Below, one piece after another: positions 1 to 57,149 of a stretch of DNA of 57,149 bases. Within the stretch, counting starts at the first letter, position 1, and the number at the start of each line of letters is the position of its first letter. The position numbers and the translations under genes were made by a program. The notes under the pieces were generated by a model that did no database searches, was not told the origin of the DNA, and worked only from the letters and a program-made list of their open reading frames with translations. This stretch comes from Thermodesulfovibrionia bacterium (GTDB taxonomy: Bacteria > Nitrospirota > Thermodesulfovibrionia > UBA6902 > BMS3Bbin08): positions 1 to 57,149 of the forward strand of contig JAUXYI010000063.1 of the NCBI GenBank assembly GCA_030694425.1. The letters run 5' to 3'.

Positions 1-63
1 TAAATATCCAGTAGATAGAAGTACTATTGCAATTGCAGATAAAAGTAAAATGACCTTCTTCAT
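1..63 (-). CDS. N-terminal fragment of an exported protein (signal peptide only)
   Basis: Only the first 21 codons lie in the window. They read as a typical Sec signal start: Met-Lys-Lys followed by a hydrophobic run of Val, Ile, Leu and Ala. An AAGGAGG ribosome binding site stands a few bases upstream of the ATG, so this is a real start. It is the next gene after the octaheme/FeS/NrfD set on the same strand and may belong to that operon. Its mature part and function cannot be seen. Confidence 0.7.
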   Translation of the reverse strand, partial: MKKVILLLSAIAIVLLSTGYL

Positions 64-116
64 AGTTTAATGTTCCTCCTTAATCAAACAGTTAGGCTTA
101 TAAAGAAACACGAAAA

Positions 117-236
117 CGTCATTGCGAGTCCCGATATTTCGGGACGAAGCAATCTCATGCATGTCCTGAGCAAAGCGGGAGGGACGAGATTCCTCGCTTC
201 GCTCGGAATGACAAGCGAAGGGCTCGGAATGACATT
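117..236. repeat. REP-like palindromic repeats
   Basis: Two REP units end in the sequence family ATTGCGAG...GGAATGAC. One carries the inverted pair CCCGATATTTCGGG and another carries CGCTTCGCTCG. They fill the gap between the NrfD gene and the exported fragment. The same family recurs more than fifteen times in the window. Confidence 0.85.
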
Positions 237-247
237 TTTGAAATAAC

Positions 248-1513
248 TCAATGGCTCTCCTCCTTAAGAGGCAGATACTTAACACCCAGTGTATAAGCAA
301 GTAAGCAGGCGGCTATTATCCCTCCTACTATATATATCTCCATTAATGCAGGAAAGAATGATGGGAGTAAGACTGAGATATCTCTTCCCATAGGACTGAA
401 AAGAGGATAAACCCCTCCTACTACCACAAAATCATATCTCATAACAAATACTCCGACTAAAACCATGATAGATGCGGTAAGCACACCGCCTATCTTTTCC
501 TTTTTAGCAGAATAAAGCAAGATAAAAATTGGAAACACTGTCCCTATTGCAATTTCAAACAAATAGAATGGAAGGCTGAAGGGACCTTTTAACAACAGCA
601 TTATAGATTTGGATTTGATTGGGTCTAAGAGTCCAGAGCTTAATTTATACGACGTAAAGAGAAGTCCTACACAGAGAAGCAGGGCAAATATTTTAGCCAT
701 TTCAAAAATGAGGTTTTTAAGTTTTCCTGATATCTCTTCCTTTTTCACTTTATATGTAATTATAGTTGCAATCAGAAGCCATGCATAACCGCAGGATGCT
801 GATGAGAATAGGAAGTAAACAGGATAATATGAACCATACCATAATGCCCTTGCCTCTGTATGGCCAAATACAGCTCCTTCCATCAATAGAGCCAAAAGCC
901 CGGATATAAGAGCCAATGCTCCTACAATCTGTGACTTTTTGTGGTCCTTCTTGACTGATTCATGGGATTCATCCCTTTTGCCTAATACCATCAGACTATA
1001 GATTCTTTGTTTTATTCCTGTAGAACTATTGGCTATCTTTGTCAGCTCTACCCTCGCGAGGAACCAGTACCCCATTACTATAAAGACAATATAGAAAGAA
1101 TAGAGCGTTGTCATCCACCACATGGCTGAACGGATATTGGGGGTTAATAAGGAGTAAATCATTGCCCTTTCTGGATGACCTAGGTGAAATCCGATGGAGG
1201 ACATCCCAAATATGATTGTTATTATTGCAAGGAATACGCCCCTCCTACCTATCGGTTCATATCTCTTCATGCCAAAGACATAACCCAAAGAAGATACTAT
1301 ACATAGCCCTATGCTAGATCCCACAAAAAAAACATAGTTTGATACAAGCATCGCCCATGGAATTTTAAGTGAAAACTCAAATATCTCCATGTTAATAAGG
1401 AGAGACATCACTAAGGCGTATCCGGCTAAAACTATACAGGCAAGCAATATGCTTATCCAGATGTAATAAGCTGGTGAGTTTGTATTACCTGTTTGCGTTA
1501 TATTGTGCATCAT
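248..1513 (-). CDS. NrfD/PsrC-family polytopic membrane subunit
   Basis: An integral membrane protein of about 421 residues with many hydrophobic helices, ending in a short charged tail (KEESH). It resembles NrfD/PsrC subunits, which exchange electrons between membrane quinones and a periplasmic ferredoxin subunit. It is the last of three consecutive minus-strand genes: octaheme cytochrome, Tat ferredoxin, then this. The reading frame stays open for 53 more codons upstream, but those codons are REP tandem repeats, so I start at the Met-Met pair at 1513. The Shine-Dalgarno signal there is weak. The substrate direction (quinone reduction or quinol oxidation) is not visible. Confidence 0.85.
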   Translation of the reverse strand: MMHNITQTGNTNSPAYYIWISILLACIVLAGYALVMSLLINMEIFEFSLKIPWAMLVSNYVFFVGSSIGLCIVSSLGYVFGMKRYEPIGRRGVFLAIITIIFGMSSIGFHLGHPERAMIYSLLTPNIRSAMWWMTTLYSFYIVFIVMGYWFLARVELTKIANSSTGIKQRIYSLMVLGKRDESHESVKKDHKKSQIVGALALISGLLALLMEGAVFGHTEARALWYGSYYPVYFLFSSASCGYAWLLIATIITYKVKKEEISGKLKNLIFEMAKIFALLLCVGLLFTSYKLSSGLLDPIKSKSIMLLLKGPFSLPFYLFEIAIGTVFPIFILLYSAKKEKIGGVLTASIMVLVGVFVMRYDFVVVGGVYPLFSPMGRDISVLLPSFFPALMEIYIVGGIIAACLLAYTLGVKYLPLKEESH

Positions 1514-1528
1514 AAATGTCCACAAAAG

Positions 1529-1730
1529 AGATTGCTTCGCTTTGCTCGCAATGACACAAGCGAAGGGGCTCGCAATGACACAAGCGAAGGGGCTCGCAAT
1601 GACACAAGCGAAGGGGCTCGCAATGACACAAGCGAAGGGGCATCGCAATGACAAGTTCGGTACAGGTGCCACTTTGCTGTCATTGCGAGGAGTCCCGATG
1701 CTTCGGGACGACGTGGCAATCTCACATTTT
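1529..1730. repeat. REP cluster with a 24-bp tandem array (4 copies)
   Basis: From 1544 to 1639 the unit GCTCGCAATGACACAAGCGAAGGG is repeated four times without spacers, followed by a partial unit and a REP pair around 1680-1730. The 24-bp period is a multiple of three, so both strands stay open through it. This creates false N-terminal extensions (repeating SPFACVIA on minus). The array looks like local expansion of a REP tail. Confidence 0.9.
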
Positions 1731-1795
1731 TAAAATACAACAAAATCGACATGTTTACATGGTGTTTTGAACACATTTGGTCGTTCATAACACTT

Positions 1796-2626
1796 TTACT
1801 CCCCTTCACCTGTACGAGAATAAATATACATCAACCCCACAAGCACACCAGCCCCCAAAAAACCAGAAGAAGTAATTCTAATCTTATCAAGGTCTTCACT
1901 GACTACCTTTTTAGGCGCTACAACCAGCCCGATATCCTCGGGCTTTGTCTTTAGGATGGTCAGAAAATCCGTGCCGCCTGCCTCATATTCGCCAAGCAGA
2001 TAGCCGCCTACAGTCTCTACCCGTTTTTTTGCCTGTAATAGAACATCTTTCCTCAGGCCAAAATCAAGGGCGCCAACAGGGCAACCAGCCACACATGCAG
2101 GTTTTACTATCGGTATCCTGTCATAACACATTGTGCATTTTCTTGTTATTCTTTTCCCGAAATCAAATCTCGGCACTTTATAAGGACATGACTGATAGCA
2201 ATACCTGCAGCCTATACATTTCTTTTCATCTATGACCACAGGACCCTCGGGCATTTTTCTAATAGCTTTCACAGGACAAGCCCCTGCACAGGCAGGTTTT
2301 TGACAATGCTGGCATGCCCAGTGCAGATAGCTGAGGTCTTCACCATTTTTAATATCTCTCGTTAGATTAACAACTACCCATGTGTGACCGGTAAGGTCTG
2401 TTTCCCGGTCTGTGAGCTCCTCGAACCTATCAACCTTGAGTTTGTTCCACCGCTTGCAAGCAGACATACATCTCTTGCAACCAATACATTTTGTGGAGTC
2501 GTGAAGCTTAGCATACCTTTTTGGTTCTTCCTCAGCCAGCGCTGTATCACCGAGGCTCAACCCGGCTGACGCTACAGCAAGAGAGCCTAAAAACTGCCTT
2601 CTTGTTATGCCCTTATGATTTCTCAC
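1796..2626 (-). CDS. Tat-exported 4x[4Fe-4S] ferredoxin subunit (HybA/NrfC-like)
   Basis: A 276-residue protein. A twin-arginine signal (TRRQFLGS) is followed by four cysteine clusters: CIGCKRCMSAC, CQHCQKPACAGACP, CIGCRYCYQSCP and CTMC...CVAGCP. This is the DmsB/HybA/NrfC arrangement for a four-cluster electron wire. Near the C-terminus (about residues 250-270) is a hydrophobic helix, so the protein is probably anchored to the periplasmic face, as HybA is. It should connect the octaheme cytochrome gene upstream with the NrfD gene downstream. No molybdoenzyme lies in this operon, so the cytochrome is the likely redox partner. Confidence 0.9.
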   Translation of the reverse strand: MRNHKGITRRQFLGSLAVASAGLSLGDTALAEEEPKRYAKLHDSTKCIGCKRCMSACKRWNKLKVDRFEELTDRETDLTGHTWVVVNLTRDIKNGEDLSYLHWACQHCQKPACAGACPVKAIRKMPEGPVVIDEKKCIGCRYCYQSCPYKVPRFDFGKRITRKCTMCYDRIPIVKPACVAGCPVGALDFGLRKDVLLQAKKRVETVGGYLLGEYEAGGTDFLTILKTKPEDIGLVVAPKKVVSEDLDKIRITSSGFLGAGVLVGLMYIYSRTGEGE

Positions 2627-2639
2627 ACGAAAATACCTT

Positions 2640-2800
2640 CTTTTCCCCCTCCCCCTCGCCCCCTCCCGTCAAGGGAGGGGAATTATTTAGTTCCCTCTCC
2701 CCTTGCGGGAGAGGGAAAGGGTGAGGGGGAATTTTCATTATCCTTTGTGCTCCCGACACTTCGGGATCGGCATGATTGTTTCACCTTATTTCACTGCTCT
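2640..2800. repeat. GC-rich palindromic repeats between cytochrome and FeS genes
   Basis: A pair of CCCTCTCCC/GGGAGAGGG palindromes (about 2640-2735) is followed by a second element around CCCGACACTTCGGG (2752-2785). They occupy the whole gap between two co-directional genes. The first belongs to the CCCTCACCC...GGGTGAGGG family that recurs at 15296, 16083, 32068, 38283, 42365 and 42778. Confidence 0.85.
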
Positions 2801-2805
2801 ACGAG

Positions 2806-4029
2806 TCATGGACTAACTTCCCTGCGATGGGCTGACCATGGTTTTGGCATATCTGCTGATTTAGCAGCATCAATGAATCCAACAAGGTCTGTCAAAGGGG
2901 TATCCTTATGTTTATGACAGCCGCTGCAGGAGTTTGGCTGTTTTTCTACTCCACCCATTTTAATGCTGAGCTCAGGTGATGCGAACTTGAATGTATGACT
3001 GCGTAAATCCCCTGTAACAGCACTTGTTACTGTCCTCGCCATGTGGCAATCAATACAGCTTCCGAATGTGTGTATCCTGTGAACGCCTCTGTAACCTGTT
3101 GTAGTGTGACAACTTTTACAAAGGGCATCTCCTACCATGACTGTCTGGAACATGGTTGTGCCCGTATGAATAGTATGGCACTTTGTGCATGTGACACCTG
3201 CTTTTGCGTGCTGGCTTTTCTGCCAGTCAAGATACTGCTGATGATACTCTTTGGAGTCGCCGCTTTGCCAGAACATTTCAGGGTTGTTCTTTGGGCTAAC
3301 AGGGTCAAAATATAGATAGAGGTTTGCAACCCCTCTGGTAGTCATATAACCGACAGGATATGCGTACTCTCCGCTTTTATCCTTGCCCTTTGTATGGCAG
3401 GAACCGCATATCTGAGCAGCAGCAAGCGCAGGCAATCTTACAGGGTTTATTATTGTTGCTATCTCAAAACCGGGAATGGCCCTTACATGGTTGCTACCCG
3501 GTCCATGACACGCCTCACATCCTATACCTGGCTCTTTAAAAGTCTTTTTACCAGGGTCTACACCTGTTGCATGGCATCCACCACATTCTTTAAACCATAA
3601 TCTCTTTTGCTTGTCAGCAGGATAATATGCCTCCCATTCGTGGGCTCCGATATTATACTGGGCAGGAAGCACAACATAATCATCACCTTCTTTTTTCAAA
3701 TACTGCTGTTTCCACTGATTACCGAGGGTATAGTCAACATCTTCTTTATTGAATGTCCTTATTTTACTGGGAGAATCAAAGTCGCCTATGATTACAAGGG
3801 GGTTAGCCTTTGCGTCCTGCATCATCTTTGAATGGAGGGTGGTCGTCCATTCAAGATACCTTCTTTCATGACATTTTTTACACTCAAAAGAACCAACATA
3901 ACTTGCACCTACCATGTCCTTAAACTCGCCCTCTGGCGCCTCTTTATGCTTTAGTTTAATTGTAGTGATGATTATAATAGCAATGGTCAGGACAATAATT
4001 AGTCCGATTATGCGCGGTAGTTTTTCCAT
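2806..4029 (-). CDS. Octaheme c-type cytochrome, cytochrome c554-like
   Basis: A 407-residue protein with an N-terminal membrane anchor or signal helix (about residues 7-27) and eight CXXCH motifs: CKKCH, CGGCH, CEACH, CGSCH, CTKCH, CKSCH, CIDCH and CSGCH. The first heme has the C-x2-CH-x3-Y-x2-W-x4-H pattern seen in cytochrome c554 relatives. No CXXCK is present, so an NrfA-type nitrite reductase is not supported. It is a paralogue of the 476-residue protein at 48020: heme order and the C-terminal KPNSCSxCHxHKDTPL block match. AAGGAG lies just before the ATG. It probably takes electrons from, or gives them to, the FeS/NrfD pair downstream. Confidence 0.88.
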   Translation of the reverse strand: MEKLPRIIGLIIVLTIAIIIITTIKLKHKEAPEGEFKDMVGASYVGSFECKKCHERRYLEWTTTLHSKMMQDAKANPLVIIGDFDSPSKIRTFNKEDVDYTLGNQWKQQYLKKEGDDYVVLPAQYNIGAHEWEAYYPADKQKRLWFKECGGCHATGVDPGKKTFKEPGIGCEACHGPGSNHVRAIPGFEIATIINPVRLPALAAAQICGSCHTKGKDKSGEYAYPVGYMTTRGVANLYLYFDPVSPKNNPEMFWQSGDSKEYHQQYLDWQKSQHAKAGVTCTKCHTIHTGTTMFQTVMVGDALCKSCHTTTGYRGVHRIHTFGSCIDCHMARTVTSAVTGDLRSHTFKFASPELSIKMGGVEKQPNSCSGCHKHKDTPLTDLVGFIDAAKSADMPKPWSAHRREVSP

Positions 4030-4079
4030 ATGGATTTTCTCCTTTCTACATTTTTATTATTGGAAGATTTATTTACATA

Positions 4080-4126
4080 ATTTTAATGAATGAACCAGCC
4101 CATAAAAAATATGATTTAAATCATAT
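4080..4126 (-). promoter_or_regulatory. FNR/CRP-family-like operator and promoter
   Basis: 4109-4126 is a perfect 18-bp palindrome, ATATGATTTAAATCATAT. Its core TGAT-N4-ATCA matches the FNR pattern TTGAT-N4-ATCAA except at the outermost bases. On the minus strand a -10-like TAAAAT lies at 4080-4085, which would put the palindrome centre about 44 bases upstream of the start point, close to the usual activating position. It lies 80-97 bases upstream of the octaheme cytochrome start codon. Confidence 0.55.
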
Positions 4127-4199
4127 CAAAGAGTAAACACCCTTTGTCAATCTATTTGTTTTTATATTTTTATAAGTTTTCTTTAAACTCAAACGTCTC

Positions 4200-4290
4200 A
4201 GGCCATCCCGACGCGTCGGGAGCACAAAGGAATATGAAAAAATATCCATCAGGTGATTTAACACGCCCCGACATTTCGGGGCGACTACAA
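4200..4290. repeat. Two short palindromes in the divergent intergenic region
   Basis: CCCGACGCGTCGGG lies near 4208-4221 and CGCCCCGACATTTCGGGGCG at 4264-4283. The first is followed by GAGCACAAAGGA, the same tail seen at about 2752-2800, 25770-25800 and 45030-45060. They sit in the 368-base gap between the octaheme gene and the barrel gene. Confidence 0.75.
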
Positions 4291-4320
4291 GTAGTTGTTT
4301 CAAAGAATCGCTCAATTAGT

Positions 4321-4366
4321 TATAATACTTAATAATACTTTAGAATTGAGCCTTAATTTTAAGGCT
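4321..4366 (+). promoter_or_regulatory. Candidate promoter with a downstream palindrome
   Basis: A consensus -10 TATAAT lies at 4321-4326 with only a weak -35 (TTTCAA, 17-base spacer). It is followed at 4349-4366 by the inverted repeat AGCCTTAATTTTAAGGCT, which could be an operator or a small 5' UTR hairpin. The barrel gene starts at 4398 with no clear Shine-Dalgarno sequence. Confidence 0.4.
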
Positions 4367-4397
4367 GCAAAGTTAATGCTATACAATTTTTTTCTTA

Positions 4398-6110
4398 ATG
4401 AACAGGAAAATATCCCATTTACTTAAGAACAAAGCAACCCTCCTGATTTACATCTTCATTGGTTTTTCCTTTATCTTCCTCATATTTCTCTCAAAGGATG
4501 CCTCTGCCCAGATGATGGGACCATCTCCAAGGAGGCAAATCTTATATGGGACTGTACAACTAAACTATGAGCGTCTATGGCGTGAGGACAAACCTACCTC
4601 TACTGAATTTGGTCAGAATTACACCCTCGGTTATAGAGGTTTTCTAATAGACCCGAGGCTTATCAATTTTAATACATCGGCGACACTGACAAGAACCGAG
4701 AGCAACACCGGCAGTGATTCTACCTTAAAGGGCATAAACCTTAATGTCAACCTCTTGGAGGTTCCCCCTCGGAGATGGACGGGGGTTAGGAAATATATTC
4801 CTAGTCCAATCATGTTGAGATATTCTAATTACTCAAATGATTATGATTCCACTAATTATGGTCTCAGCTTGATATATTCAGAGCTATTCAGGAGTATTGG
4901 TGAAAAAAAGGAGGGTAAAAATAAAACCGCCTTCCGGCTCCCTCCTCCAACTATTTATTTTGATTATGACAAAAATGACTATGAATCAGAGAGATACAAA
5001 AATATCACGAATCTATATAGTTTAAGGGCGCTTTTAAACGGAAAAACCTATAACTATGCATTCCACTATGAGCACCTTGACCAAAAAGGCACTACAGCTT
5101 TTGACAGGTCTACCATAACCCTGCGTTCACATCATAGTTTTTTCAAAAAAGAAACAAAGAGAAGGACAGATTTCGATAATCTTTTAAAGATGCAGCAAAT
5201 TGATGATAAAGACCAACTCTTTTTTAGCAGCAATCTGAGATGGCATAAGCCAGTGAATGAGGATGTCCTGTCTTTTTTGGGTGGTCTTGACTACGCGCTT
5301 TCATCCGGGGGAGAAAAGAAGAGTGAAAGTTATATTGGCTCTGTATCAGGCTCATACACGAAAACCTTTTCTCCAAAAACAATTAACACTACCTCCATGT
5401 CATTAACTTACGGGGAAATGGAGGACTCAACCCCTCATTCTGAACGGTTGAGCAATAACATCACTGTTGACCTTTCAAGAGTCTTTAAGTCTTCGGGCGG
5501 TGTATTTTTAGGAAACACCGATAAGGGTTCTGAATACGGGATAAATACCCTGTTATCTACAAAAACTAAGATAAGCGCCTCTGCAGGTTATTCCTTTAAC
5601 TCATTATCTCACGAGGATGGGGAAAAAGTAACACACACGTTTACCTTATCTACATCAGGACCCCTCAGGTATAACGTGAACCTTAACACAAATGCCTCTT
5701 ATACTATGCGGGATGTCTCTGATATCATCGGTCCTTATTCTGAAAACGTCTTCTATTATTTTGCAAATCTATTCTGGCGGCTCCCAAAGACTACCCTCTC
5801 ATTTAGTGGAAATTATTCCCAAACAACAAAGCACGATGGCGAAAAGGTGGAAACAAGAATTATATCGCTTAACAACTATCTGTCAAGGATTATCACAAGG
5901 CGAACATTTTTAAATATCTACACCACATGGACAAAAGAATTAGATAATGATAGTGGGTTTTTTGAGGTACGTCCGATACTCCAATGGAGGGCAAGAGCGA
6001 TCTCCTTTGACGTTGAATATAATTATCGCAAAACCACTTCCAATATAACTGCACAGGCAGAACACAGGATATTTATGAGGGTTGTGAGGAGATTCTTTAA
6101 ATTGTTATGA
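4398..6110 (+). CDS. Outer-membrane beta-barrel protein (electron-conduit porin-like)
   Basis: A 570-residue protein. A signal peptide (hydrophobic residues about 13-31, cut near DASAQ) is followed by many alternating polar/aromatic beta strands, such as runs with Y, F, S, T and N every second residue, and no long hydrophobic helix. There are no CXXCH motifs. The composition fits a large beta-barrel of the MtrB/PioB or Geobacter conduit type, which insulates a multiheme cytochrome crossing the outer membrane. It is the first gene of a plus-strand run with a beta-propeller lipoprotein and cytochromes, which supports a conduit role. I recognise no close family signature; a plain porin or a surface adhesin barrel remains possible. 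Confidence 0.7.
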   Translation: MNRKISHLLKNKATLLIYIFIGFSFIFLIFLSKDASAQMMGPSPRRQILYGTVQLNYERLWREDKPTSTEFGQNYTLGYRGFLIDPRLINFNTSATLTRTESNTGSDSTLKGINLNVNLLEVPPRRWTGVRKYIPSPIMLRYSNYSNDYDSTNYGLSLIYSELFRSIGEKKEGKNKTAFRLPPPTIYFDYDKNDYESERYKNITNLYSLRALLNGKTYNYAFHYEHLDQKGTTAFDRSTITLRSHHSFFKKETKRRTDFDNLLKMQQIDDKDQLFFSSNLRWHKPVNEDVLSFLGGLDYALSSGGEKKSESYIGSVSGSYTKTFSPKTINTTSMSLTYGEMEDSTPHSERLSNNITVDLSRVFKSSGGVFLGNTDKGSEYGINTLLSTKTKISASAGYSFNSLSHEDGEKVTHTFTLSTSGPLRYNVNLNTNASYTMRDVSDIIGPYSENVFYYFANLFWRLPKTTLSFSGNYSQTTKHDGEKVETRIISLNNYLSRIITRRTFLNIYTTWTKELDNDSGFFEVRPILQWRARAISFDVEYNYRKTTSNITAQAEHRIFMRVVRRFFKLL

Positions 6111-6116
6111 GGGAAT

Positions 6117-6250
6117 AGCGTGCAGCGGAAATCCCGATTTAGGATGGTTGTCATTGCGAGTCCCGATGTTTCGGGACTCGCAATGACAGATAGAGTGACG
6201 CTTTGCTTTTTCTAAATCGGGATTTGGGTATAGCGTATAGCGTGCAGGAA
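6117..6250. repeat. REP element bounded by inverted ends plus TAGCGTATAGCG simple repeats
   Basis: AAATCCCGATTTAG (about 6129) and CTAAATCGGGATTT (about 6213-6226) are inverted ends around a REP with CCCGATGTTTCGGGACTCG. Outside them lie TAGCGTGCAG and TAGCGTATAGCGTGCAG, members of a degenerate simple repeat that reappears inverted at 6381-6401 and inside the signal-peptide codons of the next genes. Confidence 0.8.
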
Positions 6251-6259
6251 AATTAAGAA

Positions 6260-7414
6260 GTGTATTATAATAATAAAATGAAACATATATGTCTTCAAGT
6301 TACCAGAAAGGAGGATGGGGATATTATTCTCACGAAAGCTACTCCCTACACGCTAACTAAACGCAGGCTAAAGCCTGCGGCTACACGCTATACGCTATTC
6401 GTTGTTCTTATCCTGCTCACGGCTTGTGCCTCTCCAAGGGCATTTATTGATAAGTCCGCAATGAGGCAGATTATATGGCCTGGTTATCCTGAAAAACCAC
6501 GTATCCAATATCTCTGGAGCATTAATCAGATATCAACAACAATAGAAGGCAGGAAAAGGGGGCTTCTTGATTTTATCCTGGGAGAGGTCTCAGAAGATGT
6601 TACGGATCCGAGGACATCGAATGTCTTGATGAGACCATATGGGATTTTTGTTGATTCAAAGGAAAGGCTCTATGTTACAGACCCGGGTGCTTACAGGGTA
6701 ACAGTTATAGATTTAAACACAGCGGAGGTTATTACTATCTATGGAAGAGAGAAGGATGAGTTTTTATCTCCTATAGGGGTTGTTGCAGATTTGAGAGGAC
6801 GCATTTATGTATCTGATTCTGAGTTGAGAAAGGTCTTTGTCTTTGACGAAAAAGGTGGTTATCTTTCTCAATTTGAAGGAGAATTTAAAAGACCAACCTG
6901 TATGGCAATAGACACAAAGTCCTCCATGATATATCTATCTGATACTCTTGAACATAAGGTTTATATTTATTCACTTGAAGGAAAACGCCTAAGCAGCATC
7001 GGTAAACCAGGGTCACTGCCGGGCGAGTTTAATTTCCCAACGCACCTCTTTGTTGATAAAGATGGACTTCTTTATGTTACTGATGCAATGAATTTCAGGG
7101 TGCAGATATTCAACCCCGAAGGAACGTTCCTCGGAAAGGTTGGAATCCTCAGTGATACATACACAAACCTTGATATGCCAAAAGGGGTTGCTGTGGACAC
7201 ACATGGCAATATTTATGTAGTTGACTCTATTTGGGATACCATAAAGATATTTGACAGGGACGGCAGCCTCCTCTTGTTTTTTGGGGAAAAAGGACACATA
7301 TACGGAAACCTCTACCTGCCATCTGGCATATTTATTGACCAAAAAAATATTATATATGTTGCTGATACCTATAATATGAGGGTGCAGGCATTTCAATTTA
7401 TAGGGGAGAAGTAA
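6260..7414 (+). CDS. Six-bladed beta-propeller (NHL repeat) lipoprotein
   Basis: The 384-codon frame contains a hydrophobic segment and a lipobox LLTAC with the lipidated cysteine at residue 56. The mature protein carries about six NHL-type repeats of the form G(I/V)xVDxxGxxYVxDxxxxRVxxF. Such propellers are common beside cytochrome export and assembly genes. The start is uncertain: GTG at 6260 or ATG at 6278, neither with a strong Shine-Dalgarno sequence. The first 45 residues are partly encoded by simple repeats (ACGCTATACGCTAT and AGGCTAAAGCCTGCGG). A paralogue is encoded on the minus strand at 11970. A role as scaffold or chaperone for the neighbouring cytochromes is inference. Confidence 0.85.
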   Translation: MYYNNKMKHICLQVTRKEDGDIILTKATPYTLTKRRLKPAATRYTLFVVLILLTACASPRAFIDKSAMRQIIWPGYPEKPRIQYLWSINQISTTIEGRKRGLLDFILGEVSEDVTDPRTSNVLMRPYGIFVDSKERLYVTDPGAYRVTVIDLNTAEVITIYGREKDEFLSPIGVVADLRGRIYVSDSELRKVFVFDEKGGYLSQFEGEFKRPTCMAIDTKSSMIYLSDTLEHKVYIYSLEGKRLSSIGKPGSLPGEFNFPTHLFVDKDGLLYVTDAMNFRVQIFNPEGTFLGKVGILSDTYTNLDMPKGVAVDTHGNIYVVDSIWDTIKIFDRDGSLLLFFGEKGHIYGNLYLPSGIFIDQKNIIYVADTYNMRVQAFQFIGEK

Positions 7415-7419
7415 AGACA

Positions 7420-7851
7420 GGGAGTAGGGGGTAGTGGAAAAGATAAAAAGTTATAAGGATTTGATTGTATATAAAAAAGCTTACGAATTAGCATTGATGA
7501 TTTATAAGTTAACAAAGGACTTTCCAGATGTGGAAAAGTATGGAATGATATCCCAGATAAGAAGAAGTTGCATTTCTATCCCTTGTAACATTGCAGAGGG
7601 TTACAGGAGAGGCAAAAAGGAATATATCCAATTTCTAAAGATTGCATATGGCTCTTGCGCAGAATTAGAGACACAACTTTCATTATCAAAAGATTTAGGA
7701 TTTATTTCAGATAAAGAAAAATTTGAGAATATTTATAACCTGCAAAACGAGGTTTCAAAGCTACTGGGAACAATAATACATAAAATCAGCAAGGGAGAAG
7801 GTAAATGAAACTACCCTACACCCTACACCCTACACCCTATGCCCTATGCCC
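7420..7851. mobile_element. Four-helix-bundle cassette A: gene between inverted simple-repeat arms
   Basis: The left arm GGGAGTAGGGGGTAG (7420-7434) abuts the GTG start of the four-helix-bundle gene. The right arm (7811-7851), made of CTACCCTACACCCTAC-type units, starts two bases after its stop codon. Read as reverse complement, the left arm is CTACCCCCTACTCCC, the same repeat type. Two other genes of the same protein family (15888 and 27353) have the same arrangement with different arm sequences. No transposase is present. Confidence 0.5.
7434..7808 (+). CDS. Four-helix-bundle protein, bS23/IVS-encoded family
   Basis: A 124-residue protein with the family signature: (K/Y)xYKDLxVYxKAYEL near the start, YGxxSQIRRSxxSIPxNIAEG in the middle, and a helix with ELETQLxLSxDLGF. 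This family was first seen in intervening sequences of bacterial 23S rRNA genes and also occurs as free genes. The start is GTG with a GGGGGT ribosome binding site inside the left repeat arm. Its stop overlaps the ATG of the OmcE-like cytochrome by four bases (ATGA). Function is unknown; the repeat-bounded setting suggests a mobile cassette inserted into the cytochrome locus. Confidence 0.9.
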   Translation: MEKIKSYKDLIVYKKAYELALMIYKLTKDFPDVEKYGMISQIRRSCISIPCNIAEGYRRGKKEYIQFLKIAYGSCAELETQLSLSKDLGFISDKEKFENIYNLQNEVSKLLGTIIHKISKGEGK

Positions 7852-8605
7852 TTTATTACGCTACACGCTATACGCTGTTTTCTTTTTCTGCACGCTGCAC
7901 GCTATAGACTACACGCTAAATACTGCATACGCCGGCGTTGAAAACACAAAGCATAATCTTTCCACCTCAGGTCCTGGACCTATAAAGGCAACTATAGAAG
8001 AACAGGTGTGTATCTTCTGCCATACCCCTCATGCCTCTATTACCATCCCTTTATGGAACCATACCCTCTCACAGGCATCGTATATATTGCCATCAAAGAC
8101 AATACATGAATGGGCTGCTATGTTATCAATACCACAGAATCCTCCTGATGGTGATTCAAGACTCTGCCTTAGTTGCCACGATGGAACAGTAGCAATAGGC
8201 TCTATTGTTAATCTTGGGGGGGCTGCAACAACCATCAGCATGCAGGATATGGGTACAGGATATCTCACCCCCGAGGGAATGATGTCAGAAAGGGCAGGCG
8301 GTTACATCGGAACAGACTTAAGCGGGCATCATCCTGTCTCTATTGAGGTTAATGATACGCTTATAAATGATAAGAATACTCAGTGTAATAATAACGAGGT
8401 TTCATTCAGGATATGTTATCCTCAGAAGCCTGTTGTATTAAGACCCACGGACAACAGGTATAGCGCAGGGACCTCTACAGGTGTTGGGGTCCAGTGCTCC
8501 TCATGTCATGATGCCCATGATAATACATATGGTGACTTTCTGAGGATGCCAGAAGACGACCTTTGCACAAAATGCCATGTGCTGTGTTCTTCAGGATGCC
8601 AGTAG
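7805..8605 (+). CDS. OmcE-like tetraheme c-type cytochrome (possible filament subunit)
   Basis: A 266-residue protein with four CXXCH motifs. Its order of blocks is KHNLS, CIFCHTPH, PLWN, LCLSCHDGT, a HHPVS segment, CSSCHDAHDNTYGDFLR and LCTKCH. This order matches the OmcE-like tetraheme cytochromes of Geobacter and relatives as I know them, which polymerise into extracellular heme filaments. The extra histidines (HPVS and the CHxxH positions) could be distal or inter-subunit ligands. The signal peptide (about 44 residues, cut near AYAG) is written largely in simple repeats, CTACACCCTAC and CTACACGCTATACGCT. A propeller, a larger cytochrome, c7-type cytochromes and a prolyl isomerase surround it. 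Filament formation is inference. Confidence 0.7.
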   Translation: MKLPYTLHPTPYALCPLLRYTLYAVFFFCTLHAIDYTLNTAYAGVENTKHNLSTSGPGPIKATIEEQVCIFCHTPHASITIPLWNHTLSQASYILPSKTIHEWAAMLSIPQNPPDGDSRLCLSCHDGTVAIGSIVNLGGAATTISMQDMGTGYLTPEGMMSERAGGYIGTDLSGHHPVSIEVNDTLINDKNTQCNNNEVSFRICYPQKPVVLRPTDNRYSAGTSTGVGVQCSSCHDAHDNTYGDFLRMPEDDLCTKCHVLCSSGCQ

Positions 8606-8633
8606 AGGAGCGTGGAGGGAGTAGAATTGTAGG

Positions 8634-8652
8634 GGCTGTTCCCTGAACAGCC
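8634..8652 (+). terminator. Short hairpin after the OmcE-like gene
   Basis: GGCTGTTC-CCT-GAACAGCC forms an 8-bp stem with a 3-base loop, 29 bases after the stop codon. No run of T follows, so it may be a transcript-end stabiliser rather than an intrinsic terminator. Confidence 0.4.
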
Positions 8653-8657
8653 TATGA

Positions 8658-8748
8658 ATTTGTTTTATTTTGTCATTCCTGCGAAAGCAGGAATCCAGAA
8701 ACTAAAGGCTCTGGATTCCGTGTCAAGCACGGAATGACGAACAAATTT
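8658..8748. repeat. REP element with AATTTGTT inverted ends
   Basis: A pair of REP arms (GTCATTCCTGCGAAAGCAGG and the CCGTGTCAAGCACGG arm ending GGAATGAC) lies between AATTTGTT and AACAAATT. It separates two cytochrome genes and ends just before the ribosome binding site of the second. Confidence 0.85.
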
Positions 8749-8759
8749 GGAGAAGTAAT

Positions 8760-9839
8760 ATGGCAATCGCAAGAAAAAGTTTTTTTCTAACAGTGACGGC
8801 TTGTATCTTTTCCGTAGCAATTGGGTTAGGCTATGCCTTCAATGAGACCCATCTTGACAATTCTAAATTGCCACAGGGTTGTAGCGCCTGTCACAGAAGT
8901 CATGGCGCAAGGGCAACTGTAATGCTTGAGAGACCGAAGGATGAATTATGTTTTAAATGCCATGGACCCTTTAAAAAAGGGACTAAAGGAGAGGCAATGA
9001 CTGATATATACAGCGTTATCCTTAAGAGGGCTAATCATCCCATTTTACAAACAACCCGGTATCATGTCGCTGGTGAGAGTTTTCCAGAGAAGTCTTCATC
9101 AACCCCGAGGCATGTCTCCTGTTATGACTGCCACAACCCCCATTTATCAAAAAAAGATAAAGCGATTAATGAAGTCAGAGGATATTCTGGGAAAGGGGTA
9201 ATTATAAGACGTATAGAAAATGAATTTGAGGTTTGTTATAAATGTCATTCAGATAGCGCTAATCTTCCTGCTGATGCAAGTAATATAGCTCGCAAATTTG
9301 ACCCCGGCAATGCCTCCTTTCATCCGATAGAAACTGTAGGAAAAAACACCACGGTACCAAGCCTTCAAGGAACACTCTCCGTCCTTAGCATAATAACCTG
9401 TTCCGACTGTCATGGAAATGATGACAAAGGTGGTCCGAAGGGACCTCACGGCTCCAACTATGAGTTTATGCTAAAAGAGAATTATGACATGGACTCAGGT
9501 CCTGAAAGTCCTTACGCCTATGAACTTTGCTATGGATGCCACGGAAGGGGCAGTATACTCAATGACGAAAGCTTTAAATCCCATAAAGCGCATGTGCTCT
9601 ACAACAATGAATCGTGTTATGCCTGTCATGACGCTCATGGAAGCAGTGGCTATGAGAATCTCATAAATTTTGATACGAGGCTTGTCACTGCAAATTCCCT
9701 CGGACAGCTTAACTATATGCCGCTTATAACTGGAAAACCCAGGTGCTTTTTAAGCTGTCATGTGGATGGCGTAACATATGAGCATAAAATGACAGGCTTT
9801 AACTATTGTGTAAACTCCAATTGCCCACCCGGATGGTGA
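8760..9839 (+). CDS. Multiheme c-type cytochrome, 7 CXXCH plus one CX3CH (paired-CXXCH type)
   Basis: A 359-residue protein with a signal peptide (residues about 1-27). It contains CSACH, CFKCH, CYDCH, CYKCH, CSDCH, CYGCH and CYACH, plus a noncanonical CFLSCH. Several sites follow the doubled-CXXCH spacing (CSACHRSHG...LCFKCHG). GGAGAAGTAAT precedes the ATG. It is the last gene of the plus-strand barrel-propeller-cytochrome run and faces the c7-type genes tail to tail. It is probably a periplasmic or surface electron carrier for the conduit or filament. If CX3CH binds heme, the protein is an octaheme cytochrome. Confidence 0.85.
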   Translation: MAIARKSFFLTVTACIFSVAIGLGYAFNETHLDNSKLPQGCSACHRSHGARATVMLERPKDELCFKCHGPFKKGTKGEAMTDIYSVILKRANHPILQTTRYHVAGESFPEKSSSTPRHVSCYDCHNPHLSKKDKAINEVRGYSGKGVIIRRIENEFEVCYKCHSDSANLPADASNIARKFDPGNASFHPIETVGKNTTVPSLQGTLSVLSIITCSDCHGNDDKGGPKGPHGSNYEFMLKENYDMDSGPESPYAYELCYGCHGRGSILNDESFKSHKAHVLYNNESCYACHDAHGSSGYENLINFDTRLVTANSLGQLNYMPLITGKPRCFLSCHVDGVTYEHKMTGFNYCVNSNCPPGW

Positions 9840-9861
9840 GAAAGGCAAGGATTTGGTTTTA

Positions 9862-10212
9862 TTAGGGCTTATTCTCTTCCTTTTTCTCAATATTCTCAAT
9901 AACAAATACGAACATATCTCTACACATTTGAAGGCGTTTCAGATAGACCTTTTTGGGAGTTTCATCAAGGGTCTCAATGGTCGCTTTCAATTTATCACAT
10001 CTCTCAATAAGGGATGTTAATTCCTCCTTTGTTAGAGACATGGCAGTATTTGTTTTTGAACAGATGTCATTAAACTCTACCCTCCAGTCATTCTCTGCAT
10101 AAGAGCGTAGAGGAAAAAATAGATTCCCCTTTTCTTCTAAAAAATACGGGACACCCCATAGTGAGATATACATTGTTATCAAGGCTATCAAAAGAGCCTT
10201 AAACCATTTCAT
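9862..10212 (-). CDS. Small exported protein of unknown function
   Basis: A 116-residue protein. An N-terminal hydrophobic segment (about residues 5-22) is a signal peptide or anchor, followed by a mostly helical, charged periplasmic part with three cysteines and a KKEENKP tail. It has no heme motif and no family I recognise. Its ATG overlaps the stop of the upstream hexaheme cytochrome (TGATG), so the two are translationally coupled, and it probably serves that cytochrome. Confidence 0.75.
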   Translation of the reverse strand: MKWFKALLIALITMYISLWGVPYFLEEKGNLFFPLRSYAENDWRVEFNDICSKTNTAMSLTKEELTSLIERCDKLKATIETLDETPKKVYLKRLQMCRDMFVFVIENIEKKEENKP

Positions 10213-11006
10213 CAGTATTTACCCCAGTAGTCACTCATCAATGGATGACAGCGATTACAATGATCCATGGGGAATGCCACATTTAGATGGCATACACCAC
10301 AGAATTTCTTTTGAAGAATTTTTTCCATTGAAAAGTGTTGAGTTTCCTTTTTTTTGACGGTAAAGACATCAGGATGACAATTATTACAGTCAAGCCACTG
10401 AATATGAGGATTGTGAGGAAATATTGCAGGAGGTATGCCAAACATTTCTGCTTCAAGGAGTAGTATTTTATTAAATGTGAAGCCCTCAAGCGGCAGCGGC
10501 ATGATCATCAGATAATGGGCAGGTTTGATCATGTCTTTATCCATCGCTTTTACCCAGTCAATACCATTACCGAATTTTGCTTTAGGAAGCCCTGAAAGTT
10601 CAGAAAACTTTTCTTTTCCGTAAGTTATGTTACCATTATGGCATTTTTCACAGTGAGGCCTGTCGTGGCCAAATACAGTCTTTCCGTCGTGGCAGCCACT
10701 TGCTCCACAATACATGCCTGCCTTGTTTGCAGCCTCTGTTATCTCTGTTGTATTGACTTGGAAATTGAATTCGAGCTCAAAATGGCAGACCCTGCAGGTA
10801 TGTTTCTGCCTGTGAATCCAGTGCGAGAATGTAGCAGGCTTAACATTGTTTTTCTCAGAGGTTCTGTTGATAAGTATGTTCCCAAATTTATAATCAGGAG
10901 GTAAGGGCGGAAGAGTAAAGAATTGCCCCTTGGGTTCCAATGTGAAAATGAGTAGCAGTAATGTGCTTATTGTTACAATCTTTATTGAACGGCTTTTATA
11001 TGACAT
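10212..11006 (-). CDS. Hexaheme c7-type cytochrome with one CX4CH site
   Basis: About 264 residues with an N-terminal signal anchor. Two c7-type triheme units are visible, each beginning with an F(S/P)HxxH stretch. Heme sites are CRVCH, CGASGCH (CX4CH), CEKCH, CNNCH, CGVCH and CNRCH. It is a paralogue of the next gene upstream (10982), where the CX4CH site is a normal CGTCH. The frame can start at TTG 11015 or ATG 11006; both overlap the upstream gene. A periplasmic electron shuttle between inner-membrane oxidoreductases and the outer-membrane conduit is the expected role of such proteins. Confidence 0.85.
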   Translation of the reverse strand: MSYKSRSIKIVTISTLLLLIFTLEPKGQFFTLPPLPPDYKFGNILINRTSEKNNVKPATFSHWIHRQKHTCRVCHFELEFNFQVNTTEITEAANKAGMYCGASGCHDGKTVFGHDRPHCEKCHNGNITYGKEKFSELSGLPKAKFGNGIDWVKAMDKDMIKPAHYLMIMPLPLEGFTFNKILLLEAEMFGIPPAIFPHNPHIQWLDCNNCHPDVFTVKKKETQHFSMEKILQKKFCGVCHLNVAFPMDHCNRCHPLMSDYWGKY

Positions 11007-11824
11007 CTCTGACAATCAAGCATTGGGAATGCCACTGTTCTGTGACATGCACCGCAATATTTGCCTTCAAAATTATTTACACATGTGAATTTTGTAATGC
11101 CTTTTTTAACACCAATAAATATTTCAGGATGACAGACCTCACACCCATTCCAGACCGTATGTTTCTTATGGGAGAATATGATGTTGGGTATCCCTTCAAC
11201 CTTTGCTTCTAAATCAAAATCTTTTGGTGCTTCAAGTTGGAAACTTCTTATAGATACCCCCTCAAGAAAATCAATAGGTTTTATAAGCCCTTCAGCCTCA
11301 GCCTTTTCCCAGTCAATACCATTTCCAAACCTCCCTCTTGGCAGTTTCTCAGTAAATGTATAAAAGTCGTATTCTCTTTTTACATTCTTACCCAGAGAAT
11401 GGCATCTGACACACCTTTTAACATCTTCCTCCTGAAAATTCTTTGAACATGAAGCAAATACCTCCCTGTCGTTATAAACCATCTTCCCATTATGGCATGT
11501 TCCACAATAGTAACCTTTCTTATTGTCAGACGCCCTTATCCCTGTTGCACTTGCCTCCATTGCAAAGGCTATGTCAATGTGGCAGAGTCTGCAGGTAAAC
11601 CGTGCCCTGTGGAGCCAGTGATCGAATACAACAGGCGCTGAGGGTTCTTTTAGATGTACAGGGTACCAAAGTTCTTTGTAATTATCAATTATCACCCTCC
11701 CATATTCATGAGGTAAGGGTCTTTTCTTTTTGACCCCCCCGCCAATCTGAGCTAATGTCAGGCCCGTGAAAGTCAGACCAATAAAAAAAAGAATAAGAAA
11801 CATAATATGTAATAACCTTTTCAT
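10982..11824 (-). CDS. Hexaheme c7-type cytochrome
   Basis: A 280-residue protein with a signal peptide (about residues 1-25, ending LTLAQ). Six CXXCH sites (CRLCH, CGTCH, CVRCH, CEVCH, CGACH, CQRCH) form two triheme c7 units, separated by a linker with FGNGIDWEKA, which is also present in the paralogue at 10212. AGGATGGTG lies before the ATG. It is the first gene of the minus-strand trio 11824-9862, with an AT-rich upstream region (11825-11940) that probably holds the promoter. It is likely a periplasmic electron carrier. Confidence 0.87.
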   Translation of the reverse strand: MKRLLHIMFLILFFIGLTFTGLTLAQIGGGVKKKRPLPHEYGRVIIDNYKELWYPVHLKEPSAPVVFDHWLHRARFTCRLCHIDIAFAMEASATGIRASDNKKGYYCGTCHNGKMVYNDREVFASCSKNFQEEDVKRCVRCHSLGKNVKREYDFYTFTEKLPRGRFGNGIDWEKAEAEGLIKPIDFLEGVSIRSFQLEAPKDFDLEAKVEGIPNIIFSHKKHTVWNGCEVCHPEIFIGVKKGITKFTCVNNFEGKYCGACHRTVAFPMLDCQRCHIKAVQ

Positions 11825-11941
11825 GTCACCATCCTATATAATCAAAAATACATATCAAAATGTAAAAATATTTTTGAATTTTAATTTATCATTTTAATTT
11901 TTGCATTTTTATTTTTAATTTAACCGTTGTATGCATTTGTG

Positions 11942-11972
11942 TTCATTTCTACACGCTACACCCTATACGCTA
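11942..11972. repeat. CTACACGCTACACCCTATACGC simple-repeat block
   Basis: A degenerate run of CTACACGCTA/CACCCTATACGCT units overlaps the stop codon of the propeller lipoprotein gene. It belongs to the same repeat type as 6226-6401 and 7858-7920. Confidence 0.75.
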
Positions 11973-13034
11973 CTTCTGTTCCTTCAGATACTGAAAGACC
12001 TGCACCCTGTGGTTAAATGTATCAGCAACATAGAGCCTGTCCTGCTTATCTATATACATTCCTGTTGGCAGAAAGAATTCGCCCGGCTTCGTCCCTGCGT
12101 TTCCTACCCATAAAAGGAGGGTTCCATCACTCTCAAAGACCTGAAAGTTATTAAAGGCAGTATCAACCACATATATATGCCCTTCTGAATCAACCCCTAT
12201 ACCATAGGGTCTTGTGAAAGTACCTGAAACATCCCCGAGCCTGCCAAACTTTTTAAGAAACCTTCCTTCCTGATCAAATACCTGAACCCTGAAATTAAGT
12301 GTATCGGCAATAAAAAGCCTACCTTCCCTGTCAAGCGCTAAATAACTGGGAAAATTAAATTCCCCGTCCCCATCACCCCTTTTCCCGATGGTAAAAAGAG
12401 CTTTACCATCCTTGTCAAAAACCCTTATAAGATGGTTCTGGGTATCTGTTACATAGAGTTTGTCCCTGTCTTCATCAAAGACCATACCTGATGGGTTCTG
12501 AAATTCTTTAGCTGCACCTATGCTCATTACTAAATCCCCTGTATTTTTATCAAGACCAAATACCTTATCAATCCTTGAGTCTGCAACAAAGATAATCCCC
12601 CTTTTGTTATCAACAGCAAGCCCAACAGGTCCTGCGAGTATTCCCTCACCAATGAATCTTAATGTATTCTTCTCTATATCAAAAATAACTATAATACTAT
12701 TCTCTGCATCAGCGACATATATATTTCCTGCGGAGTCAGCTACAACAGCAGTTGGCCTCTTCATGGGGTCCGCTACGTCTTCCCCTAAAAAAAAGCTGAG
12801 TAATGGATTTGGAGCTTTGAAATCGTATCGGTTTGACCACTGGGTAATCCATTTAATCCTCGGCTTCTCAGGTAAAGGTGGCCAGATATATTCTCCTGTT
12901 GGTTTTTTATATGTAGGAGCGGCACAACCAGCAATAATCAGCAGCAAGCAGTAAGCAGTAAGCAGTAATATAATTTGAATGTTTACCCCGCTCTTTTGAA
13001 AAAGGGCGGGGTTCATAAATTTGTAAGTTCGCAT
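11970..13034 (-). CDS. Six-bladed beta-propeller (NHL repeat) lipoprotein
   Basis: A 354-residue protein with lipobox LIIAGC (cysteine 37) and about six NHL repeats, for example GDGEFNFPSYLALDREGRLF followed by IADTLNFRVQVF. It is a paralogue of the protein at 6260; both share the KPRI-W start of the mature part and the terminal ADTxNxRVQxFQ block. GAGAGAGG precedes the ATG. The pre-lipobox region contains a translated CCCCGCC...GGCGGGG palindrome (PALFQKSG) and AGCAGTAAGCAGTAAGCAG repeats (LTAYCLLL), so repeats have also entered this leader. It lies between the c7 cytochromes and the prolyl isomerase. Confidence 0.87.
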   Translation of the reverse strand: MRTYKFMNPALFQKSGVNIQIILLLTAYCLLLIIAGCAAPTYKKPTGEYIWPPLPEKPRIKWITQWSNRYDFKAPNPLLSFFLGEDVADPMKRPTAVVADSAGNIYVADAENSIIVIFDIEKNTLRFIGEGILAGPVGLAVDNKRGIIFVADSRIDKVFGLDKNTGDLVMSIGAAKEFQNPSGMVFDEDRDKLYVTDTQNHLIRVFDKDGKALFTIGKRGDGDGEFNFPSYLALDREGRLFIADTLNFRVQVFDQEGRFLKKFGRLGDVSGTFTRPYGIGVDSEGHIYVVDTAFNNFQVFESDGTLLLWVGNAGTKPGEFFLPTGMYIDKQDRLYVADTFNHRVQVFQYLKEQK

Positions 13035-13104
13035 TGCCTCTCTCTTCCTTATCGAGTATAAAGAGCTATATTAATACAAACGAATTAATAAATAACAGAT
13101 GCTG

Positions 13105-13335
13105 AAACGAGTTCAGCATGACAAAATAGAGGTGTCATTCCGAACTTGTTTCGGAATCTCAAAATTTCAATATAAATGCATTTAATGTGGTGGTATTAAT
13201 ACAAACGCAATAAATGTTGTTACATTGTCATTGCGAGCGACCAACGGGAGCGTGGCAATCCCCTTGTAAATACAGAGATTGCTTCGTCGCTTCACTCCTC
13301 GCAATGACACTTTACTTAATGCGTTTGTATTAGTA
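13105..13335. repeat. Noncoding gap with two palindromic elements
   Basis: The 342-base gap between the propeller and surA genes holds GCTGAA...TTCAGC and GTCATTCCGAAC...GTTTCGGAAT palindromes (about 13105-13165) and a composite element at 13194-13335. The composite has inverted ends TAATACAAACGCA / TGCGTTTGTATTA around a REP pair. No gene was found. The surA 3' side is AT-rich. Confidence 0.8.
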
Positions 13336-13376
13336 TATAAAAAACTGAATAAACTTTTCATTAAGATTTTTTAAAA

Positions 13377-14462
13377 TTAAGGACTTACAGGTTGCAGATA
13401 CTCTATCCTTGCCTTCTCCCTCATGGTCTTAAGCCATTCCTCTATTCTTTCCTTCTTTTTCTTTTCCTTTAATTTATTCTTTATTCTATCCCTAACTTCA
13501 TCAAAAGAAAGCTGTTGTCCCTGTTTCCTGTCTTCTATTTTAATTATATAAAAGCCCTGTTCTATCTCTAAAGGACCCATTACTTCCCCAATCTTCGCAC
13601 CAAAGGCAAGAGCCTCTATTTCTGGCATCATCCTTCCCTTGTGAACATACCCAAGCTCTCCCCCTTTAACCCTATAAGGGTCATCAGAATATTCATAAGC
13701 GAGGGCTGCAAAATCTTCGCCTTTTTTAATTCTTTCCAACAGCCCCTCCGCCATTGCCTTTGCCTCTTCCTTATTCCTTGTTTTCTTGACCTTTGTTCCC
13801 TGTCCCTCTTTTTCAAATTCCCCCTTGCCCTCATTTAATCCCCCTGCATCCCCCTTTGTCAAAGGGGGGAAGGGGGAATTTTTCTCAAACCTGACCATTA
13901 TGTGCCGTAGTTTGACTTGCTCTAATTCCTTATACTTTTGAATGTTATTTTCATAATATGCCTTTATCTCCTCATCTGATACCACTATCTTATCTTCCAC
14001 TTCCCTCTTAAAGAGTTTCTCTATTATAATGTCCTTTTCTATATTAGCCTCTAAATCTTCTATTGTAAGTTTACTACGTTTGAGGGCCTCTTTAAATTCC
14101 TTATTAGAAGGAAATCTTTTTTTAATATCCTCAATCTTATCCTTTATTTCTTTCTTTTCCGCCTTTATCCCCTGTGCCTTTGACTCCTGAAACTGGAGTT
14201 CTCTATCTATAAGCCTTTCCATTGCCTCCTTCCTATAGCCTGCCCTTTTCTCAGGAGAGACATTCCTGTGGAATAAGGTTCGGGGAATAATCCTGTCTAT
14301 CTCCTCCTCAACCTGATTCAGTGTTATGGGGATACTATTTACTTTAACAACAACTACGGAAGGGTTTTCAGATAGGGATACCATTGGTAATAATAAATAA
14401 CCTATAAAAAAGGAAAAACTAAGGAGGACTACAACGAAATGTTGTCTATGTTTAATCGCCAT
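13377..14462 (-). CDS. SurA-like periplasmic peptidyl-prolyl cis-trans isomerase
   Basis: About 361 residues. A signal anchor is followed by a helical SurA N-terminal region (NSIPITLNQVEEEIDRI, then AMERLIDRELQF) and a parvulin (PpiC) domain (LRHIMVRF ... GGELGYVHKGRMMPEIEALA ... GFYIIKIEDR). The open frame reaches 14612, but those codons are a REP, so I start at ATG 14462. A 65-base palindromic element (13816-13880) is translated in frame in a loop of the parvulin domain. Prolyl isomerases accompany several cytochrome-filament and conduit loci, so the substrate may be a cytochrome or the barrel; this is inference. Confidence 0.85.
   Translation of the reverse strand: MAIKHRQHFVVVLLSFSFFIGYLLLPMVSLSENPSVVVVKVNSIPITLNQVEEEIDRIIPRTLFHRNVSPEKRAGYRKEAMERLIDRELQFQESKAQGIKAEKKEIKDKIEDIKKRFPSNKEFKEALKRSKLTIEDLEANIEKDIIIEKLFKREVEDKIVVSDEEIKAYYENNIQKYKELEQVKLRHIMVRFEKNSPFPPLTKGDAGGLNEGKGEFEKEGQGTKVKKTRNKEEAKAMAEGLLERIKKGEDFAALAYEYSDDPYRVKGGELGYVHKGRMMPEIEALAFGAKIGEVMGPLEIEQGFYIIKIEDRKQGQQLSFDEVRDRIKNKLKEKKKKERIEEWLKTMREKARIEYLQPVSP
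13816..13880. repeat. Palindromic element inside the surA coding sequence
   Basis: Inverted ends AATTCCCCCTT / AAGGGGGAATT (11 bp, perfect) with an inner CCCCCTTTGTCAAAGGGGG stem. It is read through in frame as a Gly/Pro/Lys-rich stretch in the parvulin domain. Confidence 0.85.
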
Positions 14463-14472
14463 TTTTATTTTT

Positions 14473-14568
14473 GTCATTCCGCACTTGATGCGGAATCCAG
14501 AGTCTTTCGGTTCTGGTTTGCCGTTTTCACGGGGACGATACCTGGATTCCCGCCTTCGCGGGAATGAC
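14473..14568. repeat. REP pair upstream of surA
   Basis: Arms GTCATTCCGCACTTGATGCGG and CCCGCCTTCGCGGGAATGAC flank a middle arm CCGTTTTCACGG. The pair lies between the polyferredoxin stop and the surA start and creates a false N-terminal extension of surA. Confidence 0.85.
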
Positions 14569-14587
14569 AACATTGTGCCTTCATTAA

Positions 14588-15856
14588 TCAACCATTTTCC
14601 TTCTTCACACACTTTTCTTCAAACGGGGTTTCCCCTGAAAAACCATGCTTAATACTGATTGAACTCTGCACACAAAAGTCTGAACAAAGACCGCATCCAT
14701 TACAAAAGGAGGCATTAAAAAGCATACCCCCCTTTAATTCCCCCCTTACTAAGGGGGGATTGAGGGGGGTATGCTCTTTATTTATACTTTCATGCTCATC
14801 ATCACTAACATGTGGCTCTTTTAATGCTCCTGTGGGACACATCCCTATACAGGCAAAACACATGTCACAATTATCGTCAACAACAAGGTCAAAATAATAG
14901 TTTGCAAGTATTTTATTTGAAAGCCCCTTTTCTTTGTCATTGCGAGCCGCCTTCTCTTTGTCATTCCGAGCGAAGCGAGGAATCTCGCTCTGAGATTGCT
15001 TCGGCTCACTTTGTGAACCTCGCAATGACAGGTGAGGGCTAACGCTCCTCGCAATGACGCTTTCCTTATCCTTTGTATTGTTCTCTATCATAACAGAAAG
15101 AACCCTATTTAGCAGTTTCCTTTTAAATGGTAAAACCTTATCGCCATATGCTGACATCTGCTTCTGGTCTACTGCACTATCAAGGAAGCTCGCAGCCCCC
15201 TTCATCGTAAGCTTCTTTAATGCACTAAAAAAGCCTCTGCGGTCATAAGGAATCGCCTGATATTGCAAGTCAGATTTATCTTCAATAAGCATTATTTTCC
15301 CCCTCACCCTTCCCCTCTCCCCATTGGGGAGAGGGATGGGGTGAGGGGAGATCTTTGTCTCAACCAACTCCAATCTCTTTTTCAACACATCAACGATAAA
15401 ACTATTTTTGCATGATTTGCATTCAGTCAGATTAAGCTGTAACGGGGCTTGAACAAAAATTAGAAGGGCTATTAAGTGTTCTTCGGACAAAAAACCCATA
15501 CAAAAGGTATTTATGTGCGCCTTTATATCCTCTTGCATGTTACAAGCTAAGACAGGGGGCAACCCCCCTTCGGTTCCCCCCGAGCTCTTTCTTAACTTGG
15601 AGATTATAGAATAAAAATTAAATGAATTAATCTCAAGTCCCCCGGAAGGACATTCTGCCACACATAACATGCACTGCGTGCAGGTCTCTTTATTAATATC
15701 TAATCCCCCCTCTATCTTGATGGCGCTCGTAGGGCAGCAATCTATGCATTTACTGCACCTGTTTTTATTAAATCGCATTCGTAAACACCGGGAGTCATAA
15801 ATTCCGATGAGGTCAGTGTTAGTGGAAAGTTTGTCGATTATCTTGGTTCGTAACAT
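14588..15856 (-). CDS. Cytoplasmic 4x[4Fe-4S] polyferredoxin carrying three in-frame palindromic insertions
   Basis: A 422-residue protein without signal peptide. An N-terminal pair of clusters (CSKCIDCCP, CTQCMLCVAECP) and a C-terminal pair (CDMCFACIGMCP, CNGCGLCSDFC) are separated by a long cysteine-poor middle. Such proteins often sit beside TorD-type chaperones of molybdoenzymes and may serve in maturation or electron supply; a TorD gene lies about 580 bases upstream. Three stretches are translated palindromic repeats: SPHPIPLPNGERGRVRG, a REP-derived RSVSPHL...RFARND stretch, and TPLNPPLVRGELKGG. They lie between conserved parts, so the gene may still be functional. Confidence 0.8.
   Translation of the reverse strand: MLRTKIIDKLSTNTDLIGIYDSRCLRMRFNKNRCSKCIDCCPTSAIKIEGGLDINKETCTQCMLCVAECPSGGLEINSFNFYSIISKLRKSSGGTEGGLPPVLACNMQEDIKAHINTFCMGFLSEEHLIALLIFVQAPLQLNLTECKSCKNSFIVDVLKKRLELVETKISPHPIPLPNGERGRVRGKIMLIEDKSDLQYQAIPYDRRGFFSALKKLTMKGAASFLDSAVDQKQMSAYGDKVLPFKRKLLNRVLSVMIENNTKDKESVIARSVSPHLSLRGSQSEPKQSQSEIPRFARNDKEKAARNDKEKGLSNKILANYYFDLVVDDNCDMCFACIGMCPTGALKEPHVSDDEHESINKEHTPLNPPLVRGELKGGMLFNASFCNGCGLCSDFCVQSSISIKHGFSGETPFEEKCVKKENG
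14721..14775. repeat. Palindromic element inside the polyferredoxin gene (1 of 3)
   Basis: Perfect inverted ends AGCATACCCCCC / GGGGGGTATGCT with an inner CCCCCCTTA-CTAAGGGGGG stem, 55 bases. It is translated between the third and fourth cluster motifs. Confidence 0.85.
14936..15057. repeat. REP pair inside the polyferredoxin gene (2 of 3)
   Basis: Several arms of the GTCATTGCGAG / GGAATGAC / CTCGCAATGAC family, read in frame through about 40 codons in the middle region. Confidence 0.85.
15296..15347. repeat. Palindromic element inside the polyferredoxin gene (3 of 3)
   Basis: CCCCTCACCC...CTCTCCCC / GGGGAGAGG...GGGTGAGGGG palindrome, read in frame as SPHPIPLPNGERGRVRG. Confidence 0.85.
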
Positions 15857-15887
15857 AGCATTTAATAGGGTTCAAGGATTCGAGGGG

Positions 15888-16347
15888 TCAAGGATTCAAG
15901 TGTTTGTTCTGTAAGGACTTAATAAGTGCCTTGAGCATCCTTTCAACCTCTCCTATTTCTTTCTGAAGTTTTTTTAAATCTTCAGCTTTAATAAAACCTA
16001 AATCCCCAGACAACAGTATTTGAGTTTCTAATTCACAAGTTGATCCATAAGCTACAGTGAAAGCAAAAAATAAGTTTACATACCCCCTCACCCTAACCCT
16101 CTCCCACAAGGGGAGAGGAGACTCTAAAATCCCCCCTCCCTTGACGGGAGGGGGCGAGGGGGAGGGGGAATTATGTAATTTTATTTAATTCCTTTACTAT
16201 AGATGGAACTGATACTGCAACCCTTCTTATCTGTGATATTAAGCCATATCTTTCCTCTTTCGGAAATTCTTTTGTTATTTTATAAATCTCTAAACATAGT
16301 TGATAGGACTTTTGCCAGACTTTTAAATCCTTGTAGTTCTTTAGCAT
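15888..16347 (-). pseudogene. Four-helix-bundle (bS23/IVS family) gene broken by a palindromic element
   Basis: The N-terminal half (LKNYKDLKVWQKSYQL ... YGLISQIRRVAVSVPS) reads from 16347 to about 16190. The C-terminal half (AYGSTCELETQILLSGDLGF ... ALIKSLQNK) reads from about 16060 to 15888. The expected NIAEG region between them is missing and replaced by the 16083-16169 palindrome with stop codons. Intact relatives are at 7434 and 27353. This is a clear case of repeat insertion or replacement killing a gene. The last codons of the gene lie within the left repeat arm. Confidence 0.85.
16083..16169. repeat. GC-rich palindromic pair that interrupts the four-helix-bundle gene
   Basis: CCCTCTCCC...GGGGAGAGG and CCCCCTCCCTTGACGGGAGGGGG stems. 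Nearly the same pair occurs at 32068-32155 and 2640-2735. Confidence 0.85.
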
Positions 16348-16438
16348 ATCACCGGAATCCTCGACCCCTCGAACCCTATTAATTTTTAGCATTTCACTTG
16401 AATCCTCGACCCCTTGACCCCTCGAACCCTTTTATTTT

Positions 16439-17101
16439 TTACGCCATCCCCTTTTCCCCACGCTTAATCATCATGTATTCCATATCAGACTTAATAAATG
16501 TCAATGTGCAATCAGCAAGATTTTTATAAAATGGGTTCTTAGCACCCTCCCTTAAATCCTTTGCAAACTTAGGCATCCATACACCGATGTGTCTTCTCAG
16601 GAAATCCTCCTGCATATTATGATAATTTAAGAACCCTTCATTATCCGAATTCTGATATGCCTCAAGACCTTTATTTATCAGGTAATACATAAATTCAAGC
16701 TCTACTGATATATGGTCGGGCATATCCTTTTGCGCAGGGTCCATCTCAACCCCTGCCTTTCTATAATATTTTACCGCATCAATGGTTGTATCTCCCATTA
16801 CCGTTCTCTTGCCTTCAAGATAGACCGAGCCGTATGGAGGAGCTAAAAGCCCAAAAGGACCTATAAAGAGCGCTGAATAATCAACAAGGATTTCAGTGTT
16901 TGTATATTTTGAAAGGGCATTATCCATATCCTTGGCAAAAGGGACAGCATTATTACATATAGGCTCTAAGGCGGTAATAAGGTTTTTGACCAATCCTTCT
17001 TCAATAAATTCCTTTCCAGGCTTACAATAACAGGCTGAAAGCAGTCTGTAGCAGTCTGCCCTGTGAGTCTCCTTTTGAATAAATTCCTCTGTTAGCTGCA
17101 T
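16439..17101 (-). CDS. TorD/NarJ-family molybdoenzyme chaperone (ArrD/TorD-like)
   Basis: A 220-residue cytoplasmic all-helical protein. It carries the family block PDHISVELEFMYYL (about residues 127-140) and the early R-x-D-CYRLLSACY helix. TorD proteins bind the Tat signal of a molybdopterin enzyme and help load the cofactor before export. The Tat-bearing ArrA-like protein encoded upstream (18464) is the obvious client. AGGAGGC precedes the ATG. The 426-base gap to the upstream FeS gene contains a terminator, so it may have its own promoter. Confidence 0.88.
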   Translation of the reverse strand: MQLTEEFIQKETHRADCYRLLSACYCKPGKEFIEEGLVKNLITALEPICNNAVPFAKDMDNALSKYTNTEILVDYSALFIGPFGLLAPPYGSVYLEGKRTVMGDTTIDAVKYYRKAGVEMDPAQKDMPDHISVELEFMYYLINKGLEAYQNSDNEGFLNYHNMQEDFLRRHIGVWMPKFAKDLREGAKNPFYKNLADCTLTFIKSDMEYMMIKRGEKGMA

Positions 17102-17130
17102 TTAAGCCTCCTGTTTTAATTTTTAAATAA

Positions 17131-17162
17131 AGGATTCATCCCGAATAATCGGGATGAATCCT
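17131..17162. repeat. 14-bp perfect hairpin upstream of the TorD gene
   Basis: AGGATTCATCCCGA and TCGGGATGAATCCT are inverted with a short AATA-type loop, about 30 bases upstream of the TorD start. The right half runs into the GAATCCTCGAACCCTTTT simple repeat. Confidence 0.7.
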
Positions 17163-17251
17163 CGAACCCTTTTAATATAATACTTTTCCCTCTAAAACTG
17201 CAAACCTTATTTCAACGTTCCGAAAATAGAGATAGAAAAACCAAAGCCGTG

Positions 17252-17410
17252 TCATACCTGTCATTGCGAGAACCCGAAGGGTTCGTGGCAATCCGACCTG
17301 AAAGGTCGTTACGAGGGCGAAGCCCGTGGTAATCTCAAACTGAGATTCCTCGCTTCACTCGGAATGACACCTCGTGTCAGATTGCTTCGCTTTGCTCGCA
17401 ATGACAATTT
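17252..17410. repeat. REP cluster in the FeS-TorD gap
   Basis: Five or more arms of the GTCATTGCGAG...GGAATGAC...GCTCGCAATGACA family, including AACCCGAAGGGTT and ACCTGAAAGGT stems. The gap 17102-17527 contains no gene. Confidence 0.85.
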
Positions 17411-17455
17411 TCTATCTCTATTTTTCGGTCAATGTAGCCGCAACTTTTTCTGGGC

Positions 17456-17488
17456 AAAAAAAAGGGCAAGGCAAATGCCTTGCCCTTT
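17456..17488 (-). terminator. Intrinsic terminator after the ArrB-like gene
   Basis: AAAGGGCAAGGCA (17461-17473) is perfectly complementary to TGCCTTGCCCTTT (17476-17488). On the minus strand the stem is followed by a run of T (the A run at 17456-17463). It lies 40 bases after the FeS stop codon and would end the 22278-17528 transcript. Confidence 0.85.
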
Positions 17489-17527
17489 CACCCTCACCCT
17501 CTCCCATCAAGGGAGAGGGTGAGGCGT

Positions 17528-18379
17528 TTATCTGAAGCTGAAATTGCCCACATAGTAGACATTGGGTCTGCTTGACCCTGAGGTAGGTGGAGTTATAAGA
17601 ACTACTTTCCTCAAGTTAGTGTATTTCTTAGATGCCAGAACCTTTGCGCCTGCTGGGACACTTGTTACGATTTCCCTTACTCCTGCAGGACAAGCAAGGA
17701 CACAATAGGGCTTTCTCTCTGGCTCGGCTAAAGTCATATCATTGAGCCTGTGGACACAGAGGTGGCACTTATCCACAATACCTTTTCTGCTCACATCATT
17801 TTGGGTAACACCGCATACATCAACATATGTCCAGTCATTCTTGTACGCAGGTGCAAGCTCTGTCATTCCCACGGTGTTCCTTACCTCAGCCTCTGAGCTT
17901 GTGCAGCCTGCAATAGCCTCTGAATTGTCGGTGAGATACCCGAAGGGTTCTACCGAATGGTAACTTATTACACTGTAATTTGCCTTTGATGCCCCGGCAT
18001 TTGCAGTGCTATAAGGACATTGCCTCTGGCATGCACGGCAGCCGATGCACCTGGCATTATCGTGAAGCACGAGTCCGCCGTTTGCTGCTGTGAGCTTGTA
18101 CATAGCCTTTCTCTTACCCCCTACACAGTTAACATCGTCGATAGGGGCTACAGGGCATGCAGCAACACATGCAGGGTCATCACAGTGATTGCATAGAACA
18201 GGCAGGGCTATCCATTTTGTACTCGGGAAAAGCCCGGTTGTTTCTGTAATGAAATCTGCCCTGTTAAAGGTCTGCCCGCCAAGCCTCTCAGGGGTGTTAT
18301 TCCCGATTTTACAGGCTATGGCGCATGAACCACAACCTACACATTTTGATAAATCAATCTTCATCATATTTTGAGACAT
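17528..18379 (-). CDS. ArrB/DmsB-like 4x[4Fe-4S] electron-transfer subunit
   Basis: A 283-residue protein with no signal peptide, so it is expected to be exported together with its Tat-bearing catalytic partner. The cluster motifs are CVGCGSCAIAC, CNHCDDPACVAACP, CIGCRACQRQCP and CHLC...CVLACP. The start (KIDLSKCVGCG, CNHCDDPAC) and the end (PNVYYVGNF) resemble ArrB of respiratory arsenate reductases. About 60 extra residues (145-200) lie between clusters three and four. GAAAGGAGAT precedes the ATG. It should link the molybdoenzyme to the tetraheme cytochrome of the same operon, since no NrfD partner is encoded nearby. Confidence 0.88.
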   Translation of the reverse strand: MSQNMMKIDLSKCVGCGSCAIACKIGNNTPERLGGQTFNRADFITETTGLFPSTKWIALPVLCNHCDDPACVAACPVAPIDDVNCVGGKRKAMYKLTAANGGLVLHDNARCIGCRACQRQCPYSTANAGASKANYSVISYHSVEPFGYLTDNSEAIAGCTSSEAEVRNTVGMTELAPAYKNDWTYVDVCGVTQNDVSRKGIVDKCHLCVHRLNDMTLAEPERKPYCVLACPAGVREIVTSVPAGAKVLASKKYTNLRKVVLITPPTSGSSRPNVYYVGNFSFR

Positions 18380-18463
18380 TTTTTATCTCCTTTCTTCTTT
18401 TAATTTTCATTTCCTGTATCCCCGTCCTTTTTACGGGAAGGGGATACAGGGTAAACTATTTTC

Positions 18464-21400
18464 TTACACCACCTTCACTATTTTCACCTTAATACAGGCG
18501 TTTCTTGCAGTTGAGCCGCTCATACGCTCCCACTCTGCCGGCAGTATCTCATTGTTGTTACCGCCGTTAGGTGTTGTGCCGAATACCTTAGAAGCATACC
18601 TTCCATATGCCCAGTGTCCTTGACCATAGGATTTTGCTACGGTGCCTGACCTTACGCCAGCCCATACCGCTACCTTACAGATTATGCCTTCTGTTTGGTT
18701 TGCAGGACTGGTGATTCTGACTGAGTCACCGTCTTTAACACCCAGAGCAGAGGCATCCGTAGGGTTAATCTTTACAACATCTTTCCACTTTGCATCGCCC
18801 GCGTCGCATGACTTGAATTCATGGTACCATGGGGCATTCGCGCTCCTTCCTTCTCTGTTGAGACGCGACTTATGGTCAATGAAGGTGTACTTGTAAGTGC
18901 CGGGCGCGCCGCCGTCATTGATGTTCGGGTCTTCATAGTGCGGCATAATGGCGATATCTTTGTCCACGTCAGTGACGCCGACCAGAGCAGCCGTGTCATC
19001 ATAGTTTGTTGCAACAAGAATCTCATACCAGGTAGTTGCCTCAGGTGTGGTAGCAGCTGAAATAATAGCATCAAAGCCGTATTTTATCGCTCCATTTGCG
19101 TTATAGAACTCCGGCTTTGCGCTAAATGTTGCAAAGCAGTCCTTGGCGATGTCATATGTATCGCTGGCGGCAGGAGCAGCAGAAAATGCCTTGGCAACAG
19201 TTAATGTGGTGGCAGTATTACTTAGTATATAACGCGCCTCACCTACTGCTGCGCCGCTTGTCATAATAACCCACGCTTTCGCCCATGCATTGGCGGTCCA
19301 AGCCTTTGAGGTGTCTGTTAGGGTAGTTGTAGTGCCTCCAGTAGCCGTGCCGTTGTCATTTCTGGTTGAGCCGTCCACTGCATATCTCCATGCCTTGCCG
19401 CGACCACTCACAAATTGACTGCTGCTATATGTAGCCTGTGAGATACCGTTTCCTGCATAAAGGGTGGTAGAGCCGGGCACTAACCCATAAGCACCATTAA
19501 GCGCATCCCATTCCTGCGCCCTTGTGCTGCCGCTCCACATGCCGCCTTTTGTGGCATGGTATTTTGTCTGTACCAGCTCAAAGTCCTTTGAATCCGCGGC
19601 AGCCGATAAGGTAGGCTCGCCCATAGCAGCAGGATATGTGGTTCTAAGATAGTTGATAAGATAGCTCCAGCCCGCTGTGTCCAAGCCCTGTCCCAGAATC
19701 CATGGGACTTCGCTCTCCGCGTTCTTTGCATCCGGGAATACAGGATCAATAACCGCATTATAGAGACTATGTGTCTTATACTTGCCTGAGCGCTGATGCG
19801 TGCTTGCCATTACCTCAAGCCCTACATGTTTTCCCGGAAGGATTATGTCGGCAAACATTCCCATCTCTGAGGCGTGGGTGGAAATATCCACAACAAATGG
19901 AGGGGCAGTGTCATCGGCAGAAGCAGACCATGCGCTCATGTCACCGGTGTTATATGCATTTCCGGTGGTTAATGCGTCTTCCCATCTTGATGCGCCTGCG
20001 CATGAGAATGGCCAGTTGCTCATGGCGGATAGTATGAATTTGGTCTCATAAGGAGACTTATCCCTTATGGCATCCGCTGTCCTGTTTGTCGGGGTTATGG
20101 CGCCGACCTTGTATGCCCCGCTGGTGTATTCCAATGCCGGCATGGTAAGTTCGTAACCGCTGGCTACATACTTTGTGATTTTCTGCATGCTGCCCTTGCG
20201 GTTACCGTCATCATAAGCAGATGTTGACGGTACGCCGTCGGTATAGTAACTATTGGACGGCTCTGCCTGTATCTCGCCGCCCAGGTGGTCAAATGAGCCG
20301 ACAAGCGCATTTAGCATTATGCAAGCCCATGCTCCGTACATGCTGTTTGGCGACATTGCGACGCCGGGACCAAGCCATGAAATAGCCTTTGCCTTGTCAT
20401 CGTCGTCGGTTCCGCCTGCGAAGCCCTCTGCTACTGCTTTTATTGTAGCTGAGCTTATTCCTGTAATGCCTGCCGCCCACGAGGGAGTGCAGTTTTTAAC
20501 TACTTTATTCCACCATGCTACAACGCCTTTTGTGCCTTTTTCCGGAACAGCGCCTACTACAGCATCAAGGCCTGCTGTAAATACGGTATCATCAAGGCCT
20601 GCGAATGTCTTGTTCCATAAGCCGCTTACCAGAATATGATGGGCTATTGCAAGTGCTAATGCGCCGTCTGTTCCCGGTTTTACCGGCAGCCATTTGTGAG
20701 CCTTTGCAGCAGTTGCATGGAGACGGGGGTCTATTGAGACAACCGTCATGCCTGCATTCATCCGCTCACCAAGCTTTTTGATAGTGCCTGAGCACAATCT
20801 GTTAGAAGATACTGGGTCAACACCCCATAGCAGGAGATAACGGCAGTTGTCAATGTCGTAATCATCATAACCCCAACGGCCCACGGCAAGCGACCTTGCG
20901 AAGTTCTCAGCCTCAGCGCATATTGAGCTGTGGCTTATGGCATTCGGGGTGCCGATAATTTCTTTCACTGCGTTATACAGTGTCGTCCTGCCATAAGTAT
21001 ATCTTCCTCTGAAATAGGCATACTTATGCGCATTGCCGGCGTCTCTCATAGCAATCAGCTTGTTGGCAATCTCTGCCATTGCATCGTCCCATGATACAGG
21101 GATGAAATGAGGGTCCACACCCCTGCCTTTTGCGTTGTTTGTCCTTCTCATAGGGACCTTTACCCTGTCAGCATCATAAGCCTCCTGTAAGGCTATCCGT
21201 GCCTTAGGGCATACAATGTTAAAATCTCCGTTTGTTGCGTCTCCTCTCTTTGAGTTCCTATTTCCTCTTACATCAATAGCCCTCTTAATGCCCGCTTCGG
21301 TCTGTGTTTTAACCTCTACAGGACACCATGTTGTGCAGCCAGCGCAAGTGGTCGGAGTATAGCCAATTGTTCCTGACTCCTCTGCGTGGGCTTTTGATGG

Positions 21401-21493
21401 TCTGAGGGTATTGAGTACTGTGCCGCTTAAGGCTCCTGCTACTCCAACGGCAACAGAGCCTTTTAAGAAATCTCTACGAGTTACTTTTATCAT
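18464..21493 (-). CDS. Tat-exported ArrA/ArxA-like molybdopterin oxidoreductase with an inserted module
   Basis: A 1009-residue protein, longer than usual ArrA (about 850). Tat signal TRRDFLKG (residues 5-12); [4Fe-4S] cysteines 50, 53, 57 and 95; then YDADRVKVPMRRTN, RGRYT (162-166) and SHSSICAEAENF with Cys192 as the expected Mo ligand; then WGVDPVSSNR. These blocks are typical of the ArrA/ArxA clade of the DMSO reductase family. Compared with ArrA as I remember it, CAEAEKF has become CAEAENF (197) and GYW has become GRW (206), so substrate contacts may differ. Residues about 711-784 (GTATGGTTTTLTDTSKAW ... TATTLTVA) look like a separate surface beta module. The substrate is undetermined. 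Confidence 0.85.
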   Translation of the reverse strand: MIKVTRRDFLKGSVAVGVAGALSGTVLNTLRPSKAHAEESGTIGYTPTTCAGCTTWCPVEVKTQTEAGIKRAIDVRGNRNSKRGDATNGDFNIVCPKARIALQEAYDADRVKVPMRRTNNAKGRGVDPHFIPVSWDDAMAEIANKLIAMRDAGNAHKYAYFRGRYTYGRTTLYNAVKEIIGTPNAISHSSICAEAENFARSLAVGRWGYDDYDIDNCRYLLLWGVDPVSSNRLCSGTIKKLGERMNAGMTVVSIDPRLHATAAKAHKWLPVKPGTDGALALAIAHHILVSGLWNKTFAGLDDTVFTAGLDAVVGAVPEKGTKGVVAWWNKVVKNCTPSWAAGITGISSATIKAVAEGFAGGTDDDDKAKAISWLGPGVAMSPNSMYGAWACIMLNALVGSFDHLGGEIQAEPSNSYYTDGVPSTSAYDDGNRKGSMQKITKYVASGYELTMPALEYTSGAYKVGAITPTNRTADAIRDKSPYETKFILSAMSNWPFSCAGASRWEDALTTGNAYNTGDMSAWSASADDTAPPFVVDISTHASEMGMFADIILPGKHVGLEVMASTHQRSGKYKTHSLYNAVIDPVFPDAKNAESEVPWILGQGLDTAGWSYLINYLRTTYPAAMGEPTLSAAADSKDFELVQTKYHATKGGMWSGSTRAQEWDALNGAYGLVPGSTTLYAGNGISQATYSSSQFVSGRGKAWRYAVDGSTRNDNGTATGGTTTTLTDTSKAWTANAWAKAWVIMTSGAAVGEARYILSNTATTLTVAKAFSAAPAASDTYDIAKDCFATFSAKPEFYNANGAIKYGFDAIISAATTPEATTWYEILVATNYDDTAALVGVTDVDKDIAIMPHYEDPNINDGGAPGTYKYTFIDHKSRLNREGRSANAPWYHEFKSCDAGDAKWKDVVKINPTDASALGVKDGDSVRITSPANQTEGIICKVAVWAGVRSGTVAKSYGQGHWAYGRYASKVFGTTPNGGNNNEILPAEWERMSGSTARNACIKVKIVKVV

Positions 21494-21516
21494 ATTTTTA
21501 TCCCTCCTTTCTTAAA

Positions 21517-22278
21517 TTATCTATTGACATGACAGTCTATGCACATTCCGGAGCCTGAATTGTCACCCCTGAGAAAGTACACCTGTGTTCCTGCTGACCT
21601 ACCAACGTCCATCGACTTTCCAGGATAGTCAACGGTATCATGGACCGCATGGCATGTAGCACATTCAAACTGGTTGTAATCTCCGGTATTACCTGTTTCA
21701 CTATAAAGCGGATATGGTCCTCTTGCTCCGATAATAGCCCTTTTATTTACATTGCTGGTGCTATAAGCTTGAGCCGCTCTGAATCCGTTATTCTCATCAT
21801 CACGGGCTGGGTTATAAGTAAAACCCACAGGATGCTCATTCAGCATGGTCGCCGCGTCCGACCCGAGATTGGTCTGAGGATTTACAAGTAATGTGGAATT
21901 AAAATTATAATCAGTATTTGCCACAGACCCTGGTCCTGGATAGTTAACAAGGGTGCTTGCTACACCATTATGACAGACCATACAATTGAAAGTTGCATAA
22001 TTGGCAGAGTCTATTAAGGTAGTTTCTGTCATATCAAAGGTTGGACTGGCATACATTGTATAGCTCGTAGGAGCACCTTGAGCCCTGTTCCATAAAGGAT
22101 ATTGTCCTGAGCCTGCGTGAGGCGTGTGACACATTGCACATCTTTCAATATCTGCGCCTGCTCCTAAATCACGCATAACAGCCACATCATGAGGAGTGCC
22201 TTCAATAATAGCCCATGCACTCATAGCAGTACCTATTATCAGCACCGCCACCGTCATTATACTTAATAGTTTCTTCAT
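21517..22278 (-). CDS. OmcE-like tetraheme c-type cytochrome encoded with the ArrAB-like enzyme
   Basis: A 253-residue protein with a signal peptide (residues 1-23, cut after AWA). Four CXXCH sites appear as ERCAMCHTPHAG, then PLWNR and SYTMYASP, NCMVCHNG, a NEHPVGF block, FECATCHAVHD, and MCIDCH near the C-terminus. This is the same block order as the 7805 protein and OmcE-like filament cytochromes. AAGGAGG precedes the ATG. It is the first gene of the operon, 23 bases upstream of the molybdoenzyme, so it is probably the enzyme's direct electron partner. Whether it polymerises is not visible from sequence. Confidence 0.72.
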   Translation of the reverse strand: MKKLLSIMTVAVLIIGTAMSAWAIIEGTPHDVAVMRDLGAGADIERCAMCHTPHAGSGQYPLWNRAQGAPTSYTMYASPTFDMTETTLIDSANYATFNCMVCHNGVASTLVNYPGPGSVANTDYNFNSTLLVNPQTNLGSDAATMLNEHPVGFTYNPARDDENNGFRAAQAYSTSNVNKRAIIGARGPYPLYSETGNTGDYNQFECATCHAVHDTVDYPGKSMDVGRSAGTQVYFLRGDNSGSGMCIDCHVNR

Positions 22279-22597
22279 ATTCTATACCTCCTTCTTTTCA
22301 TTTTTTAGACCTCCTCTTTTAATGTAAGACAGTGCTAAATTTGTCCTCATACTCTTCACTCACCACCCCCTTCATGAATAAGCCTGTTCAATTAAAAGAC
22401 TCCACCTTCGCCGTCTTTCCCCGAAAATGTCATGACGATTCCCCCTGAAAGAGGGAATACAGACTCCTTTCTTTTTTAAAGTTTTAGGTTTAGAGACAGT
22501 TAGAAACCTAACTGTTTAGTAAGTTAAGCAAAACGTATGCCAGTAGTAAATATTACGGAAAACCCTTTTAAAAAACGAAAAAAATGAACACAGGGTA

Positions 22598-22652
22598 TTG
22601 GTGATTTCTGTGATTTGATGAAATCACCATACATAGTTGGTGATTTCACCAA
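22598..22652. promoter_or_regulatory. Two TTGGTGA/TCACCAA inverted repeats upstream of the ArrAB-like operon
   Basis: 22600-22628 holds GGTGATTTC ... GAAATCACC (9-bp arms, 11-base spacer). 22637-22652 holds TTGGTGATTTCACCAA (7-bp arms, 2-base centre). The latter differs by one base from the perfect palindrome at 34437. They lie 320-375 bases upstream of the tetraheme start codon. Confidence 0.5.
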
Positions 22653-22725
22653 TATTCCAAGAAATTAACCACAGAGTTCACAGAGAATTTTTTTCTTAAA
22701 AATTATCTCTCCTCAATATTAAATG

Positions 22726-22825
22726 TCATTCCTCCCGACGTGTCGGGATCGGGAATCGTTCTTGAAGAAGGGTGCTGCACTGAGTAAGAAGGATTCCGAA
22801 TCCCGAAGCATCGGGAGAATGACAG
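22726..22825. repeat. REP pair
   Basis: GTCATTCC...CCCGACGTGTCGGG and CCCGAAGCATCGGGAGAATGAC arms. It is part of the 1.25-kb gene-free stretch 22279-23530. Confidence 0.8.
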
Positions 22826-22844
22826 AAAGCGAGGGGTATATTTT

Positions 22845-23150
22845 GCCACAGATTTTCACTGATAAAATTTCTGGACACGGATTCTCACAGATAAACACAG
22901 ATATGAACAAAATTAGACAGGATATACAGGATAAACAAGATATATAAAAATTAGAAAATCTTGCCTGCCTGTGCGCTGCACGCAGACAGGTAAATCCTGT
23001 TAATCCTGTCAGAATAATTTTATAATTTCCTATATATTAAAAAAATTTGATTATTGATAATCTGTGTAATCTGTGTTCATCTGTGTCCAAAACAAGTCTG
23101 TGTCTGTCTGTGGCTATCTTTCTCTGTGTCCCTGCCTACCGTCAGGCAGG
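22845..23150. repeat. CACAGATT/ACAGGAT simple repeats in inverted arrangement
   Basis: The left part has CCACAGATTTTCACTGATAA and AGATAAACACAGATATG with ACAGGATAAACA units. The right part has CTGTGTAATCTGTGTTCATC and TCTGTGTCTGTCTGTGG, the inverted form. No gene lies in 22279-23530. The sequence type is the same as the ends of the element at 44337. Confidence 0.75.
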
Positions 23151-23409
23151 TCTGGGGTTATTCAACTTTTTTACGAAAGAACCAAAAAATTTTTTACGCT
23201 TGAACCCTCGACCCCTTGAATCCTGCTTTTTCTGGTATGTTTATTGCATAAAATCTATGAAGTAATGGGTCTAATTTAATTCATGTAAAAATACTTATCG
23301 GTTATTAATATAAACGTAGGTTTTTTTGTAAACAAATTGAACAACTAAGGACAAACGTAGACAGTGAGTAACAATAGTGTTCGCTAAAAATTTAACAAGC
23401 TATCACTAT

Positions 23410-23512
23410 CTGTCATTCCCGCGAAGCTTGTCCCTGAAGGTAGTAAGCAGGGAGCGGGAATCCAGTAAAATCAAATATTCTCTGGATTCCGTGTCAAGCA
23501 CGGAATGACGAA
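23410..23512. repeat. REP pair upstream of the receiver-PilZ gene
   Basis: GTCATTCCCGCGAAGCTTGTCC... and CCGTGTCAAGCACGGAATGAC arms. The first arm contains CTGAAGGTAGTAAGCAGG, also found at 38895-38925 and 51560-51590. Confidence 0.85.
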
Positions 23513-23530
23513 TTGAGGAGGATTTTCAAG

Positions 23531-24247
23531 ATGAAAAGGGTTCTTATAGTTGATGACGAGAAATTGATACTTGATGGATTGTCAAAGTCTCTCTCCAATG
23601 AATATACCGAGATAACAACCATAGAAACAGGTAAAGATGCACTTAAGGAAATTACCTCACGTTTCTATAACCTTTGCATTTTAGATATCTATCTGTCTGA
23701 CATCAACGGACTGGATGTTATGAAGAAGATAAGGGAAATATCCCCTGAAACTAAGGTCGTTATCATGACAGCTTACCATATAACTAATGAAATGACGCAG
23801 GAGATAGAAGATAACGCCCATTACTTTATTAGCAAACCTTTTGACCTCTCTCAGATAAAAGTGATTTCGGAGACAGTATTGGCGCCAGGAGTCCAGGAAG
23901 GTCTTCAAAGAGACTGCAAATCTTCTGACGCAGGATTATCGGAGATTCGTTTTCGGAACGAATCTCCGACCGGAAACGATGGAAGAAGGTTTAAGAGAAC
24001 GCCGTTTACGAAAACCATTAATTACTTTGCGAGCGTCATGGAAGAAAAAGAGTTGAAGATATCAAACTTAAGGGGTGATATTGTTGATATCAGCGATGAG
24101 GGAATCGGCATAAGGACAGATTATCCCCTTAAGATAGGCTATATGGTGAGGTTTCCTGAAGAAACAAAACATGATATAGGAGTTGTCAAGTGGAGCATGT
24201 CTACAGGAGGTGGTTACAGGGTAGGAATTGAGTTTATAAAACGTTAA
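23531..24247 (+). CDS. Response regulator with C-terminal PilZ (c-di-GMP) domain
   Basis: About 238 residues. The receiver domain has an acidic DDE cluster near the start, the phospho-acceptor Asp in LCILDIYL, Thr in VIMTAYH, and Lys in ISKPFD. A PilZ domain follows with RRFKR (R-x3-R) and DISDEG (D-x-S-x-x-G), both c-di-GMP contacts in this family. The linker carries a translated GGAGATTCG/CGAATCTCC palindrome. GAGGAGG stands 8 bases before ATG 23531, which decides the start over the longer frame. It may couple phosphorelay to motility, surface or export behaviour. It lies tail to tail with the NtrC gene. Confidence 0.87.
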   Translation: MKRVLIVDDEKLILDGLSKSLSNEYTEITTIETGKDALKEITSRFYNLCILDIYLSDINGLDVMKKIREISPETKVVIMTAYHITNEMTQEIEDNAHYFISKPFDLSQIKVISETVLAPGVQEGLQRDCKSSDAGLSEIRFRNESPTGNDGRRFKRTPFTKTINYFASVMEEKELKISNLRGDIVDISDEGIGIRTDYPLKIGYMVRFPEETKHDIGVVKWSMSTGGGYRVGIEFIKR

Positions 24248-24250
24248 TCC

Positions 24251-25627
24251 TCATTCCAATCCGAATTTCTTTATCTGGTACCTTAGCGAATCGTAACTTA
24301 TATTAAGCAGTTTTGCAGCGAGGGTTTTATTATGTTCTGCCTTTTGAAGCGCCTGTATGATAAGGTCCTTTTCTAATTCTTCAAGGGATATTCCATCATC
24401 TGGAAGGATACATCTATATTTTGTAAGACAGCTCGCCCTTGCAGCTTCTAAAGGTAATTGTTCAGGCATTATCAATTCAGTGTTTTCAAGCACCACAATC
24501 CTCTCTATGACATTCTTCAATTCCCTCACATTACCGGGCCAGGAATAGGAAAGGAAGATTTTTTCTGCCTCAGGGGAAAAGCCTTTTGGATTGCTCTTTT
24601 TGTATTCAGTTGTAAAGTATCTGAGGAAATGCCTTGCAAGCGGAAGGATGTCCTCCTTTCTTTCCCTGAGCGGCAGTATATGGAGGGAAAATGTATTCAA
24701 CCTGTAAAACAGGTCCATCCTGAATTCCCCCTTTTCCACCGCTAAGCTGAGGTCTTTATTTGTAGTGACTATAACAGTGACATCTATGGGGAGCTCATTT
24801 TTACCTCCAATGCGTCTTATCGTCCTTTCCTCCAGCACCCTCAGGAATTTGCTCTGCAACCCTGTTTTCATGTCCCCTATCTCATCAAGGAGTATTGAGC
24901 CTCCGTCAGCAAGCTCAAAAAGACCTTTTTTATCAGACTTTGCGTCTGTGAATGCACCTTTTTCATAACCAAAAAGCTCACTTTCAAGAAGGGTCTCAGG
25001 CAGGGCAGTGCAATTAACCGGAATAAAAGGCGCGCACCTCAGGGTGCTATCACTATGTATCAAGGAATGGACACATCTTGCGAGAAGTTCCTTGCCGGTC
25101 CCGCTCTCCCCTGTAATGAGAACCATTGAAACACCTGCCTTTGCCATCTTATCAAGCTTTTCTTTTAACTCTTTTATTGCCTTTGACTCTCCAATGATGT
25201 CCTTATTAAAGGTCTCTGCAAATACCTTTCTCAGGTACTCAACCTCGTGCTTGAGTTTCCCCTTTTCTATGAGATTATTTATAACAATTTTTACCTTCTC
25301 TATATCAAGTGGTTTGGTTAGATAATCAGTGGCGCCGAATTTCATGGCCTTAACAGCGGTCTCAGCAGTGTCATCCGCTGTAAGCATTATGACCTCTGTG
25401 TCTATCCCTTGGGCTTTAATCTCCTGAAGTATATCAAGCCCGCTTTTTTCAGGGATATTTATATCAAGCAGTACTACATCAGGAGACCAGGAACTAATCT
25501 TATCAACCGCATCCTGTGCGCTGCCCTCGACGATTACTTCATAGCCCTCTTTTCTGAGCGCCCTTGAGAGCATTGATACAATAAGTTCTTCGTCATCCAA
25601 AAGAAATAGCTTACCCTTTTTTTTCAT
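24251..25627 (-). CDS. NtrC-family sigma-54 response regulator (GAFTDA variant)
   Basis: About 458 residues: receiver domain (DDEE, then VVLLDINIP with the phospho-Asp), an AAA+ domain with Walker A GESGTGKE and Walker B GGSILLDEIGDM, and a Fis-type helix-turn-helix at the C-terminus (LAAKLLNISYDSLRYQI). The sigma-54 contact loop reads GAFTDA rather than the usual GAFTGA. The partner is the heme-sensor kinase at 25805, encoded just upstream with a repeat element between. ATG 25627 follows an AAAGGTAA signal. Target promoters are unknown; a sigma-54 promoter occurs at 33988 and another at 52517. Confidence 0.92.
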   Translation of the reverse strand: MKKKGKLFLLDDEELIVSMLSRALRKEGYEVIVEGSAQDAVDKISSWSPDVVLLDINIPEKSGLDILQEIKAQGIDTEVIMLTADDTAETAVKAMKFGATDYLTKPLDIEKVKIVINNLIEKGKLKHEVEYLRKVFAETFNKDIIGESKAIKELKEKLDKMAKAGVSMVLITGESGTGKELLARCVHSLIHSDSTLRCAPFIPVNCTALPETLLESELFGYEKGAFTDAKSDKKGLFELADGGSILLDEIGDMKTGLQSKFLRVLEERTIRRIGGKNELPIDVTVIVTTNKDLSLAVEKGEFRMDLFYRLNTFSLHILPLRERKEDILPLARHFLRYFTTEYKKSNPKGFSPEAEKIFLSYSWPGNVRELKNVIERIVVLENTELIMPEQLPLEAARASCLTKYRCILPDDGISLEELEKDLIIQALQKAEHNKTLAAKLLNISYDSLRYQIKKFGLE

Positions 25628-25642
25628 GAAATTACCTTTATA

Positions 25643-25750
25643 ACACACCCCCAACCCCTCTTAATAGAGGGGAGTTCTATTGTTTCCCCTCTAAAAAGAG
25701 GGGATTAATGGAAGCACTTCTTTATTGAAGTGCTCCATTAAGGGGTGTGT
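25643..25750. mobile_element. Small non-autonomous palindromic element, copy 1
   Basis: Ends ACACACCCC / GGGGTGTGT (inverted). Inside are CCCCTCTTAATAGAGGGG, CCCCTCTAAAAAGAGGGG and GGAGCACTTC/GAAGTGC stems. About 60 bases from CCCCTCT to GGGGTGTGT are nearly identical to 34335-34404. There is no coding capacity. It sits between kinase and regulator genes. Confidence 0.75.
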
Positions 25751-25804
25751 ATTTTCATTCTCCTTTGTGCTCCCGACACTTCGGGATCGGCATGAATGTT
25801 TCAT

Positions 25805-27265
25805 TTAGTTTATTTTCTCTGGATTCCCGCTTTCGCGGGAATGACTTAATAAAGTAACCGGAAGAACAATCCTGAACGCTGTTCCCTCGCCCAGGGTGCT
25901 TTTCACGTTTATGTTACCTCCATGTTCCTCTACAATTCTTTTAGTAATAGCCAGGCCCATTCCAGTGCCTTTGGGCTTGGTTGTAAAAAATGGTTGAAAG
26001 ATTTGATCCATCATTTCTTTGCGAATTCCTTTGCCTGTATCAGCTATCTCTACCTGGATTGAATTTTTTGCCAAATCGTGGGAGGTTTTTATAGCTAATG
26101 TTCCACCGTTAGGCATTGCATCAACCGCATTAAGCAGTAAATTGAGGAATATCTGCTGTAGTTGCATCTGGTCAGCCATTATCATCGGAAGATTATTATC
26201 AAAGTCTCTCAAAACTTTAATCGCCTTTGAGTCATCAGGCGAAAGGTGCGGAATACTGATTGAAAATGTCAGGGAAATATCAATGATGTTATTTATATTT
26301 GTGGGTGTGAATTGCGGTTTAGGTGGTCGGGCAAAATTGAGAAGCTCCTTTAACAGTAATTCTATTCGTCTCACCTCCTTAATGGCCTTTAATAAAACAT
26401 CCCTATTTTCTTCTGAGATGCTGGAGTCCTCGCGCAAAACCTCCATTGAGACCTTAATGCCTGCAAGGGGATTTTTGATTTCATGGGCAAGCCCTGTTGC
26501 CAGCTCCCCGCACACACGCAGTTGTTCAGTCCGCTGCATATTAAGCATCTGCTCCTTTAATGAATCTGCCATTTCATTAAAAGATTTAGCCACCTCTCCA
26601 AACTCATCTTTCAGCCTTTCAATCCTGTAATCTAAATCACCACTTTTTAATCTCCGTGTTGCATTCAGGAGTATATTAAAAGGACCTGTAAATGACTTTA
26701 TAAAAACAAGACTTAAAACCGTTACCAAGAGAGGCCCGCTGGTTAATATTACAAAAAGCATGATTTTTGTATCTTCTATCTTTCCCATGGCTAATTTCGT
26801 CTTCTCAGTAAGACTACTGCTTGTCATTGTTATCATTTCATTAAGTTCTTTAATCAGGGAGTGTCCTATTGCAATGGCATCCTCTTTATAGAATCCTTTG
26901 ACATTCCCCTTTGCAGATGAAACTCTTCTCACTGTTTCTTCGTATTCCTGAAAACGATTTTTTAAATTAGAGAGCCTGTTCTTTATATTCTGGGTGTGAT
27001 GACAGTCAAAACATTTCTCAATTTCTCCCCCCAGGTTATTTGTATCCGTTAAGATGAGGACATAGTTTCCTTTCCCGGACTCAAGGTCAGACTGAGTCCT
27101 TACAACATTTATAAGCAGATGCTCTCTCAGTATTTCAACCTGATGGAGCTTTATAAGATTACTAAGTTCGGACGTAGTTGTTTCAATGATGACAATTATA
27201 TACAGGGTCAGGACGAAAAAAATCAAGGAAAAGACGGTTAGACCTATAAGTATCTTTTTCTTCAT
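25805..27265 (-). CDS. Histidine kinase with a periplasmic c-type heme motif
   Basis: A 486-residue protein. TM1 (about 5-27) and TM2 (about 168-192) enclose a periplasmic helical sensor with CFDCHH (Cys85, Cys88, His89), a c-type heme site. HAMP, a dimerisation/phospho-acceptor helix (GLAHEIKNPLAG) and an HATPase domain (NAVDAMPNGG, DTGKGI, GTGMGL) follow. Heme-containing sensors of this layout respond to redox state or small gases such as NO. The C-terminal tail (LLSHSRESGNPEKIN) is a translated REP. It precedes the NtrC gene, so the pair probably tunes a sigma-54 promoter to periplasmic redox state. Confidence 0.9.
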   Translation of the reverse strand: MKKKILIGLTVFSLIFFVLTLYIIVIIETTTSELSNLIKLHQVEILREHLLINVVRTQSDLESGKGNYVLILTDTNNLGGEIEKCFDCHHTQNIKNRLSNLKNRFQEYEETVRRVSSAKGNVKGFYKEDAIAIGHSLIKELNEMITMTSSSLTEKTKLAMGKIEDTKIMLFVILTSGPLLVTVLSLVFIKSFTGPFNILLNATRRLKSGDLDYRIERLKDEFGEVAKSFNEMADSLKEQMLNMQRTEQLRVCGELATGLAHEIKNPLAGIKVSMEVLREDSSISEENRDVLLKAIKEVRRIELLLKELLNFARPPKPQFTPTNINNIIDISLTFSISIPHLSPDDSKAIKVLRDFDNNLPMIMADQMQLQQIFLNLLLNAVDAMPNGGTLAIKTSHDLAKNSIQVEIADTGKGIRKEMMDQIFQPFFTTKPKGTGMGLAITKRIVEEHGGNINVKSTLGEGTAFRIVLPVTLLSHSRESGNPEKIN

Positions 27266-27321
27266 TGCTGATTTAAGTATAATAATGTTTATGGTATTTC
27301 TTCAAGTAGGAGATATGTAAG

Positions 27322-27746
27322 AATAGGTAAAGGTAAAGGTAAAGGCAAAGAAATGTATAAATCTTTTAAAGACATGCCGATTTGGAAGGAAGCAATGAGT
27401 ATAGCTGAACATATTTTCAGAATTACTGACAATCTGCCAAAGAAAGAGGATTATGGATTTACCTCACAAATCCGTCGAGCAGCATTAAGTATTTCTGCAA
27501 ATATTGCAGAAGCTTATGGACGAAATCATACAGCAGATAAAGTAAACTTTTACTATTTCGCAAGAGGTTCAATAACAGAAACACAAAGTCATTTGGATTA
27601 TGGAAGAAGGACAGAGTATCTTGAGAAGAAGATTGCTGAAGAACTTGATAGAAGATTATCCGAATTATATAACGATTTAAATAAAGTTATTTTGTCTCTC
27701 AAGGGTTTCCAGTAATGAATCTTCTCTACCTGTACCTTTACCTATT
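27322..27746. mobile_element. Four-helix-bundle cassette B: gene between inverted simple-repeat arms
   Basis: The left arm AATAGGTAAAGGTAAAGG... (27322-27350) and right arm ...GTACCTTTACCTATT (27727-27746) are inverted, with 14 perfect outer bases AATAGGTAAAGGTA. The enclosed gene starts 3 bases after the left arm and stops 11 bases before the right arm. The architecture is the same as cassettes A and C, but the arm sequence is unrelated. Confidence 0.55.
27353..27715 (+). CDS. Four-helix-bundle protein, bS23/IVS-encoded family
   Basis: A 120-residue intact member: SFKDMPIWKEAMSIAEHIF, YGFTSQIRRAALSISANIAE and a GSITETQSHLDYG helix. The RGS(I/C)xExxxxL block replaces the ELETQ block of the 7434 protein, so the two are different branches of the family. 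The ribosome binding site (AAAGGCAAAG) is formed by the repeat arm itself. Function is unknown; the protein is related to the accessory bundle (Avd) of diversity-generating retroelements, but no reverse transcriptase gene is present here. Confidence 0.88.
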   Translation: MYKSFKDMPIWKEAMSIAEHIFRITDNLPKKEDYGFTSQIRRAALSISANIAEAYGRNHTADKVNFYYFARGSITETQSHLDYGRRTEYLEKKIAEELDRRLSELYNDLNKVILSLKGFQ

Positions 27747-27800
27747 TACTATTTAAGACTATGCTAAAGAAGATTAAAGTGAAGAAAGAATAAGACACCG

Positions 27801-28631
27801 ATGGAAAGAACAGTTATTATACACTGCCATATATTCAAAAACGCAGGAACTATATTTGACAGGAGTCTTGAACGTAACTTTGGACAGGCTTTCTTTGTTC
27901 ATCGTGATGATGAAAAAATGAAAAAAGGTGCTGAATACCTGGGACCATTTCTACACGAACATACATATATTAAGGCTCTTTCAAGTCACCATATTAGATT
28001 TCCGTTACCTGATGTATCAAATACAAGATTGCTTCCAACGCTTATTATACGGCACCCCGTAGATAGAGTCGGGTCTGTTTATTTATTTGAACGCAAACAA
28101 GATGCACAGACCCCGGAGGCTATCAATATAAGAAAAATGTCATTCCAGAATTATGTATTGTGGCGCATGAAGCCAACGAATGAAGGAATTATTCGAAATT
28201 TCCAGACACGTTATTGTTTAGATGAACAATCTGAAGTGCTCAATGAAGAAAATTATAAGATAGCACAGAAACGCATACGCGAAACGCATCTACTCGGGCT
28301 TGTGGATTATTATGACGAGAGCATGGTGCTTTTTGAGGAAGTGCTACGTCCTTATTATCCAGATATTAATTTAGCATATATTAAGGAGAATGTTACCCTT
28401 GGAGGGGAAAGGGGGTTAGAGCAACGAGTTAACGCGATTTTTCAATCTCTCTCCATTGAAATTATAGACATCTTATTTGCCAATAACCAATGGGACCTCA
28501 TGTTGTATTTAGAGGCAAAATCAATCATTAAGGAACGTATGGCGAATACTCCTTATTTTACTGATAAATTAAATGATTTTTATCAAAGATGTCTTGCCTT
28601 GAGAAATAGAAGGCACTACAAACGCATTTAA
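27801..28631 (+). CDS. Sulfotransferase-family protein
   Basis: A 276-residue cytoplasmic protein. HIFKNAGTIFDRSL near the start matches the 5'-phosphosulfate (PAPS) binding loop, and TLIIRHPVDRVGSVY the 3'-phosphate binding strand and helix of carbohydrate or membrane sulfotransferases (Sulfotransfer_2-like). There is no signal peptide. It stands alone between cassette B and the secretion genes, with no sugar or PAPS-synthesis neighbours, and may have been acquired. The acceptor is unknown. Confidence 0.75.
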   Translation: MERTVIIHCHIFKNAGTIFDRSLERNFGQAFFVHRDDEKMKKGAEYLGPFLHEHTYIKALSSHHIRFPLPDVSNTRLLPTLIIRHPVDRVGSVYLFERKQDAQTPEAINIRKMSFQNYVLWRMKPTNEGIIRNFQTRYCLDEQSEVLNEENYKIAQKRIRETHLLGLVDYYDESMVLFEEVLRPYYPDINLAYIKENVTLGGERGLEQRVNAIFQSLSIEIIDILFANNQWDLMLYLEAKSIIKERMANTPYFTDKLNDFYQRCLALRNRRHYKRI

Positions 28632-28755
28632 TCATTATCCCCTTCTGCCCTTCTTTCCCGCCCCCCTAACGTTTTGCTACTTATCATAATTTTTTGTATA
28701 AAATTTGCATTGTGCATGTGGTAAAATGATAAAATTGGAAACGCACTTAGAGATA

Positions 28756-29718
28756 ATGGGTGGCAAAAAGGGGATAGCCCTTGTCGCAGTGTTATGGGTA
28801 TTAGCTATATTGATGGTGATTGTCCTTTCCTTTTCCTTTGCAGTGAGGGTGGAGACTCATTCCACACTCTCCTTTAAGGAAGACATGGAAAAAAGATTCC
28901 TTGCCGAGGCGGGGATAGAGAGAGGAATTATGGAGGTCTTCTATAGAAATGCAAATAAAGGTCAGAGAACCATTTTAGAAGGCATGGAGGTATGGAATAT
29001 TGATGGCAAACCTTATAGGGTTCAAACAGATAATGGTTTTTACACAGTCAGTATTACTGACGAATCAGGAAAAGTAGACATAAACACAACACCTGATGTA
29101 ATATTAAGAAATTTATTAATAAATCTTGGTCTTGAATTAGAAAATGTTGACACGATTGTGGATTCCATAATGGATTGGAAGGACCCCGATGAGTTACACA
29201 GGCTTCATGGCGCTGAGAGTGATTACTACATGCTTTTGCCAAATCCATATAAAGTAAAAAATGCCAATTTTGATACATTAGAGGAACTTTTAATGGTTAA
29301 CGGTGTAACACCTGAGATATTATATAGGAGCAAAGAAAAAAAGGGTATCATAGATTTTCTTACGGTCAATTCAGGAACAGGTGCAATTAATATAAATGCA
29401 GCGTCCAGGGAGGTCTTAATGGCTGTTCCAGGCATTACACCTGAGGTCGCAGATGAAATAATAAATCAGAGGCAAATTAAAGAGATTAGCTATTTTCAGG
29501 GAATAAAGGGGATTCCTGAAGAAAATTATCCCCTTGTAGAGCCTTATGTAACCACAGAAGGTGCCCATACATTCGCCATTGAATCTGTTGGATACAAAGG
29601 TAATAAGAAGGCGGGCTATGGTATTAAGGCAATCGTTGTTGTTGTCGGTGATGATGACAAATACGAGTATCTTTATTATAAAAAGGGGTACGAGGGTTCA
29701 AGGATTCAGGTGAATTAA
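28756..29718 (+). CDS. gspK: GspK-like minor pseudopilin of type II secretion
   Basis: About 320 residues. A prepilin leader MGGKKG is followed by the hydrophobic helix IALVAVLWVLAILMVI, lacking Glu at position 5 as usual for GspK. A large GspK domain follows, including DxNTxPDVILRNLL, DSIMDWKDPDE and NINAASREVLMAVPG (helix-hairpin-helix type). The frame could start at 28705 or 28726, but the Met at 28756 gives a normal short leader. GspK caps the pseudopilus tip. The C-terminal residues (EGSRIQVN) come from the GAGGGTTCAAGGATTCAGG simple repeat. Confidence 0.88.
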   Translation: MGGKKGIALVAVLWVLAILMVIVLSFSFAVRVETHSTLSFKEDMEKRFLAEAGIERGIMEVFYRNANKGQRTILEGMEVWNIDGKPYRVQTDNGFYTVSITDESGKVDINTTPDVILRNLLINLGLELENVDTIVDSIMDWKDPDELHRLHGAESDYYMLLPNPYKVKNANFDTLEELLMVNGVTPEILYRSKEKKGIIDFLTVNSGTGAININAASREVLMAVPGITPEVADEIINQRQIKEISYFQGIKGIPEENYPLVEPYVTTEGAHTFAIESVGYKGNKKAGYGIKAIVVVVGDDDKYEYLYYKKGYEGSRIQVN

Positions 29719-29759
29719 ATCAAAAATAAAAGGGCAAAAGTCTAAAAGAGTGAATTGTT

Positions 29760-29841
29760 TGTCATTCCCACGAAAGTGGGAATCCAGAGAAAAAAGGAAC
29801 TGGATTCCCGATTATCCCGAAGCATCGGGACGGGAATGACG
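29760..29841. repeat. REP pair between gspK and gspL
   Basis: GTCATTCCCACGAAAGTGGG and CCCGAAGCATCGGGACGGGAATGAC arms. Confidence 0.85.
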
Positions 29842-29905
29842 ATAAAGAAGATTTAGATTACAGTAATGTTGGTTTACCCACTTGAAATGGGAAAGAACCA
29901 AATTT

Positions 29906-31495
29906 ATGATAAATACAATCACTATTAAAAGATTAACATCTGTTGCCTCTAATTATGCAGCAAAACTGAGGACATTATGGTCTCCTCTCTGGAGGCTGCT
30001 CACCTTTGGCGCTGATAATATAATCCTGCCAAAGAAGAGTCTTTGTATCTCTATTGAGAAGGCTGCCATATCTCTGGCTTATGGAACAAGATTTCTCACA
30101 CGGATAAAAATAAATGCCTTGAGAAAATACCCTTTAAAAGAGGAAGGATACCCCCGACCAGAAGAACTTGCCTCCACCATTCCCTTGGTAGTTAGCGAAC
30201 TAAAAGCTGTAAAGGCTGAGATAACGCTGAATATTCCAAAGAAATGGGTAGTTATAAAAAAGGTAGAGCTGCCTATCACTGCTAAAGAAAATCTCAAGGG
30301 AGTTATGTCTTACGAAATGGATAGGTTAACACCTTTTAGCTCTGAAGAGGCGCTCTATGACTTTAAGACACTAAAAGAGGATGATAAAAATATCATTATT
30401 TTACTAGTGGCAGTAAGGGCTGATTTAGCAAATAAATACATGGACTTGCTCAGGGGAAAGGGCATTTATGTCAGCAGGTTAAGTGTCAATCTCTCAGGTA
30501 TCGGGTGTTTATCTCATTACATAGAGAGAAATAGAGATTCCATCTTTGTAGAGATAGATGAAAATGAATATGAAGGCGCCTTATTTACCGATGGTTCTAT
30601 AGCAGAGGTGTTCAGGGGTAATTTCCCTCAAGGGAATGACAGCTCATCGGAAATCCGAAAGGTAGAGACAATTTTAAAGGAAATTGCTCCCCTTGCAGAG
30701 ACCGCAAAAAAGGAAAGACAAACACCCCAGCTCATGATTTCCTTAAAAAACATCGCGCCCTCCTTTGGAGAAATGCTGAAGCAAGGAACAGACCTGCCTG
30801 TCAAGATATTTGCTGAAATCGATATAAAACTCAGGTACCCTCAGGGTCAAAAACATCTTCCTTATGCTGCCATAGGAGGTGTATTGGAGGAATTATGTCA
30901 ATCGGAGATTTGCTGGGGCGGAAAGGCTAAGGGATTTAATCTGCTTAAGAAGGGAGTCCATGAAAGGCAAAAGACACCCCTGTTTTTTACAATAATCTTT
31001 TTACTCATAATCGCAGCCCTATGGCTTGGTTATACGCTCATGCCCCTTAAAATAGAAGAAAAGAGGCTTGGGAAGATTGACAGCGGAATAGCCATTAGAA
31101 AGGGTGATATCAAGAAATTTGAATGGCTCACCAAAGATATTGAAGAGATTCAAAAAGAAATCTCCGACATAAGAAGTTTAAAGGAAAGTAGGCCAATGGC
31201 TCTGGATATCTTGAGGGAGCTTACAACCATCCTTCCCAAAAATGCATGGCTTACAAGGATGCATATCACAGAAAACATGGCAGAGGTTGAAGGTTACGCA
31301 GGTTCAGCTACAGGGCTTTTACAAAAACTTGAAACATCAAGATATTTCAAAAAGGTTGAACTCTTATCTCCTGCCTTTAAGGATATTAAAAAGGGTGTTG
31401 ATAGATTCAGTATAAGAATGGAGATAGAGGGCGCAAAGAAAAAGGAGACAACCACAAAAGGATTGGAGGAAGGAGTCGTGGATGAGGGGTTCTAA
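29906..31495 (+). CDS. gspL: GspL/PilM-PilN-like type II secretion platform protein
   Basis: About 529 residues. The cytoplasmic actin-like PilM/GspL domain includes IEKAAISLAYG, then LPITAKENLKGVMSYEMDR. One transmembrane helix lies near residues 365-385 (PLFFTIIFLLIIAALWLGY), and a periplasmic coiled and ferredoxin-like PilN domain follows (LTTILPKNAWLTRM). GspL links the GspE ATPase to the pseudopilus platform. ATG 29906 is preferred over TTG 29882. It overlaps gspM by 14 bases. Confidence 0.88.
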   Translation: MINTITIKRLTSVASNYAAKLRTLWSPLWRLLTFGADNIILPKKSLCISIEKAAISLAYGTRFLTRIKINALRKYPLKEEGYPRPEELASTIPLVVSELKAVKAEITLNIPKKWVVIKKVELPITAKENLKGVMSYEMDRLTPFSSEEALYDFKTLKEDDKNIIILLVAVRADLANKYMDLLRGKGIYVSRLSVNLSGIGCLSHYIERNRDSIFVEIDENEYEGALFTDGSIAEVFRGNFPQGNDSSSEIRKVETILKEIAPLAETAKKERQTPQLMISLKNIAPSFGEMLKQGTDLPVKIFAEIDIKLRYPQGQKHLPYAAIGGVLEELCQSEICWGGKAKGFNLLKKGVHERQKTPLFFTIIFLLIIAALWLGYTLMPLKIEEKRLGKIDSGIAIRKGDIKKFEWLTKDIEEIQKEISDIRSLKESRPMALDILRELTTILPKNAWLTRMHITENMAEVEGYAGSATGLLQKLETSRYFKKVELLSPAFKDIKKGVDRFSIRMEIEGAKKKETTTKGLEEGVVDEGF

Positions 31496-32033
31496 GAGAT
31501 TTATGGTCATGATACTACTGATGATTATACTCCTAAGTATTGTTATGTACCGGTATGGTTATCTGGAGATTCAGAGGGATATATCCTCAATTAAAGAAGA
31601 ACAGGAAATAAAGACAAAGATCATTGAAAAGTATATTACCCTTATATCAGAGATACCCAATCTTGAGAAGGAACTTGCTTTATTGAAGGAGATAAGAGGC
31701 TTTTATAATACAGAAATGATAGAAGGGGAAACCTATTCTATTGCATCAGCATCGCTTCAGGACATGGTTAAGGGGATTATAACAGGCATGGGCGGGAAGG
31801 TCTCCAGCGAGCGGATGGGGCAAATTTTAGATTTAGGAAAATTTAAGGTAATAAATGTAAGTATAGACGGGGCCATGCCCGATGTGAAGACGCTTAGCGA
31901 TGCCCTCTATGCCATTGAAACACATACCCCATCTCTTTTCGTGAGAGAGATAGATGTAAATATAAGAGACTATAGAGAGCCACGGGAACTTGGAGTAAAG
32001 GTGGGGGTATCAGCGTTAACGAGTGGAAAGTGA
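31482..32033 (+). CDS. gspM: GspM/PilO-like type II secretion platform protein
   Basis: A 183-residue protein with one N-terminal transmembrane helix (about residues 8-25), a coiled segment and a ferredoxin-like periplasmic domain (FKVINVSIDGAMPDVKTLSDAL ending with PSLFVREIDV). It partners with GspL, as size and overlap indicate. ATG 31482 lies inside the end of gspL. Confidence 0.85.
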   Translation: MRGSKRFMVMILLMIILLSIVMYRYGYLEIQRDISSIKEEQEIKTKIIEKYITLISEIPNLEKELALLKEIRGFYNTEMIEGETYSIASASLQDMVKGIITGMGGKVSSERMGQILDLGKFKVINVSIDGAMPDVKTLSDALYAIETHTPSLFVREIDVNIRDYREPRELGVKVGVSALTSGK

Positions 32034-32067
32034 AAAAAATAATAAGGGAAATGAAATTCATAATTTA

Positions 32068-32155
32068 CAAAATCCCCCTCACCCTATCCCTCTCCCGCAA
32101 GGGGAGAGGGGATTTAAGAATTCCCCCTCCCTTGACGGGAGGGGGCGAGGGGGAG
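32068..32155. repeat. GC-rich palindromic pair between gspM and gspC
   Basis: CCCTCTCCCGCAAGGGGAGAGGG and CCCCCTCCCTTGACGGGAGGGGG stems, nearly the same as the pair at 16083-16169 in inverted context. Confidence 0.85.
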
Positions 32156-32174
32156 GGTGGAAGAGGATTTTCAA

Positions 32175-32762
32175 ATGAACTATCTTTTAAGAAGTATTAA
32201 TATCTTGAACGTTATACTGGCAGTAATTATTTTATTATTTGCTAATTATGCGGTCCTGCCTTTACTAAAAATGGACATTAAATATACCCTTCCTATAAGT
32301 AAGAAACTAGATAAAAATAAAGTGGAAGAACCTGCCGGGAGAGCGGGTACCCCCTTTATAGACTACATAATCGTAGCCGAGCAAAACCCCTTTCACCCTG
32401 AAAGGATAACACCTGCCATGCCTGTTGATAAAAAGGATGAAAAAACCCTAAGACCTGAGATTGTTCTCTATGGAACAGTGGTATCAGAGGAAATAAGCCT
32501 TGCCTATATTGAAGATAAGAACTCTCCTTTAGCCACGCCCGGCAGGGGAAACCGGCTTAAGGTAATAAGGAAAGGCGATGGCATAAGCGGCTTTATTCTT
32601 AAAGAAATTCAGCATGATAAAATAGTGATGGTCAGGGGCGAGGAAAAGATGACGGTTTACCTCACCTCACCTGCAAAGAGAAGGGCATCGTCTTTACCTC
32701 AGTCTAAGTCCCCGCCAGCTTCTACCCCTCCACAAACAACTGTTTCAGGATCGGAGCAATAA
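32175..32762 (+). CDS. gspC: GspC-like type II secretion protein (short, HR domain only)
   Basis: About 195 residues: one N-terminal transmembrane helix (residues about 10-30), a proline-rich linker, and an HR-like domain with PEIVLYGTVVSEEISLAYIED and DGISGFILKEI. No PDZ domain follows; the C-terminus is a low-complexity Ser/Pro tail. GspC normally bridges inner-membrane platform and GspD secretin. AGAGGA precedes ATG 32175. It is the last gene of the plus-strand K-L-M-C block. Confidence 0.8.
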   Translation: MNYLLRSINILNVILAVIILLFANYAVLPLLKMDIKYTLPISKKLDKNKVEEPAGRAGTPFIDYIIVAEQNPFHPERITPAMPVDKKDEKTLRPEIVLYGTVVSEEISLAYIEDKNSPLATPGRGNRLKVIRKGDGISGFILKEIQHDKIVMVRGEEKMTVYLTSPAKRRASSLPQSKSPPASTPPQTTVSGSEQ

Positions 32763-32772
32763 AGTACCTAAT

Positions 32773-33921
32773 TTAGGCTCTGCCCTGGCTCCTTTTCTTC
32801 AGATAGCGTCTGCCTGCCAGCACAGCCCCGCCTGTTACAAACAGTATGGAACTTATCGGCTCAGGAGTAGCAACAAATCCTTTCGTCATTGTGAAATCAT
32901 CTCCAAACCCTACGATAGCCCCATTATCATTAATGCCGTAGGCTTCTGCCGATAACCAGCCATCAGGTTTAATCGGGGTGTAAACTCCATTACTATAGAC
33001 AAAACCCAAACGGTTATTATAAGCGTCATTGCCCCATCCTACTACATCGCCATTATTGTTGATGCCGTAAGCCCACTCACTCGTCAGCCAGGCTACATCT
33101 AATATAGTATATGTATCGGTATTTGAGTCATAAATAAAACCACCTCCGGTACCTCCACCTACCACAAGACCATTATCGTTAATGTCATAAACCATTGCCG
33201 TATCCCAGTAGCCAGGGTTTATATACTCCCATGATATGGTCCCGATATCATACAGAAAACCTTGTGTAGTGGTTGTGACTCCCACGGTTACACTTCCAAA
33301 TCCTGCCACCATATTATTGTTGTTAATGCTTCTTGCATCTGCCCAGTCCCATCCAGCAGGTAACAATTGAGTATATGTTCCATTATTGTAAAAATACCCT
33401 ACATCAATAGAACTGGCATTATTGGCTCCTCCCGCTACAATACCGCTGTCATTAATATCATAAGCCCATGCCCCATTCCAGGAACTATCTTTCAATTCAG
33501 TATAACTATAACTCCCGCTATTATAAATAAAACCTTTCGCGGTCAAATTAGCGTCATAGCCCCATCCTGCCGCAATGTTATAATTATTGATACCAGAAAC
33601 ACCCGAAACCGAATCCCAGGTAGAACTACTAATAGTAGGCAACAACTCGGTACAATTAGTATAACTTCCGGCGCTGCATATAAAACCTTTGTAGCTATAT
33701 CCAGCATCACTCCCCCATCCTACTACAGTACTACTATTGTTAATGCCTTGGGCATATACTCCTGTCCAGTCGGTAGGCCATACCTCCTCATAAATATATT
33801 CTGCCTCTGATAAACGAGGCATAAATATAATACATAAAGATAAACTTATAAATACTATCTTTGATAGTATTTTTAAATTAATCAGACAGGTATTCCATTT
33901 TCTGCTTTTTCTTGTGATCAT
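32773..33921 (-). CDS. PEP-CTERM anchored HAF-repeat extracellular protein
   Basis: A 382-residue protein. A signal peptide (about residues 15-41, ending SEAE) is followed by seven or so repeats of about 45 residues with the core INNNGxVVGxGxxxxxxxGFIY. The C-terminal sorting signal is TPEPISSILFVTGGAVLAG followed by RRYLKKR, a PEP-CTERM tail recognised by exosortase. HAF repeats form a beta-propeller-like fold in surface proteins. AAAAAGGAGG precedes the ATG and a sigma-54 promoter lies 67-80 bases upstream. No exosortase gene is in the window. Confidence 0.92.
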   Translation of the reverse strand: MITRKSRKWNTCLINLKILSKIVFISLSLCIIFMPRLSEAEYIYEEVWPTDWTGVYAQGINNSSTVVGWGSDAGYSYKGFICSAGSYTNCTELLPTISSSTWDSVSGVSGINNYNIAAGWGYDANLTAKGFIYNSGSYSYTELKDSSWNGAWAYDINDSGIVAGGANNASSIDVGYFYNNGTYTQLLPAGWDWADARSINNNNMVAGFGSVTVGVTTTTQGFLYDIGTISWEYINPGYWDTAMVYDINDNGLVVGGGTGGGFIYDSNTDTYTILDVAWLTSEWAYGINNNGDVVGWGNDAYNNRLGFVYSNGVYTPIKPDGWLSAEAYGINDNGAIVGFGDDFTMTKGFVATPEPISSILFVTGGAVLAGRRYLKKRSQGRA

Positions 33922-33987
33922 TTTTTAATTCCTCCTTTTTGTATTTTTTCTTTACACCTTTATAAATACTGTACTGTAAAACTTATA

Positions 33988-34001
33988 GCAATAATTATGC
34001 C
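33988..34001 (-). promoter_or_regulatory. Sigma-54 (-24/-12) promoter of the PEP-CTERM gene
   Basis: On the minus strand CTGGCATAATTATTGCTAT has GG and GC elements separated by exactly 10 bases (GG at 34001-34000, GC at 33989-33988). Transcription would start near 33976, about 55 bases before the ATG. Regulation of PEP-CTERM genes by the sigma-54 PrsK/PrsR system is known in other bacteria. Confidence 0.75.
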
Positions 34002-34164
34002 AGAAGTGTAAAATTTAACTTAATTTTTGTTTTCTTGATTGAAAACAGATAGTTAAACAATAAGAAATAAAGGATGGTTATTTTGAATAAAGAATCTAAA
34101 GTGTAACATTGCACATAATGTGCTGTCACATTTATGTATCATGACACATTAAAACCTATCATCC

Positions 34165-34268
34165 AAAAAAAAGCAGTTAGCCACAGATTTACACAGATTA
34201 ACACAGATTTATTAATGAAATACAAGAAAACCATATTTCACCTTTTTGGTTAAATATGAAATAAACGT
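34165..34268. mobile_element. MITE-like element, copy 1 (truncated on the right)
   Basis: About 100 bases starting AAAAGCAGTTAGCCACAGAT and ending ATGAAATAAACGT are almost identical to the left two thirds of 44337-44493. The inverted right end present there is missing here. It has no coding capacity. It lies in the 576-base gap 33922-34497, which holds no gene. Confidence 0.8.
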
Positions 34269-34334
34269 GTTACAATATGGAAGCTTACGGAAAGTTACGG
34301 ATTTTAAATAAAACCTAAATTGAGCGATTTATGT

Positions 34335-34404
34335 TACTTCCCCTCTATCAAGAGGGGATTAATGGAAGCACTTCTTTATTGAAGTGCTCCATTAAGGGGT
34401 GTGT
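34335..34404. mobile_element. Small non-autonomous palindromic element, copy 2 (partial)
   Basis: CCCCTCTATCAAGAGGGG, then GGAAGCACTTC...GAAGTGCTCC, then GGGGTGTGT. Apart from the loop it is nearly identical to 25684-25750. The left ACACACCCC end is missing. Confidence 0.8.
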
Positions 34405-34436
34405 TTTCCGTATTCGGTGGTTTGATTTTATTTTAC

Positions 34437-34486
34437 TTGGTGATATCACCAAATTATCTTAGATGTTAATAGTGAAATCACCAAGT
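34437..34486. promoter_or_regulatory. Perfect palindrome TTGGTGATATCACCAA and a second half-degenerate copy
   Basis: 34437-34452 is a perfect 16-bp palindrome, 46 bases after the gspD stop codon. A weaker copy (GTGAAATCACCAA) follows near 34473-34485. It is the same motif as at 22600-22652 and the half site at 36281. Probably a regulator binding site, though an RNA hairpin at the gspD end is also possible. Confidence 0.5.
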
Positions 34487-34497
34487 ATCGTTTATCA

Positions 34498-36051
34498 CTA
34501 TGGGGTTGATTCTTCGTGCTCTTTTTGATTTTTGTCTTTCATGAACTCATCTACCTTTTTATCCTTAGTGGCATCCTTAAATTTATTTAGATAATCTGAC
34601 GTTATATTTGAAGCATCTGTCTGACTCCTGATTACGTGTGGGGTAAGTAGAATGACGATTTCTATCTTATCAATAGCTTTTGTTGTGCTGCCAAATAGAT
34701 AACCGAGCAACGGGATTTTGCTGAGAAGGGGAATGCCGCTTCTTGACTTGTTTGTGTCTTCTCTTATAAGACCTCCGATTATTATTGTCTCGCCGTCCTG
34801 TGCAACAAGATGGGTGGAGGCTTCTGTTTTATTTATAACAGGATTGACTCCTGCAGCAATATCTGCTAATGAAGTTGCGGAAGAAGATACCTCCTGCGTT
34901 ATCTCAAGAGAGACCAGTCCACTTTCATTAACCTGCGGTTTTACCTTCAGGATTATCCCTATATCTTTATATTGAATTGTTGTTGATGTCTGTGCTTGTG
35001 AAATAATTGTAGTTGGAATAGGAACCTGTTGGCCTACCTGAATCCTTGCCTCACGATTATCTGACACAAGTATGTGGGGAGCAGCTATGACATTTGCTTT
35101 GCCTTCTGATGAAAGAGCCTCAAGACGCGCCCTCACTATACCACTTAAATCTTTAGCGAGGAATGTAAAACCTGTTCCTGACAGGGTTACGGGACTACCT
35201 GACGCACCTACCAAGTCAGATGGTCTTTGTCCCATTCCGCCGGTAAGGTTAAAGTCCGAGGTATTTAAATCTGTCTTTAATGACCAGGCAAGTCCGAATC
35301 TCAGACTATCTGACAGGTCAACACGAGCAATTAAGCCTTCTATCAGAACCTGTCTCGGCACCATATCAATCCTTTTAATTATCTCGCTTATCAGGGCATA
35401 ATCCTCCGAGGTTGCGAGTATTATTATTGTATTTGTGATTTCGTCAGGGAATATCCTTGTAACATTTGACACAAGCGCCTCTCCACCTGTTTGTATGATT
35501 GACGCCTGTGGCTGAGTGTTACCTGTCTGCCCAGGCAGGGAGGATTGCGTCTCAGTTGATGGCTTCATGCCTAAGAGTATCTGCTGAAGAAGTGAAGCAA
35601 CATCTTTTGCCTTGCTATTCTGAACAGGATATACAAAGACCTGCGGTTTTATTGGCTCTTTTGATATTCCACTTATAGGAACTATCCTGTAAAGGTTATT
35701 TTCCTCTACTATGCCAATGCCATTGAGCCTTAATATAACTCCCATCAGGGGAAGTATATCCTCTTTTGCCACAGGAGTTACAGTCCTTAAATTCACCCTG
35801 CCCTTTACCTGGGGGTCAATTGTGTAATTGACCTTCAGTATATCACCGAATATTGTCTGGATTACTGAAAATACATCTTCATCATCAAAATTGAAACTGA
35901 ACTCGCCTTTTTTTAAGTTTGCAGGTTCGGAACGAATCTCCGACTTCAGAGCGCTGGAGTTTTCTCTCTCAGGCTCCTGTGCATACAACGATAAATCCTT
36001 AATCGTTGTAGAAATGAGGAGTGCCAGAAAAAGGATAGCTAAATACCTCAC
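34498..36051 (-). CDS. gspD: GspD-family secretin of type II secretion
   Basis: About 517 residues from GTG 36051: signal peptide RYLAILFLALLIS, an N0-like domain (DPQVKGRVNLRTVTP), N1/N2 domains (VYPVQNSKAKDVASLLQQIL), and the secretin core (GLARVDLSDSLRFG-type start, VPIPTTI, then SGIPLLSKIPLLGYLFGS). The upstream frame to 36213 is translated REP, so GTG with TTAGAGG before it is the better start. The protein is shorter than classical GspD, with one N1-type repeat region. It forms the outer-membrane channel. Last gene of the minus-strand block. Confidence 0.9.
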   Translation of the reverse strand: MRYLAILFLALLISTTIKDLSLYAQEPERENSSALKSEIRSEPANLKKGEFSFNFDDEDVFSVIQTIFGDILKVNYTIDPQVKGRVNLRTVTPVAKEDILPLMGVILRLNGIGIVEENNLYRIVPISGISKEPIKPQVFVYPVQNSKAKDVASLLQQILLGMKPSTETQSSLPGQTGNTQPQASIIQTGGEALVSNVTRIFPDEITNTIIILATSEDYALISEIIKRIDMVPRQVLIEGLIARVDLSDSLRFGLAWSLKTDLNTSDFNLTGGMGQRPSDLVGASGSPVTLSGTGFTFLAKDLSGIVRARLEALSSEGKANVIAAPHILVSDNREARIQVGQQVPIPTTIISQAQTSTTIQYKDIGIILKVKPQVNESGLVSLEITQEVSSSATSLADIAAGVNPVINKTEASTHLVAQDGETIIIGGLIREDTNKSRSGIPLLSKIPLLGYLFGSTTKAIDKIEIVILLTPHVIRSQTDASNITSDYLNKFKDATKDKKVDEFMKDKNQKEHEESTP

Positions 36052-36078
36052 AGAACCTCTAAGATTATTTGCTCCGAA

Positions 36079-36170
36079 AATGTCATTCCCGTGAAAACGG
36101 GAATCCAGGGTTTCCCCTGAAAATGGGAATCCATTTCCTTTTACTGGATTCCTGCCTTTGCAGGAATGAC
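36079..36170. repeat. REP triple upstream of gspD
   Basis: GTCATTCCCGTGAAAACGGG, TTTCCCCTGAAAATGGGAA and CCTGCCTTTGCAGGAATGAC arms. It ends 28 bases before the GTG start and is read in frame as a false extension. Confidence 0.85.
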
Positions 36171-36274
36171 AATGGAGGATATTTCCATTCTCTTTTATGT
36201 CGCTATGGAACATGTTTATTTCCCAGAATTAAGTAAATAAAAAGAATATACCAGAAAAAAAGAAAAATGTCATC

Positions 36275-36292
36275 TAGGGAAATCACCAACTC
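36275..36292. promoter_or_regulatory. Half site related to TTGGTGATATCACCAA, upstream of gspD
   Basis: AAATCACCAAC matches one arm of the palindrome; the other arm is degenerate (CTAGGGA). Confidence 0.3.
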
Positions 36293-36343
36293 TATCTGGT
36301 TATTTTGCCAACTCGATGTCGGAATCGATTTGAAAGATAGGGT

Positions 36344-37159
36344 TTATTTATCCGGATGACATGGCTTACACGCTTGTCCTGGAACACGAAACCCATGTTT
36401 TTCACCCCCACCCTCTGCACCTATCATTCCAACAGGAATTATACCTTTTTCATGGGGGTTATGACAGGTAATACAGGTAACTTTATCTTCGTAATCTAGT
36501 GGAAATATTATGTCAAACAGCTTTTCTGCTTCTTTCATCCATGCTAAAATCTTAGCAGACGGTTTGAGAAGGTGATTAGCATTTGCAGGGTGTGTAGGGC
36601 TATATCCCTTGCCATGACATCCCTCGCACAGTATCGTAAAATTTTCAATGAGTTTAATCTCTTTAGGGATTGCTGTCTTTTCATCTTTAGCATGGCACTT
36701 AAAACAGAGACTTGTTGTTCGAAGGGTTACTTCTTTTAGAATTCTCTTTGGCGCTTCCTTATGTATTACATGCCAACCCTGTCCGGTGGGTTGAATATCA
36801 ATAGGTTTTTCTACATGACAATATAGACACTTTTCTCCAAAAATCTCTCTTTTTTCATTCCTCTGTTTATGAGGGTCAAATATCTTATATTCATCCTTAA
36901 CGTGGCACTTAAGACAGGCATCTGTTCTTTTAAAGGGTGTTTCTCTTAGAATTCTCTTTGGCGCTTCCTTATGTATTATATGCCATCCCCACTCACCGGT
37001 ATAGTGAATATCAATGGCATCTGTTACAGTTTTAGTAGTAGGCGTTAGTCCGCCTTTATCTTGTGCGAATACCATTTCGCTTACAAGAAATATTATTGAG
37101 AGCAGTAGTATTATTATTTTCACTAATTGTTTCATTAGCCTATTAATTAATTTTACCAC
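36344..37159 (-). CDS. Hexaheme c-type cytochrome with an internal duplication, inside the secretion operon
   Basis: A 271-residue protein (ATG 37135 is an alternative start) with signal peptide ending VFAQ. Six CXXCH sites: CLKCH, CLYCH, CFKCH, CEGCH, CITCH and CKPCH. The first two pairs are a tandem duplication: GWHIIHKEAPKRIL before CLKCH, repeated as GWHVIHKEAPKRIL before CFKCH, with the DNA also still similar. It lies 3 bases after gspJ and 290 bases before gspD, so a cytochrome is co-transcribed with the secretion machine. It may be a cargo or an electron carrier. Confidence 0.87.
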   Translation of the reverse strand: MVKLINRLMKQLVKIIILLLSIIFLVSEMVFAQDKGGLTPTTKTVTDAIDIHYTGEWGWHIIHKEAPKRILRETPFKRTDACLKCHVKDEYKIFDPHKQRNEKREIFGEKCLYCHVEKPIDIQPTGQGWHVIHKEAPKRILKEVTLRTTSLCFKCHAKDEKTAIPKEIKLIENFTILCEGCHGKGYSPTHPANANHLLKPSAKILAWMKEAEKLFDIIFPLDYEDKVTCITCHNPHEKGIIPVGMIGAEGGGEKHGFRVPGQACKPCHPDK

Positions 37160-37162
37160 ATT

Positions 37163-37762
37163 TTAATATCCAAAACCCCTTGCCCTTACTGGAATATTAA
37201 TGGAAAGTTTTTTTGTCCCATCAACAATATGCAGTCTTACCTTTTCAGGGATATATAAATTGTATTTTACTTCCTCTACCCACTTCTCTTTCCCTTCTAT
37301 CGGGTCTTTGTAAAAATATTCAAAATACATCTCATCAAAACCATCAAGGAGTTTTACCTCTCTTTTGTCTTTAATGCCAATAATATTTTCAGATGCATAT
37401 AATGACTTCTTCCCTGAGACATCGGATACAACCCTATATGTAACTACCACATAGCCCCTCTGTCTATCCCGGAAGGAATAGTTTGTAGACAACTGTAGAA
37501 GTCCTCTCTGTCCTTTGAAGTAATATTTCAAATCGCCATCTTCTATATATGTAACCGGTATCCCAGATTGAATCTGTGAATCTATGATTGTTAAAGACGA
37601 CCGCATTCTCTCAAGGGATTCCATCTTCTTTTCTCCTGAGCTTACAGAACGAAATCCGAGTCTCATGGCGCCCATTACCATTAAAACAATAATCCCGATT
37701 ATAGTGACGGCGATTATTAATTCAAGGAGAGTAAAACCCGCCCTACGCCCAAAAGATGTCAT
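37163..37762 (-). CDS. gspJ: GspJ-like minor pseudopilin
   Basis: About 199 residues from ATG 37762: leader MTSFGRRAG, then FTLLELIIAVTIIGIIVLMV with Glu at position 5, then a GspJ-type domain (SLTIIDSQIQSG, YFKGQRGLLQLST, LLDGFDEMYFEYF). The frame runs 49 codons further upstream, all of it REP sequence. The last REP arm supplies both GAGGGG and the GGGATG start, so the repeat appears to provide the translation signals. Confidence 0.85.
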   Translation of the reverse strand: MTSFGRRAGFTLLELIIAVTIIGIIVLMVMGAMRLGFRSVSSGEKKMESLERMRSSLTIIDSQIQSGIPVTYIEDGDLKYYFKGQRGLLQLSTNYSFRDRQRGYVVVTYRVVSDVSGKKSLYASENIIGIKDKREVKLLDGFDEMYFEYFYKDPIEGKEKWVEEVKYNLYIPEKVRLHIVDGTKKLSINIPVRARGFGY

Positions 37763-37764
37763 CC

Positions 37765-37895
37765 CGAGCCCCTCACTTCTGTCATTCCGAGCGAAGCGAG
37801 GAATCTTATCCTTTGTTCGGGGCAGGCTCCGCGAGGAATCTTGTTTTTTGAGATTGCTTTGGCACTTCGTGCCTCGCAATGACATTTTGTGATGC
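37765..37895. repeat. REP cluster upstream of and into the gspJ start
   Basis: Arms GTCATTCCGAGCGAAGCGAGG, GGGGCAGGCTCCGCGAGGAATC and GCACTTCGTGCCTCGCAATGAC. Confidence 0.85.
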
Positions 37896-37913
37896 TTATT
37901 GCATTCCATCTCT

Positions 37914-38372
37914 TTAGATTTTCTTATTCACAACTTTCATGGTCTTCAAGGTCAACGACCTTGTCTTTGTACCCTTCGTCCAGTGTATTGTTAAATCAAC
38001 CCCTAAAAGCCTTACTTTTAGATTTTGTGTTCTTTCTTTCTCAGAATCTCTTATAGAAACGTCTATCCGGTATCCATCGGGTGTTACTTCACTCCATGAC
38101 CCTTCTGAGAGATTAGAATTATCAAGTATCTCTCTCATTTTAGCCTCTGCCTTTATGACAGCGGACACATAGTCTTCTGATACAGATATACCCTTCAGAT
38201 TACTTGAAAGGAGCTGTAACACGACTATCAATGCAATGCCAGATATCGCAAGAGCAACAAGCACTTCAAGAAGGGTAAAACCCGCCCCCTCACCCCATCC
38301 CTCTCCCCTGTGGGGAGAGGGATGGGGTGAGGGGGAATTGCAAATTTTAAATTTTAAATTTTGTTTTTTCAC
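37914..38372 (-). CDS. gspI: GspI-like minor pseudopilin with a repeat-encoded leader
   Basis: A 152-residue protein. The prepilin helix FTLLEVLVALAISGIALIVV is preceded by a 32-residue leader made of a KFKICN simple repeat and the translated palindrome SPHPSPHRGEGWGEGAG. The only in-frame start is GTG 38372, which itself lies at the end of a GGGTCAAGGGTTCAAGTG simple repeat with AAGGG as ribosome binding site. The mature part has the GspI features AEAKMREIL and LKVRLLG...HW. Signal cleavage would remove the whole repeat-derived part. Confidence 0.85.
   Translation of the reverse strand: MKKQNLKFKICNSPSPHPSPHRGEGWGEGAGFTLLEVLVALAISGIALIVVLQLLSSNLKGISVSEDYVSAVIKAEAKMREILDNSNLSEGSWSEVTPDGYRIDVSIRDSEKERTQNLKVRLLGVDLTIHWTKGTKTRSLTLKTMKVVNKKI
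38283..38336. repeat. GC-rich palindrome encoding the GspI leader
   Basis: CCCCTCACCCCATCCCTCTC and its inverted copy GAGAGGGATGGGGTGAGGGG around CCCCTGTGGGGA. Confidence 0.88.
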
Positions 38373-38397
38373 TTGAACCCTTGACCCCTTAAATCCT

Positions 38398-38841
38398 TTA
38401 CTTTACCACCACCGCCCCGACTACAGGGTCTATCTCTATATCAACTGTCCTTTTTTTACCCTGTAAAACTATTGTTCCTCCTTTAATATCTCCTGCTGCA
38501 TTGAAGACTAACTGGTACTTTCCTGTACTGATTTCTCCTGACAAGGGATCTTTTACCTTGATACCTATACCAGCGGAAATACCTCTTTCACCATAACCCT
38601 CTATCCCGTATTTTCTTGAATCAAGGTCTATTGTGATGGTTTTTCTTTCGCCGCTAATCTTTGCAAGGGCCCGGGCATATCTAATGGTGGCGGATACCTC
38701 CCTAACTGTTGCATCAAATCTGCTTGAGGGCAATATATTTGCGAAAAACACAGAGGAAATGCCGAGTATGAGAGAGAGGAGAAACAAAACGATTATCAGT
38801 TCAAGGAGGGTGAAGCCCGCCCCCTCACCTGTGCTCGTCAT
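38398..38841 (-). CDS. gspH: GspH-like minor pseudopilin
   Basis: About 147 residues from ATG 38841: leader MTSTGEGAG, then FTLLELIIVLFLLSLILGI, then a GspH-type domain (ATIRYARALAKISGERKTIT, VDIEIDPVVG). The ATG is the last arm of a REP (GGAATGAC), so the leader begins in the repeat. No gene for the major pseudopilin GspG occurs in the window; it must be elsewhere, or this protein replaces it. Confidence 0.83.
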   Translation of the reverse strand: MTSTGEGAGFTLLELIIVLFLLSLILGISSVFFANILPSSRFDATVREVSATIRYARALAKISGERKTITIDLDSRKYGIEGYGERGISAGIGIKVKDPLSGEISTGKYQLVFNAAGDIKGGTIVLQGKKRTVDIEIDPVVGAVVVK

Positions 38842-38932
38842 TCCGTGCCTGACACGGAATCCAGTCATTTAGCCTCCTGGATTCCTGCTCCCTGCTTACT
38901 ACCTTCAGGGACAAGCTTCGCAGGAATGACAT
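38836..38932. repeat. REP pair upstream of and into the gspH start
   Basis: GTCATTCCGTGCCTGACACGG and GGGACAAGCTTCGCAGGAATGAC arms. The gspH start codon is inside it. Confidence 0.85.
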
Positions 38933-38976
38933 CTTTATTCTTTCTATTGAACAATCGGCACGGATATTTCATTATT

Positions 38977-40170
38977 TCAAAACGGTAGTTCTGATATGCT
39001 GAATATTGCCATAAGCATCGAGAGTACTATAAAACCAATAATCAAACCCATTATAAGAATCATAGCAGGTTCAAGGAGGCTCAGAAATCTCCTCAGAGCC
39101 ACCCTCAGGCTTTTTTCGTATGTAACTGCGACTTTTATCAACATATCATCCAGCTGTCCTGTTTCCTCTCCAACCTTAACCATTGAGACAGCAAGAGGTG
39201 GAAAAACATTTGCCTCGGATAAAAGAATCGTTATACCCTTTCCCTCTTTAACGCCCTTAGAGAGGGAATCAATGGCAGAGGCTATAACCTGATTGTTTAT
39301 AACATCCTTTGCATTGTTTAGCGCCTGAAGCATCGGCACTCCGCTGCGGAGTAGTGTGCCTAATGTCCTGCAGAATCTTGCAGTCTCAAGCTTTCTTATC
39401 ACATCGCCCATCATCCTGAGCTTGAAGGAATCCCAATTGTATCTGCCGTTATCAGATTTTATATAGTTTCTGAAGATAGACCAGCCTGCTATCATGAATA
39501 AGAGACCGCCCCACCAGTATGCCCTGATTGTATTGCTGAACCCAAGGAGTAAACGGGTAGCAAGGGGCATTGATGAGCCCAATTCGGCAAATATTGAAGT
39601 AAACTTAGGAACCATAAAGGTTAAAAGTATGATTATTGATATGCCGCCTGTGCTGAAAAGTATTACAGGATAAATCATAGAGGAAAAGACATGTTCCTTT
39701 ATCTCCTTTGTGGTCTCAAGGAACTCACTCAGTTTTTCCAGCACCACATTCAGCACACCTCCAGCCTCCCCTGCCCTAATCATGTTCACATAAAGCCTCG
39801 GAAATATCCTCGGATGCCTCTGAAGCGCATCAGAGAAAGAACTGCCCTCCCTGATTGACTTCAGGATAGATTTAATTATATCCCTCATCTGTCCGCCTTC
39901 TGATATCCCAGAGAGTATATTTAGACTCGTATCTAATGGTAAGCCGGCGACCAGAAGTGTAGATAGCTCTGTTGTGAATGTGAGAAGGTCTTCACTTGAG
40001 GATCTAAGGGTAAACCTTTTTTTTATTTCCTCCCCTTGAGTGGTAATCTTTAAGAGGATAACCCCGGAATTTTTAAGCCTTTCAATAGCAGACTTTTCAT
40101 CAGAAGCCTCTATAACACCATCTATAATTGCACCATCAGAAGTGGTAGCCCTGTATGAAAAGATAGGCAT
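38977..40170 (-). CDS. gspF: GspF inner-membrane platform protein
   Basis: A 397-residue protein with two repeated GspF domains and three transmembrane helices (ILFSTGGISIIILLTFMVP, YWWGGLLFMIAGW, ILIMGLIIGFIVLSML). Family blocks: FxYRATTSDGAIIDGVIEA at the start, LLVAGLPLDTSLNIL, MIRAGEAGG, LLRSGVPMLQALNNA, VGEETGQLD. The start overlaps the gspE stop (TAATG). Confidence 0.95.
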   Translation of the reverse strand: MPIFSYRATTSDGAIIDGVIEASDEKSAIERLKNSGVILLKITTQGEEIKKRFTLRSSSEDLLTFTTELSTLLVAGLPLDTSLNILSGISEGGQMRDIIKSILKSIREGSSFSDALQRHPRIFPRLYVNMIRAGEAGGVLNVVLEKLSEFLETTKEIKEHVFSSMIYPVILFSTGGISIIILLTFMVPKFTSIFAELGSSMPLATRLLLGFSNTIRAYWWGGLLFMIAGWSIFRNYIKSDNGRYNWDSFKLRMMGDVIRKLETARFCRTLGTLLRSGVPMLQALNNAKDVINNQVIASAIDSLSKGVKEGKGITILLSEANVFPPLAVSMVKVGEETGQLDDMLIKVAVTYEKSLRVALRRFLSLLEPAMILIMGLIIGFIVLSMLMAIFSISELPF

Positions 40171-41714
40171 TATGCCTCCTGAGTTACTTTCAAGACCTCG
40201 CCCAAGGTCGTTATGCCAGCCTTTATCTTCTCAACCCCATCCTCCATTAGTGTCTTCATGCCGAGCCTTCTCGCTGCTTCCCTTATCTCATTTGAGTCAG
40301 CATTTTTTAAGATAAGCCTTCGTATTTCATTAGACACAACAAGGAGTTCAAATATCCCTATCCTTGCATAATAACCTGTAGAGGCACATTTTTCACATCC
40401 CTTACCTCTGTAAAGAGGGACATCACTACTGATGCCCAGAATTTTGAGTTCTTCCCTGTCAGCAATTGATAGGTCAACTTCTTTACAGGCAGGACATATA
40501 ACCCTTACCAGCCTCTGGGCAAGTATACCCCTTATAGTAGAAGAAAGGAGGAAATTTTCAATCCCCATATCAAGGAGTCTCGTTATTGCACTGGAGGCAT
40601 CATTGGTATGTAATGTTGAGAAAACAAGATGCCCTGTAAGGGCTGATTGTATGGCTATCTCTGCTGTCTCCAGATCCCTGACCTCACCTATCAGGATAAT
40701 ATCAGGGTCCTGCCGGACTATATGCCTCAGCGTATTTGCAAAGTTCAAGCCTATCTGAGGTTTTACCTGTATCTGATTTACTCCCTTAAGGTGATATTCT
40801 ATAGGGTCTTCAACAGTGATTATCTTTTTTTCAGGTGAATTTATTTTATCAAGGACGCCATAAAGGGTTGTTGTCTTTCCGCTTCCTGTAGGTCCTGTAA
40901 CTAATATAATACCATTTGGTTTTTTGATGAGCTGATTGAAGACAGAGAGCATTTCTGTAGAAAACCCGAGTTTCTCAAGGTCTATAACTATACCTTCTTT
41001 ATGGAGTATCCTCATAACCACGCTTTCACCATAAAGCACGGGTATTGTTGAGACCCTCATGTCAATTTCTTTTTCGCTGACTATAAGCTTAATACGTCCA
41101 TCCTGCGGCAATCTTCTTTCGGCAATATTGAGTCTTGCCATTATCTTTATCCTCGATACAATAGCTGCCTGAAGTCTATTCGGCATTGATTCTATATCAT
41201 ATAAAACACCGTCTATTCGGCATCTGACCTTTAATTCATCCTCAAAGGGCTCTATGTGAATATCACTTGCCCTGCTTTCAACTGCCCTTGTTATAAGTAT
41301 GTTAACGAGCTTTATTATTGGAGCCTCTGATGCCAGATCCTTAAGATGACCTATATCTTCTTCATTTTCCCTTAAAAATTCAAATCCCTTATCGCCTATA
41401 TCCTCAATTATCTTGTTTATGCCTTGTGCTTCCTGGGCATAGAACCTGGATATATAGTCCTCTATCACTTTGCTCTGAGCGGTATATACCACAACATTTG
41501 CCGATGCTGCCACACCGAGAGCATCTATAGTTTCCCTGTCTTCTGGATTTGCCATTACCACCTTCAATACATTGCTTTTGAACTCAAGGGGGACAACCTT
41601 ATTCTCGCGAATAAATCGGGATGATATCTCATTTAACAGAAGAGGAACCTTTGGCAGGTCTTCTGTCTTTAGATGAGGAACTTCTTTTGTGGGAGTCTCA
41701 TTAACAGGTTTCAA
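40170..41714 (-). CDS. gspE: GspE secretion ATPase
   Basis: A 514-residue protein: N1E domain, then the ATPase with Walker A GPTGSGKTT, Asp box (TVEDPIEY), Walker B (ILIGEVRD) and His box (FSTLHTND). A zinc-binding tetracysteine motif (CPAC...CEKC) is present. It powers pseudopilus assembly. The start is TTG 41714 with AAAGGACA upstream. First gene of the E-F-H-I-J-cytochrome-D block. Confidence 0.95.
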   Translation of the reverse strand: MKPVNETPTKEVPHLKTEDLPKVPLLLNEISSRFIRENKVVPLEFKSNVLKVVMANPEDRETIDALGVAASANVVVYTAQSKVIEDYISRFYAQEAQGINKIIEDIGDKGFEFLRENEEDIGHLKDLASEAPIIKLVNILITRAVESRASDIHIEPFEDELKVRCRIDGVLYDIESMPNRLQAAIVSRIKIMARLNIAERRLPQDGRIKLIVSEKEIDMRVSTIPVLYGESVVMRILHKEGIVIDLEKLGFSTEMLSVFNQLIKKPNGIILVTGPTGSGKTTTLYGVLDKINSPEKKIITVEDPIEYHLKGVNQIQVKPQIGLNFANTLRHIVRQDPDIILIGEVRDLETAEIAIQSALTGHLVFSTLHTNDASSAITRLLDMGIENFLLSSTIRGILAQRLVRVICPACKEVDLSIADREELKILGISSDVPLYRGKGCEKCASTGYYARIGIFELLVVSNEIRRLILKNADSNEIREAARRLGMKTLMEDGVEKIKAGITTLGEVLKVTQEA

Positions 41715-41788
41715 TATTTTTGTCCTTTAATTTATATATCATATCATAGGTAACTAAAACAAGAGATTGCTTCTGCTACGCCTCGCAC

Positions 41789-42358
41789 TCACCGCTTTAT
41801 CCCTTTCCTTAAAGAATCTATAGTCTCCATAAGAACTTTGCATTCCTTCTTAGCAATATCAGGCTTATCTTTTATATATTCCATCTTTTCAAGTATTCTC
41901 TCTATGACAGAGAATCCATTTTTTATAAAAACGAAATTATCCCTCAGGGCAGAAACCATCCTGCTGCAATCATTAGCTGTATCTTTAAAATCATCTCCTT
42001 TCCGTAAATAAATATTCGTTGAAAGGTCGCCATCTGCCACTTTTTCTATATCCGTTTTTAACCTGTGTATAGGGCATGAGGTCTTCTTAAAAATGTATCT
42101 GATAAAGATAAAAAGTGTTACAACGGTAAAAAATATTGATAATATCGTAGAGGACAAGAGATACGGCTTAATTATCTCACCTATAGTCTCCACGGGTAAA
42201 TGCATTTTCCACCGCAAAAACTCCAGTTTTTTATATGTTAGATAATTAAATAAAAGTAAATTAAAAAGTAGATATATAAAGCAGATAGAAATAATCCTTA
42301 ATGCTATTCGCCATTGATATCTTTTATCCGTAATATATTGTTTTCGTCTATATTTCAT
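41789..42358 (-). CDS. HAMP-domain membrane protein without output domain
   Basis: A 189-residue protein with two transmembrane helices (about 18-40 and 67-90), a HAMP region (CPIHRLKTDIEKVADGDLS) and a C-terminal coiled coil, but no kinase, cyclase or methyl-accepting domain. A second protein of the same layout is encoded at 43758. Both lie beside a multiheme cytochrome gene at 42843. A sensor adaptor or structural partner role is possible; function unknown. Confidence 0.8.
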   Translation of the reverse strand: MKYRRKQYITDKRYQWRIALRIISICFIYLLFNLLLFNYLTYKKLEFLRWKMHLPVETIGEIIKPYLLSSTILSIFFTVVTLFIFIRYIFKKTSCPIHRLKTDIEKVADGDLSTNIYLRKGDDFKDTANDCSRMVSALRDNFVFIKNGFSVIERILEKMEYIKDKPDIAKKECKVLMETIDSLRKGIKR

Positions 42359-42364
42359 AATTCC

Positions 42365-42424
42365 TCCTAATTATTACCCCATACCCTCTCCCCAGAGGGG
42401 AGAGGATTAAGGTGAGGGGGATTA
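42365..42424. repeat. GC-rich palindrome at the 3' end of the DUF559 gene
   Basis: ACCCCATACCCTCTCCCC and GGGGAGAGG...GGTGAGGGGG stems. It encodes the last residues of the DUF559 protein. Confidence 0.85.
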
Positions 42425-42774
42425 ATTTTCTTTTTTTCTATTGTTCTCTTAATTACTTCATAAATTCCCTCAATATTTGTCAATATTTCTCGGTTACTGA
42501 ACCTTAATATTTCTATCCCTATCCTATTCAATTCTTTTGTCCTGATTTCATCCTCCTCTCTACTGACATCTTCGTAATGTTGTCCACCGTCAGCTTCAAT
42601 ACCAATTCTATATTCAGGACAATAGAAATCTAAAATATACTTACCCATAGAAAATTGCCTTCTAAATTTTATTCCACATAATTGATGATTTCGTAATAAT
42701 CCCCAGAGTTTCTTCTCTGCGTCTGTCTGATTTTTTCGTAACTTTCTACAGTTATCAATATTGTTCCGTTTCAT
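42367..42774 (-). CDS. DUF559/Vsr-like endonuclease-fold protein
   Basis: A 135-residue protein: RKLRKNQTDAEKKLWGLLRN at the start, KFRRQFSMGKYILDFYCPEYRIGIEADGGQH (about 37-67, shown as family block in parts) with the D...E-x-D pattern of the restriction-endonuclease-like fold, and RFSNREIL near the end. The final residues (NPPHLNPLPSGERVWG) are a translated GC-rich palindrome. The same palindrome type stands just upstream of the start (42778-42824), so the gene is bracketed by it. It is unrelated to its cytochrome and HAMP neighbours. Confidence 0.85.
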   Translation of the reverse strand: MKRNNIDNCRKLRKNQTDAEKKLWGLLRNHQLCGIKFRRQFSMGKYILDFYCPEYRIGIEADGGQHYEDVSREEDEIRTKELNRIGIEILRFSNREILTNIEGIYEVIKRTIEKKKINPPHLNPLPSGERVWGNN

Positions 42775-42777
42775 ATT

Positions 42778-42824
42778 TTACCCCCTCACCCCAACCCTCT
42801 CCCCAAAGGGAGAGGGTATTTCTT
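42778..42824. repeat. GC-rich palindrome upstream of the DUF559 gene
   Basis: ACCCCCTCACCCCAACCCTC and CTCCCCAAAGGGAGAGGGT stems. Confidence 0.85.
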
Positions 42825-42842
42825 TTAATTTATGAAACCCTA

Positions 42843-43637
42843 TCACAGTTCATGACATGATGTGCAGAGTTTACTGCCTTTATTACTCATCACAAGAGAC
42901 CGCTGCTCTTTTGAATATACATCATGGCATGTTCCGCATCCTACCTTTCCATCAAAAAAATTAATTCTTTTGTCAATGAGGTAGATAGGCTTTAGCCTTA
43001 ACTCTATATTCTCTATCCCACTTCTTTCATAATTTACTCCTATTGGGTGGGTGTACATTTGGTTGTCATGAGTATATATGCCACTACCGATCTCAAAAGT
43101 TGCTGCCTTACCCACAACACCGCCATGACAACTAATACATTCCATGGATATTGGGTCAAGGGGTTCAGAAGGATTTGTTACCTTAAACCTGCTTCCCATG
43201 TGGGCAACATTAATTGTATCAGTATGGCTCTCTAAAGATAACCCTTGTTTATGACAGGAGATGCAGAATTCTCTTCCAGTGGAAGGCCTTCTCAAAAAAT
43301 ATGCCTTCTCTCCAAAGACATTTTGATACTCTCCGTGGATATTATGACATGTAGTACATGCAATCATCCCATTTTTCAACGGCAGATCAGGAGGGATAGT
43401 AGTAGTTGCTCCCGGATAGATATCTGCAGGATGTGAAGACTTCAGGGTTATCTGAGCATGGCAATTTTTACACATATTTGTCACTGGCGCTATAAGGCTT
43501 TTAGGGTCTTTCTCATAATCTATATGGCAACTCTGACATTCATTTGGAGAAAATTCATGTGGTTTTTTTAAAACAGCATATACAAATACAATAATTGCAC
43601 CAGTAAAGAGCAGAAAGACAAGGAGTTTTTTCTTCAT
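42843..43637 (-). CDS. Heptaheme c-type cytochrome, membrane anchored
   Basis: About 264 residues. The N-terminal helix (about 4-22) is an uncleaved anchor or signal. Seven CXXCH sites: CQSCH, CKNCH, CTTCH, CISCH, CISCH, CGTCH and CTSCH, with NIHGEYQNVFGEKAYFLRRP between hemes three and four, as in doubled-CXXCH proteins. ATG 43637 with GGGGGT upstream is preferred over TTG 43658. A periplasmic electron carrier. Confidence 0.85.
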   Translation of the reverse strand: MKKKLLVFLLFTGAIIVFVYAVLKKPHEFSPNECQSCHIDYEKDPKSLIAPVTNMCKNCHAQITLKSSHPADIYPGATTTIPPDLPLKNGMIACTTCHNIHGEYQNVFGEKAYFLRRPSTGREFCISCHKQGLSLESHTDTINVAHMGSRFKVTNPSEPLDPISMECISCHGGVVGKAATFEIGSGIYTHDNQMYTHPIGVNYERSGIENIELRLKPIYLIDKRINFFDGKVGCGTCHDVYSKEQRSLVMSNKGSKLCTSCHEL

Positions 43638-43659
43638 CTGAATAATACCCCCTATCAAA

Positions 43660-43728
43660 TCGTCATTCCTGCGAAGGCAGGAATCCAGCCCTTATTCTCT
43701 GGATTCCCGCTTGCGCGGGAATGACATT
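43660..43728. repeat. REP pair upstream of the heptaheme gene
   Basis: GTCATTCCTGCGAAGGCAGG and CCCGCTTGCGCGGGAATGAC arms. Confidence 0.85.
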
Positions 43729-43757
43729 TTTATAACGAATTGGTAAATTTAAACATT

Positions 43758-44324
43758 TCATAATTTAATTCCAGAAAGCATACTTTTTATTTCCTCGGTC
43801 TTCTTGAGTATTCTATTTCTTTTATCTTCTATTGCCTCAGCATCACCTTTCTCAATAAACTGATACATCTCATCTGTATCTTTAGAAATCTCCTCAAGAA
43901 GAGAACCCAGTCTGGAATATCTTTCTCTATATTTCAGTGCCAGGTTATTTAATGCATCAGCGAGGGGCTTTATCGCGTCCTTTTCCCTGAATTTGATTAA
44001 TATATCAAGATCACCCTCTGATATTTGCTGAGTAACCGCCCTTATCCTTACAAGGGGTCCAACAATCCTGTGGGTATATAAGATAATGGTAATTACTATA
44101 AAAATTATGGCGGCAATAACAGGGGGAATAAATATGAAAAGGGTATCCTTTATAACTATCGTCTTAAATTCTGTGATTGCATAAATCTTCTGTGTATATG
44201 TCTCACCGAGTTCTTTATTGGTATAAAAATAAAAAAAGGCCGCACTTATTGAAAAAGCTACTATTAATATAAGAACTATTACAGCAATAAACCTTATCTT
44301 GAAACGCCTGTCTATTACTTTCAT
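43758..44324 (-). CDS. HAMP-domain membrane protein without output domain
   Basis: A 188-residue protein: TM1 (about 12-34), a short periplasmic loop, TM2 (about 61-85), HAMP (RIVGPLVRIRAVTQQISEGDLD) and a coiled coil with a KTEEIKSML end. It is the same architecture as 41789. It precedes the heptaheme gene on the same strand. Confidence 0.8.
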   Translation of the reverse strand: MKVIDRRFKIRFIAVIVLILIVAFSISAAFFYFYTNKELGETYTQKIYAITEFKTIVIKDTLFIFIPPVIAAIIFIVITIILYTHRIVGPLVRIRAVTQQISEGDLDILIKFREKDAIKPLADALNNLALKYRERYSRLGSLLEEISKDTDEMYQFIEKGDAEAIEDKRNRILKKTEEIKSMLSGIKL

Positions 44325-44336
44325 GTATTCTCAATT

Positions 44337-44493
44337 AAAAAGCAGTTAGCCACAGATTAACACAGATTAACACAGATTTATTAATGAAATACAAGAAAAC
44401 CATATTTCACCTTTTTGGTTAAATATGAAATAAACGTAACTTTTTGTTTTATCGATCTTTATCTGTGCTTATCTGTGGCTAACTGCCGTTTTT
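44337..44493. mobile_element. MITE-like element, copy 2 (complete ends)
   Basis: 157 bases. The left end AAAAAGCAGTTAGCCACAGAT is inverted at the right as ATCTGTGGCTAACTGCCGTTTTT. The left part carries CACAGATTAACACAGATT repeats. About 100 bases are almost identical to 34165-34268. There is no ORF. The rest of the 44325-44625 gap holds nothing recognisable. Confidence 0.85.
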
Positions 44494-44625
44494 AGGTTTA
44501 TAAGTTATTAATTATACGATATTAAGAGAAGAGAGGTAAAGAAAACAAATTAAATCATCTGAAATGCAACTGAACCCAAGCATCCTCACGGTCTTTAGCC
44601 CATAGAAAACCTTTCTAACGGGGTT

Positions 44626-44983
44626 TTATAACTTAATCCTTGAAGATATAGCCATTAAGAAGAAATGAAGGGCGCCTATTAATACAAGCAATCCTCCTTC
44701 AAAATAAATAATGTATTGAATGTGTTTAGCCACATCATAGACCGCAGGCGGTGTGAGATTTACCCCGAAAAATACTGCTGGAATAAAAATTAGAAAGTAA
44801 ATAATGTTTGTTAATCCCATGAAGCCTATCTCCGCCTTCTCTGCCTTCTCTGTCTTCTCTTCATTTTTAAATGTGGTAATCAAGAAAAGGTCTCCTGTAG
44901 TGGTCTATAAGAAAAAAATTTCCTATGACTATAGCCAATCCTACAATAAATTGAATTACCTCAATTACGTAAAAAGTTGTCAT
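44626..44983 (-). pseudogene. Small three-helix membrane protein gene with a frameshift
   Basis: A paralogue of 45533 and 47628. The N-terminal part (MTTFYVIEVIQFIVGLAIVI ... HYRRPFLDY) starts at ATG 44983 with GGAGGG upstream and hits a stop near 44867. The remainder (TFKNEE ... LTPPAVYDVAKHIQYIIYFE ... LHFFLM) continues in another frame to 44626. One extra C near 44875 explains the shift. Next to it is a GAGAAGGCA-type minisatellite (EKTEKAEKAE). It may be a true pseudogene, a phase switch or an assembly error. Confidence 0.8.
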
Positions 44984-45021
44984 TTAACCCTCCCTTTCAT
45001 TCGCTAATTTTTAATAAACCC

Positions 45022-45165
45022 TCATGCCACCCCGACGTGTCGGGAGCACAAAGGAACATAAAAATGTCATTGCGAGTCCCGATACTTCGGGACGAAGCAA
45101 TCTAACAGCGAGATTCCTCGCTTCGCTCGGAATGACAGTGAGCGAAGGGCTGGGAATGACATTTT
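45022..45165. repeat. REP cluster
   Basis: CCCCGACGTGTCGGGAGCAC, GTCCCGATACTTCGGGAC and CGCTTCGCTCGGAATGACA arms in the 209-base gap 44984-45192. Confidence 0.85.
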
Positions 45166-45192
45166 TGGAGCAAATAATACAAAATTTATAAC

Positions 45193-45516
45193 TTACCTCT
45201 GCCACCACGAAGAGAACTCGGCTATTATTAGCCAAACAACTCCGCCAACCGTTGCTAATACTCCTAAAACTCCTGTAACAACATTCAATTGTTGACCTGA
45301 TACACTGGAGACTATCAAGAGAAAGCCCAAAACCATCAAGAAAATACCAATAAGCATTTTCCCCTTGTATTTCTTTGCGGTCTTTTTAATGGGTTGCGCC
45401 TTAACGGTTTGTGCCTGCTCAGCGCTGCCCTCAACAATGGGATGGGCACACTTTGGACAAGCTACAGCCTTGTCTGAAACTTCTGTTCCGCACTCAGGAC
45501 ATTTTATTAAAGCCAT
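45193..45516 (-). CDS. Zinc-ribbon protein with two transmembrane helices
   Basis: A 107-residue protein. The N-terminal zinc ribbon (CPECGTEVSDKAVACPKCAHP) is followed by a basic linker and two hydrophobic helices (MLIGIFLMVLGFLLIVSS and VTGVLGVLATVGGVVWLII). Proteins of this layout are common and poorly characterised. It sits 16 bases after the 45533 gene, in the cytochrome operon. Confidence 0.85.
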   Translation of the reverse strand: MALIKCPECGTEVSDKAVACPKCAHPIVEGSAEQAQTVKAQPIKKTAKKYKGKMLIGIFLMVLGFLLIVSSVSGQQLNVVTGVLGVLATVGGVVWLIIAEFSSWWQR

Positions 45517-45532
45517 AATATTTCCTTTATAC

Positions 45533-45880
45533 TCACCTTAAAACTTTAACCTTTGTAGATACTGTCATAAAGATAAAATGCAGGACGCCTATCAGTAAAA
45601 CCAGCCCTGCCTCAAAATAGATTGTGTATTGAATATGTTTAGCAACATTATAGTCATCAGGAGGGGCAATATTTATCCCGAAGAATAATATCGGCACAAA
45701 AATCAGAAAGTAAAGAATGTCCGTCATTGCTACAAATGACTTCTCTGATCTAACATCATCTCCAAATGTGTTATCAAGCAGGGGCTTTCTGTAGTGGTTT
45801 ATTAGCAAATAAGCCAACACGACAAGGAACAATCCCGCAAAAAATTGGATTACCTCAATCACATAAAAAGTGGTATTCAT
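45533..45880 (-). CDS. Small three-helix membrane protein, family shared with 44626 and 47628
   Basis: A 115-residue protein with three hydrophobic segments (about 5-26, 52-72, 88-108). Conserved blocks in the three copies: HYRKPLLD, YFLIFxPxLxxGIN, xPPDxYxVAxHIQ, IYFEAGLxxLxGxLHF. Two histidines (in HIQ and LHF) are kept in all copies and could bind heme b or quinone; this is inference. I do not recognise the family. It lies 70 bases after the 12-heme cytochrome gene. Confidence 0.8.
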   Translation of the reverse strand: MNTTFYVIEVIQFFAGLFLVVLAYLLINHYRKPLLDNTFGDDVRSEKSFVAMTDILYFLIFVPILFFGINIAPPDDYNVAKHIQYTIYFEAGLVLLIGVLHFIFMTVSTKVKVLR

Positions 45881-45950
45881 ATATTCTTTCCTCCTTTTTT
45901 CACAATTTTAATAGATAATACTAAATTTTGCAATTTATCATTTACAAGTT

Positions 45951-47321
45951 TTACTTTTTATCTTTAAGCTCTTCAATTACACCCTCAAAGTTCTCTACTG
46001 CTGTTTCTATTAATAATGTAGAGTATTTTTTATTATGCACTCCACCTCCTGCATCCACGATTCTGAGGTTTTCCTGCCCATCCTTTAACATTGCTATCGC
46101 CTTCTTAATGTTCTTCTCAGGCAACTTTCCTTTTGCATTCTCAATTACTGCTATTGTCTCCTTTTCAATCCTCTTTGCCTCCTTTAACTCCTCTAAGACC
46201 GCTGTTCCCCATTGTTTTGATAGTAGCTCCTGCTCCTTAGTGTGACAAGCAACACAGGTCTTAGAAACAGCCTTTTTTATCTTTATGCCCTTTTCATTAT
46301 AACCTTCCTCCGTATGGCACGCAAGACAACTGATCTTTACATCATAATGCTTGATGGGATATGGTTTGTCTATACCCTTGCCTCCTATGCCTGCTATAAG
46401 AAGCTTCTGTTGAAGATGCGGCTCTGAATGGCAGGTTGCACAACTACTTATCGCCACATCCAGATATGCAAGTTCCTTAGCCTCTTTATGGTCTATATAG
46501 TCATGACAGTTAAAACATTTGGCATTCTGTTCTCCCACATGTGCTTTATGGAGAATCTCTTTTTTGTTCTCTTTTTTTAATACCTCCAATGTCTCCCCTT
46601 TTTCATGACAATTCAGACATTCCTTTTCTTTTATCTCTCCTGTTCCTTGAATGAGTTGATAATGACAGCTCCAGCACGGCACCTTGTCTTTTTCAAGTGT
46701 TTGATGGCTGATAAGCTTTCCTCCTGTCCCTCCCTCTTTCACAAAGGTCTTTGTAGGGACTTCATGGCAGAGAGAGCATTTGCTCCTGCCCTCATTGAAC
46801 CCTGCGTTCTTGAAATGACAGAGATAGCATGCCTCTCTCGGGACCTCAAAATGTTTTTCTCTTGTCACATGGAGATGGCATGTATCGCAGTGAAGTTTCT
46901 GTCCCTCTATTGTTTTTTCTTCATGTGTTTTGTGGATGTAGAAAATCTTTTCTGTAAATTTAATCTTTTTGTCAAAAAATTTTTCTTTTGGATGGCACTG
47001 AGATGTTGTGCAGCTGCTATCAGGAACTCTTGCAGGAGTCCGCGCCTCTTTATCTGATGTAGTAAAATAGGTTGTAAGGTGCCTTAAACCCTTCAATTTT
47101 GCCTTAACAGTCAGCTTCTGTCCTGGGGCGTAATGGCAGTCAACACACGCAACATCCTTCTTACTGTGCTTATCTTCCTTCCAGGTATTGTAGTATCTAT
47201 TCATTATATGACACCTATTACAGAAACCCGGTTGAGCAGTGTACCATTCTGAGCCAACTATTCCCGCAACAGTAAGGGCTCCGATTACAAGCAAAATCAG
47301 TAAGATTGTCCTAACTCCCAT
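45951..47321 (-). CDS. NapC/NirT-type 12-heme c-type cytochrome (quinol dehydrogenase-like)
   Basis: A 456-residue protein. A single N-terminal anchor helix (about 4-22) is followed by a NapC/NirT-like start, FCNRCHIMNRYYNTW and CVDCHYAPG. Eleven CXXCH sites (CNRCH, CVDCH, CDTCH, CYLCH, CSLCH, CWSCH, CLNCH, CFNCH, CATCH, CLACH, CVACH) plus one CX4CH (CTTSQCH) make twelve probable hemes. The C-terminus is a helical domain with GGGVHNKKY, common in this group. It probably takes electrons from menaquinol to periplasmic carriers. A 13-bp hairpin lies 51 bases upstream. Confidence 0.87.
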   Translation of the reverse strand: MGVRTILLILLVIGALTVAGIVGSEWYTAQPGFCNRCHIMNRYYNTWKEDKHSKKDVACVDCHYAPGQKLTVKAKLKGLRHLTTYFTTSDKEARTPARVPDSSCTTSQCHPKEKFFDKKIKFTEKIFYIHKTHEEKTIEGQKLHCDTCHLHVTREKHFEVPREACYLCHFKNAGFNEGRSKCSLCHEVPTKTFVKEGGTGGKLISHQTLEKDKVPCWSCHYQLIQGTGEIKEKECLNCHEKGETLEVLKKENKKEILHKAHVGEQNAKCFNCHDYIDHKEAKELAYLDVAISSCATCHSEPHLQQKLLIAGIGGKGIDKPYPIKHYDVKISCLACHTEEGYNEKGIKIKKAVSKTCVACHTKEQELLSKQWGTAVLEELKEAKRIEKETIAVIENAKGKLPEKNIKKAIAMLKDGQENLRIVDAGGGVHNKKYSTLLIETAVENFEGVIEELKDKK

Positions 47322-47371
47322 TAGTTAGAATTCCTCCAGCATCAGTTTTACTAAAGAAAAATATGACGTAA

Positions 47372-47407
47372 ACTCTGTTAGAAAGGTGGAGTTTTTTCTA
47401 ACAGAGT
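47372..47407. promoter_or_regulatory. 13-bp inverted repeat upstream of the 12-heme cytochrome
   Basis: ACTCTGTTAGAAA and TTTCTAACAGAGT are perfect inverted copies separated by 10 bases. No T run follows on either strand, so an operator or a 5' UTR structure is more likely than a terminator. The rest of the 306-base gap 47322-47627 shows nothing recognisable. Confidence 0.5.
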
Positions 47408-47627
47408 AAATCTTACAAATAGAAAACACTCTTTGTCAACTTTTAGGATTTTTCGTGTTACGGAAATATCATTTATGTACTACTTGTAAAAATCATAATT
47501 GCACTTGTTAAACTGACCACTTGTCTCTTTGATGGAAAAGTGATACATTAAAGAGGAAGAACCTTACCTAACAATATGTGCACACTTGCTTTCCCAAATG
47601 TGCAGAAATGATTTTTACGTAACACTT

Positions 47628-47975
47628 TTAGGTCTTTTCAAATTTCATTTTCGTAGAAAAAATTGTCATTATACCCATATGAAGAATGCCTACCAAGAAA
47701 AGCAGGCCAGCTTCAAAATAGATTATGCGCTGAATATGGTTAGCAACACTATAGTTATCAGGTGGTGTGGTATTTATCCCTACAAGTAACACGGGTATGA
47801 AAATCAGGAAATAACCCATACTCGTCAACGCTGCGAATGATTTCCTTATGTTAGTTTCATCCTTAAATGCATAATCAAGCAAAGGCTTCCTATGATATAG
47901 TATAAATACATAGGATGCTATAACAATAAATAAACCTATAAGAAATTGGATTATCTCAAGATGGTAAAAACTCAT
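47628..47975 (-). CDS. Small three-helix membrane protein, family shared with 45533
   Basis: A 115-residue protein with three hydrophobic segments and the family blocks HRKPLLDYAF, YFLIFIPVLLVGIN, TPPDNYSVANHIQ and IYFEAGLLFLVGILH. It lies 44 bases after the octaheme gene and before the 12-heme gene, so these proteins track the multiheme cytochromes in this operon. Function unknown. Confidence 0.8.
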   Translation of the reverse strand: MSFYHLEIIQFLIGLFIVIASYVFILYHRKPLLDYAFKDETNIRKSFAALTSMGYFLIFIPVLLVGINTTPPDNYSVANHIQRIIYFEAGLLFLVGILHMGIMTIFSTKMKFEKT

Positions 47976-48019
47976 TTTTCCTCCCTTTTTTATGTAACCC
48001 TTGCGTAATTTTGCTTAAA

Positions 48020-49450
48020 TCACTTTCCATGAACCGTAAATGGTTTCGGCATATCGGCTTTTTTTGCAGCATCAAGGAACTCCACAAGATTCACCAAAGG
48101 GGTATCCTTATGATGATGACAACTGCTGCAAGAATTAGGCTTTTTATCAACTCCTCCAGCCCTTATACTTTCCTCAGGGGAAATGAATTGAAATGTATGG
48201 CTATGCTCGTGACCTTTTGTCGCGGGCATATGGCAGGCAATACAACTGCCGAAGGTATGAATCCTGTGCACGCCTCTTCTCTGCAATGTCTGATGGCAAT
48301 TCACGCACAGGGTGTCCTGAGTAAGTTTTGTCTGTGCTACAGTGCCGAGTGGCTGAACGCCCGTATCTTTAGGATGAACAGCATGACATGTTGTGCACAT
48401 AACTCCTGCCTTTGCATGAACGCTCTCCTGCCACTCGTTATATTGCTGATGGTGTTTCTTTTCTTCCTTTGTCTCAGGAATGTAGTGCTGATACAGCGCC
48501 TTCCCCGGCAGATAACCGGACGGAAAGCCATATCTCACAGGGAAACCCGCTTTGTAAGGTGAAACCTCAGCAGTGCTTGCGCCCCAGTTGTGGCACTGAC
48601 CGCAGACCATAGCGCCCAATCGCCACGGCAGCCTTGCCGGATTGACAATCGTCTCCTTCTCCTGCTCAAAATACACACTTGCAGCCTTAACATGGTTACT
48701 GCCGGGACCATGACACGCCTCACATCCTATTCCGAGGTCAGCCCATCTTGAATCAAAGGAATTCTTGTCTTTATCATAATTTATCTTAAGGCCGGTAACA
48801 TGGCAGCCGCCGCATCTGAATTGCCAGTTGTTTCCCGAATCGCTCCAGAATTCGCCGTCTCCCGGATAATTATTTTTCATGCCGTTATAGTCACCCCATG
48901 TTTGTGTATTCAAATCCCATTCAACAGGCAGCACATGCATCTCGCCATTTGGAAATGCAGTAATGTAGTTCTGTCTTCTTCCTATGCCGATGACATGGAT
49001 GATCTCGTAATCGTGAAACTCTCCGTCAGGACCGATGGTGTTTACATAGAACCTGCCGCCCTTTGCGGACATAATGGTGGCAACCTCTTCACCTGAACGC
49101 TTTGACGACTTATTCGCGACCTTTACCGTGAGCTTATTATTTATCTTAAAATCACCTATAACAGTGTATTCGCCGGGGAGTTGCACAAATTTGGAATGTA
49201 ATGTAGTCCTCCAGGCATCATATTCTCTCCAGTGGCAATCCTTACATCTTGCAGAACCTACATAGTCGGGCGTCTCAAAGTGGATAGCCTTGACAGTTTC
49301 CAAAACCTCTTTTTTTTCTCCTTCAAGGGGCTTGTCGCCTACGATTTTTACGATTAAAAATATGAAGAGAGCTCCAAGCAGTATCCAGATACCCCAATAA
49401 TTCAAAAAGACATTTTCAATTTTAGGCTTCCTGTTCAATTTTACCTCCAT
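48020..49450 (-). CDS. Octaheme c-type cytochrome, cytochrome c554-like
   Basis: A 476-residue protein with an N-terminal anchor (about 17-37) and eight CXXCH sites: CKDCH, CGGCH, CEACH, CGQCH, CTTCH, CVNCH, CIACH and CSSCH. The first heme shows C-x2-CH-x3-Y-x2-W-x4-H. It is a paralogue of the 2806 protein but about 70 residues longer, mainly between hemes one and two (HVLPVEWDLNTQTWGDY region). The ATG overlaps the NrfD stop (ATGGAGGTAA). It is the periplasmic partner of the FeS/NrfD pair upstream. Confidence 0.9.
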   Translation of the reverse strand: MEVKLNRKPKIENVFLNYWGIWILLGALFIFLIVKIVGDKPLEGEKKEVLETVKAIHFETPDYVGSARCKDCHWREYDAWRTTLHSKFVQLPGEYTVIGDFKINNKLTVKVANKSSKRSGEEVATIMSAKGGRFYVNTIGPDGEFHDYEIIHVIGIGRRQNYITAFPNGEMHVLPVEWDLNTQTWGDYNGMKNNYPGDGEFWSDSGNNWQFRCGGCHVTGLKINYDKDKNSFDSRWADLGIGCEACHGPGSNHVKAASVYFEQEKETIVNPARLPWRLGAMVCGQCHNWGASTAEVSPYKAGFPVRYGFPSGYLPGKALYQHYIPETKEEKKHHQQYNEWQESVHAKAGVMCTTCHAVHPKDTGVQPLGTVAQTKLTQDTLCVNCHQTLQRRGVHRIHTFGSCIACHMPATKGHEHSHTFQFISPEESIRAGGVDKKPNSCSSCHHHKDTPLVNLVEFLDAAKKADMPKPFTVHGK

Positions 49451-50643
49451 TTTTTAATAATTCCAATTTCCGCCTCTATCGGCTTCGGGGATCCTTCTTC
49501 CATAGGAAGTATTTTGGTAAGCAGTGTGTAAAGAAATAAAAATAACGCAATTATGCCTGCCTCCATTGCTATTTCCGGGATTGTCGGATAGTAATGTATC
49601 TCAGGGAAACCGGGCAGCAGCGGCAAAATCTGCCCTCCTATCACGAGGTCCCATCTATATGCCAGTATTGCCAATATAGACAAGCAGGAAACAAAAGTTA
49701 ATGCCCTGATGCTCCTGCCGCGCTTGTTCAGCAATACCATCAACGCTAAAAAAAGCCCGCCGAAATTCAGGATAAAAAACGGGACAAACCTCCCTGTCAG
49801 AAGATTCAATATCTCTATCCCTTCCGGCTCTTCGCTGTACTTCAGAACAAAGATGTCATAGAAGTCAAAAAACAGGTTTAAGGTAATAAAAAAAGCCAGC
49901 AATCCGCCCATGTGCTCAAGCGCTCCCCTGCTGACAAGCTCCTTCTTTTCTATCTTTGAGGTTACTATAGCCATCAGTATCATAAATGAAGTGCCTGTAA
50001 CGAGCGCCGAGACCGCGAAGTGCGGAGGCAGGAGGGGGGTATGCCAGTAGTCTCTGGCTTTTACAACTGCAAACAAGGCGCCGTGAGGGGCGTGCAAGAT
50101 ACCAAGGGCAAAGGGAACCGCAATAATTGCAAGCCATTTAGCTATCTTTTCGTCAGTTTGGGTTGCGGTTCCGCGGGCAATCTTAAGCGCATAAAACAGC
50201 TCTGCCAGGAACAAGCCGCCGAAGATAAAATAAGTTGACGATGTGTATATAAGCATGGAGGTCATATTATGCAGCACCCATGGGATCAGGACTGCTCTTA
50301 TTGGTTGTCCAACATCCATCATTAAATTCAGCACTGCAGCCAGAAGGGAAAGCAGCCCGATAAGGATTGCCCTTATCCCGAGTACTTTGTAGTCCTCACG
50401 GCTGAATGCGTGTATCATCAATCCGATGAGCGTCGCTCCTGCGCTGGCGCCGACAAAAAAAACAAACCCCACGAGGAATAAACCCCAGGGCACAAAGTCA
50501 TTAGAGCCTGTAATTCCCGGACCTTCTATCAAGGCAAGTCCCCAGTTATAAAATCCCCACATAATTATGAGCAGTAATATCCCGTTAAATATATAAAACG
50601 ACCTGCTTGTATTTTTCTTGAACTCCTTTATAAACTCTCTCAT
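49441..50643 (-). CDS. NrfD/PsrC-family polytopic membrane subunit
   Basis: A 400-residue protein with about ten hydrophobic helices, NWGLALIEGPGITGSNDFVPW near the start and HAPHGALFAVVKARDYWHTP in the middle, both typical of larger NrfD proteins. It is the quinone-interacting subunit. It overlaps the FeS gene by 4 bases (ATGA) and the octaheme gene by 10 bases, showing tight coupling. Confidence 0.92.
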   Translation of the reverse strand: MREFIKEFKKNTSRSFYIFNGILLLIIMWGFYNWGLALIEGPGITGSNDFVPWGLFLVGFVFFVGASAGATLIGLMIHAFSREDYKVLGIRAILIGLLSLLAAVLNLMMDVGQPIRAVLIPWVLHNMTSMLIYTSSTYFIFGGLFLAELFYALKIARGTATQTDEKIAKWLAIIAVPFALGILHAPHGALFAVVKARDYWHTPLLPPHFAVSALVTGTSFMILMAIVTSKIEKKELVSRGALEHMGGLLAFFITLNLFFDFYDIFVLKYSEEPEGIEILNLLTGRFVPFFILNFGGLFLALMVLLNKRGRSIRALTFVSCLSILAILAYRWDLVIGGQILPLLPGFPEIHYYPTIPEIAMEAGIIALFLFLYTLLTKILPMEEGSPKPIEAEIGIIKKWR

Positions 50644-51533
50644 GACTCCAAACCTCTAATCCCTTTAGGAGGCGGCAGCGGGGTAGTCCACACCATCGGT
50701 TTGTTTTTGGTGCTGGTTAGATACCATATCCTCGGTTCAGTATTCAGTTTATCCTTTAGCCTGAAGTTCCTTTCCGTAGCGATTAATCTTGAAATTTCGC
50801 TGTCAGGGTCATTGAGATTTCCAAAGATTCTTGCCTTGTTTTGACATACCTCTACGCAGCGTGTAGTTTTTCCCCTCCTCGTACGGTGGATGCAGAAAGT
50901 GCATTTTTCCACTATCCCGTGATGTCTCACCGGCACGAGGGGGTTTAAGCGGTCAGGAGAGATTTTTGGTTTCCACCAGTTGAACCTGCGGGCTTGGTAC
51001 GGGCAGGCAGTCATGCAATATCTGCATCCTATACATAAATTGTAATCTATCACCACAAGGCCGTCCTCGTCTTTATACGAAGCCCCAGTCGGGCAAACTT
51101 GTACGCATGGCGCATTATCGCAGTGATTACACTGTGTGGGCATATACCATTTATCCCTGCGAAGTTTCGTATACATCATGGTTGTGCCTTCACCGGGCTT
51201 TTTGGGATGGACATAATAACCCTCTATGCCTATCTTGGATTCAGTCTCAAATACTATTATCCATGGGGGGGAAATACTATCAGAGACATTGTTTTCCCTT
51301 TTACAGGCATACATGCAGCGTCTGCAGCCGATGCACAAACCCAGGTCTATTGCCATGCCGAATTTAACGCCTGGTATAGGCGGCGGTACATCCTTATTCC
51401 CTTTCAGGCTGCGGAGCGCGCTTGTCAGTTGCTCTAACATGCCGCCCACGGCATTTGCTTGCCTGGGCATGAGTAGTCCGGCACCAGTCAGGGCAGCAAG
51501 TTTGAGAAATTTTCTTCTATTTAGTTTTTTCAT
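50640..51533 (-). CDS. Tat-exported 4x[4Fe-4S] ferredoxin subunit (DsrO/NrfC-like)
   Basis: A 297-residue protein. Tat signal NRRKFLKLAALTGAG, then CIGCRRCMYAC, CNHCDNAPCVQVCP, CIGCRYCMTACP with a YQARRFNWW follow-up, and CTFC...CVEVCQ. It should pass electrons between the NrfD subunit and the octaheme cytochrome. Unlike the 1796 paralogue it shows no C-terminal anchor. First gene of the FeS-NrfD-octaheme set. Confidence 0.92.
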   Translation of the reverse strand: MKKLNRRKFLKLAALTGAGLLMPRQANAVGGMLEQLTSALRSLKGNKDVPPPIPGVKFGMAIDLGLCIGCRRCMYACKRENNVSDSISPPWIIVFETESKIGIEGYYVHPKKPGEGTTMMYTKLRRDKWYMPTQCNHCDNAPCVQVCPTGASYKDEDGLVVIDYNLCIGCRYCMTACPYQARRFNWWKPKISPDRLNPLVPVRHHGIVEKCTFCIHRTRRGKTTRCVEVCQNKARIFGNLNDPDSEISRLIATERNFRLKDKLNTEPRIWYLTSTKNKPMVWTTPLPPPKGIRGLES

Positions 51534-51545
51534 TTATTCTCTTTT

Positions 51546-51640
51546 CGTCATTCTCGCGAAGCTTGTCCCAGCAGGTAGTAAGCAGGGAGCGGGAATCCAG
51601 AAACTAAATAAATAGATTCCTGCTTCCGCAGGAATGACAA
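51546..51640. repeat. REP pair between slipin and FeS genes
   Basis: GTCATTCTCGCGAAGCTTGTCC and CCTGCTTCCGCAGGAATGAC arms. The first arm contains AGCAGGTAGTAAGCAGG, as at 23410 and 38836. Confidence 0.85.
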
Positions 51641-51650
51641 AGGGACGTTT

Positions 51651-52412
51651 TTATTCAACCTCTTTTTTTAATTTCCTCATGAATGGCTCAATCAAATCTA
51701 TTGGTATAGGTAATATTATTGTTGAATTCTTTTCCGTTGCCACCTCGGTGAGGGTCTGGAGAAATCTAAGTTGTAGCGCTATGGGTTGGGTTCCGATTAT
51801 TGCCGCTGCATCTGCGAGTTTATGAGATGCCTGATATTCACCTTCTGCATGGATGACCTTGGCCCTTCTTTCTCTTTCTGCCTCTGCCTGTCTGGCAATT
51901 GCTCTCATCATATCTGACGGAAGATCAACATTTTTTACCTCAACAGTTGTAACCTTTATGCCCCACGGGCTTGTATGCTCATCTATAATCTTCTGAAGCA
52001 GTGCATTTAATTCGTCCCTTTTGGCAAGGAGGTCATCAAGCTGGACCTGTCCTAAAACGCTCCTGAGCGTTGTCTGAGATATCTGAGATGTTGCAAAATG
52101 GAAATCTTCCACCTGTGTAATAGCCTTATCCGAGTTAAGAACCCTGTAATATATAACTGCACTGACTTTTACAGAGATGTTGTCTTTAGTGATTACATCC
52201 TGAGATGGCACCTCCAAAGCGATTATTCGCAGGCTTACCCTTACAAGCCTGTCAATAAGGGGCAGGATAATCACAAGCCCCGGTCCTCTTGTAGGTATCA
52301 GCCTACCGAGTCTGAATACAACCCCTCTCTCGTATTCACGTAGAATGTAAATCGCGGCCGAGAGCAAATAAATCCCTAAAATAACGGCTAATAACAAACC
52401 CATATAGTTCAT
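51651..52412 (-). CDS. Slipin (SPFH/stomatin-like) membrane protein
   Basis: A 253-residue protein. An N-terminal membrane helix (about 4-24) is followed by the SPFH domain ([41 protein letters not shown]) and a coiled coil rich in Ala/Glu/Arg ([19 protein letters not shown]). Slipins usually pair with an NfeD protein; none is encoded here. It is preceded by a sigma-54 promoter and followed by the FeS-NrfD-octaheme set, so it may organise those complexes in the membrane. Confidence 0.93.
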
Positions 52413-52516
52413 TTTGCTCCTCCTTTTTTATATGTTTTACTTATGAACTCCTTTTTAAGCGCTGTTCACAGTGCTTTTTCCAAAAATTCACAAACGAAAT
52501 GTCTTACTTTCTACAA

Positions 52517-52530
52517 GCAAGTAATATGCC
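52517..52530 (-). promoter_or_regulatory. Sigma-54 (-24/-12) promoter of the slipin-cytochrome operon
   Basis: On the minus strand TTGGCATATTACTTGCTTG matches TGGCAC-N5-TTGC with exactly 10 bases between GG (52530-52529) and GC (52518-52517). Transcription would start near 52505, about 93 bases before the slipin ATG. An NtrC-type activator is encoded immediately upstream. Confidence 0.8.
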
Positions 52531-52627
52531 AATTTGTAAATGAAGGGAATTAACTATGTTGGGGTATTTTTTTCTAGCGGGGTAAATAAGAATGGACTGT
52601 ATAGTTCGTATGCAGGCTGTATATTTT

Positions 52628-54049
52628 CTATCCAGAGGGGATGTTATATTCCTGCATCTTTTTTCTCAGCGTTACCCTCGTAATGCCCAGCAACGTAGAG
52701 GCTTGCACCTGATTGCCATTTGTCATCCTCAGGGCATTTTCAATCAGGGTTTTTTCCACACTTGAAACAACAGAATGTAAAATGTCAGCAGTATTTCCTG
52801 CAGCAACTGCCCTCTCAAATATGTTCCCTACTACTTCAGAAAGTTCATGAAGTTCTTTCTTGTATAGCTCAGTATTTAGGATAAGGTCACCCGCATCAAT
52901 GGCCGCTCCCTTAGCAACAACAGTAGCCCTCCTCACAATATTCTCCAGCTCCCTCACATTGCCAGGCCAGTGATATGAAATAAGGTTTTTAATTACCTCG
53001 GGGGAAAAACCCTTAACCTGTCTGCCTGTCTCTTTTACTGTCCTTGAAAGAAAATACTCTGCCAATACCGGTATATCTTCTATCCTCTCTCTTAAAGGCG
53101 GGATATGTATGGGAAAAACATTGAGTCTATGAAACAGGTCTTCTCTGAATCTACCATTCTTCACCTCCTCAGGGAGATTTTTATTGCTTGCAGCAATTAT
53201 CCGCACATCTGTCCCCAGAGTCTCGTTGCTTCCAACTCGCTCAAAGCTGCCATCATGGAGAACCCTCAGTAGCTTTGCTTGCGTATAGAGGCTCATATCT
53301 CCGACCTCATCAAGGAAGATAGTTCCTTTGTCGCATTGTTCAAACCTCCCAATCCTCCTCTTCTCAGCGCCTGTAAATGCACCTTTTTCACAACCAAATA
53401 GCTCGCTCTCTACTATGCCCTCAGGCAGTGCAGCGCAGTTAACTGCCAGGAACGGGTTGCCCTTTCTATTACTGTAGGTATATATTGCCAGCGCTATTAA
53501 TTCCTTTCCAACGCCGCTTTCACCTGTTATAAGAACAGGGAAATCTGTGTTAGCCACCTGACCTACCATTTTACAGACATTAATAATAGCTTGAGATTTA
53601 CCTACAATCACCTCAGCGCCGCTTATCGCCTTGCCAAGATGTATAGGACACTCTGATACATTACAGCAGGCCCCATGCTGGAGTCTTTCCGATGCCAGTG
53701 CTTTCTCAATAATATCTTTTAACTGGTCGCTCTCAAAAGGTTTTGTAAGGTAATCAAATGCCCCTTCCTTCATCGCCCTGATAGCAGTGTCAGAATCACC
53801 GAAGGCAGTCATTACAATAACAGGGATATTTTTCGTTTTCTCCCTGATCCTTTTAAGCACCTCTATCCCGTTTATATCAGGCATCCTGACATCAAGGAAA
53901 ATCACATCTATCTTGTCCTCGCAGGCTTCAAATGTCCTTATAGCGGTACCGCCATCCTCAGCAAATATAATGCTATATTCATCTTCAAACATCCTTTTAA
54001 AGGAATATCTGACTGCCTTTTCATCATCTACCACAAGGATGGTATTCAT
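52628..54049 (-). CDS. NtrC-family sigma-54 response regulator
   Basis: A 473-residue protein: receiver (VVDDEKA, VIFLDVRMP with the phospho-Asp, VIVMTAFGD), a linker with four cysteines or more (ACCNVSECPIH), an AAA+ domain with GESGVGKE and the sigma-54 loop GAFTGA, and a Fis-type helix-turn-helix (NQVQASTLLGITRVTLRKKM). The natural target is the sigma-54 promoter 100 bases downstream at 52517. The partner kinase is encoded upstream at 54178. Confidence 0.94.
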   Translation of the reverse strand: MNTILVVDDEKAVRYSFKRMFEDEYSIIFAEDGGTAIRTFEACEDKIDVIFLDVRMPDINGIEVLKRIREKTKNIPVIVMTAFGDSDTAIRAMKEGAFDYLTKPFESDQLKDIIEKALASERLQHGACCNVSECPIHLGKAISGAEVIVGKSQAIINVCKMVGQVANTDFPVLITGESGVGKELIALAIYTYSNRKGNPFLAVNCAALPEGIVESELFGCEKGAFTGAEKRRIGRFEQCDKGTIFLDEVGDMSLYTQAKLLRVLHDGSFERVGSNETLGTDVRIIAASNKNLPEEVKNGRFREDLFHRLNVFPIHIPPLRERIEDIPVLAEYFLSRTVKETGRQVKGFSPEVIKNLISYHWPGNVRELENIVRRATVVAKGAAIDAGDLILNTELYKKELHELSEVVGNIFERAVAAGNTADILHSVVSSVEKTLIENALRMTNGNQVQASTLLGITRVTLRKKMQEYNIPSG

Positions 54050-54059
54050 AAAAACCTCT

Positions 54060-54145
54060 TGCTGTCATTGCGAACGTAGTGAAGCAATCTCATCTTTTAA
54101 GATTGCTTCGTCGTCTCGACTCCTCGGGACTCCTCGCAATGACAT
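54060..54145. repeat. REP pair between kinase and regulator
   Basis: GTCATTGCGAACGTAGTGAAGC and CGACTCCTCGGGACTCCTCGC... arms ending GCAATGACA. Confidence 0.8.
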
Positions 54146-54177
54146 TTTGTTGGCCTTACATAATTTGGTTAAATTAT

Positions 54178-55629
54178 TCATAAGGGCAATTCCACTCTTA
54201 CTGTTGTTCCCATAAAAGGCGTTGAATCTATATCAATTCTGCCTGAATGGTCATTTATTATATTATAAGTTAATGCAAGTCCCATGCCAGTGCCGTCTTC
54301 CTTGGTCGTAAAGAAAGGGTCAAAAATCTTCTTCAGATTTTTCTCGGGAATTCCAATACCTGTATCTTTTATAATAACACTAACTTTTGGGGTGTTATGC
54401 GGCATATTCCCCAATCCCTGACTCATAACTCCTGACTCATAACTCGTAACTATTTCCAACGTGCCTCCGCCGCTGTCCATCGCCTGTATAGCATTAAGGA
54501 CAATGTTAAGGAAAGCCTGCTTGAGGGCATCATGACTACCTTTAATTATAGGCAAGGGCTGTGAAAATTTCTGTTTGATAGATATTGCTGACTGTTCCAT
54601 TTTGGGTCTGGTTATCGCAATAACCTCCTCAAGAAGATTATTGATATTCACATCCGCCTTTTCAGTCTTTTCATGCCTTGCAAAGGCAAGAAAATCCTTT
54701 ACAATGCGGTCTATCCTGTTTATCTCTTCCTCAAGAATCTCAATGTCTTTACTGGATAATGCCTGTTTTTTTTGTTTTACAGTCTGTATAAGCATCTTGA
54801 TAGAGGTAAGGGGATTCTTTATCTCATGGGCAACCCCTGCAGAGAACTCTCCGACAGCATAGAGCTTCTCTGTCCTGACAAGATTTTCCTGAGCGGCCCT
54901 TGTCTCATTAATAAGTTCCTTAAGCTTTTTGGACATCCTGTTGAAAGACAACGCAAGTTCTTTTATCTCACCCTCTCCAACTACAGGCACCTCAATACCG
55001 AGCTCTCCCTCTCCAACCATTCTCACACCTTTATTAAGAATAAGGATGGGTCTTAGAATTTTTCTTGCCATCCATAGCCCTATCATTATGCCTATAAAAA
55101 TAATCCCTCCGGATAGAAGGTAGAACTTCTGTTTTACGGTTTTAAGTGTTGTGTAAAGAGGTTCTTTTGTTATGCCGAGCCTGAGAAATCCTATGGTTCC
55201 GAGGGCTTCTACATTGATAGGAAGAGTTATATGATAAAGCAAATTGTCTTCTCGGACATCAACACTACCTATTGAATTTTCAAAGAGCGGTATTATCTTA
55301 TGCAGCTTTTCATCCTTGTATGCCGTTACCACCACTTCCCCATTTTTGTCATAGACTTCCCCATAGACAACAAGACTCTCCTTGCCCTTCATAGATGCCT
55401 GTAAGAGAGAAAATATTTCATACCGTTCTTCATAGAGAATAGGCTCTACCAGCCGTCTTGACATTATTTCAGTGAGATATTTTCCTTTACTGCGTAGTTC
55501 AAGTTCAAGCATTTTTCTTTCTTCTCTCATTATTATCCAGCCAACGGCTACTGCTGTAGACGCAACTATAACAGCTATGGAGAAAGAAATACGAAAAGCT
55601 ATGCTGTCAAAGATTTTTATTAATCTCAT
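54178..55629 (-). CDS. Membrane histidine kinase with a simple-repeat insertion in the ATPase domain
   Basis: A 483-residue protein: TM1 (about 12-30), a periplasmic sensor, TM2 (about 170-188), HAMP (RPILILNKGVRMVGEGELG), phospho-acceptor helix (GVAHEIKNPLTS) and HATPase domain (NAIQAMDSGGG, DTGIGIPEKN, GTGMGLAL). Between two strands of the HATPase domain about 15 residues (VMSQGLGNMPHNTP region) come from an ACTCATAACTCCTGACTC simple repeat. It overlaps the upstream PhnD-like gene by 4 bases. Confidence 0.9.
   Translation of the reverse strand: MRLIKIFDSIAFRISFSIAVIVASTAVAVGWIIMREERKMLELELRSKGKYLTEIMSRRLVEPILYEERYEIFSLLQASMKGKESLVVYGEVYDKNGEVVVTAYKDEKLHKIIPLFENSIGSVDVREDNLLYHITLPINVEALGTIGFLRLGITKEPLYTTLKTVKQKFYLLSGGIIFIGIMIGLWMARKILRPILILNKGVRMVGEGELGIEVPVVGEGEIKELALSFNRMSKKLKELINETRAAQENLVRTEKLYAVGEFSAGVAHEIKNPLTSIKMLIQTVKQKKQALSSKDIEILEEEINRIDRIVKDFLAFARHEKTEKADVNINNLLEEVIAITRPKMEQSAISIKQKFSQPLPIIKGSHDALKQAFLNIVLNAIQAMDSGGGTLEIVTSYESGVMSQGLGNMPHNTPKVSVIIKDTGIGIPEKNLKKIFDPFFTTKEDGTGMGLALTYNIINDHSGRIDIDSTPFMGTTVRVELPL
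54384..54445. repeat. ACTCATAACTCCTGACTC simple repeat inside the kinase gene
   Basis: Units of CTGACTCATAACTC, ACTCCTGACTCATAACTC and CATAACTCGTAACT follow each other and are read in frame. Confidence 0.75.
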
Positions 55630-56489
55630 TGTACCAGTGTAGCCTGCCTCAGTTTTTGCGCAGTATTGTAAATAGCAGGATCAGGCAGAACAAATTTTTC
55701 AATATCGATTCTATCGAGAATCTCTCTCCCCGCATGGTCATCTGCCATCTTAATAAGTGTTCTTAACATAAGCTGTTTTGTTGATTTCTCTGTACGAGGA
55801 GATGCCACAATAGGTGGGATGCCATAAGGTGGGGATATCTCTATTATCTTTATTTTCTCAATGGCAGGGTCATTCATCCTCTTCATGTTTTCAAATATAA
55901 GGCCGTCCACTGCTGCTCCATCCGCAAGACCATCTGCCACAGCTTTTATTGACTTTTCATGACTTGATGTATAAAAAGTCTTTCCAAAATACCCTTCCGG
56001 TTTTACACCTATTTTTTGAATTAGATATAGAGGATAAAGCCTTCCCGAAAATGACAGGGGGTCTGTAAAAGCAAAGACCTTTCCTGCAAGCTCACGAAAG
56101 TTCTCTATCTCGCTTTCCTTTTTAACTATGATATAAGAATTATAGGTCGTCTTACCATTTATTACAGGCACAGCAAGGAGTTCAAGTCCAAATTCATATC
56201 TACCACTTAAGTATGCCCCTGTGCATGTAAAGGCAAATTGTGCTTCTCCTGTTCTTAAAAGGGAATTAATTTCGGAATATTTCCGTCGCTGTTTAAGGAT
56301 AATTTTTTTGCCTGTCTTTTCTGAGAGATACTTGATAAAATTATTATAATTTGAGACCGTAGAGACAGGAGATGCCATCGGTGAAATGGCAAAAACAAGT
56401 TCCTCCTCTGAAGCTGCTGCTATATGTGCAGCAAAGAAAAGAATCAGGAGTATCAGGAGAGGCTTTTTTCTAACGGGGCAACTCTTCAT
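55626..56489 (-). CDS. PhnD-like periplasmic binding protein, probable sensor of the kinase
   Basis: About 287 residues with a signal peptide (ending AAAS). The fold blocks of phosphate/phosphonate-type binding proteins are present: FAISPMASPVSTVSNYNNFI, LRTGEAQFAFTCTGAYL, and DGLADGAAVDGLIFENM. In TtrS-like systems such domains sense oxyanions. The stop overlaps the kinase start (ATGA), which suggests a binding protein-kinase-regulator signalling set. GTG 56498 is an alternative start. Confidence 0.83.
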   Translation of the reverse strand: MKSCPVRKKPLLILLILFFAAHIAAASEEELVFAISPMASPVSTVSNYNNFIKYLSEKTGKKIILKQRRKYSEINSLLRTGEAQFAFTCTGAYLSGRYEFGLELLAVPVINGKTTYNSYIIVKKESEIENFRELAGKVFAFTDPLSFSGRLYPLYLIQKIGVKPEGYFGKTFYTSSHEKSIKAVADGLADGAAVDGLIFENMKRMNDPAIEKIKIIEISPPYGIPPIVASPRTEKSTKQLMLRTLIKMADDHAGREILDRIDIEKFVLPDPAIYNTAQKLRQATLVQ

Positions 56490-56575
56490 AAAAATCACTT
56501 TGTTTTATTATAGCAAACCTTTTTACAAAATTCGTTCAAAGGGGTGATTATACACTGGAGGGCATTGGGGAGCAA

Positions 56576-57149
56576 TCAAAACTCTACGGTATCAACCAGA
56601 CTCACCATATCTATAACAGGAATTTCAGGCGCACTTTCCCCAAGTAATGTCCTTGCAAGGGATTGGGAAATACTTCGGTATTTAAGAGTTACCTCAATTT
56701 TAAGAGGAGAGACTGCATCAGATGGTATGTTGAAAGCATATTTTTCAATCATGTATCCTTTTGGCGGAACTCTATGGTCGTAGAGTATCCTGTCTGCTAA
56801 TGCGACATTTGTTACAGGCTCTCCTTTTTCATTGCCTAATTGTGTGTAATATAAGACAGCATCTTTATCAATCTCACCGTTTTTATCAAGACCGCCCGAC
56901 CTTAAAATCATTTTTCCTGCGGCATCAGTTATCTTGATACCAAGCCACATCTGTCTTACCTGTGTAAGTCCTGTAGGGAGATAATGCCCTGCGCCTGAAT
57001 TTATAACCTTTACATTAATATAGGAAATCTCCTTTTTCTTATAGACAGGACTTTTTATAAGCTCTAAATCTGCAGCATTCTTAAGGCGTTCTACTGCCAT
57101 CTGCGCATTTATATCGCCTCCAAGAAGCTTTGTTACTACAGCATTTGCG
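56576..57149 (-). CDS. C-terminal part of a multiheme cytochrome (partial)
   Basis: The frame stays open to the window edge (...NAVVTKLLGGDINAQMAVERL), so the Met at 57100 is internal. The visible 190 residues carry no CXXCH, but the beta domain with AGHYLPTGLTQVRQMWL and D-x-x-G motifs is the C-terminal domain found in several cytochrome c554-like multiheme proteins. Hemes would lie beyond the window. It ends 77 bases before the PhnD-like gene. Confidence 0.7.
   Translation of the reverse strand, partial: ANAVVTKLLGGDINAQMAVERLKNAADLELIKSPVYKKKEISYINVKVINSGAGHYLPTGLTQVRQMWLGIKITDAAGKMILRSGGLDKNGEIDKDAVLYYTQLGNEKGEPVTNVALADRILYDHRVPPKGYMIEKYAFNIPSDAVSPLKIEVTLKYRSISQSLARTLLGESAPEIPVIDMVSLVDTVEF

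What the first reader, a model, noticed from the sequence alone, without database searches (positions are those of the whole stretch)
7420..27746. Three bS23/IVS-family genes each framed by inverted simple-repeat arms
At 7420-7851, 15863-16434 and 27322-27746 a four-helix-bundle gene lies almost exactly between two arms that are inverted copies of a short tandem repeat. The arms are CTACCCTACACCC, GAACCCTCGACCCCTTGAATC and AGGTAAAGGTAA, so the sequence differs but the design is constant. Arms supply the ribosome binding site or the stop codon. In rRNA intervening sequences this protein family also lies inside a stem formed by complementary ends. The unit may be a free-living relative of those elements, with arms that pair in RNA.
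Basis: partly seen in the sequence, partly recalled or inferred. Interest (0 to 1): 0.85.

Follow-up and report, generated by a model that had tools for sequence, protein, structure and literature searches.

The report
Mobile hairpin elements carrying S23 genes
Small genes of unknown function found across many bacterial phyla turn out to lie inside a roughly 470-base insertion whose two ends are inverted copies of a short tandem repeat, so the 'intervening sequences' long known in ribosomal RNA genes look like one special case of a common mobile element that inserts between ordinary genes.

Summary
Three PF05635 (S23/IVP, four-helix-bundle) genes in the window lie between inverted short-tandem-repeat arms; one is a pseudogene, and the first gene's upstream arm is short. 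Among 168 non-identical PF05635 loci from many bacterial phyla, 74% have strong inverted arms (score >=18), against 4.4% of matched intergenic control genes in the same contigs (p about 1e-42). Units are 7 nt (also 8 or 9), about 4.7 per arm, polarised AG-upstream/CT-downstream. Related proteins at unrelated sites share the arm unit, so arms travel with the gene. Empty sites exist: the hisA-hisF and yebC-ruvC junctions are seamless in most relatives; repeats appear only with the insertion, and gene-less hairpins or internally deleted copies also occur. Insertions are almost always co-directional with the upstream gene. The published Coxiella 23S rRNA IVS has the same parts (complementary 28-bp ends, tandem heptamers, S23 ORF). 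Best reading: a widespread mobile stem-loop element encoding only S23, of which rRNA IVSs are the ribosomal version. Pairing in RNA, RNase III processing and the route of movement are inferred; 24 of 41 relatives, this genome included, have no reverse transcriptase.

The parts
7419..7434 (+). upstream arm of element 1 (AGGGAGTAGGGGGTAG; 7-nt unit), also the likely ribosome-binding site
   Evidence: sequence; pairs with the downstream arm 14 of 16
7434..7808 (+). S23/IVP four-helix-bundle gene, element 1 (124 aa)
   Evidence: PF05635 127.9 bits; AlphaFold pLDDT 94.9, matches 2GSC, 2RLD and Avd 4DWL
7813..7852 (+). downstream arm of element 1 (ACCCTAC x3.9 then CCCTATG), inverted relative to the upstream arm
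   Evidence: TRF, alignment
15863..15902 (-). downstream arm (gene sense) of element 2, unit about 8 nt (GGGTTCAAGGATTCGAGG)
   Evidence: high-identity 40-nt match to the other arm, score 28
15930..16332 (-). S23/IVP pseudogene of element 2, split by a GC-rich palindromic repeat
   Evidence: two PF05635 pieces; 8 stops
16080..16176 (.). GC-rich palindromic repeat inserted in the pseudogene (not part of the S23 element; boundaries approximate)
   Evidence: sequence; similar repeat at 38280-38340
16395..16434 (-). upstream arm (gene sense) of element 2
27322..27344 (+). upstream arm of element 3 (AATAGGTAAAGGTAAAGGTAAAG, 6-nt unit)
   Evidence: TRF, alignment
27353..27715 (+). S23/IVP four-helix-bundle gene, element 3 (120 aa)
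   Evidence: PF05635 118.2 bits
27724..27747 (+). downstream arm of element 3 (CTCTACCTGTACCTTTACCTATTT), inverted
6226..6400 (.). possible gene-less pair of inverted AGCGTAT arms (6226-6250 and about 6345-6400)
   Evidence: sequence and TRF; no S23 gene between them; not tested further

Best explanation
Each unit is a small insertion element made of two inverted tandem-repeat arms (about 4-5 units of usually 7 nt) around one promoterless S23/IVP gene. It sits in host operons in the sense direction and is read from the host transcript. SHOWN HERE: the arms are specific to this gene family, polarised, absent from empty sites, and travel with the protein subfamily; gene-less and internally deleted copies occur; the same site can be hit by different subfamilies. 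INFERRED: the transcript folds into a stem with the S23 frame in the loop, as in rRNA intervening sequences; RNase III can cut that stem; the S23 pentamer, an Avd-like nucleic-acid-binding ring, recognises its own repeat units, probably several at once, and is needed for the element to spread, using host enzymes for the chemistry. rRNA intervening sequences are the version that landed in ribosomal RNA helices. That the gene lacks its own promoter is also inferred, from its orientation.
For: Enrichment 74% vs 4.4% of matched controls, p about 1e-42; mispaired flanks 4.7%. Period 7 in 75, 8 in 19, 9 in 4 of 98 loci, median 4.7 units in each arm. Polarity: AG>CT in the upstream arm in 118 loci, the reverse in 7. 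Arm unit tracks the protein: 5-mer sharing 0.32 at unrelated sites for 60-97% identical proteins vs 0.07 background, p=1.6e-63. Empty sites: hisA-hisF seamless in about 22 relatives, filled by two different S23 subfamilies, remnants in others; yebC-ruvC clean in 6 congeners, filled in one, internally deleted in another; Nostoc plasmids C052 (filled), C057 (empty), ATCC 53789 (gene-less hairpin, same unit). Sense orientation: upstream neighbour co-directional 143 vs 7; element antisense to both neighbours 0/140 vs 26/339 controls. Arms pair in the RNA MFE in 96%. Coxiella rRNA IVS has the same parts (PMC4990558). Fold matches S23 2GSC/2RLD and Avd in DGR complexes 4DWL/8UB7.
Against: No movement observed; many insertions are old and shared between genera. 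The G.U test for RNA pairing is weak and confounded (136 vs 93, p=0.005, with a similar A/T imbalance), and predicted pairing is equal on both strands. No clear target-site duplication; in the Nostoc pair the insertion replaced about 42 nt of target. Divergent PF05635 genes often lack arms: only 9 of 20 spirochaete loci have arms scoring >=16. S23 binding to arms is untested; protein-arm linkage could be common descent alone. No rRNA-located S23 locus was in my sample for direct comparison.
Confidence: 0.72

Rival explanations
1. DNA-level element: the inverted arms act as hairpins or protein-binding ends in single-stranded DNA during replication, as REPIN/RAYT or IS200-type ends do, and the RNA stem is incidental.
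For: Arms pair equally well on both strands. Some loci have each end as its own hairpin (L229-L231, L245). Gene-less hairpins occur, even inside the ruvC coding sequence.
Against: The protein is a plain four-helix bundle with no HUH or transposase domain. Strong sense-strand bias is not expected from a purely DNA mechanism, although selection or the need for read-through expression could give it.
Confidence: 0.35
2. Retro-element: the S23 pentamer, like Avd in diversity-generating retroelements, presents its stem-loop RNA to a reverse transcriptase supplied in trans, and the cDNA is inserted.
For: Fold homology to Avd in DGR reverse-transcriptase complexes; sense bias; one divergent PF05635 gene lies beside an RT-14 RNA.
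Against: 24 of the 41 genomes searched, this one included, have no PF00078 reverse transcriptase, and most of them carry several elements.
Confidence: 0.2
3. Not mobile: the arms are a conserved regulatory feature (S23 binds its own mRNA repeats, or the stem hides the ribosome-binding site), inherited with the gene.
For: The arm abuts the start codon and carries SD-like AG-rich units; arms of orthologues tend to co-drift (within-locus score 19.8 vs between-orthologue 16.6, p=0.004, selection bias noted).
Against: Same element subfamily with the same arms at unrelated sites; clean empty sites; gene-less arm pairs.
Confidence: 0.12
4. Artefact: simple heptamer arrays are common in these genomes and frame many small intergenic genes by chance.
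For: Arrays of the same type occur elsewhere at 0.09 per kb.
Against: 13-fold higher density beside S23 genes; inverted pairing 74% vs 4.4%; mispaired flanks rarely match.
Confidence: 0.01

Closest known systems
23S rRNA intervening sequences (IVS) of Leptospira, Coxiella, Salmonella
   Same: S23/IVP frame between complementary ends that form a stem; Coxiella IVS has tandem heptamers (GACAGAT) before the S23 start and a 28-bp stem (PMC4990558); IVSs without an ORF also exist.
   Different: Those lie inside rRNA helices; these lie between protein genes. RNase III cutting is shown there, untested here. Clear multi-unit tandem repeats in both arms are a general rule here.
REPIN / RAYT systems
   Same: Short inverted hairpin repeats around or near one gene; gene-less hairpin copies; extragenic sites.
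   Different: RAYT is an HUH (TnpA_REP) transposase; S23 has no catalytic domain. Arm sequence here differs from locus to locus.
Diversity-generating retroelements (Avd protein)
   Same: Same protein fold (4DWL, 8UB7); pentameric nucleic-acid-binding accessory protein.
   Different: No reverse transcriptase gene in this genome; no template or variable repeat was seen, though these were not searched for.
Heptamer repeats such as TAACTGA arrays of Beggiatoaceae and cyanobacteria (PMC4679880)
   Same: 7-nt tandem arrays, mostly intergenic, in overlapping groups of bacteria.
   Different: Described as direct repeats upstream of genes; a term search of that paper found no mention of S23. They may be derivatives of the same element type (not tested).

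Membership tests
PF05635 S23/IVP protein family | sequence above the curated cut-off and four-helix-bundle fold | tested here: met
   127.9 and 118.2 bits vs 33.8; AlphaFold model matches 2GSC/2RLD
rRNA intervening sequence (IVS) | inserted within an rRNA gene | tested here: not met
   neighbours are protein genes; rRNA motif scan of the loci found none spanning an S23 gene; Rfam on 20 loci the same
rRNA intervening sequence (IVS) | complementary ends that can form a stem around the S23 frame | tested here: met
rRNA intervening sequence (IVS) | excision or cleavage by RNase III | not testable with these tools
   needs RNA-end mapping
rRNA intervening sequence (IVS) | tandem heptamers upstream of the S23 start, as in Coxiella | tested here: met
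   period 7 in 75 of 98 loci with arrays in both arms; Coxiella from PMC4990558
Insertion sequence / transposon | encodes a transposase or recombinase | tested here: not met
   only the S23 frame lies between the arms; no catalytic domain in Pfam
Insertion sequence / transposon | target-site duplication | tested here: inconclusive
   none clear in the Nostoc pair, which has a target deletion, nor at yebC-ruvC
Diversity-generating retroelement | reverse transcriptase gene nearby | tested here: not met
   no PF00078 in the whole genome
REPIN/RAYT | HUH tyrosine transposase (TnpA_REP) | tested here: not met
   Pfam and fold show S23 only

The most novel reading that the evidence does not exclude
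A new class of self-spreading genetic element found in many bacterial phyla that needs neither transposase nor its own polymerase: a tandem-repeat stem-loop plus one ring-forming S23 protein that recognises the repeat unit, with the unit and the protein co-evolving; rRNA intervening sequences and many unexplained intergenic heptamer hairpins are its descendants.
Probability: 0.4. Interest if true: 0.93.

Novelty: new variant of a known kind. Interest (0 to 1): 0.82.

Why it matters
PF05635 ('four helix bundle protein', 'S23 ribosomal protein', '23S rRNA-intervening sequence protein') is annotated widely with no known function. The rule found here says what the gene belongs to, gives a simple test for membership, and offers cultured systems (Nostoc plasmids with filled, empty and gene-less sites) in which the old question of how rRNA intervening sequences arise and move can be tested. 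It also offers a plain reason why these genes turn up in CRISPR-cas operons (PMC3936711): the operons have been inserted into. And it gives a candidate source for many heptamer arrays and hairpins in bacterial intergenic DNA.

Tried and rejected
(1) Arm unit copied from the target site: suggested by the G006 hisA junction, where the unit repeats native hisA codons, but own arms match empty targets clearly better than other arms at only one of four sites; not supported. (2) Sense-strand G.U signature: weak and confounded by a general A/G excess in the upstream arm; predicted folding equal on both strands. (3) Dependence on a resident reverse transcriptase: absent in 24 of 41 genomes. (4) A direct rRNA-located S23 example: not found among the fetched loci; 20 spirochaete S23 loci contained none. 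(5) Gene-less hairpin census: 27 non-target inverted-arm pairs in 860 kb, but block-shuffled sequence gives 19, so only individual cases are used as evidence; several of the longer ones hold further S23 genes. (7) First version of the orthologue test timed out.

Full report
OBSERVATION. The window (contig C48:1-57149 of a 2.4 Mb genome) has two intact PF05635 genes, 7434-7808 and 27353-27715, and a third, 15930-16332 on the minus strand, that is a pseudogene: PF05635 matches it in two pieces and the stretch has 8 stops and a GC-rich palindromic repeat inside. Each lies between inverted short tandem repeats. Alignment of the upstream flank with the reverse complement of the downstream flank scores 28 (pseudogene), 24 and 12, against a mean of 10.2 for 49 other window genes, one of which reaches 20. 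The 12 is weak on its own because the upstream arm of the first gene has only about two units. All other complete PF05635 loci of this genome also have inverted arms with other units: AGAACAC, GTAACGA and AGTGCGGA.

IS IT MORE THAN CHANCE. I collected 80 loci from other bacteria with one peptide pattern and 89 further loci from the same taxonomic order. In 168 non-identical loci the median arm score is 21 and 74% reach 18; of 183 control genes in the same contigs with intergenic flanks on both sides 4.4% do, and of 58 short ones 3.4% (p = 1e-42 and 1e-23). Flanks mispaired between loci reach it in 4.7%. Some high-scoring 'controls' proved to be further S23 genes. The loci span Nitrospirota, Patescibacteria, Omnitrophota, Bacteroidota, Verrucomicrobiota, Spirochaetota, Cloacimonadota and others, and cyanobacterial plasmids. 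Caveat: the 80 loci were picked by a motif of one main clade; of 20 spirochaete loci 9 have arms scoring 16 or more, and most of the rest are divergent proteins.

ANATOMY. In 98 loci with a clear array in both arms the period is 7 (75), 8 (19) or 9 (4), with a median of 4.7 units in each arm. The element is about 470 nt. Arms are polarised: in gene sense the upstream arm has more AG than CT in 118 loci and fewer in 7. The arms end close to the start codon and begin close to the stop. In the predicted RNA fold of 128 elements the arms pair with each other in 96%, on either strand alike.

THE ARMS BELONG TO THE ELEMENT. Proteins 60-97% identical at sites with unrelated flanks share arm 5-mers at 0.32, against 0.07 for distant proteins (p = 1.6e-63). 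An example is unit AGCGTAT in L021 (Omnitrophota), L045 (Atribacteria), L037 and L050.

EMPTY SITES. hisA-hisF: in about 22 relatives the genes touch or nearly touch. In G000, G001 and G008 a 428-483 nt GTAACGA element separates them. In G006 a different four-helix-bundle subfamily sits there. G009 has an arms-only 83-nt insert, and G011 and G036 have remnants. yebC-ruvC: six congeners are seamless, G030 carries the element, and G029 has the same arms with most of the gene deleted. At the L157 site G012 has only a hairpin of the same unit, and G036 a hairpin of another unit. In cyanobacterial plasmids, Nostoc C052 carries the element, C057 (94.7% identical) is empty, and ATCC 53789 has a gene-less hairpin of the same unit GGGAACA; the C052 insertion also replaced about 42 nt of target, and no target duplication is evident. 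In cas operons, Anabaena 90 has cas6-S23-cas4, while Nostoc UHCC 0302 has a 23-nt gap there.

ORIENTATION. The upstream neighbour is co-directional in 143 loci and opposed in 7; the element is never antisense to both neighbours (0 of 140, controls 26 of 339). The gene therefore seems to rely on host transcription.

MECHANISM. The closest described object is the rRNA intervening sequence. For Coxiella the paper PMC4990558 reports a 428-nt element in helix 45, a 28-bp stem of terminal inverted repeats cut by RNase III, and three tandem heptamers GACAGAT just before the S23 start. The protein model (pLDDT 94.9) matches S23 structures 2GSC and 2RLD and, more weakly, Avd alone and in reverse-transcriptase complexes. 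My best reading is that the S23 ring binds the repeat units of its own element and helps it spread, with host enzymes doing the chemistry. Binding, RNA processing and movement are inferred. A resident reverse transcriptase is not required for carriage: none was found in this genome, nor in 24 of the 41 genomes in all.

NOVELTY. In the held literature I found rRNA IVSs, S23 genes in CPR rRNA insertions, S23 genes noted in cas loci, the PF05635-Avd homology and heptamer arrays, but no report joining S23 genes to inverted tandem arms outside rRNA. The search covers open-licence papers only.

VERDICT. The feature is real and general, and the free-living-relative interpretation is well supported. 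Moderate confidence in mobility by the element itself, low confidence in the chemistry.

Noticed in passing
window 7805-8605: The multihaem-cytochrome frame starts inside the downstream arm of element 1, so the arm would encode the first residues of its signal peptide (MKLPYTLHPTPYALC...); homologous elements in L138 and L140 show the same arrangement before another gene.
   Followed up: partly
L003 (hisF of this genome): hisF carries an in-frame CCCGTCA tandem array (LSPITRHPSPVTSL) that looks like an insertion in the coding sequence.
   Followed up: no
L210, L212, L213, L214 (ruvC): Hairpin or repeat insertions at one and the same position inside the ruvC coding sequence in four genomes, each with a different repeat.
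   Followed up: partly
window 16080-16176 and 38280-38340: GC-rich palindromic repeat (CCCTCACCC...GGGTGAGGG type), one copy splitting the S23 pseudogene.
   Followed up: no
window 44336-44494: Inverted pair of arms with 10-nt units (CACAGATTAA) without an S23 gene; similar arrays at 34182-34211 and 44351-44378.
   Followed up: no
L255, L252 (cyanobacterial plasmids): S23 elements between cas6 and cas4; earlier proposals that this family is CRISPR-associated (PMC3936711) may reflect such insertions.
   Followed up: partly
L239 1973-2118: Rfam RT-14 RNA just downstream of a divergent PF05635 gene without arms, pointing to a reverse-transcriptase-linked branch of the family.
   Followed up: no
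window 1544-1653: 4.5 copies of a 24-nt tandem repeat (GCTCGCAATGACACAAGCGAAGGG) overlapping the end of a reading frame.
   Followed up: no

Follow-up and report, generated by a model that had tools for sequence, protein, structure and literature searches.

What does an exported molybdoenzyme exchange electrons with when its operon encodes a cytochrome resembling the filament protein OmcE and no membrane subunit? The question is raised by a contig of 57,149 nucleotides from a Thermodesulfovibrionia bacterium of the phylum Nitrospirota, whose whole stretch is referred to here as the window. A preliminary description had given the operon as a tetraheme cytochrome (here OmcE1), a Tat molybdoenzyme and a four-cluster FeS protein followed by a terminator, and the open reading frames and a terminator-like hairpin bear this out (Table 1). 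OmcE1 and enzyme genes are separated by 23 bp, and the chaperone, polyferredoxin and PPIase genes come next in the same orientation and have been kept together with the operon. As had been described, none of the three genes encodes a membrane subunit and the NrfD genes of the window are at other places, but the NapC/NirT-type 11-heme gene had been overlooked.

Table 1. Coordinates of the operon and of other relevant features in the window.
Feature	Position	Strand	Remarks
OmcE1, OmcE-type tetraheme cytochrome, operon gene 1	21517-22278	-	253 aa, Sec signal peptide, 4 CXXCH
Tat-exported molybdoenzyme, third deep ArrA/ArxA branch (by sequence)	18464-21493	-	1009 aa, RRDFLK Tat signal
Inserted module of the enzyme, ~residues 715-782	19148-19351	-	missing from ordinary ArrA
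ArrB-like four-cluster FeS subunit	17528-18379	-	283 aa; best model ArrB; motifs for four 4Fe-4S clusters
Terminator-like hairpin with T run, 3' of FeS gene	17468-17486	-	
Sigma-54-type promoter motif TGGCATACGTTTTGC	22528-22542	-	249 bp 5' of OmcE1 ATG
TorD/DmsD-type chaperone for molybdoenzyme	16439-17101	-	
Polyferredoxin-type protein	14588-15856	-	in other genomes also found after ArrABD
SurA/PpiC-type prolyl isomerase (PPIase)	13377-14612	-	recurs in OmcE/porin clusters of the class
NHL beta-propeller protein	11970-13034	-	recurs in the same OmcE/porin clusters
Candidate outer-membrane beta-barrel, porin-cytochrome conduit	4398-6110	+	sequence pattern; no Pfam family
NHL beta-propeller protein, conduit operon	6260-7414	+	
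Second OmcE-type tetraheme cytochrome, OmcE2 type	7805-8605	+	paired with 7-heme gene
7-heme cytochrome, conduit operon	8760-9839	+	
NtrC-family response regulator (sigma-54 activator)	24251-25654	-	kept beside operon
Histidine kinase, CXXCH in sensor part	25805-27265	-	kept beside operon
Response-regulator protein, divergent from operon	23513-24247	+	conserved
Type II secretion/type IV pilus-like cluster and cytochrome genes	34498-41714	-	secretin, T2SSF, T2SSE, three pseudopilins
NapC/NirT-type (CymA-type) 11-heme cytochrome, outside operon	45951-47321	-	PF03264 E 1.1e-11
NrfD genes elsewhere in window	248-1672 and 49441-50643		

The likeness of the cytochrome to OmcE had been read from the order of its CHTPH, PLWN, HPVG and CATCHAVH blocks. 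All four are found in OmcE1, which has the FLR block and the CHTPH/PLWN/HPV/CHxxH blocks in common with OmcE, and the likeness is statistical beyond motif order. Against OmcE of Geobacter sulfurreducens (PDB 7TFS) phmmer gave an E of 4.5e-17, and an OmcE profile matched OmcE1 over its full length (E 7.2e-41) in an alignment spanning all eight His. The protein has exactly eight Cys and eight His, all invariant, and for its AF2 model (74-sequence alignment; pLDDT 76.9, pTM 0.76) the only significant PDB match was again 7TFS (E 1.1e-6, TM 0.69 by target length, rmsd 4.6). By full-length homology, four CXXCH motifs and matching distal His, OmcE1 is assigned to the OmcE family, sharing with the Geobacter filament protein four hemes, the full set of eight ligand His and, as modelled, the fold. 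In the OmcE filament the neighbouring subunit supplies a His ligand for one heme (PMC9473688); judged by the alignment, OmcE1 retains every heme-ligand His, including whichever bridges subunits in OmcE. It differs from Geobacter OmcE in falling in a separate subclade with genes directly 5' of exported oxidoreductases.

Among 47 genomes of the order, all genes being from metagenome-assembled genomes, the enzyme was found in seven, from uncultured Nitrospirota. OmcE1 lies 19-30 bp 5' of the enzyme gene in every one of them, and the same gene order is kept in all seven loci across three families, at enzyme identities of 53-92%, so that the linkage is not due to chance. The preliminary description had proposed to look for such linkage in other genomes, and had named as adverse to its reading homologous operons that always carry NrfD or CymA beside the enzyme; an NrfD, CymA or NapC gene adjoins none of the seven (0/7). 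Each of the orthologous operons is preceded, at 214-360 bp, by a sigma-54-like motif, and an NtrC regulator and a CXXCH sensor kinase are conserved beside the operon with this sigma-54 site. OmcE1 is likely to be a dedicated cytochrome partner for the enzyme.

The label 'ArrAB-like' holds for the enzyme as family membership but not in the sense of a typical ArrA. Like ArrAB/ArxAB, the system combines a Mo subunit with a four-cluster FeS subunit, Tat export and a TorD chaperone; the FeS subunit lacks its own signal and presumably leaves the cytoplasm together with the Tat enzyme. The enzyme has Molybdopterin and Molydop_binding domains, matches the ArrA structure 6CZ7 with an E of 1.9e-153, and has Arr/Arx as its closest relatives in the DMSO-reductase superfamily. 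The Mo-ligand Cys192 is conserved, the set of FeS-binding Cys is present, and equivalents of R165/Y166/H189/S190/Y210 around the Mo-ligand Cys are kept. In the tree, however, it lies in a separate third branch (support 99, with long branches involved), apart from the 6CZ7 ArrA. This branch differs from ArrAB/ArxAB in its identity of 40-44%, its inserts, its shifted composition and its OmcE-type neighbour. On the curated ArrA model the enzyme scored 618 bits, below the cut-off of 1600, as did seven other family members tested (683-1307 bits); the third branch scored 618-683 bits versus 1024-1307 for the other members tested. An Arg at ArrA position 381 is present in 95/95 other family members and in 0/6 of the third branch. 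At ArrA position 198 the K of ArrA is N in 5/6 of the branch, a weak signature since N also occurs in nine ordinary members; the loss of Arg 381 is cleaner. The inserted module recurs in relatives, as part of giant cytochromes with 15 and 23 hemes. Sequence thus puts the enzyme in the Arr/Arx family, on a third branch; because this branch is separate and deep, arsenate reduction must not be assumed for the enzyme.

A divergent ArrAB working as an ordinary quinol-linked arsenate reductase, fed by a NapC/CymA-type protein such as the 11-heme one of the window and with the OmcE-type gene as helper or passenger, would agree with the place of the enzyme within the ArrA family and with the ArrA paralogues that, at 6 of 11 related loci, have a NapC-type gene beside them. 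Many ordinary ArrAB operons, moreover, have no adjacent quinol subunit; this agrees with the same explanation, and for this reason we dropped the absent quinol subunit as a special trait. That absence had been overstated as evidence in the earlier proposal of an exported enzyme exchanging electrons with a cytochrome wire, of which the part that stands is the OmcE-family cytochrome as conserved operon partner. Against a quinol-linked reductase, the NapC-type gene is missing from five of the seven genomes with the system, one of them rated 100% complete; it is therefore not required, and unlikely to be a hidden quinol partner. The conserved neighbour is the cytochrome rather than NapC, the neighbouring sensors are not of the ArrX type, and the substitutions at ArrA 381 and 198 also speak against it. 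We consider this explanation very improbable.

The OmcE1 subclade offers other enzyme partners. It forms one 20-row clade in the tree (support 100/98), in which the gene neighbours are ArrAB-like in seven cases, [NiFe]-hydrogenases in three and selenocysteine formate dehydrogenases in two, three genes being solo. The sister cytochromes lie directly 5' of the hydrogenases (three genomes) and of the formate dehydrogenases (two genomes; L204, L219), and no quinone subunit was seen beside these OmcE1-linked enzymes. The solo members (L206-L208) mean that an enzyme partner is not universal. A general tendency of OmcE genes towards an enzyme neighbour is ruled out, since none of ~55 other OmcE-type genes examined had an oxidoreductase 3' of it. 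These neighbourhoods suggest a new, enzyme-partnered OmcE1 subclade with hydrogenase and formate dehydrogenase sisters. Nitrospirota porin-cytochrome conduits combine OmcE-type genes with NHL and PPIase genes, and the window has such a set (4398-9839 and 11970-14612), with the candidate beta-barrel having a relative in one of these clusters (L220; 24% identity, E 2e-17). Enzyme-free relatives of OmcE1 sit in conduit clusters (L203, L205, L220, L221), which, unlike the operon, have no catalytic enzyme adjoining the OmcE-type gene. In one genome (G180) the genes for OmcE1 and formate dehydrogenase lead directly into a porin/OmcE2/7-heme conduit.

The statement that no system of this kind had been described is too strong, as Desulfovibrio FdhABC3 and Shewanella DmsEFAB are partial precedents. 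FdhABC3 has exported catalytic and FeS subunits and a tetraheme cytochrome in one operon without a membrane subunit, and the OmcE1-linked formate dehydrogenase operons have a cousin layout with the cytochrome swapped. Its tetraheme protein is cytochrome c3, compact, periplasmic and unrelated to OmcE; OmcE1 had no c3-family match, only OmcE relatives, and so does not conform to the FdhABC3 type. DmsEFAB, an extracellular DMSO reductase that operates together with type II secretion, likewise pairs an exported molybdoenzyme and its FeS subunit with a multiheme cytochrome, a quinol subunit again being absent (PMC9048795). It differs in that DmsE is an MtrA-type decaheme cytochrome in a beta-barrel, where the operon has a tetraheme OmcE type, and the DmsEFAB enzyme belongs to another Mo-family branch; in the window, the barrel and multiheme genes are ~10 kb off and on the other strand.

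In all three enzyme families the partnered enzymes contain less Lys/Glu and more Ser/Thr/Gly/Ala/Asn. The shift persists once the insert is left out, with no overlap between the 825 core columns and those of 95 other Arr/Arx, which rules out the insert as its sole cause, and the control proteins, paralogues or proteins of the same genome, including its ArrA paralogue, were normal. The FeS subunit and the cytochrome are shifted too, as in secreted proteins. Such a composition is as expected of extracellular proteins, but could reflect a property other than location. Enzyme and OmcE1 might instead be soluble periplasmic partners, OmcE1 acting as a monomeric shuttle to the conduit or to periplasmic cytochromes and forming no filament. 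OmcE-type proteins could indeed be soluble periplasmic monomers, Tat and Sec signals alone reach only the periplasm, the FdhABC3-type systems of sulfate reducers are arranged likewise, and conduit genes adjoin. We nonetheless think this arrangement unlikely, if well short of negligible, given the full-length homology of the cytochrome to OmcE and its complete ligand set, in which the between-subunit one is included, the secreted-like composition of all three proteins, and an enzyme module common to giant cytochromes. GspD secretins are present in the genome, and in another genome (G034; L039/L318) the secretion/pilus-like cluster adjoins the regulators of the operon.

On balance we favour, with somewhat better than even confidence, an operon for an exported redox enzyme with its own electron partner, oxidising a donor at an outer-membrane or extracellular site and linked to the conduit. 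The data themselves establish the linkage of the genes, their families, the retention of the ligands, the nearby conduit genes and the shift in composition; the electron partnership itself, and likewise its direction, location, polymerisation and substrate, we infer. The ArrAB-like enzyme would be folded in the cytoplasm with the TorD chaperone and exported by Tat, the FeS subunit being carried along. Electrons would then be exchanged among Mo centre, FeS clusters and OmcE1 hemes, and OmcE1 would connect them to the outer-membrane conduit encoded nearby (beta-barrel, OmcE2, 7-heme), bypassing the quinone pool. Enzyme and cytochrome are probably at or beyond the outer membrane, with OmcE1 possibly in short filaments. 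OmcE1 may be an exchangeable 'plug', and in related bacteria its sister cytochromes would serve hydrogenase and formate dehydrogenase. Since these two enzymes normally oxidise donors, the ArrAB-like enzyme most likely does so too, perhaps using arsenite or sulfur species as a small donor and feeding the cytochrome.

FeS and Mo chemistry is compatible with either direction, and reduction is the reaction of most Arr enzymes characterised so far (PMC10100899). The enzyme could thus be a terminal reductase for an external oxyanion (arsenate, polythionate or iodate-like), drawing electrons from the conduit through OmcE1 as DmsAB does behind DmsEF. This is the preferred wiring run in the opposite direction, so the two readings are not mutually exclusive. 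Besides the Shewanella precedent, control by NtrC and a heme-type sensor would suit acceptor respiration; the donor-oxidising sister partners of OmcE1 count against it, and we regard it as a serious possibility that falls short of being probable.

The physiological role of cytochrome nanowires is disputed; the usual view makes them cables linking the respiratory chain with minerals or partner cells. More tentatively than for donor oxidation by the ArrAB-like enzyme, Nitrospirota may make enzyme-tipped or enzyme-decorated nanowires, in which an OmcE subfamily would be a universal extracellular socket for unrelated secreted oxidoreductases working without quinones; this is the boldest reading, which we hold as less probable than not though a real possibility. 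The enzymes concerned would be the Arr/Arx-like molybdoenzyme, [NiFe]-hydrogenase and selenocysteine formate dehydrogenase, turning over small donors or acceptors on the wire, outside the cell. If true, the tie of a nanowire-family cytochrome to three unrelated enzymes would give OmcE-type proteins a defined biochemical job, coupling chemistry directly to extracellular circuits in a role testable by soluble assays, and would provide natural enzyme-to-wire interfaces for bioelectronics. It also hints that groundwater Nitrospirota have a metabolism of hydrogen, formate and possibly arsenic or sulfur that has yet to be described.

The three genes of the operon lie as the preliminary description had them, with an OmcE-type tetraheme cytochrome (OmcE1, a name also used here for its subclade) first and 23 bp separating it from the molybdoenzyme gene. 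Past the terminator-like hairpin, the same strand carries genes for a TorD-type chaperone, a polyferredoxin, a SurA/PpiC isomerase and an NHL propeller. On the upstream side are genes for an NtrC-type regulator and for a histidine kinase with one CXXCH in its sensor part, and a sigma-54-type motif (TGGCATACGTTTTGC) is found 249 bp upstream of the OmcE1 gene. Among 47 genomes of the order, seven from three families (the window's own, G009, G012, G013, G022, G034 and G040) encode the enzyme. In each of the seven, the next gene upstream is an OmcE-type gene of the same strand, separated by 19-30 bp and itself preceded at 214-360 bp by a similar sigma-54-type motif; FeS and TorD genes follow the enzyme wherever the contig reaches, and NrfD, NapC or another quinol-linked membrane gene stands beside it in none of the seven loci. 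The linkage that had been proposed for checking in other genomes is thus conserved. The FeS and TorD genes are separated by a stretch resembling a palindromic repeat (GTCATTGCGAG...), probably a short mobile repeat; ORFs of PF05635, the 23S rRNA intervening-sequence protein family, lie between genes of these cytochrome clusters in several genomes, at differing positions.

Features in the window and in loci (L-numbers) of related genomes
Feature	Location	Strand	Remarks
OmcE1 tetraheme cytochrome	window 21517-22278	-	Sec signal peptide
Molybdoenzyme	window 18464-21493	-	1009 aa; RRDFLK Tat signal
FeS protein	window 17528-18379	-	four cluster motifs; without signal
Terminator-like hairpin	window 17486-17468	-	
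Repeat-like stretch	window 17220-17420		
Inserted GTATGGTTTTLTDTSKAW module	window 19148-19351; also L304, L305, L306, L043		mobile
Candidate conduit	window 4398-9839	+	candidate beta-barrel, NHL propeller, OmcE2-type tetraheme, 7-heme cytochrome
PF05635 ORF	window 7434-7808; L041 4159-4533; L043 6402-6758		
T2SS/T4P-like cluster with cytochrome genes	window 34498-41714		also adjoins the operon's regulators in G034
Same T2SS/T4P-like cluster in wider bounds (secretin, ATPase, T2SSF, three pseudopilins)	window 34498-44324		multiheme cytochrome genes between (36344-37159, 42843-43658)
11-heme cytochrome, NrfD module and sensor set	window 45951-56498		
In-frame TGA, hydrogenase large subunits	L201 near 3100-3330; L202 near 7035-7200; L218 near 10880-11053; L302 near 229-429		

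The ArrAB-like enzyme is one of three enzymes encoded beside OmcE1-type genes. Profile scans of 150 and 396 genomes supplied relatives of OmcE1, and the downstream genes were read for ~80 of these. In the cytochrome tree (82 rows), the window OmcE1 falls inside one 20-member clade (support 100/98), four basal members of which are in beta-barrel/PPIase/NHL gene clusters. The remaining 16 form a clade of their own (99/96), in which seven genes stand upstream of the ArrAB-like enzyme, three precede a Tat [NiFe]-hydrogenase (L201, L202, L218), two precede a formate dehydrogenase (L204, L219), and the rest are three stand-alone genes and one more. One cytochrome subfamily is therefore found beside three unrelated exported oxidoreductases, and an oxidoreductase adjoins none of the ~55 other OmcE-type genes read; downstream of these lie genes for a 7-heme cytochrome, NHL, PPIase or barrel protein. 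Beside the OmcE1-linked hydrogenases and formate dehydrogenases, no quinone-linked subunit of the cytochrome b or NrfD kind was seen (the L219 contig stops right after the enzyme). In L204, inspection by eye places a TGA within the reading frame of the formate dehydrogenase catalytic subunit, at the classic CARLUH site; L219 shows the same split ORF, and in G180 a single strand (L204/L223) reads OmcE1-FdhB-FdhA-FdhE-9heme-NHL-barrel-NHL-OmcE2-7heme, OmcE2 being the second OmcE type. In-frame TGA also occurs in the N-terminal metal-binding motif of the large subunits of the OmcE1-linked hydrogenases and of a relative in G215 (RICGV-U-PTGH, RICGV-U-PTAH or, doubly, RI-U-AV-U-PTAH / RI-U-AV-U-PTGH), and in no other hydrogenase of the phylum where the motif was located; selenocysteine on this side of the active site, possibly two, would be unusual.

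By phmmer, OmcE1 matches the Geobacter sulfurreducens OmcE filament 7TFS (E 4.5e-17) and the related solved chain 9YUQ (E 1.2e-18), and a profile of OmcE1 and relatives aligns with 7TFS over its full length (E 7e-41), pairing all four CXXCH, the four distal His and, at the C-terminus, the FLR block. The window protein contains eight Cys and eight His, no more, and every one of them is invariant in a 74-sequence alignment. In OmcE, a His of the neighbouring subunit ligates one heme (PMC9473688; PMC12307469); with no spare ligand in OmcE1, whichever His serves in this way has its counterpart there. For the structure model (74 sequences; pLDDT 76.9, pTM 0.76) the PDB gives a single significant match, OmcE, with E 1.1e-6 and TM 0.69 by target length. 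Sequence match, ligand set and modelled fold together support membership of the OmcE family.

ArrA is the nearest curated model for the molybdoenzyme (618 bits, cut-off 1600; one orthologue scores 683 and six other Arr/Arx-family proteins 1024-1307), and Shewanella ArrA 6CZ7 its best structure match (E 1.9e-153). In trees to which a long-branch warning applies, the six complete orthologues sit together on a long branch (support 99) that lies outside both the 6CZ7/Sulfurospirillum/Bacillaceae group and that of Nitrospirota paralogues, Geobacteraceae and Proteobacteria. The Mo-ligand Cys and equivalents of ArrA R165, Y166, H189, S190 and Y210 are kept; Arg at ArrA position 381, present in 95/95 other members, is Asn or Ala in 6/6 orthologues. 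An ordinary ArrA paralogue is encoded on another contig of the same genome (C3) with a NapC-type 11-heme cytochrome, ArrB and TorD. The window protein is accordingly classed by sequence as an Arr/Arx-branch enzyme for which arsenate should not be assumed as substrate. The window also groups, with no ArrA gene among them, an NrfD module, a NapC/NirT-type 11-heme cytochrome and a set of phosphonate-type binding protein, kinase and NtrC genes resembling the sensors beside ArrA paralogues; in relatives (L047, L050, L053) these sensors together with the 11-heme gene lie directly upstream of ArrA.

Tat export by itself leads to the periplasm; composition, a shared module and secretion genes are indications pointing further outward. 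Lys+Glu amounts to 9.4-10.1% in the ArrA-like orthologues, compared to 15.6% in the ArrA paralogue of the same genome and 14.8% (sd 1.4) in other members from named and phylum loci, and Ser+Thr+Gly+Ala+Asn to 39-44% versus 33% (maximum 37), a shift that persists in an 825-column core with zero overlap with 95 others. Lys+Glu is likewise 5-7% in OmcE1-linked hydrogenase large subunits (unrelated ones, 10-16%; other hydrogenases of G193 and G180, 12-14%) and 8-9% in OmcE1-linked formate dehydrogenases (comparison set, 10-15.5%). Cheap, low-charge composition is a trend of secreted proteins, and the same direction of shift in three unrelated families suggests that the partnered enzymes share an environment. 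The ~68-residue module (GTATGGTTTTLTDTSKAW...) inserted in the window enzyme is also present in giant cytochromes with 15 and 23 hemes and elsewhere within the G013 orthologue. The genome encodes GspD secretins above model cut-off, the window carries the T2SS/T4P-like cluster with its cytochrome genes, which in G034 adjoins the regulators of this operon, and in Shewanella type II secretion takes DmsAB outside (PMC9048795).

The preliminary description proposed an exported enzyme exchanging electrons with a cytochrome wire and knew of no such system. The first proposal is supported in part, and there is more to it than that description claimed: the pairing is conserved and part of a wider OmcE1 pattern. 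The claim of novelty has to be trimmed: FdhABC3 is an exported enzyme wired to a multiheme cytochrome without its own quinol subunit. DmsEFAB (PMC9048795) is another, and ordinary ArrAB operons likewise often have no adjacent quinol subunit. In the literature searched, we found no description of an OmcE-family cytochrome as dedicated, exchangeable partner of exported enzymes; what is new here is that the OmcE1 subfamily adjoins an ArrAB-like enzyme, a [NiFe]-hydrogenase and a formate dehydrogenase. Electrons would pass, in either direction, between the FeS subunit and OmcE1, which may form a wire or a short oligomer or act as a shuttle, and between OmcE1 and the outside through the candidate outer-membrane conduit (4398-9839), without quinones. 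Hydrogenase and formate dehydrogenase normally oxidise donors, and since these are the sister partners of OmcE1, we lean modestly towards donor oxidation by the ArrAB-like enzyme over reduction of an external oxyanion.
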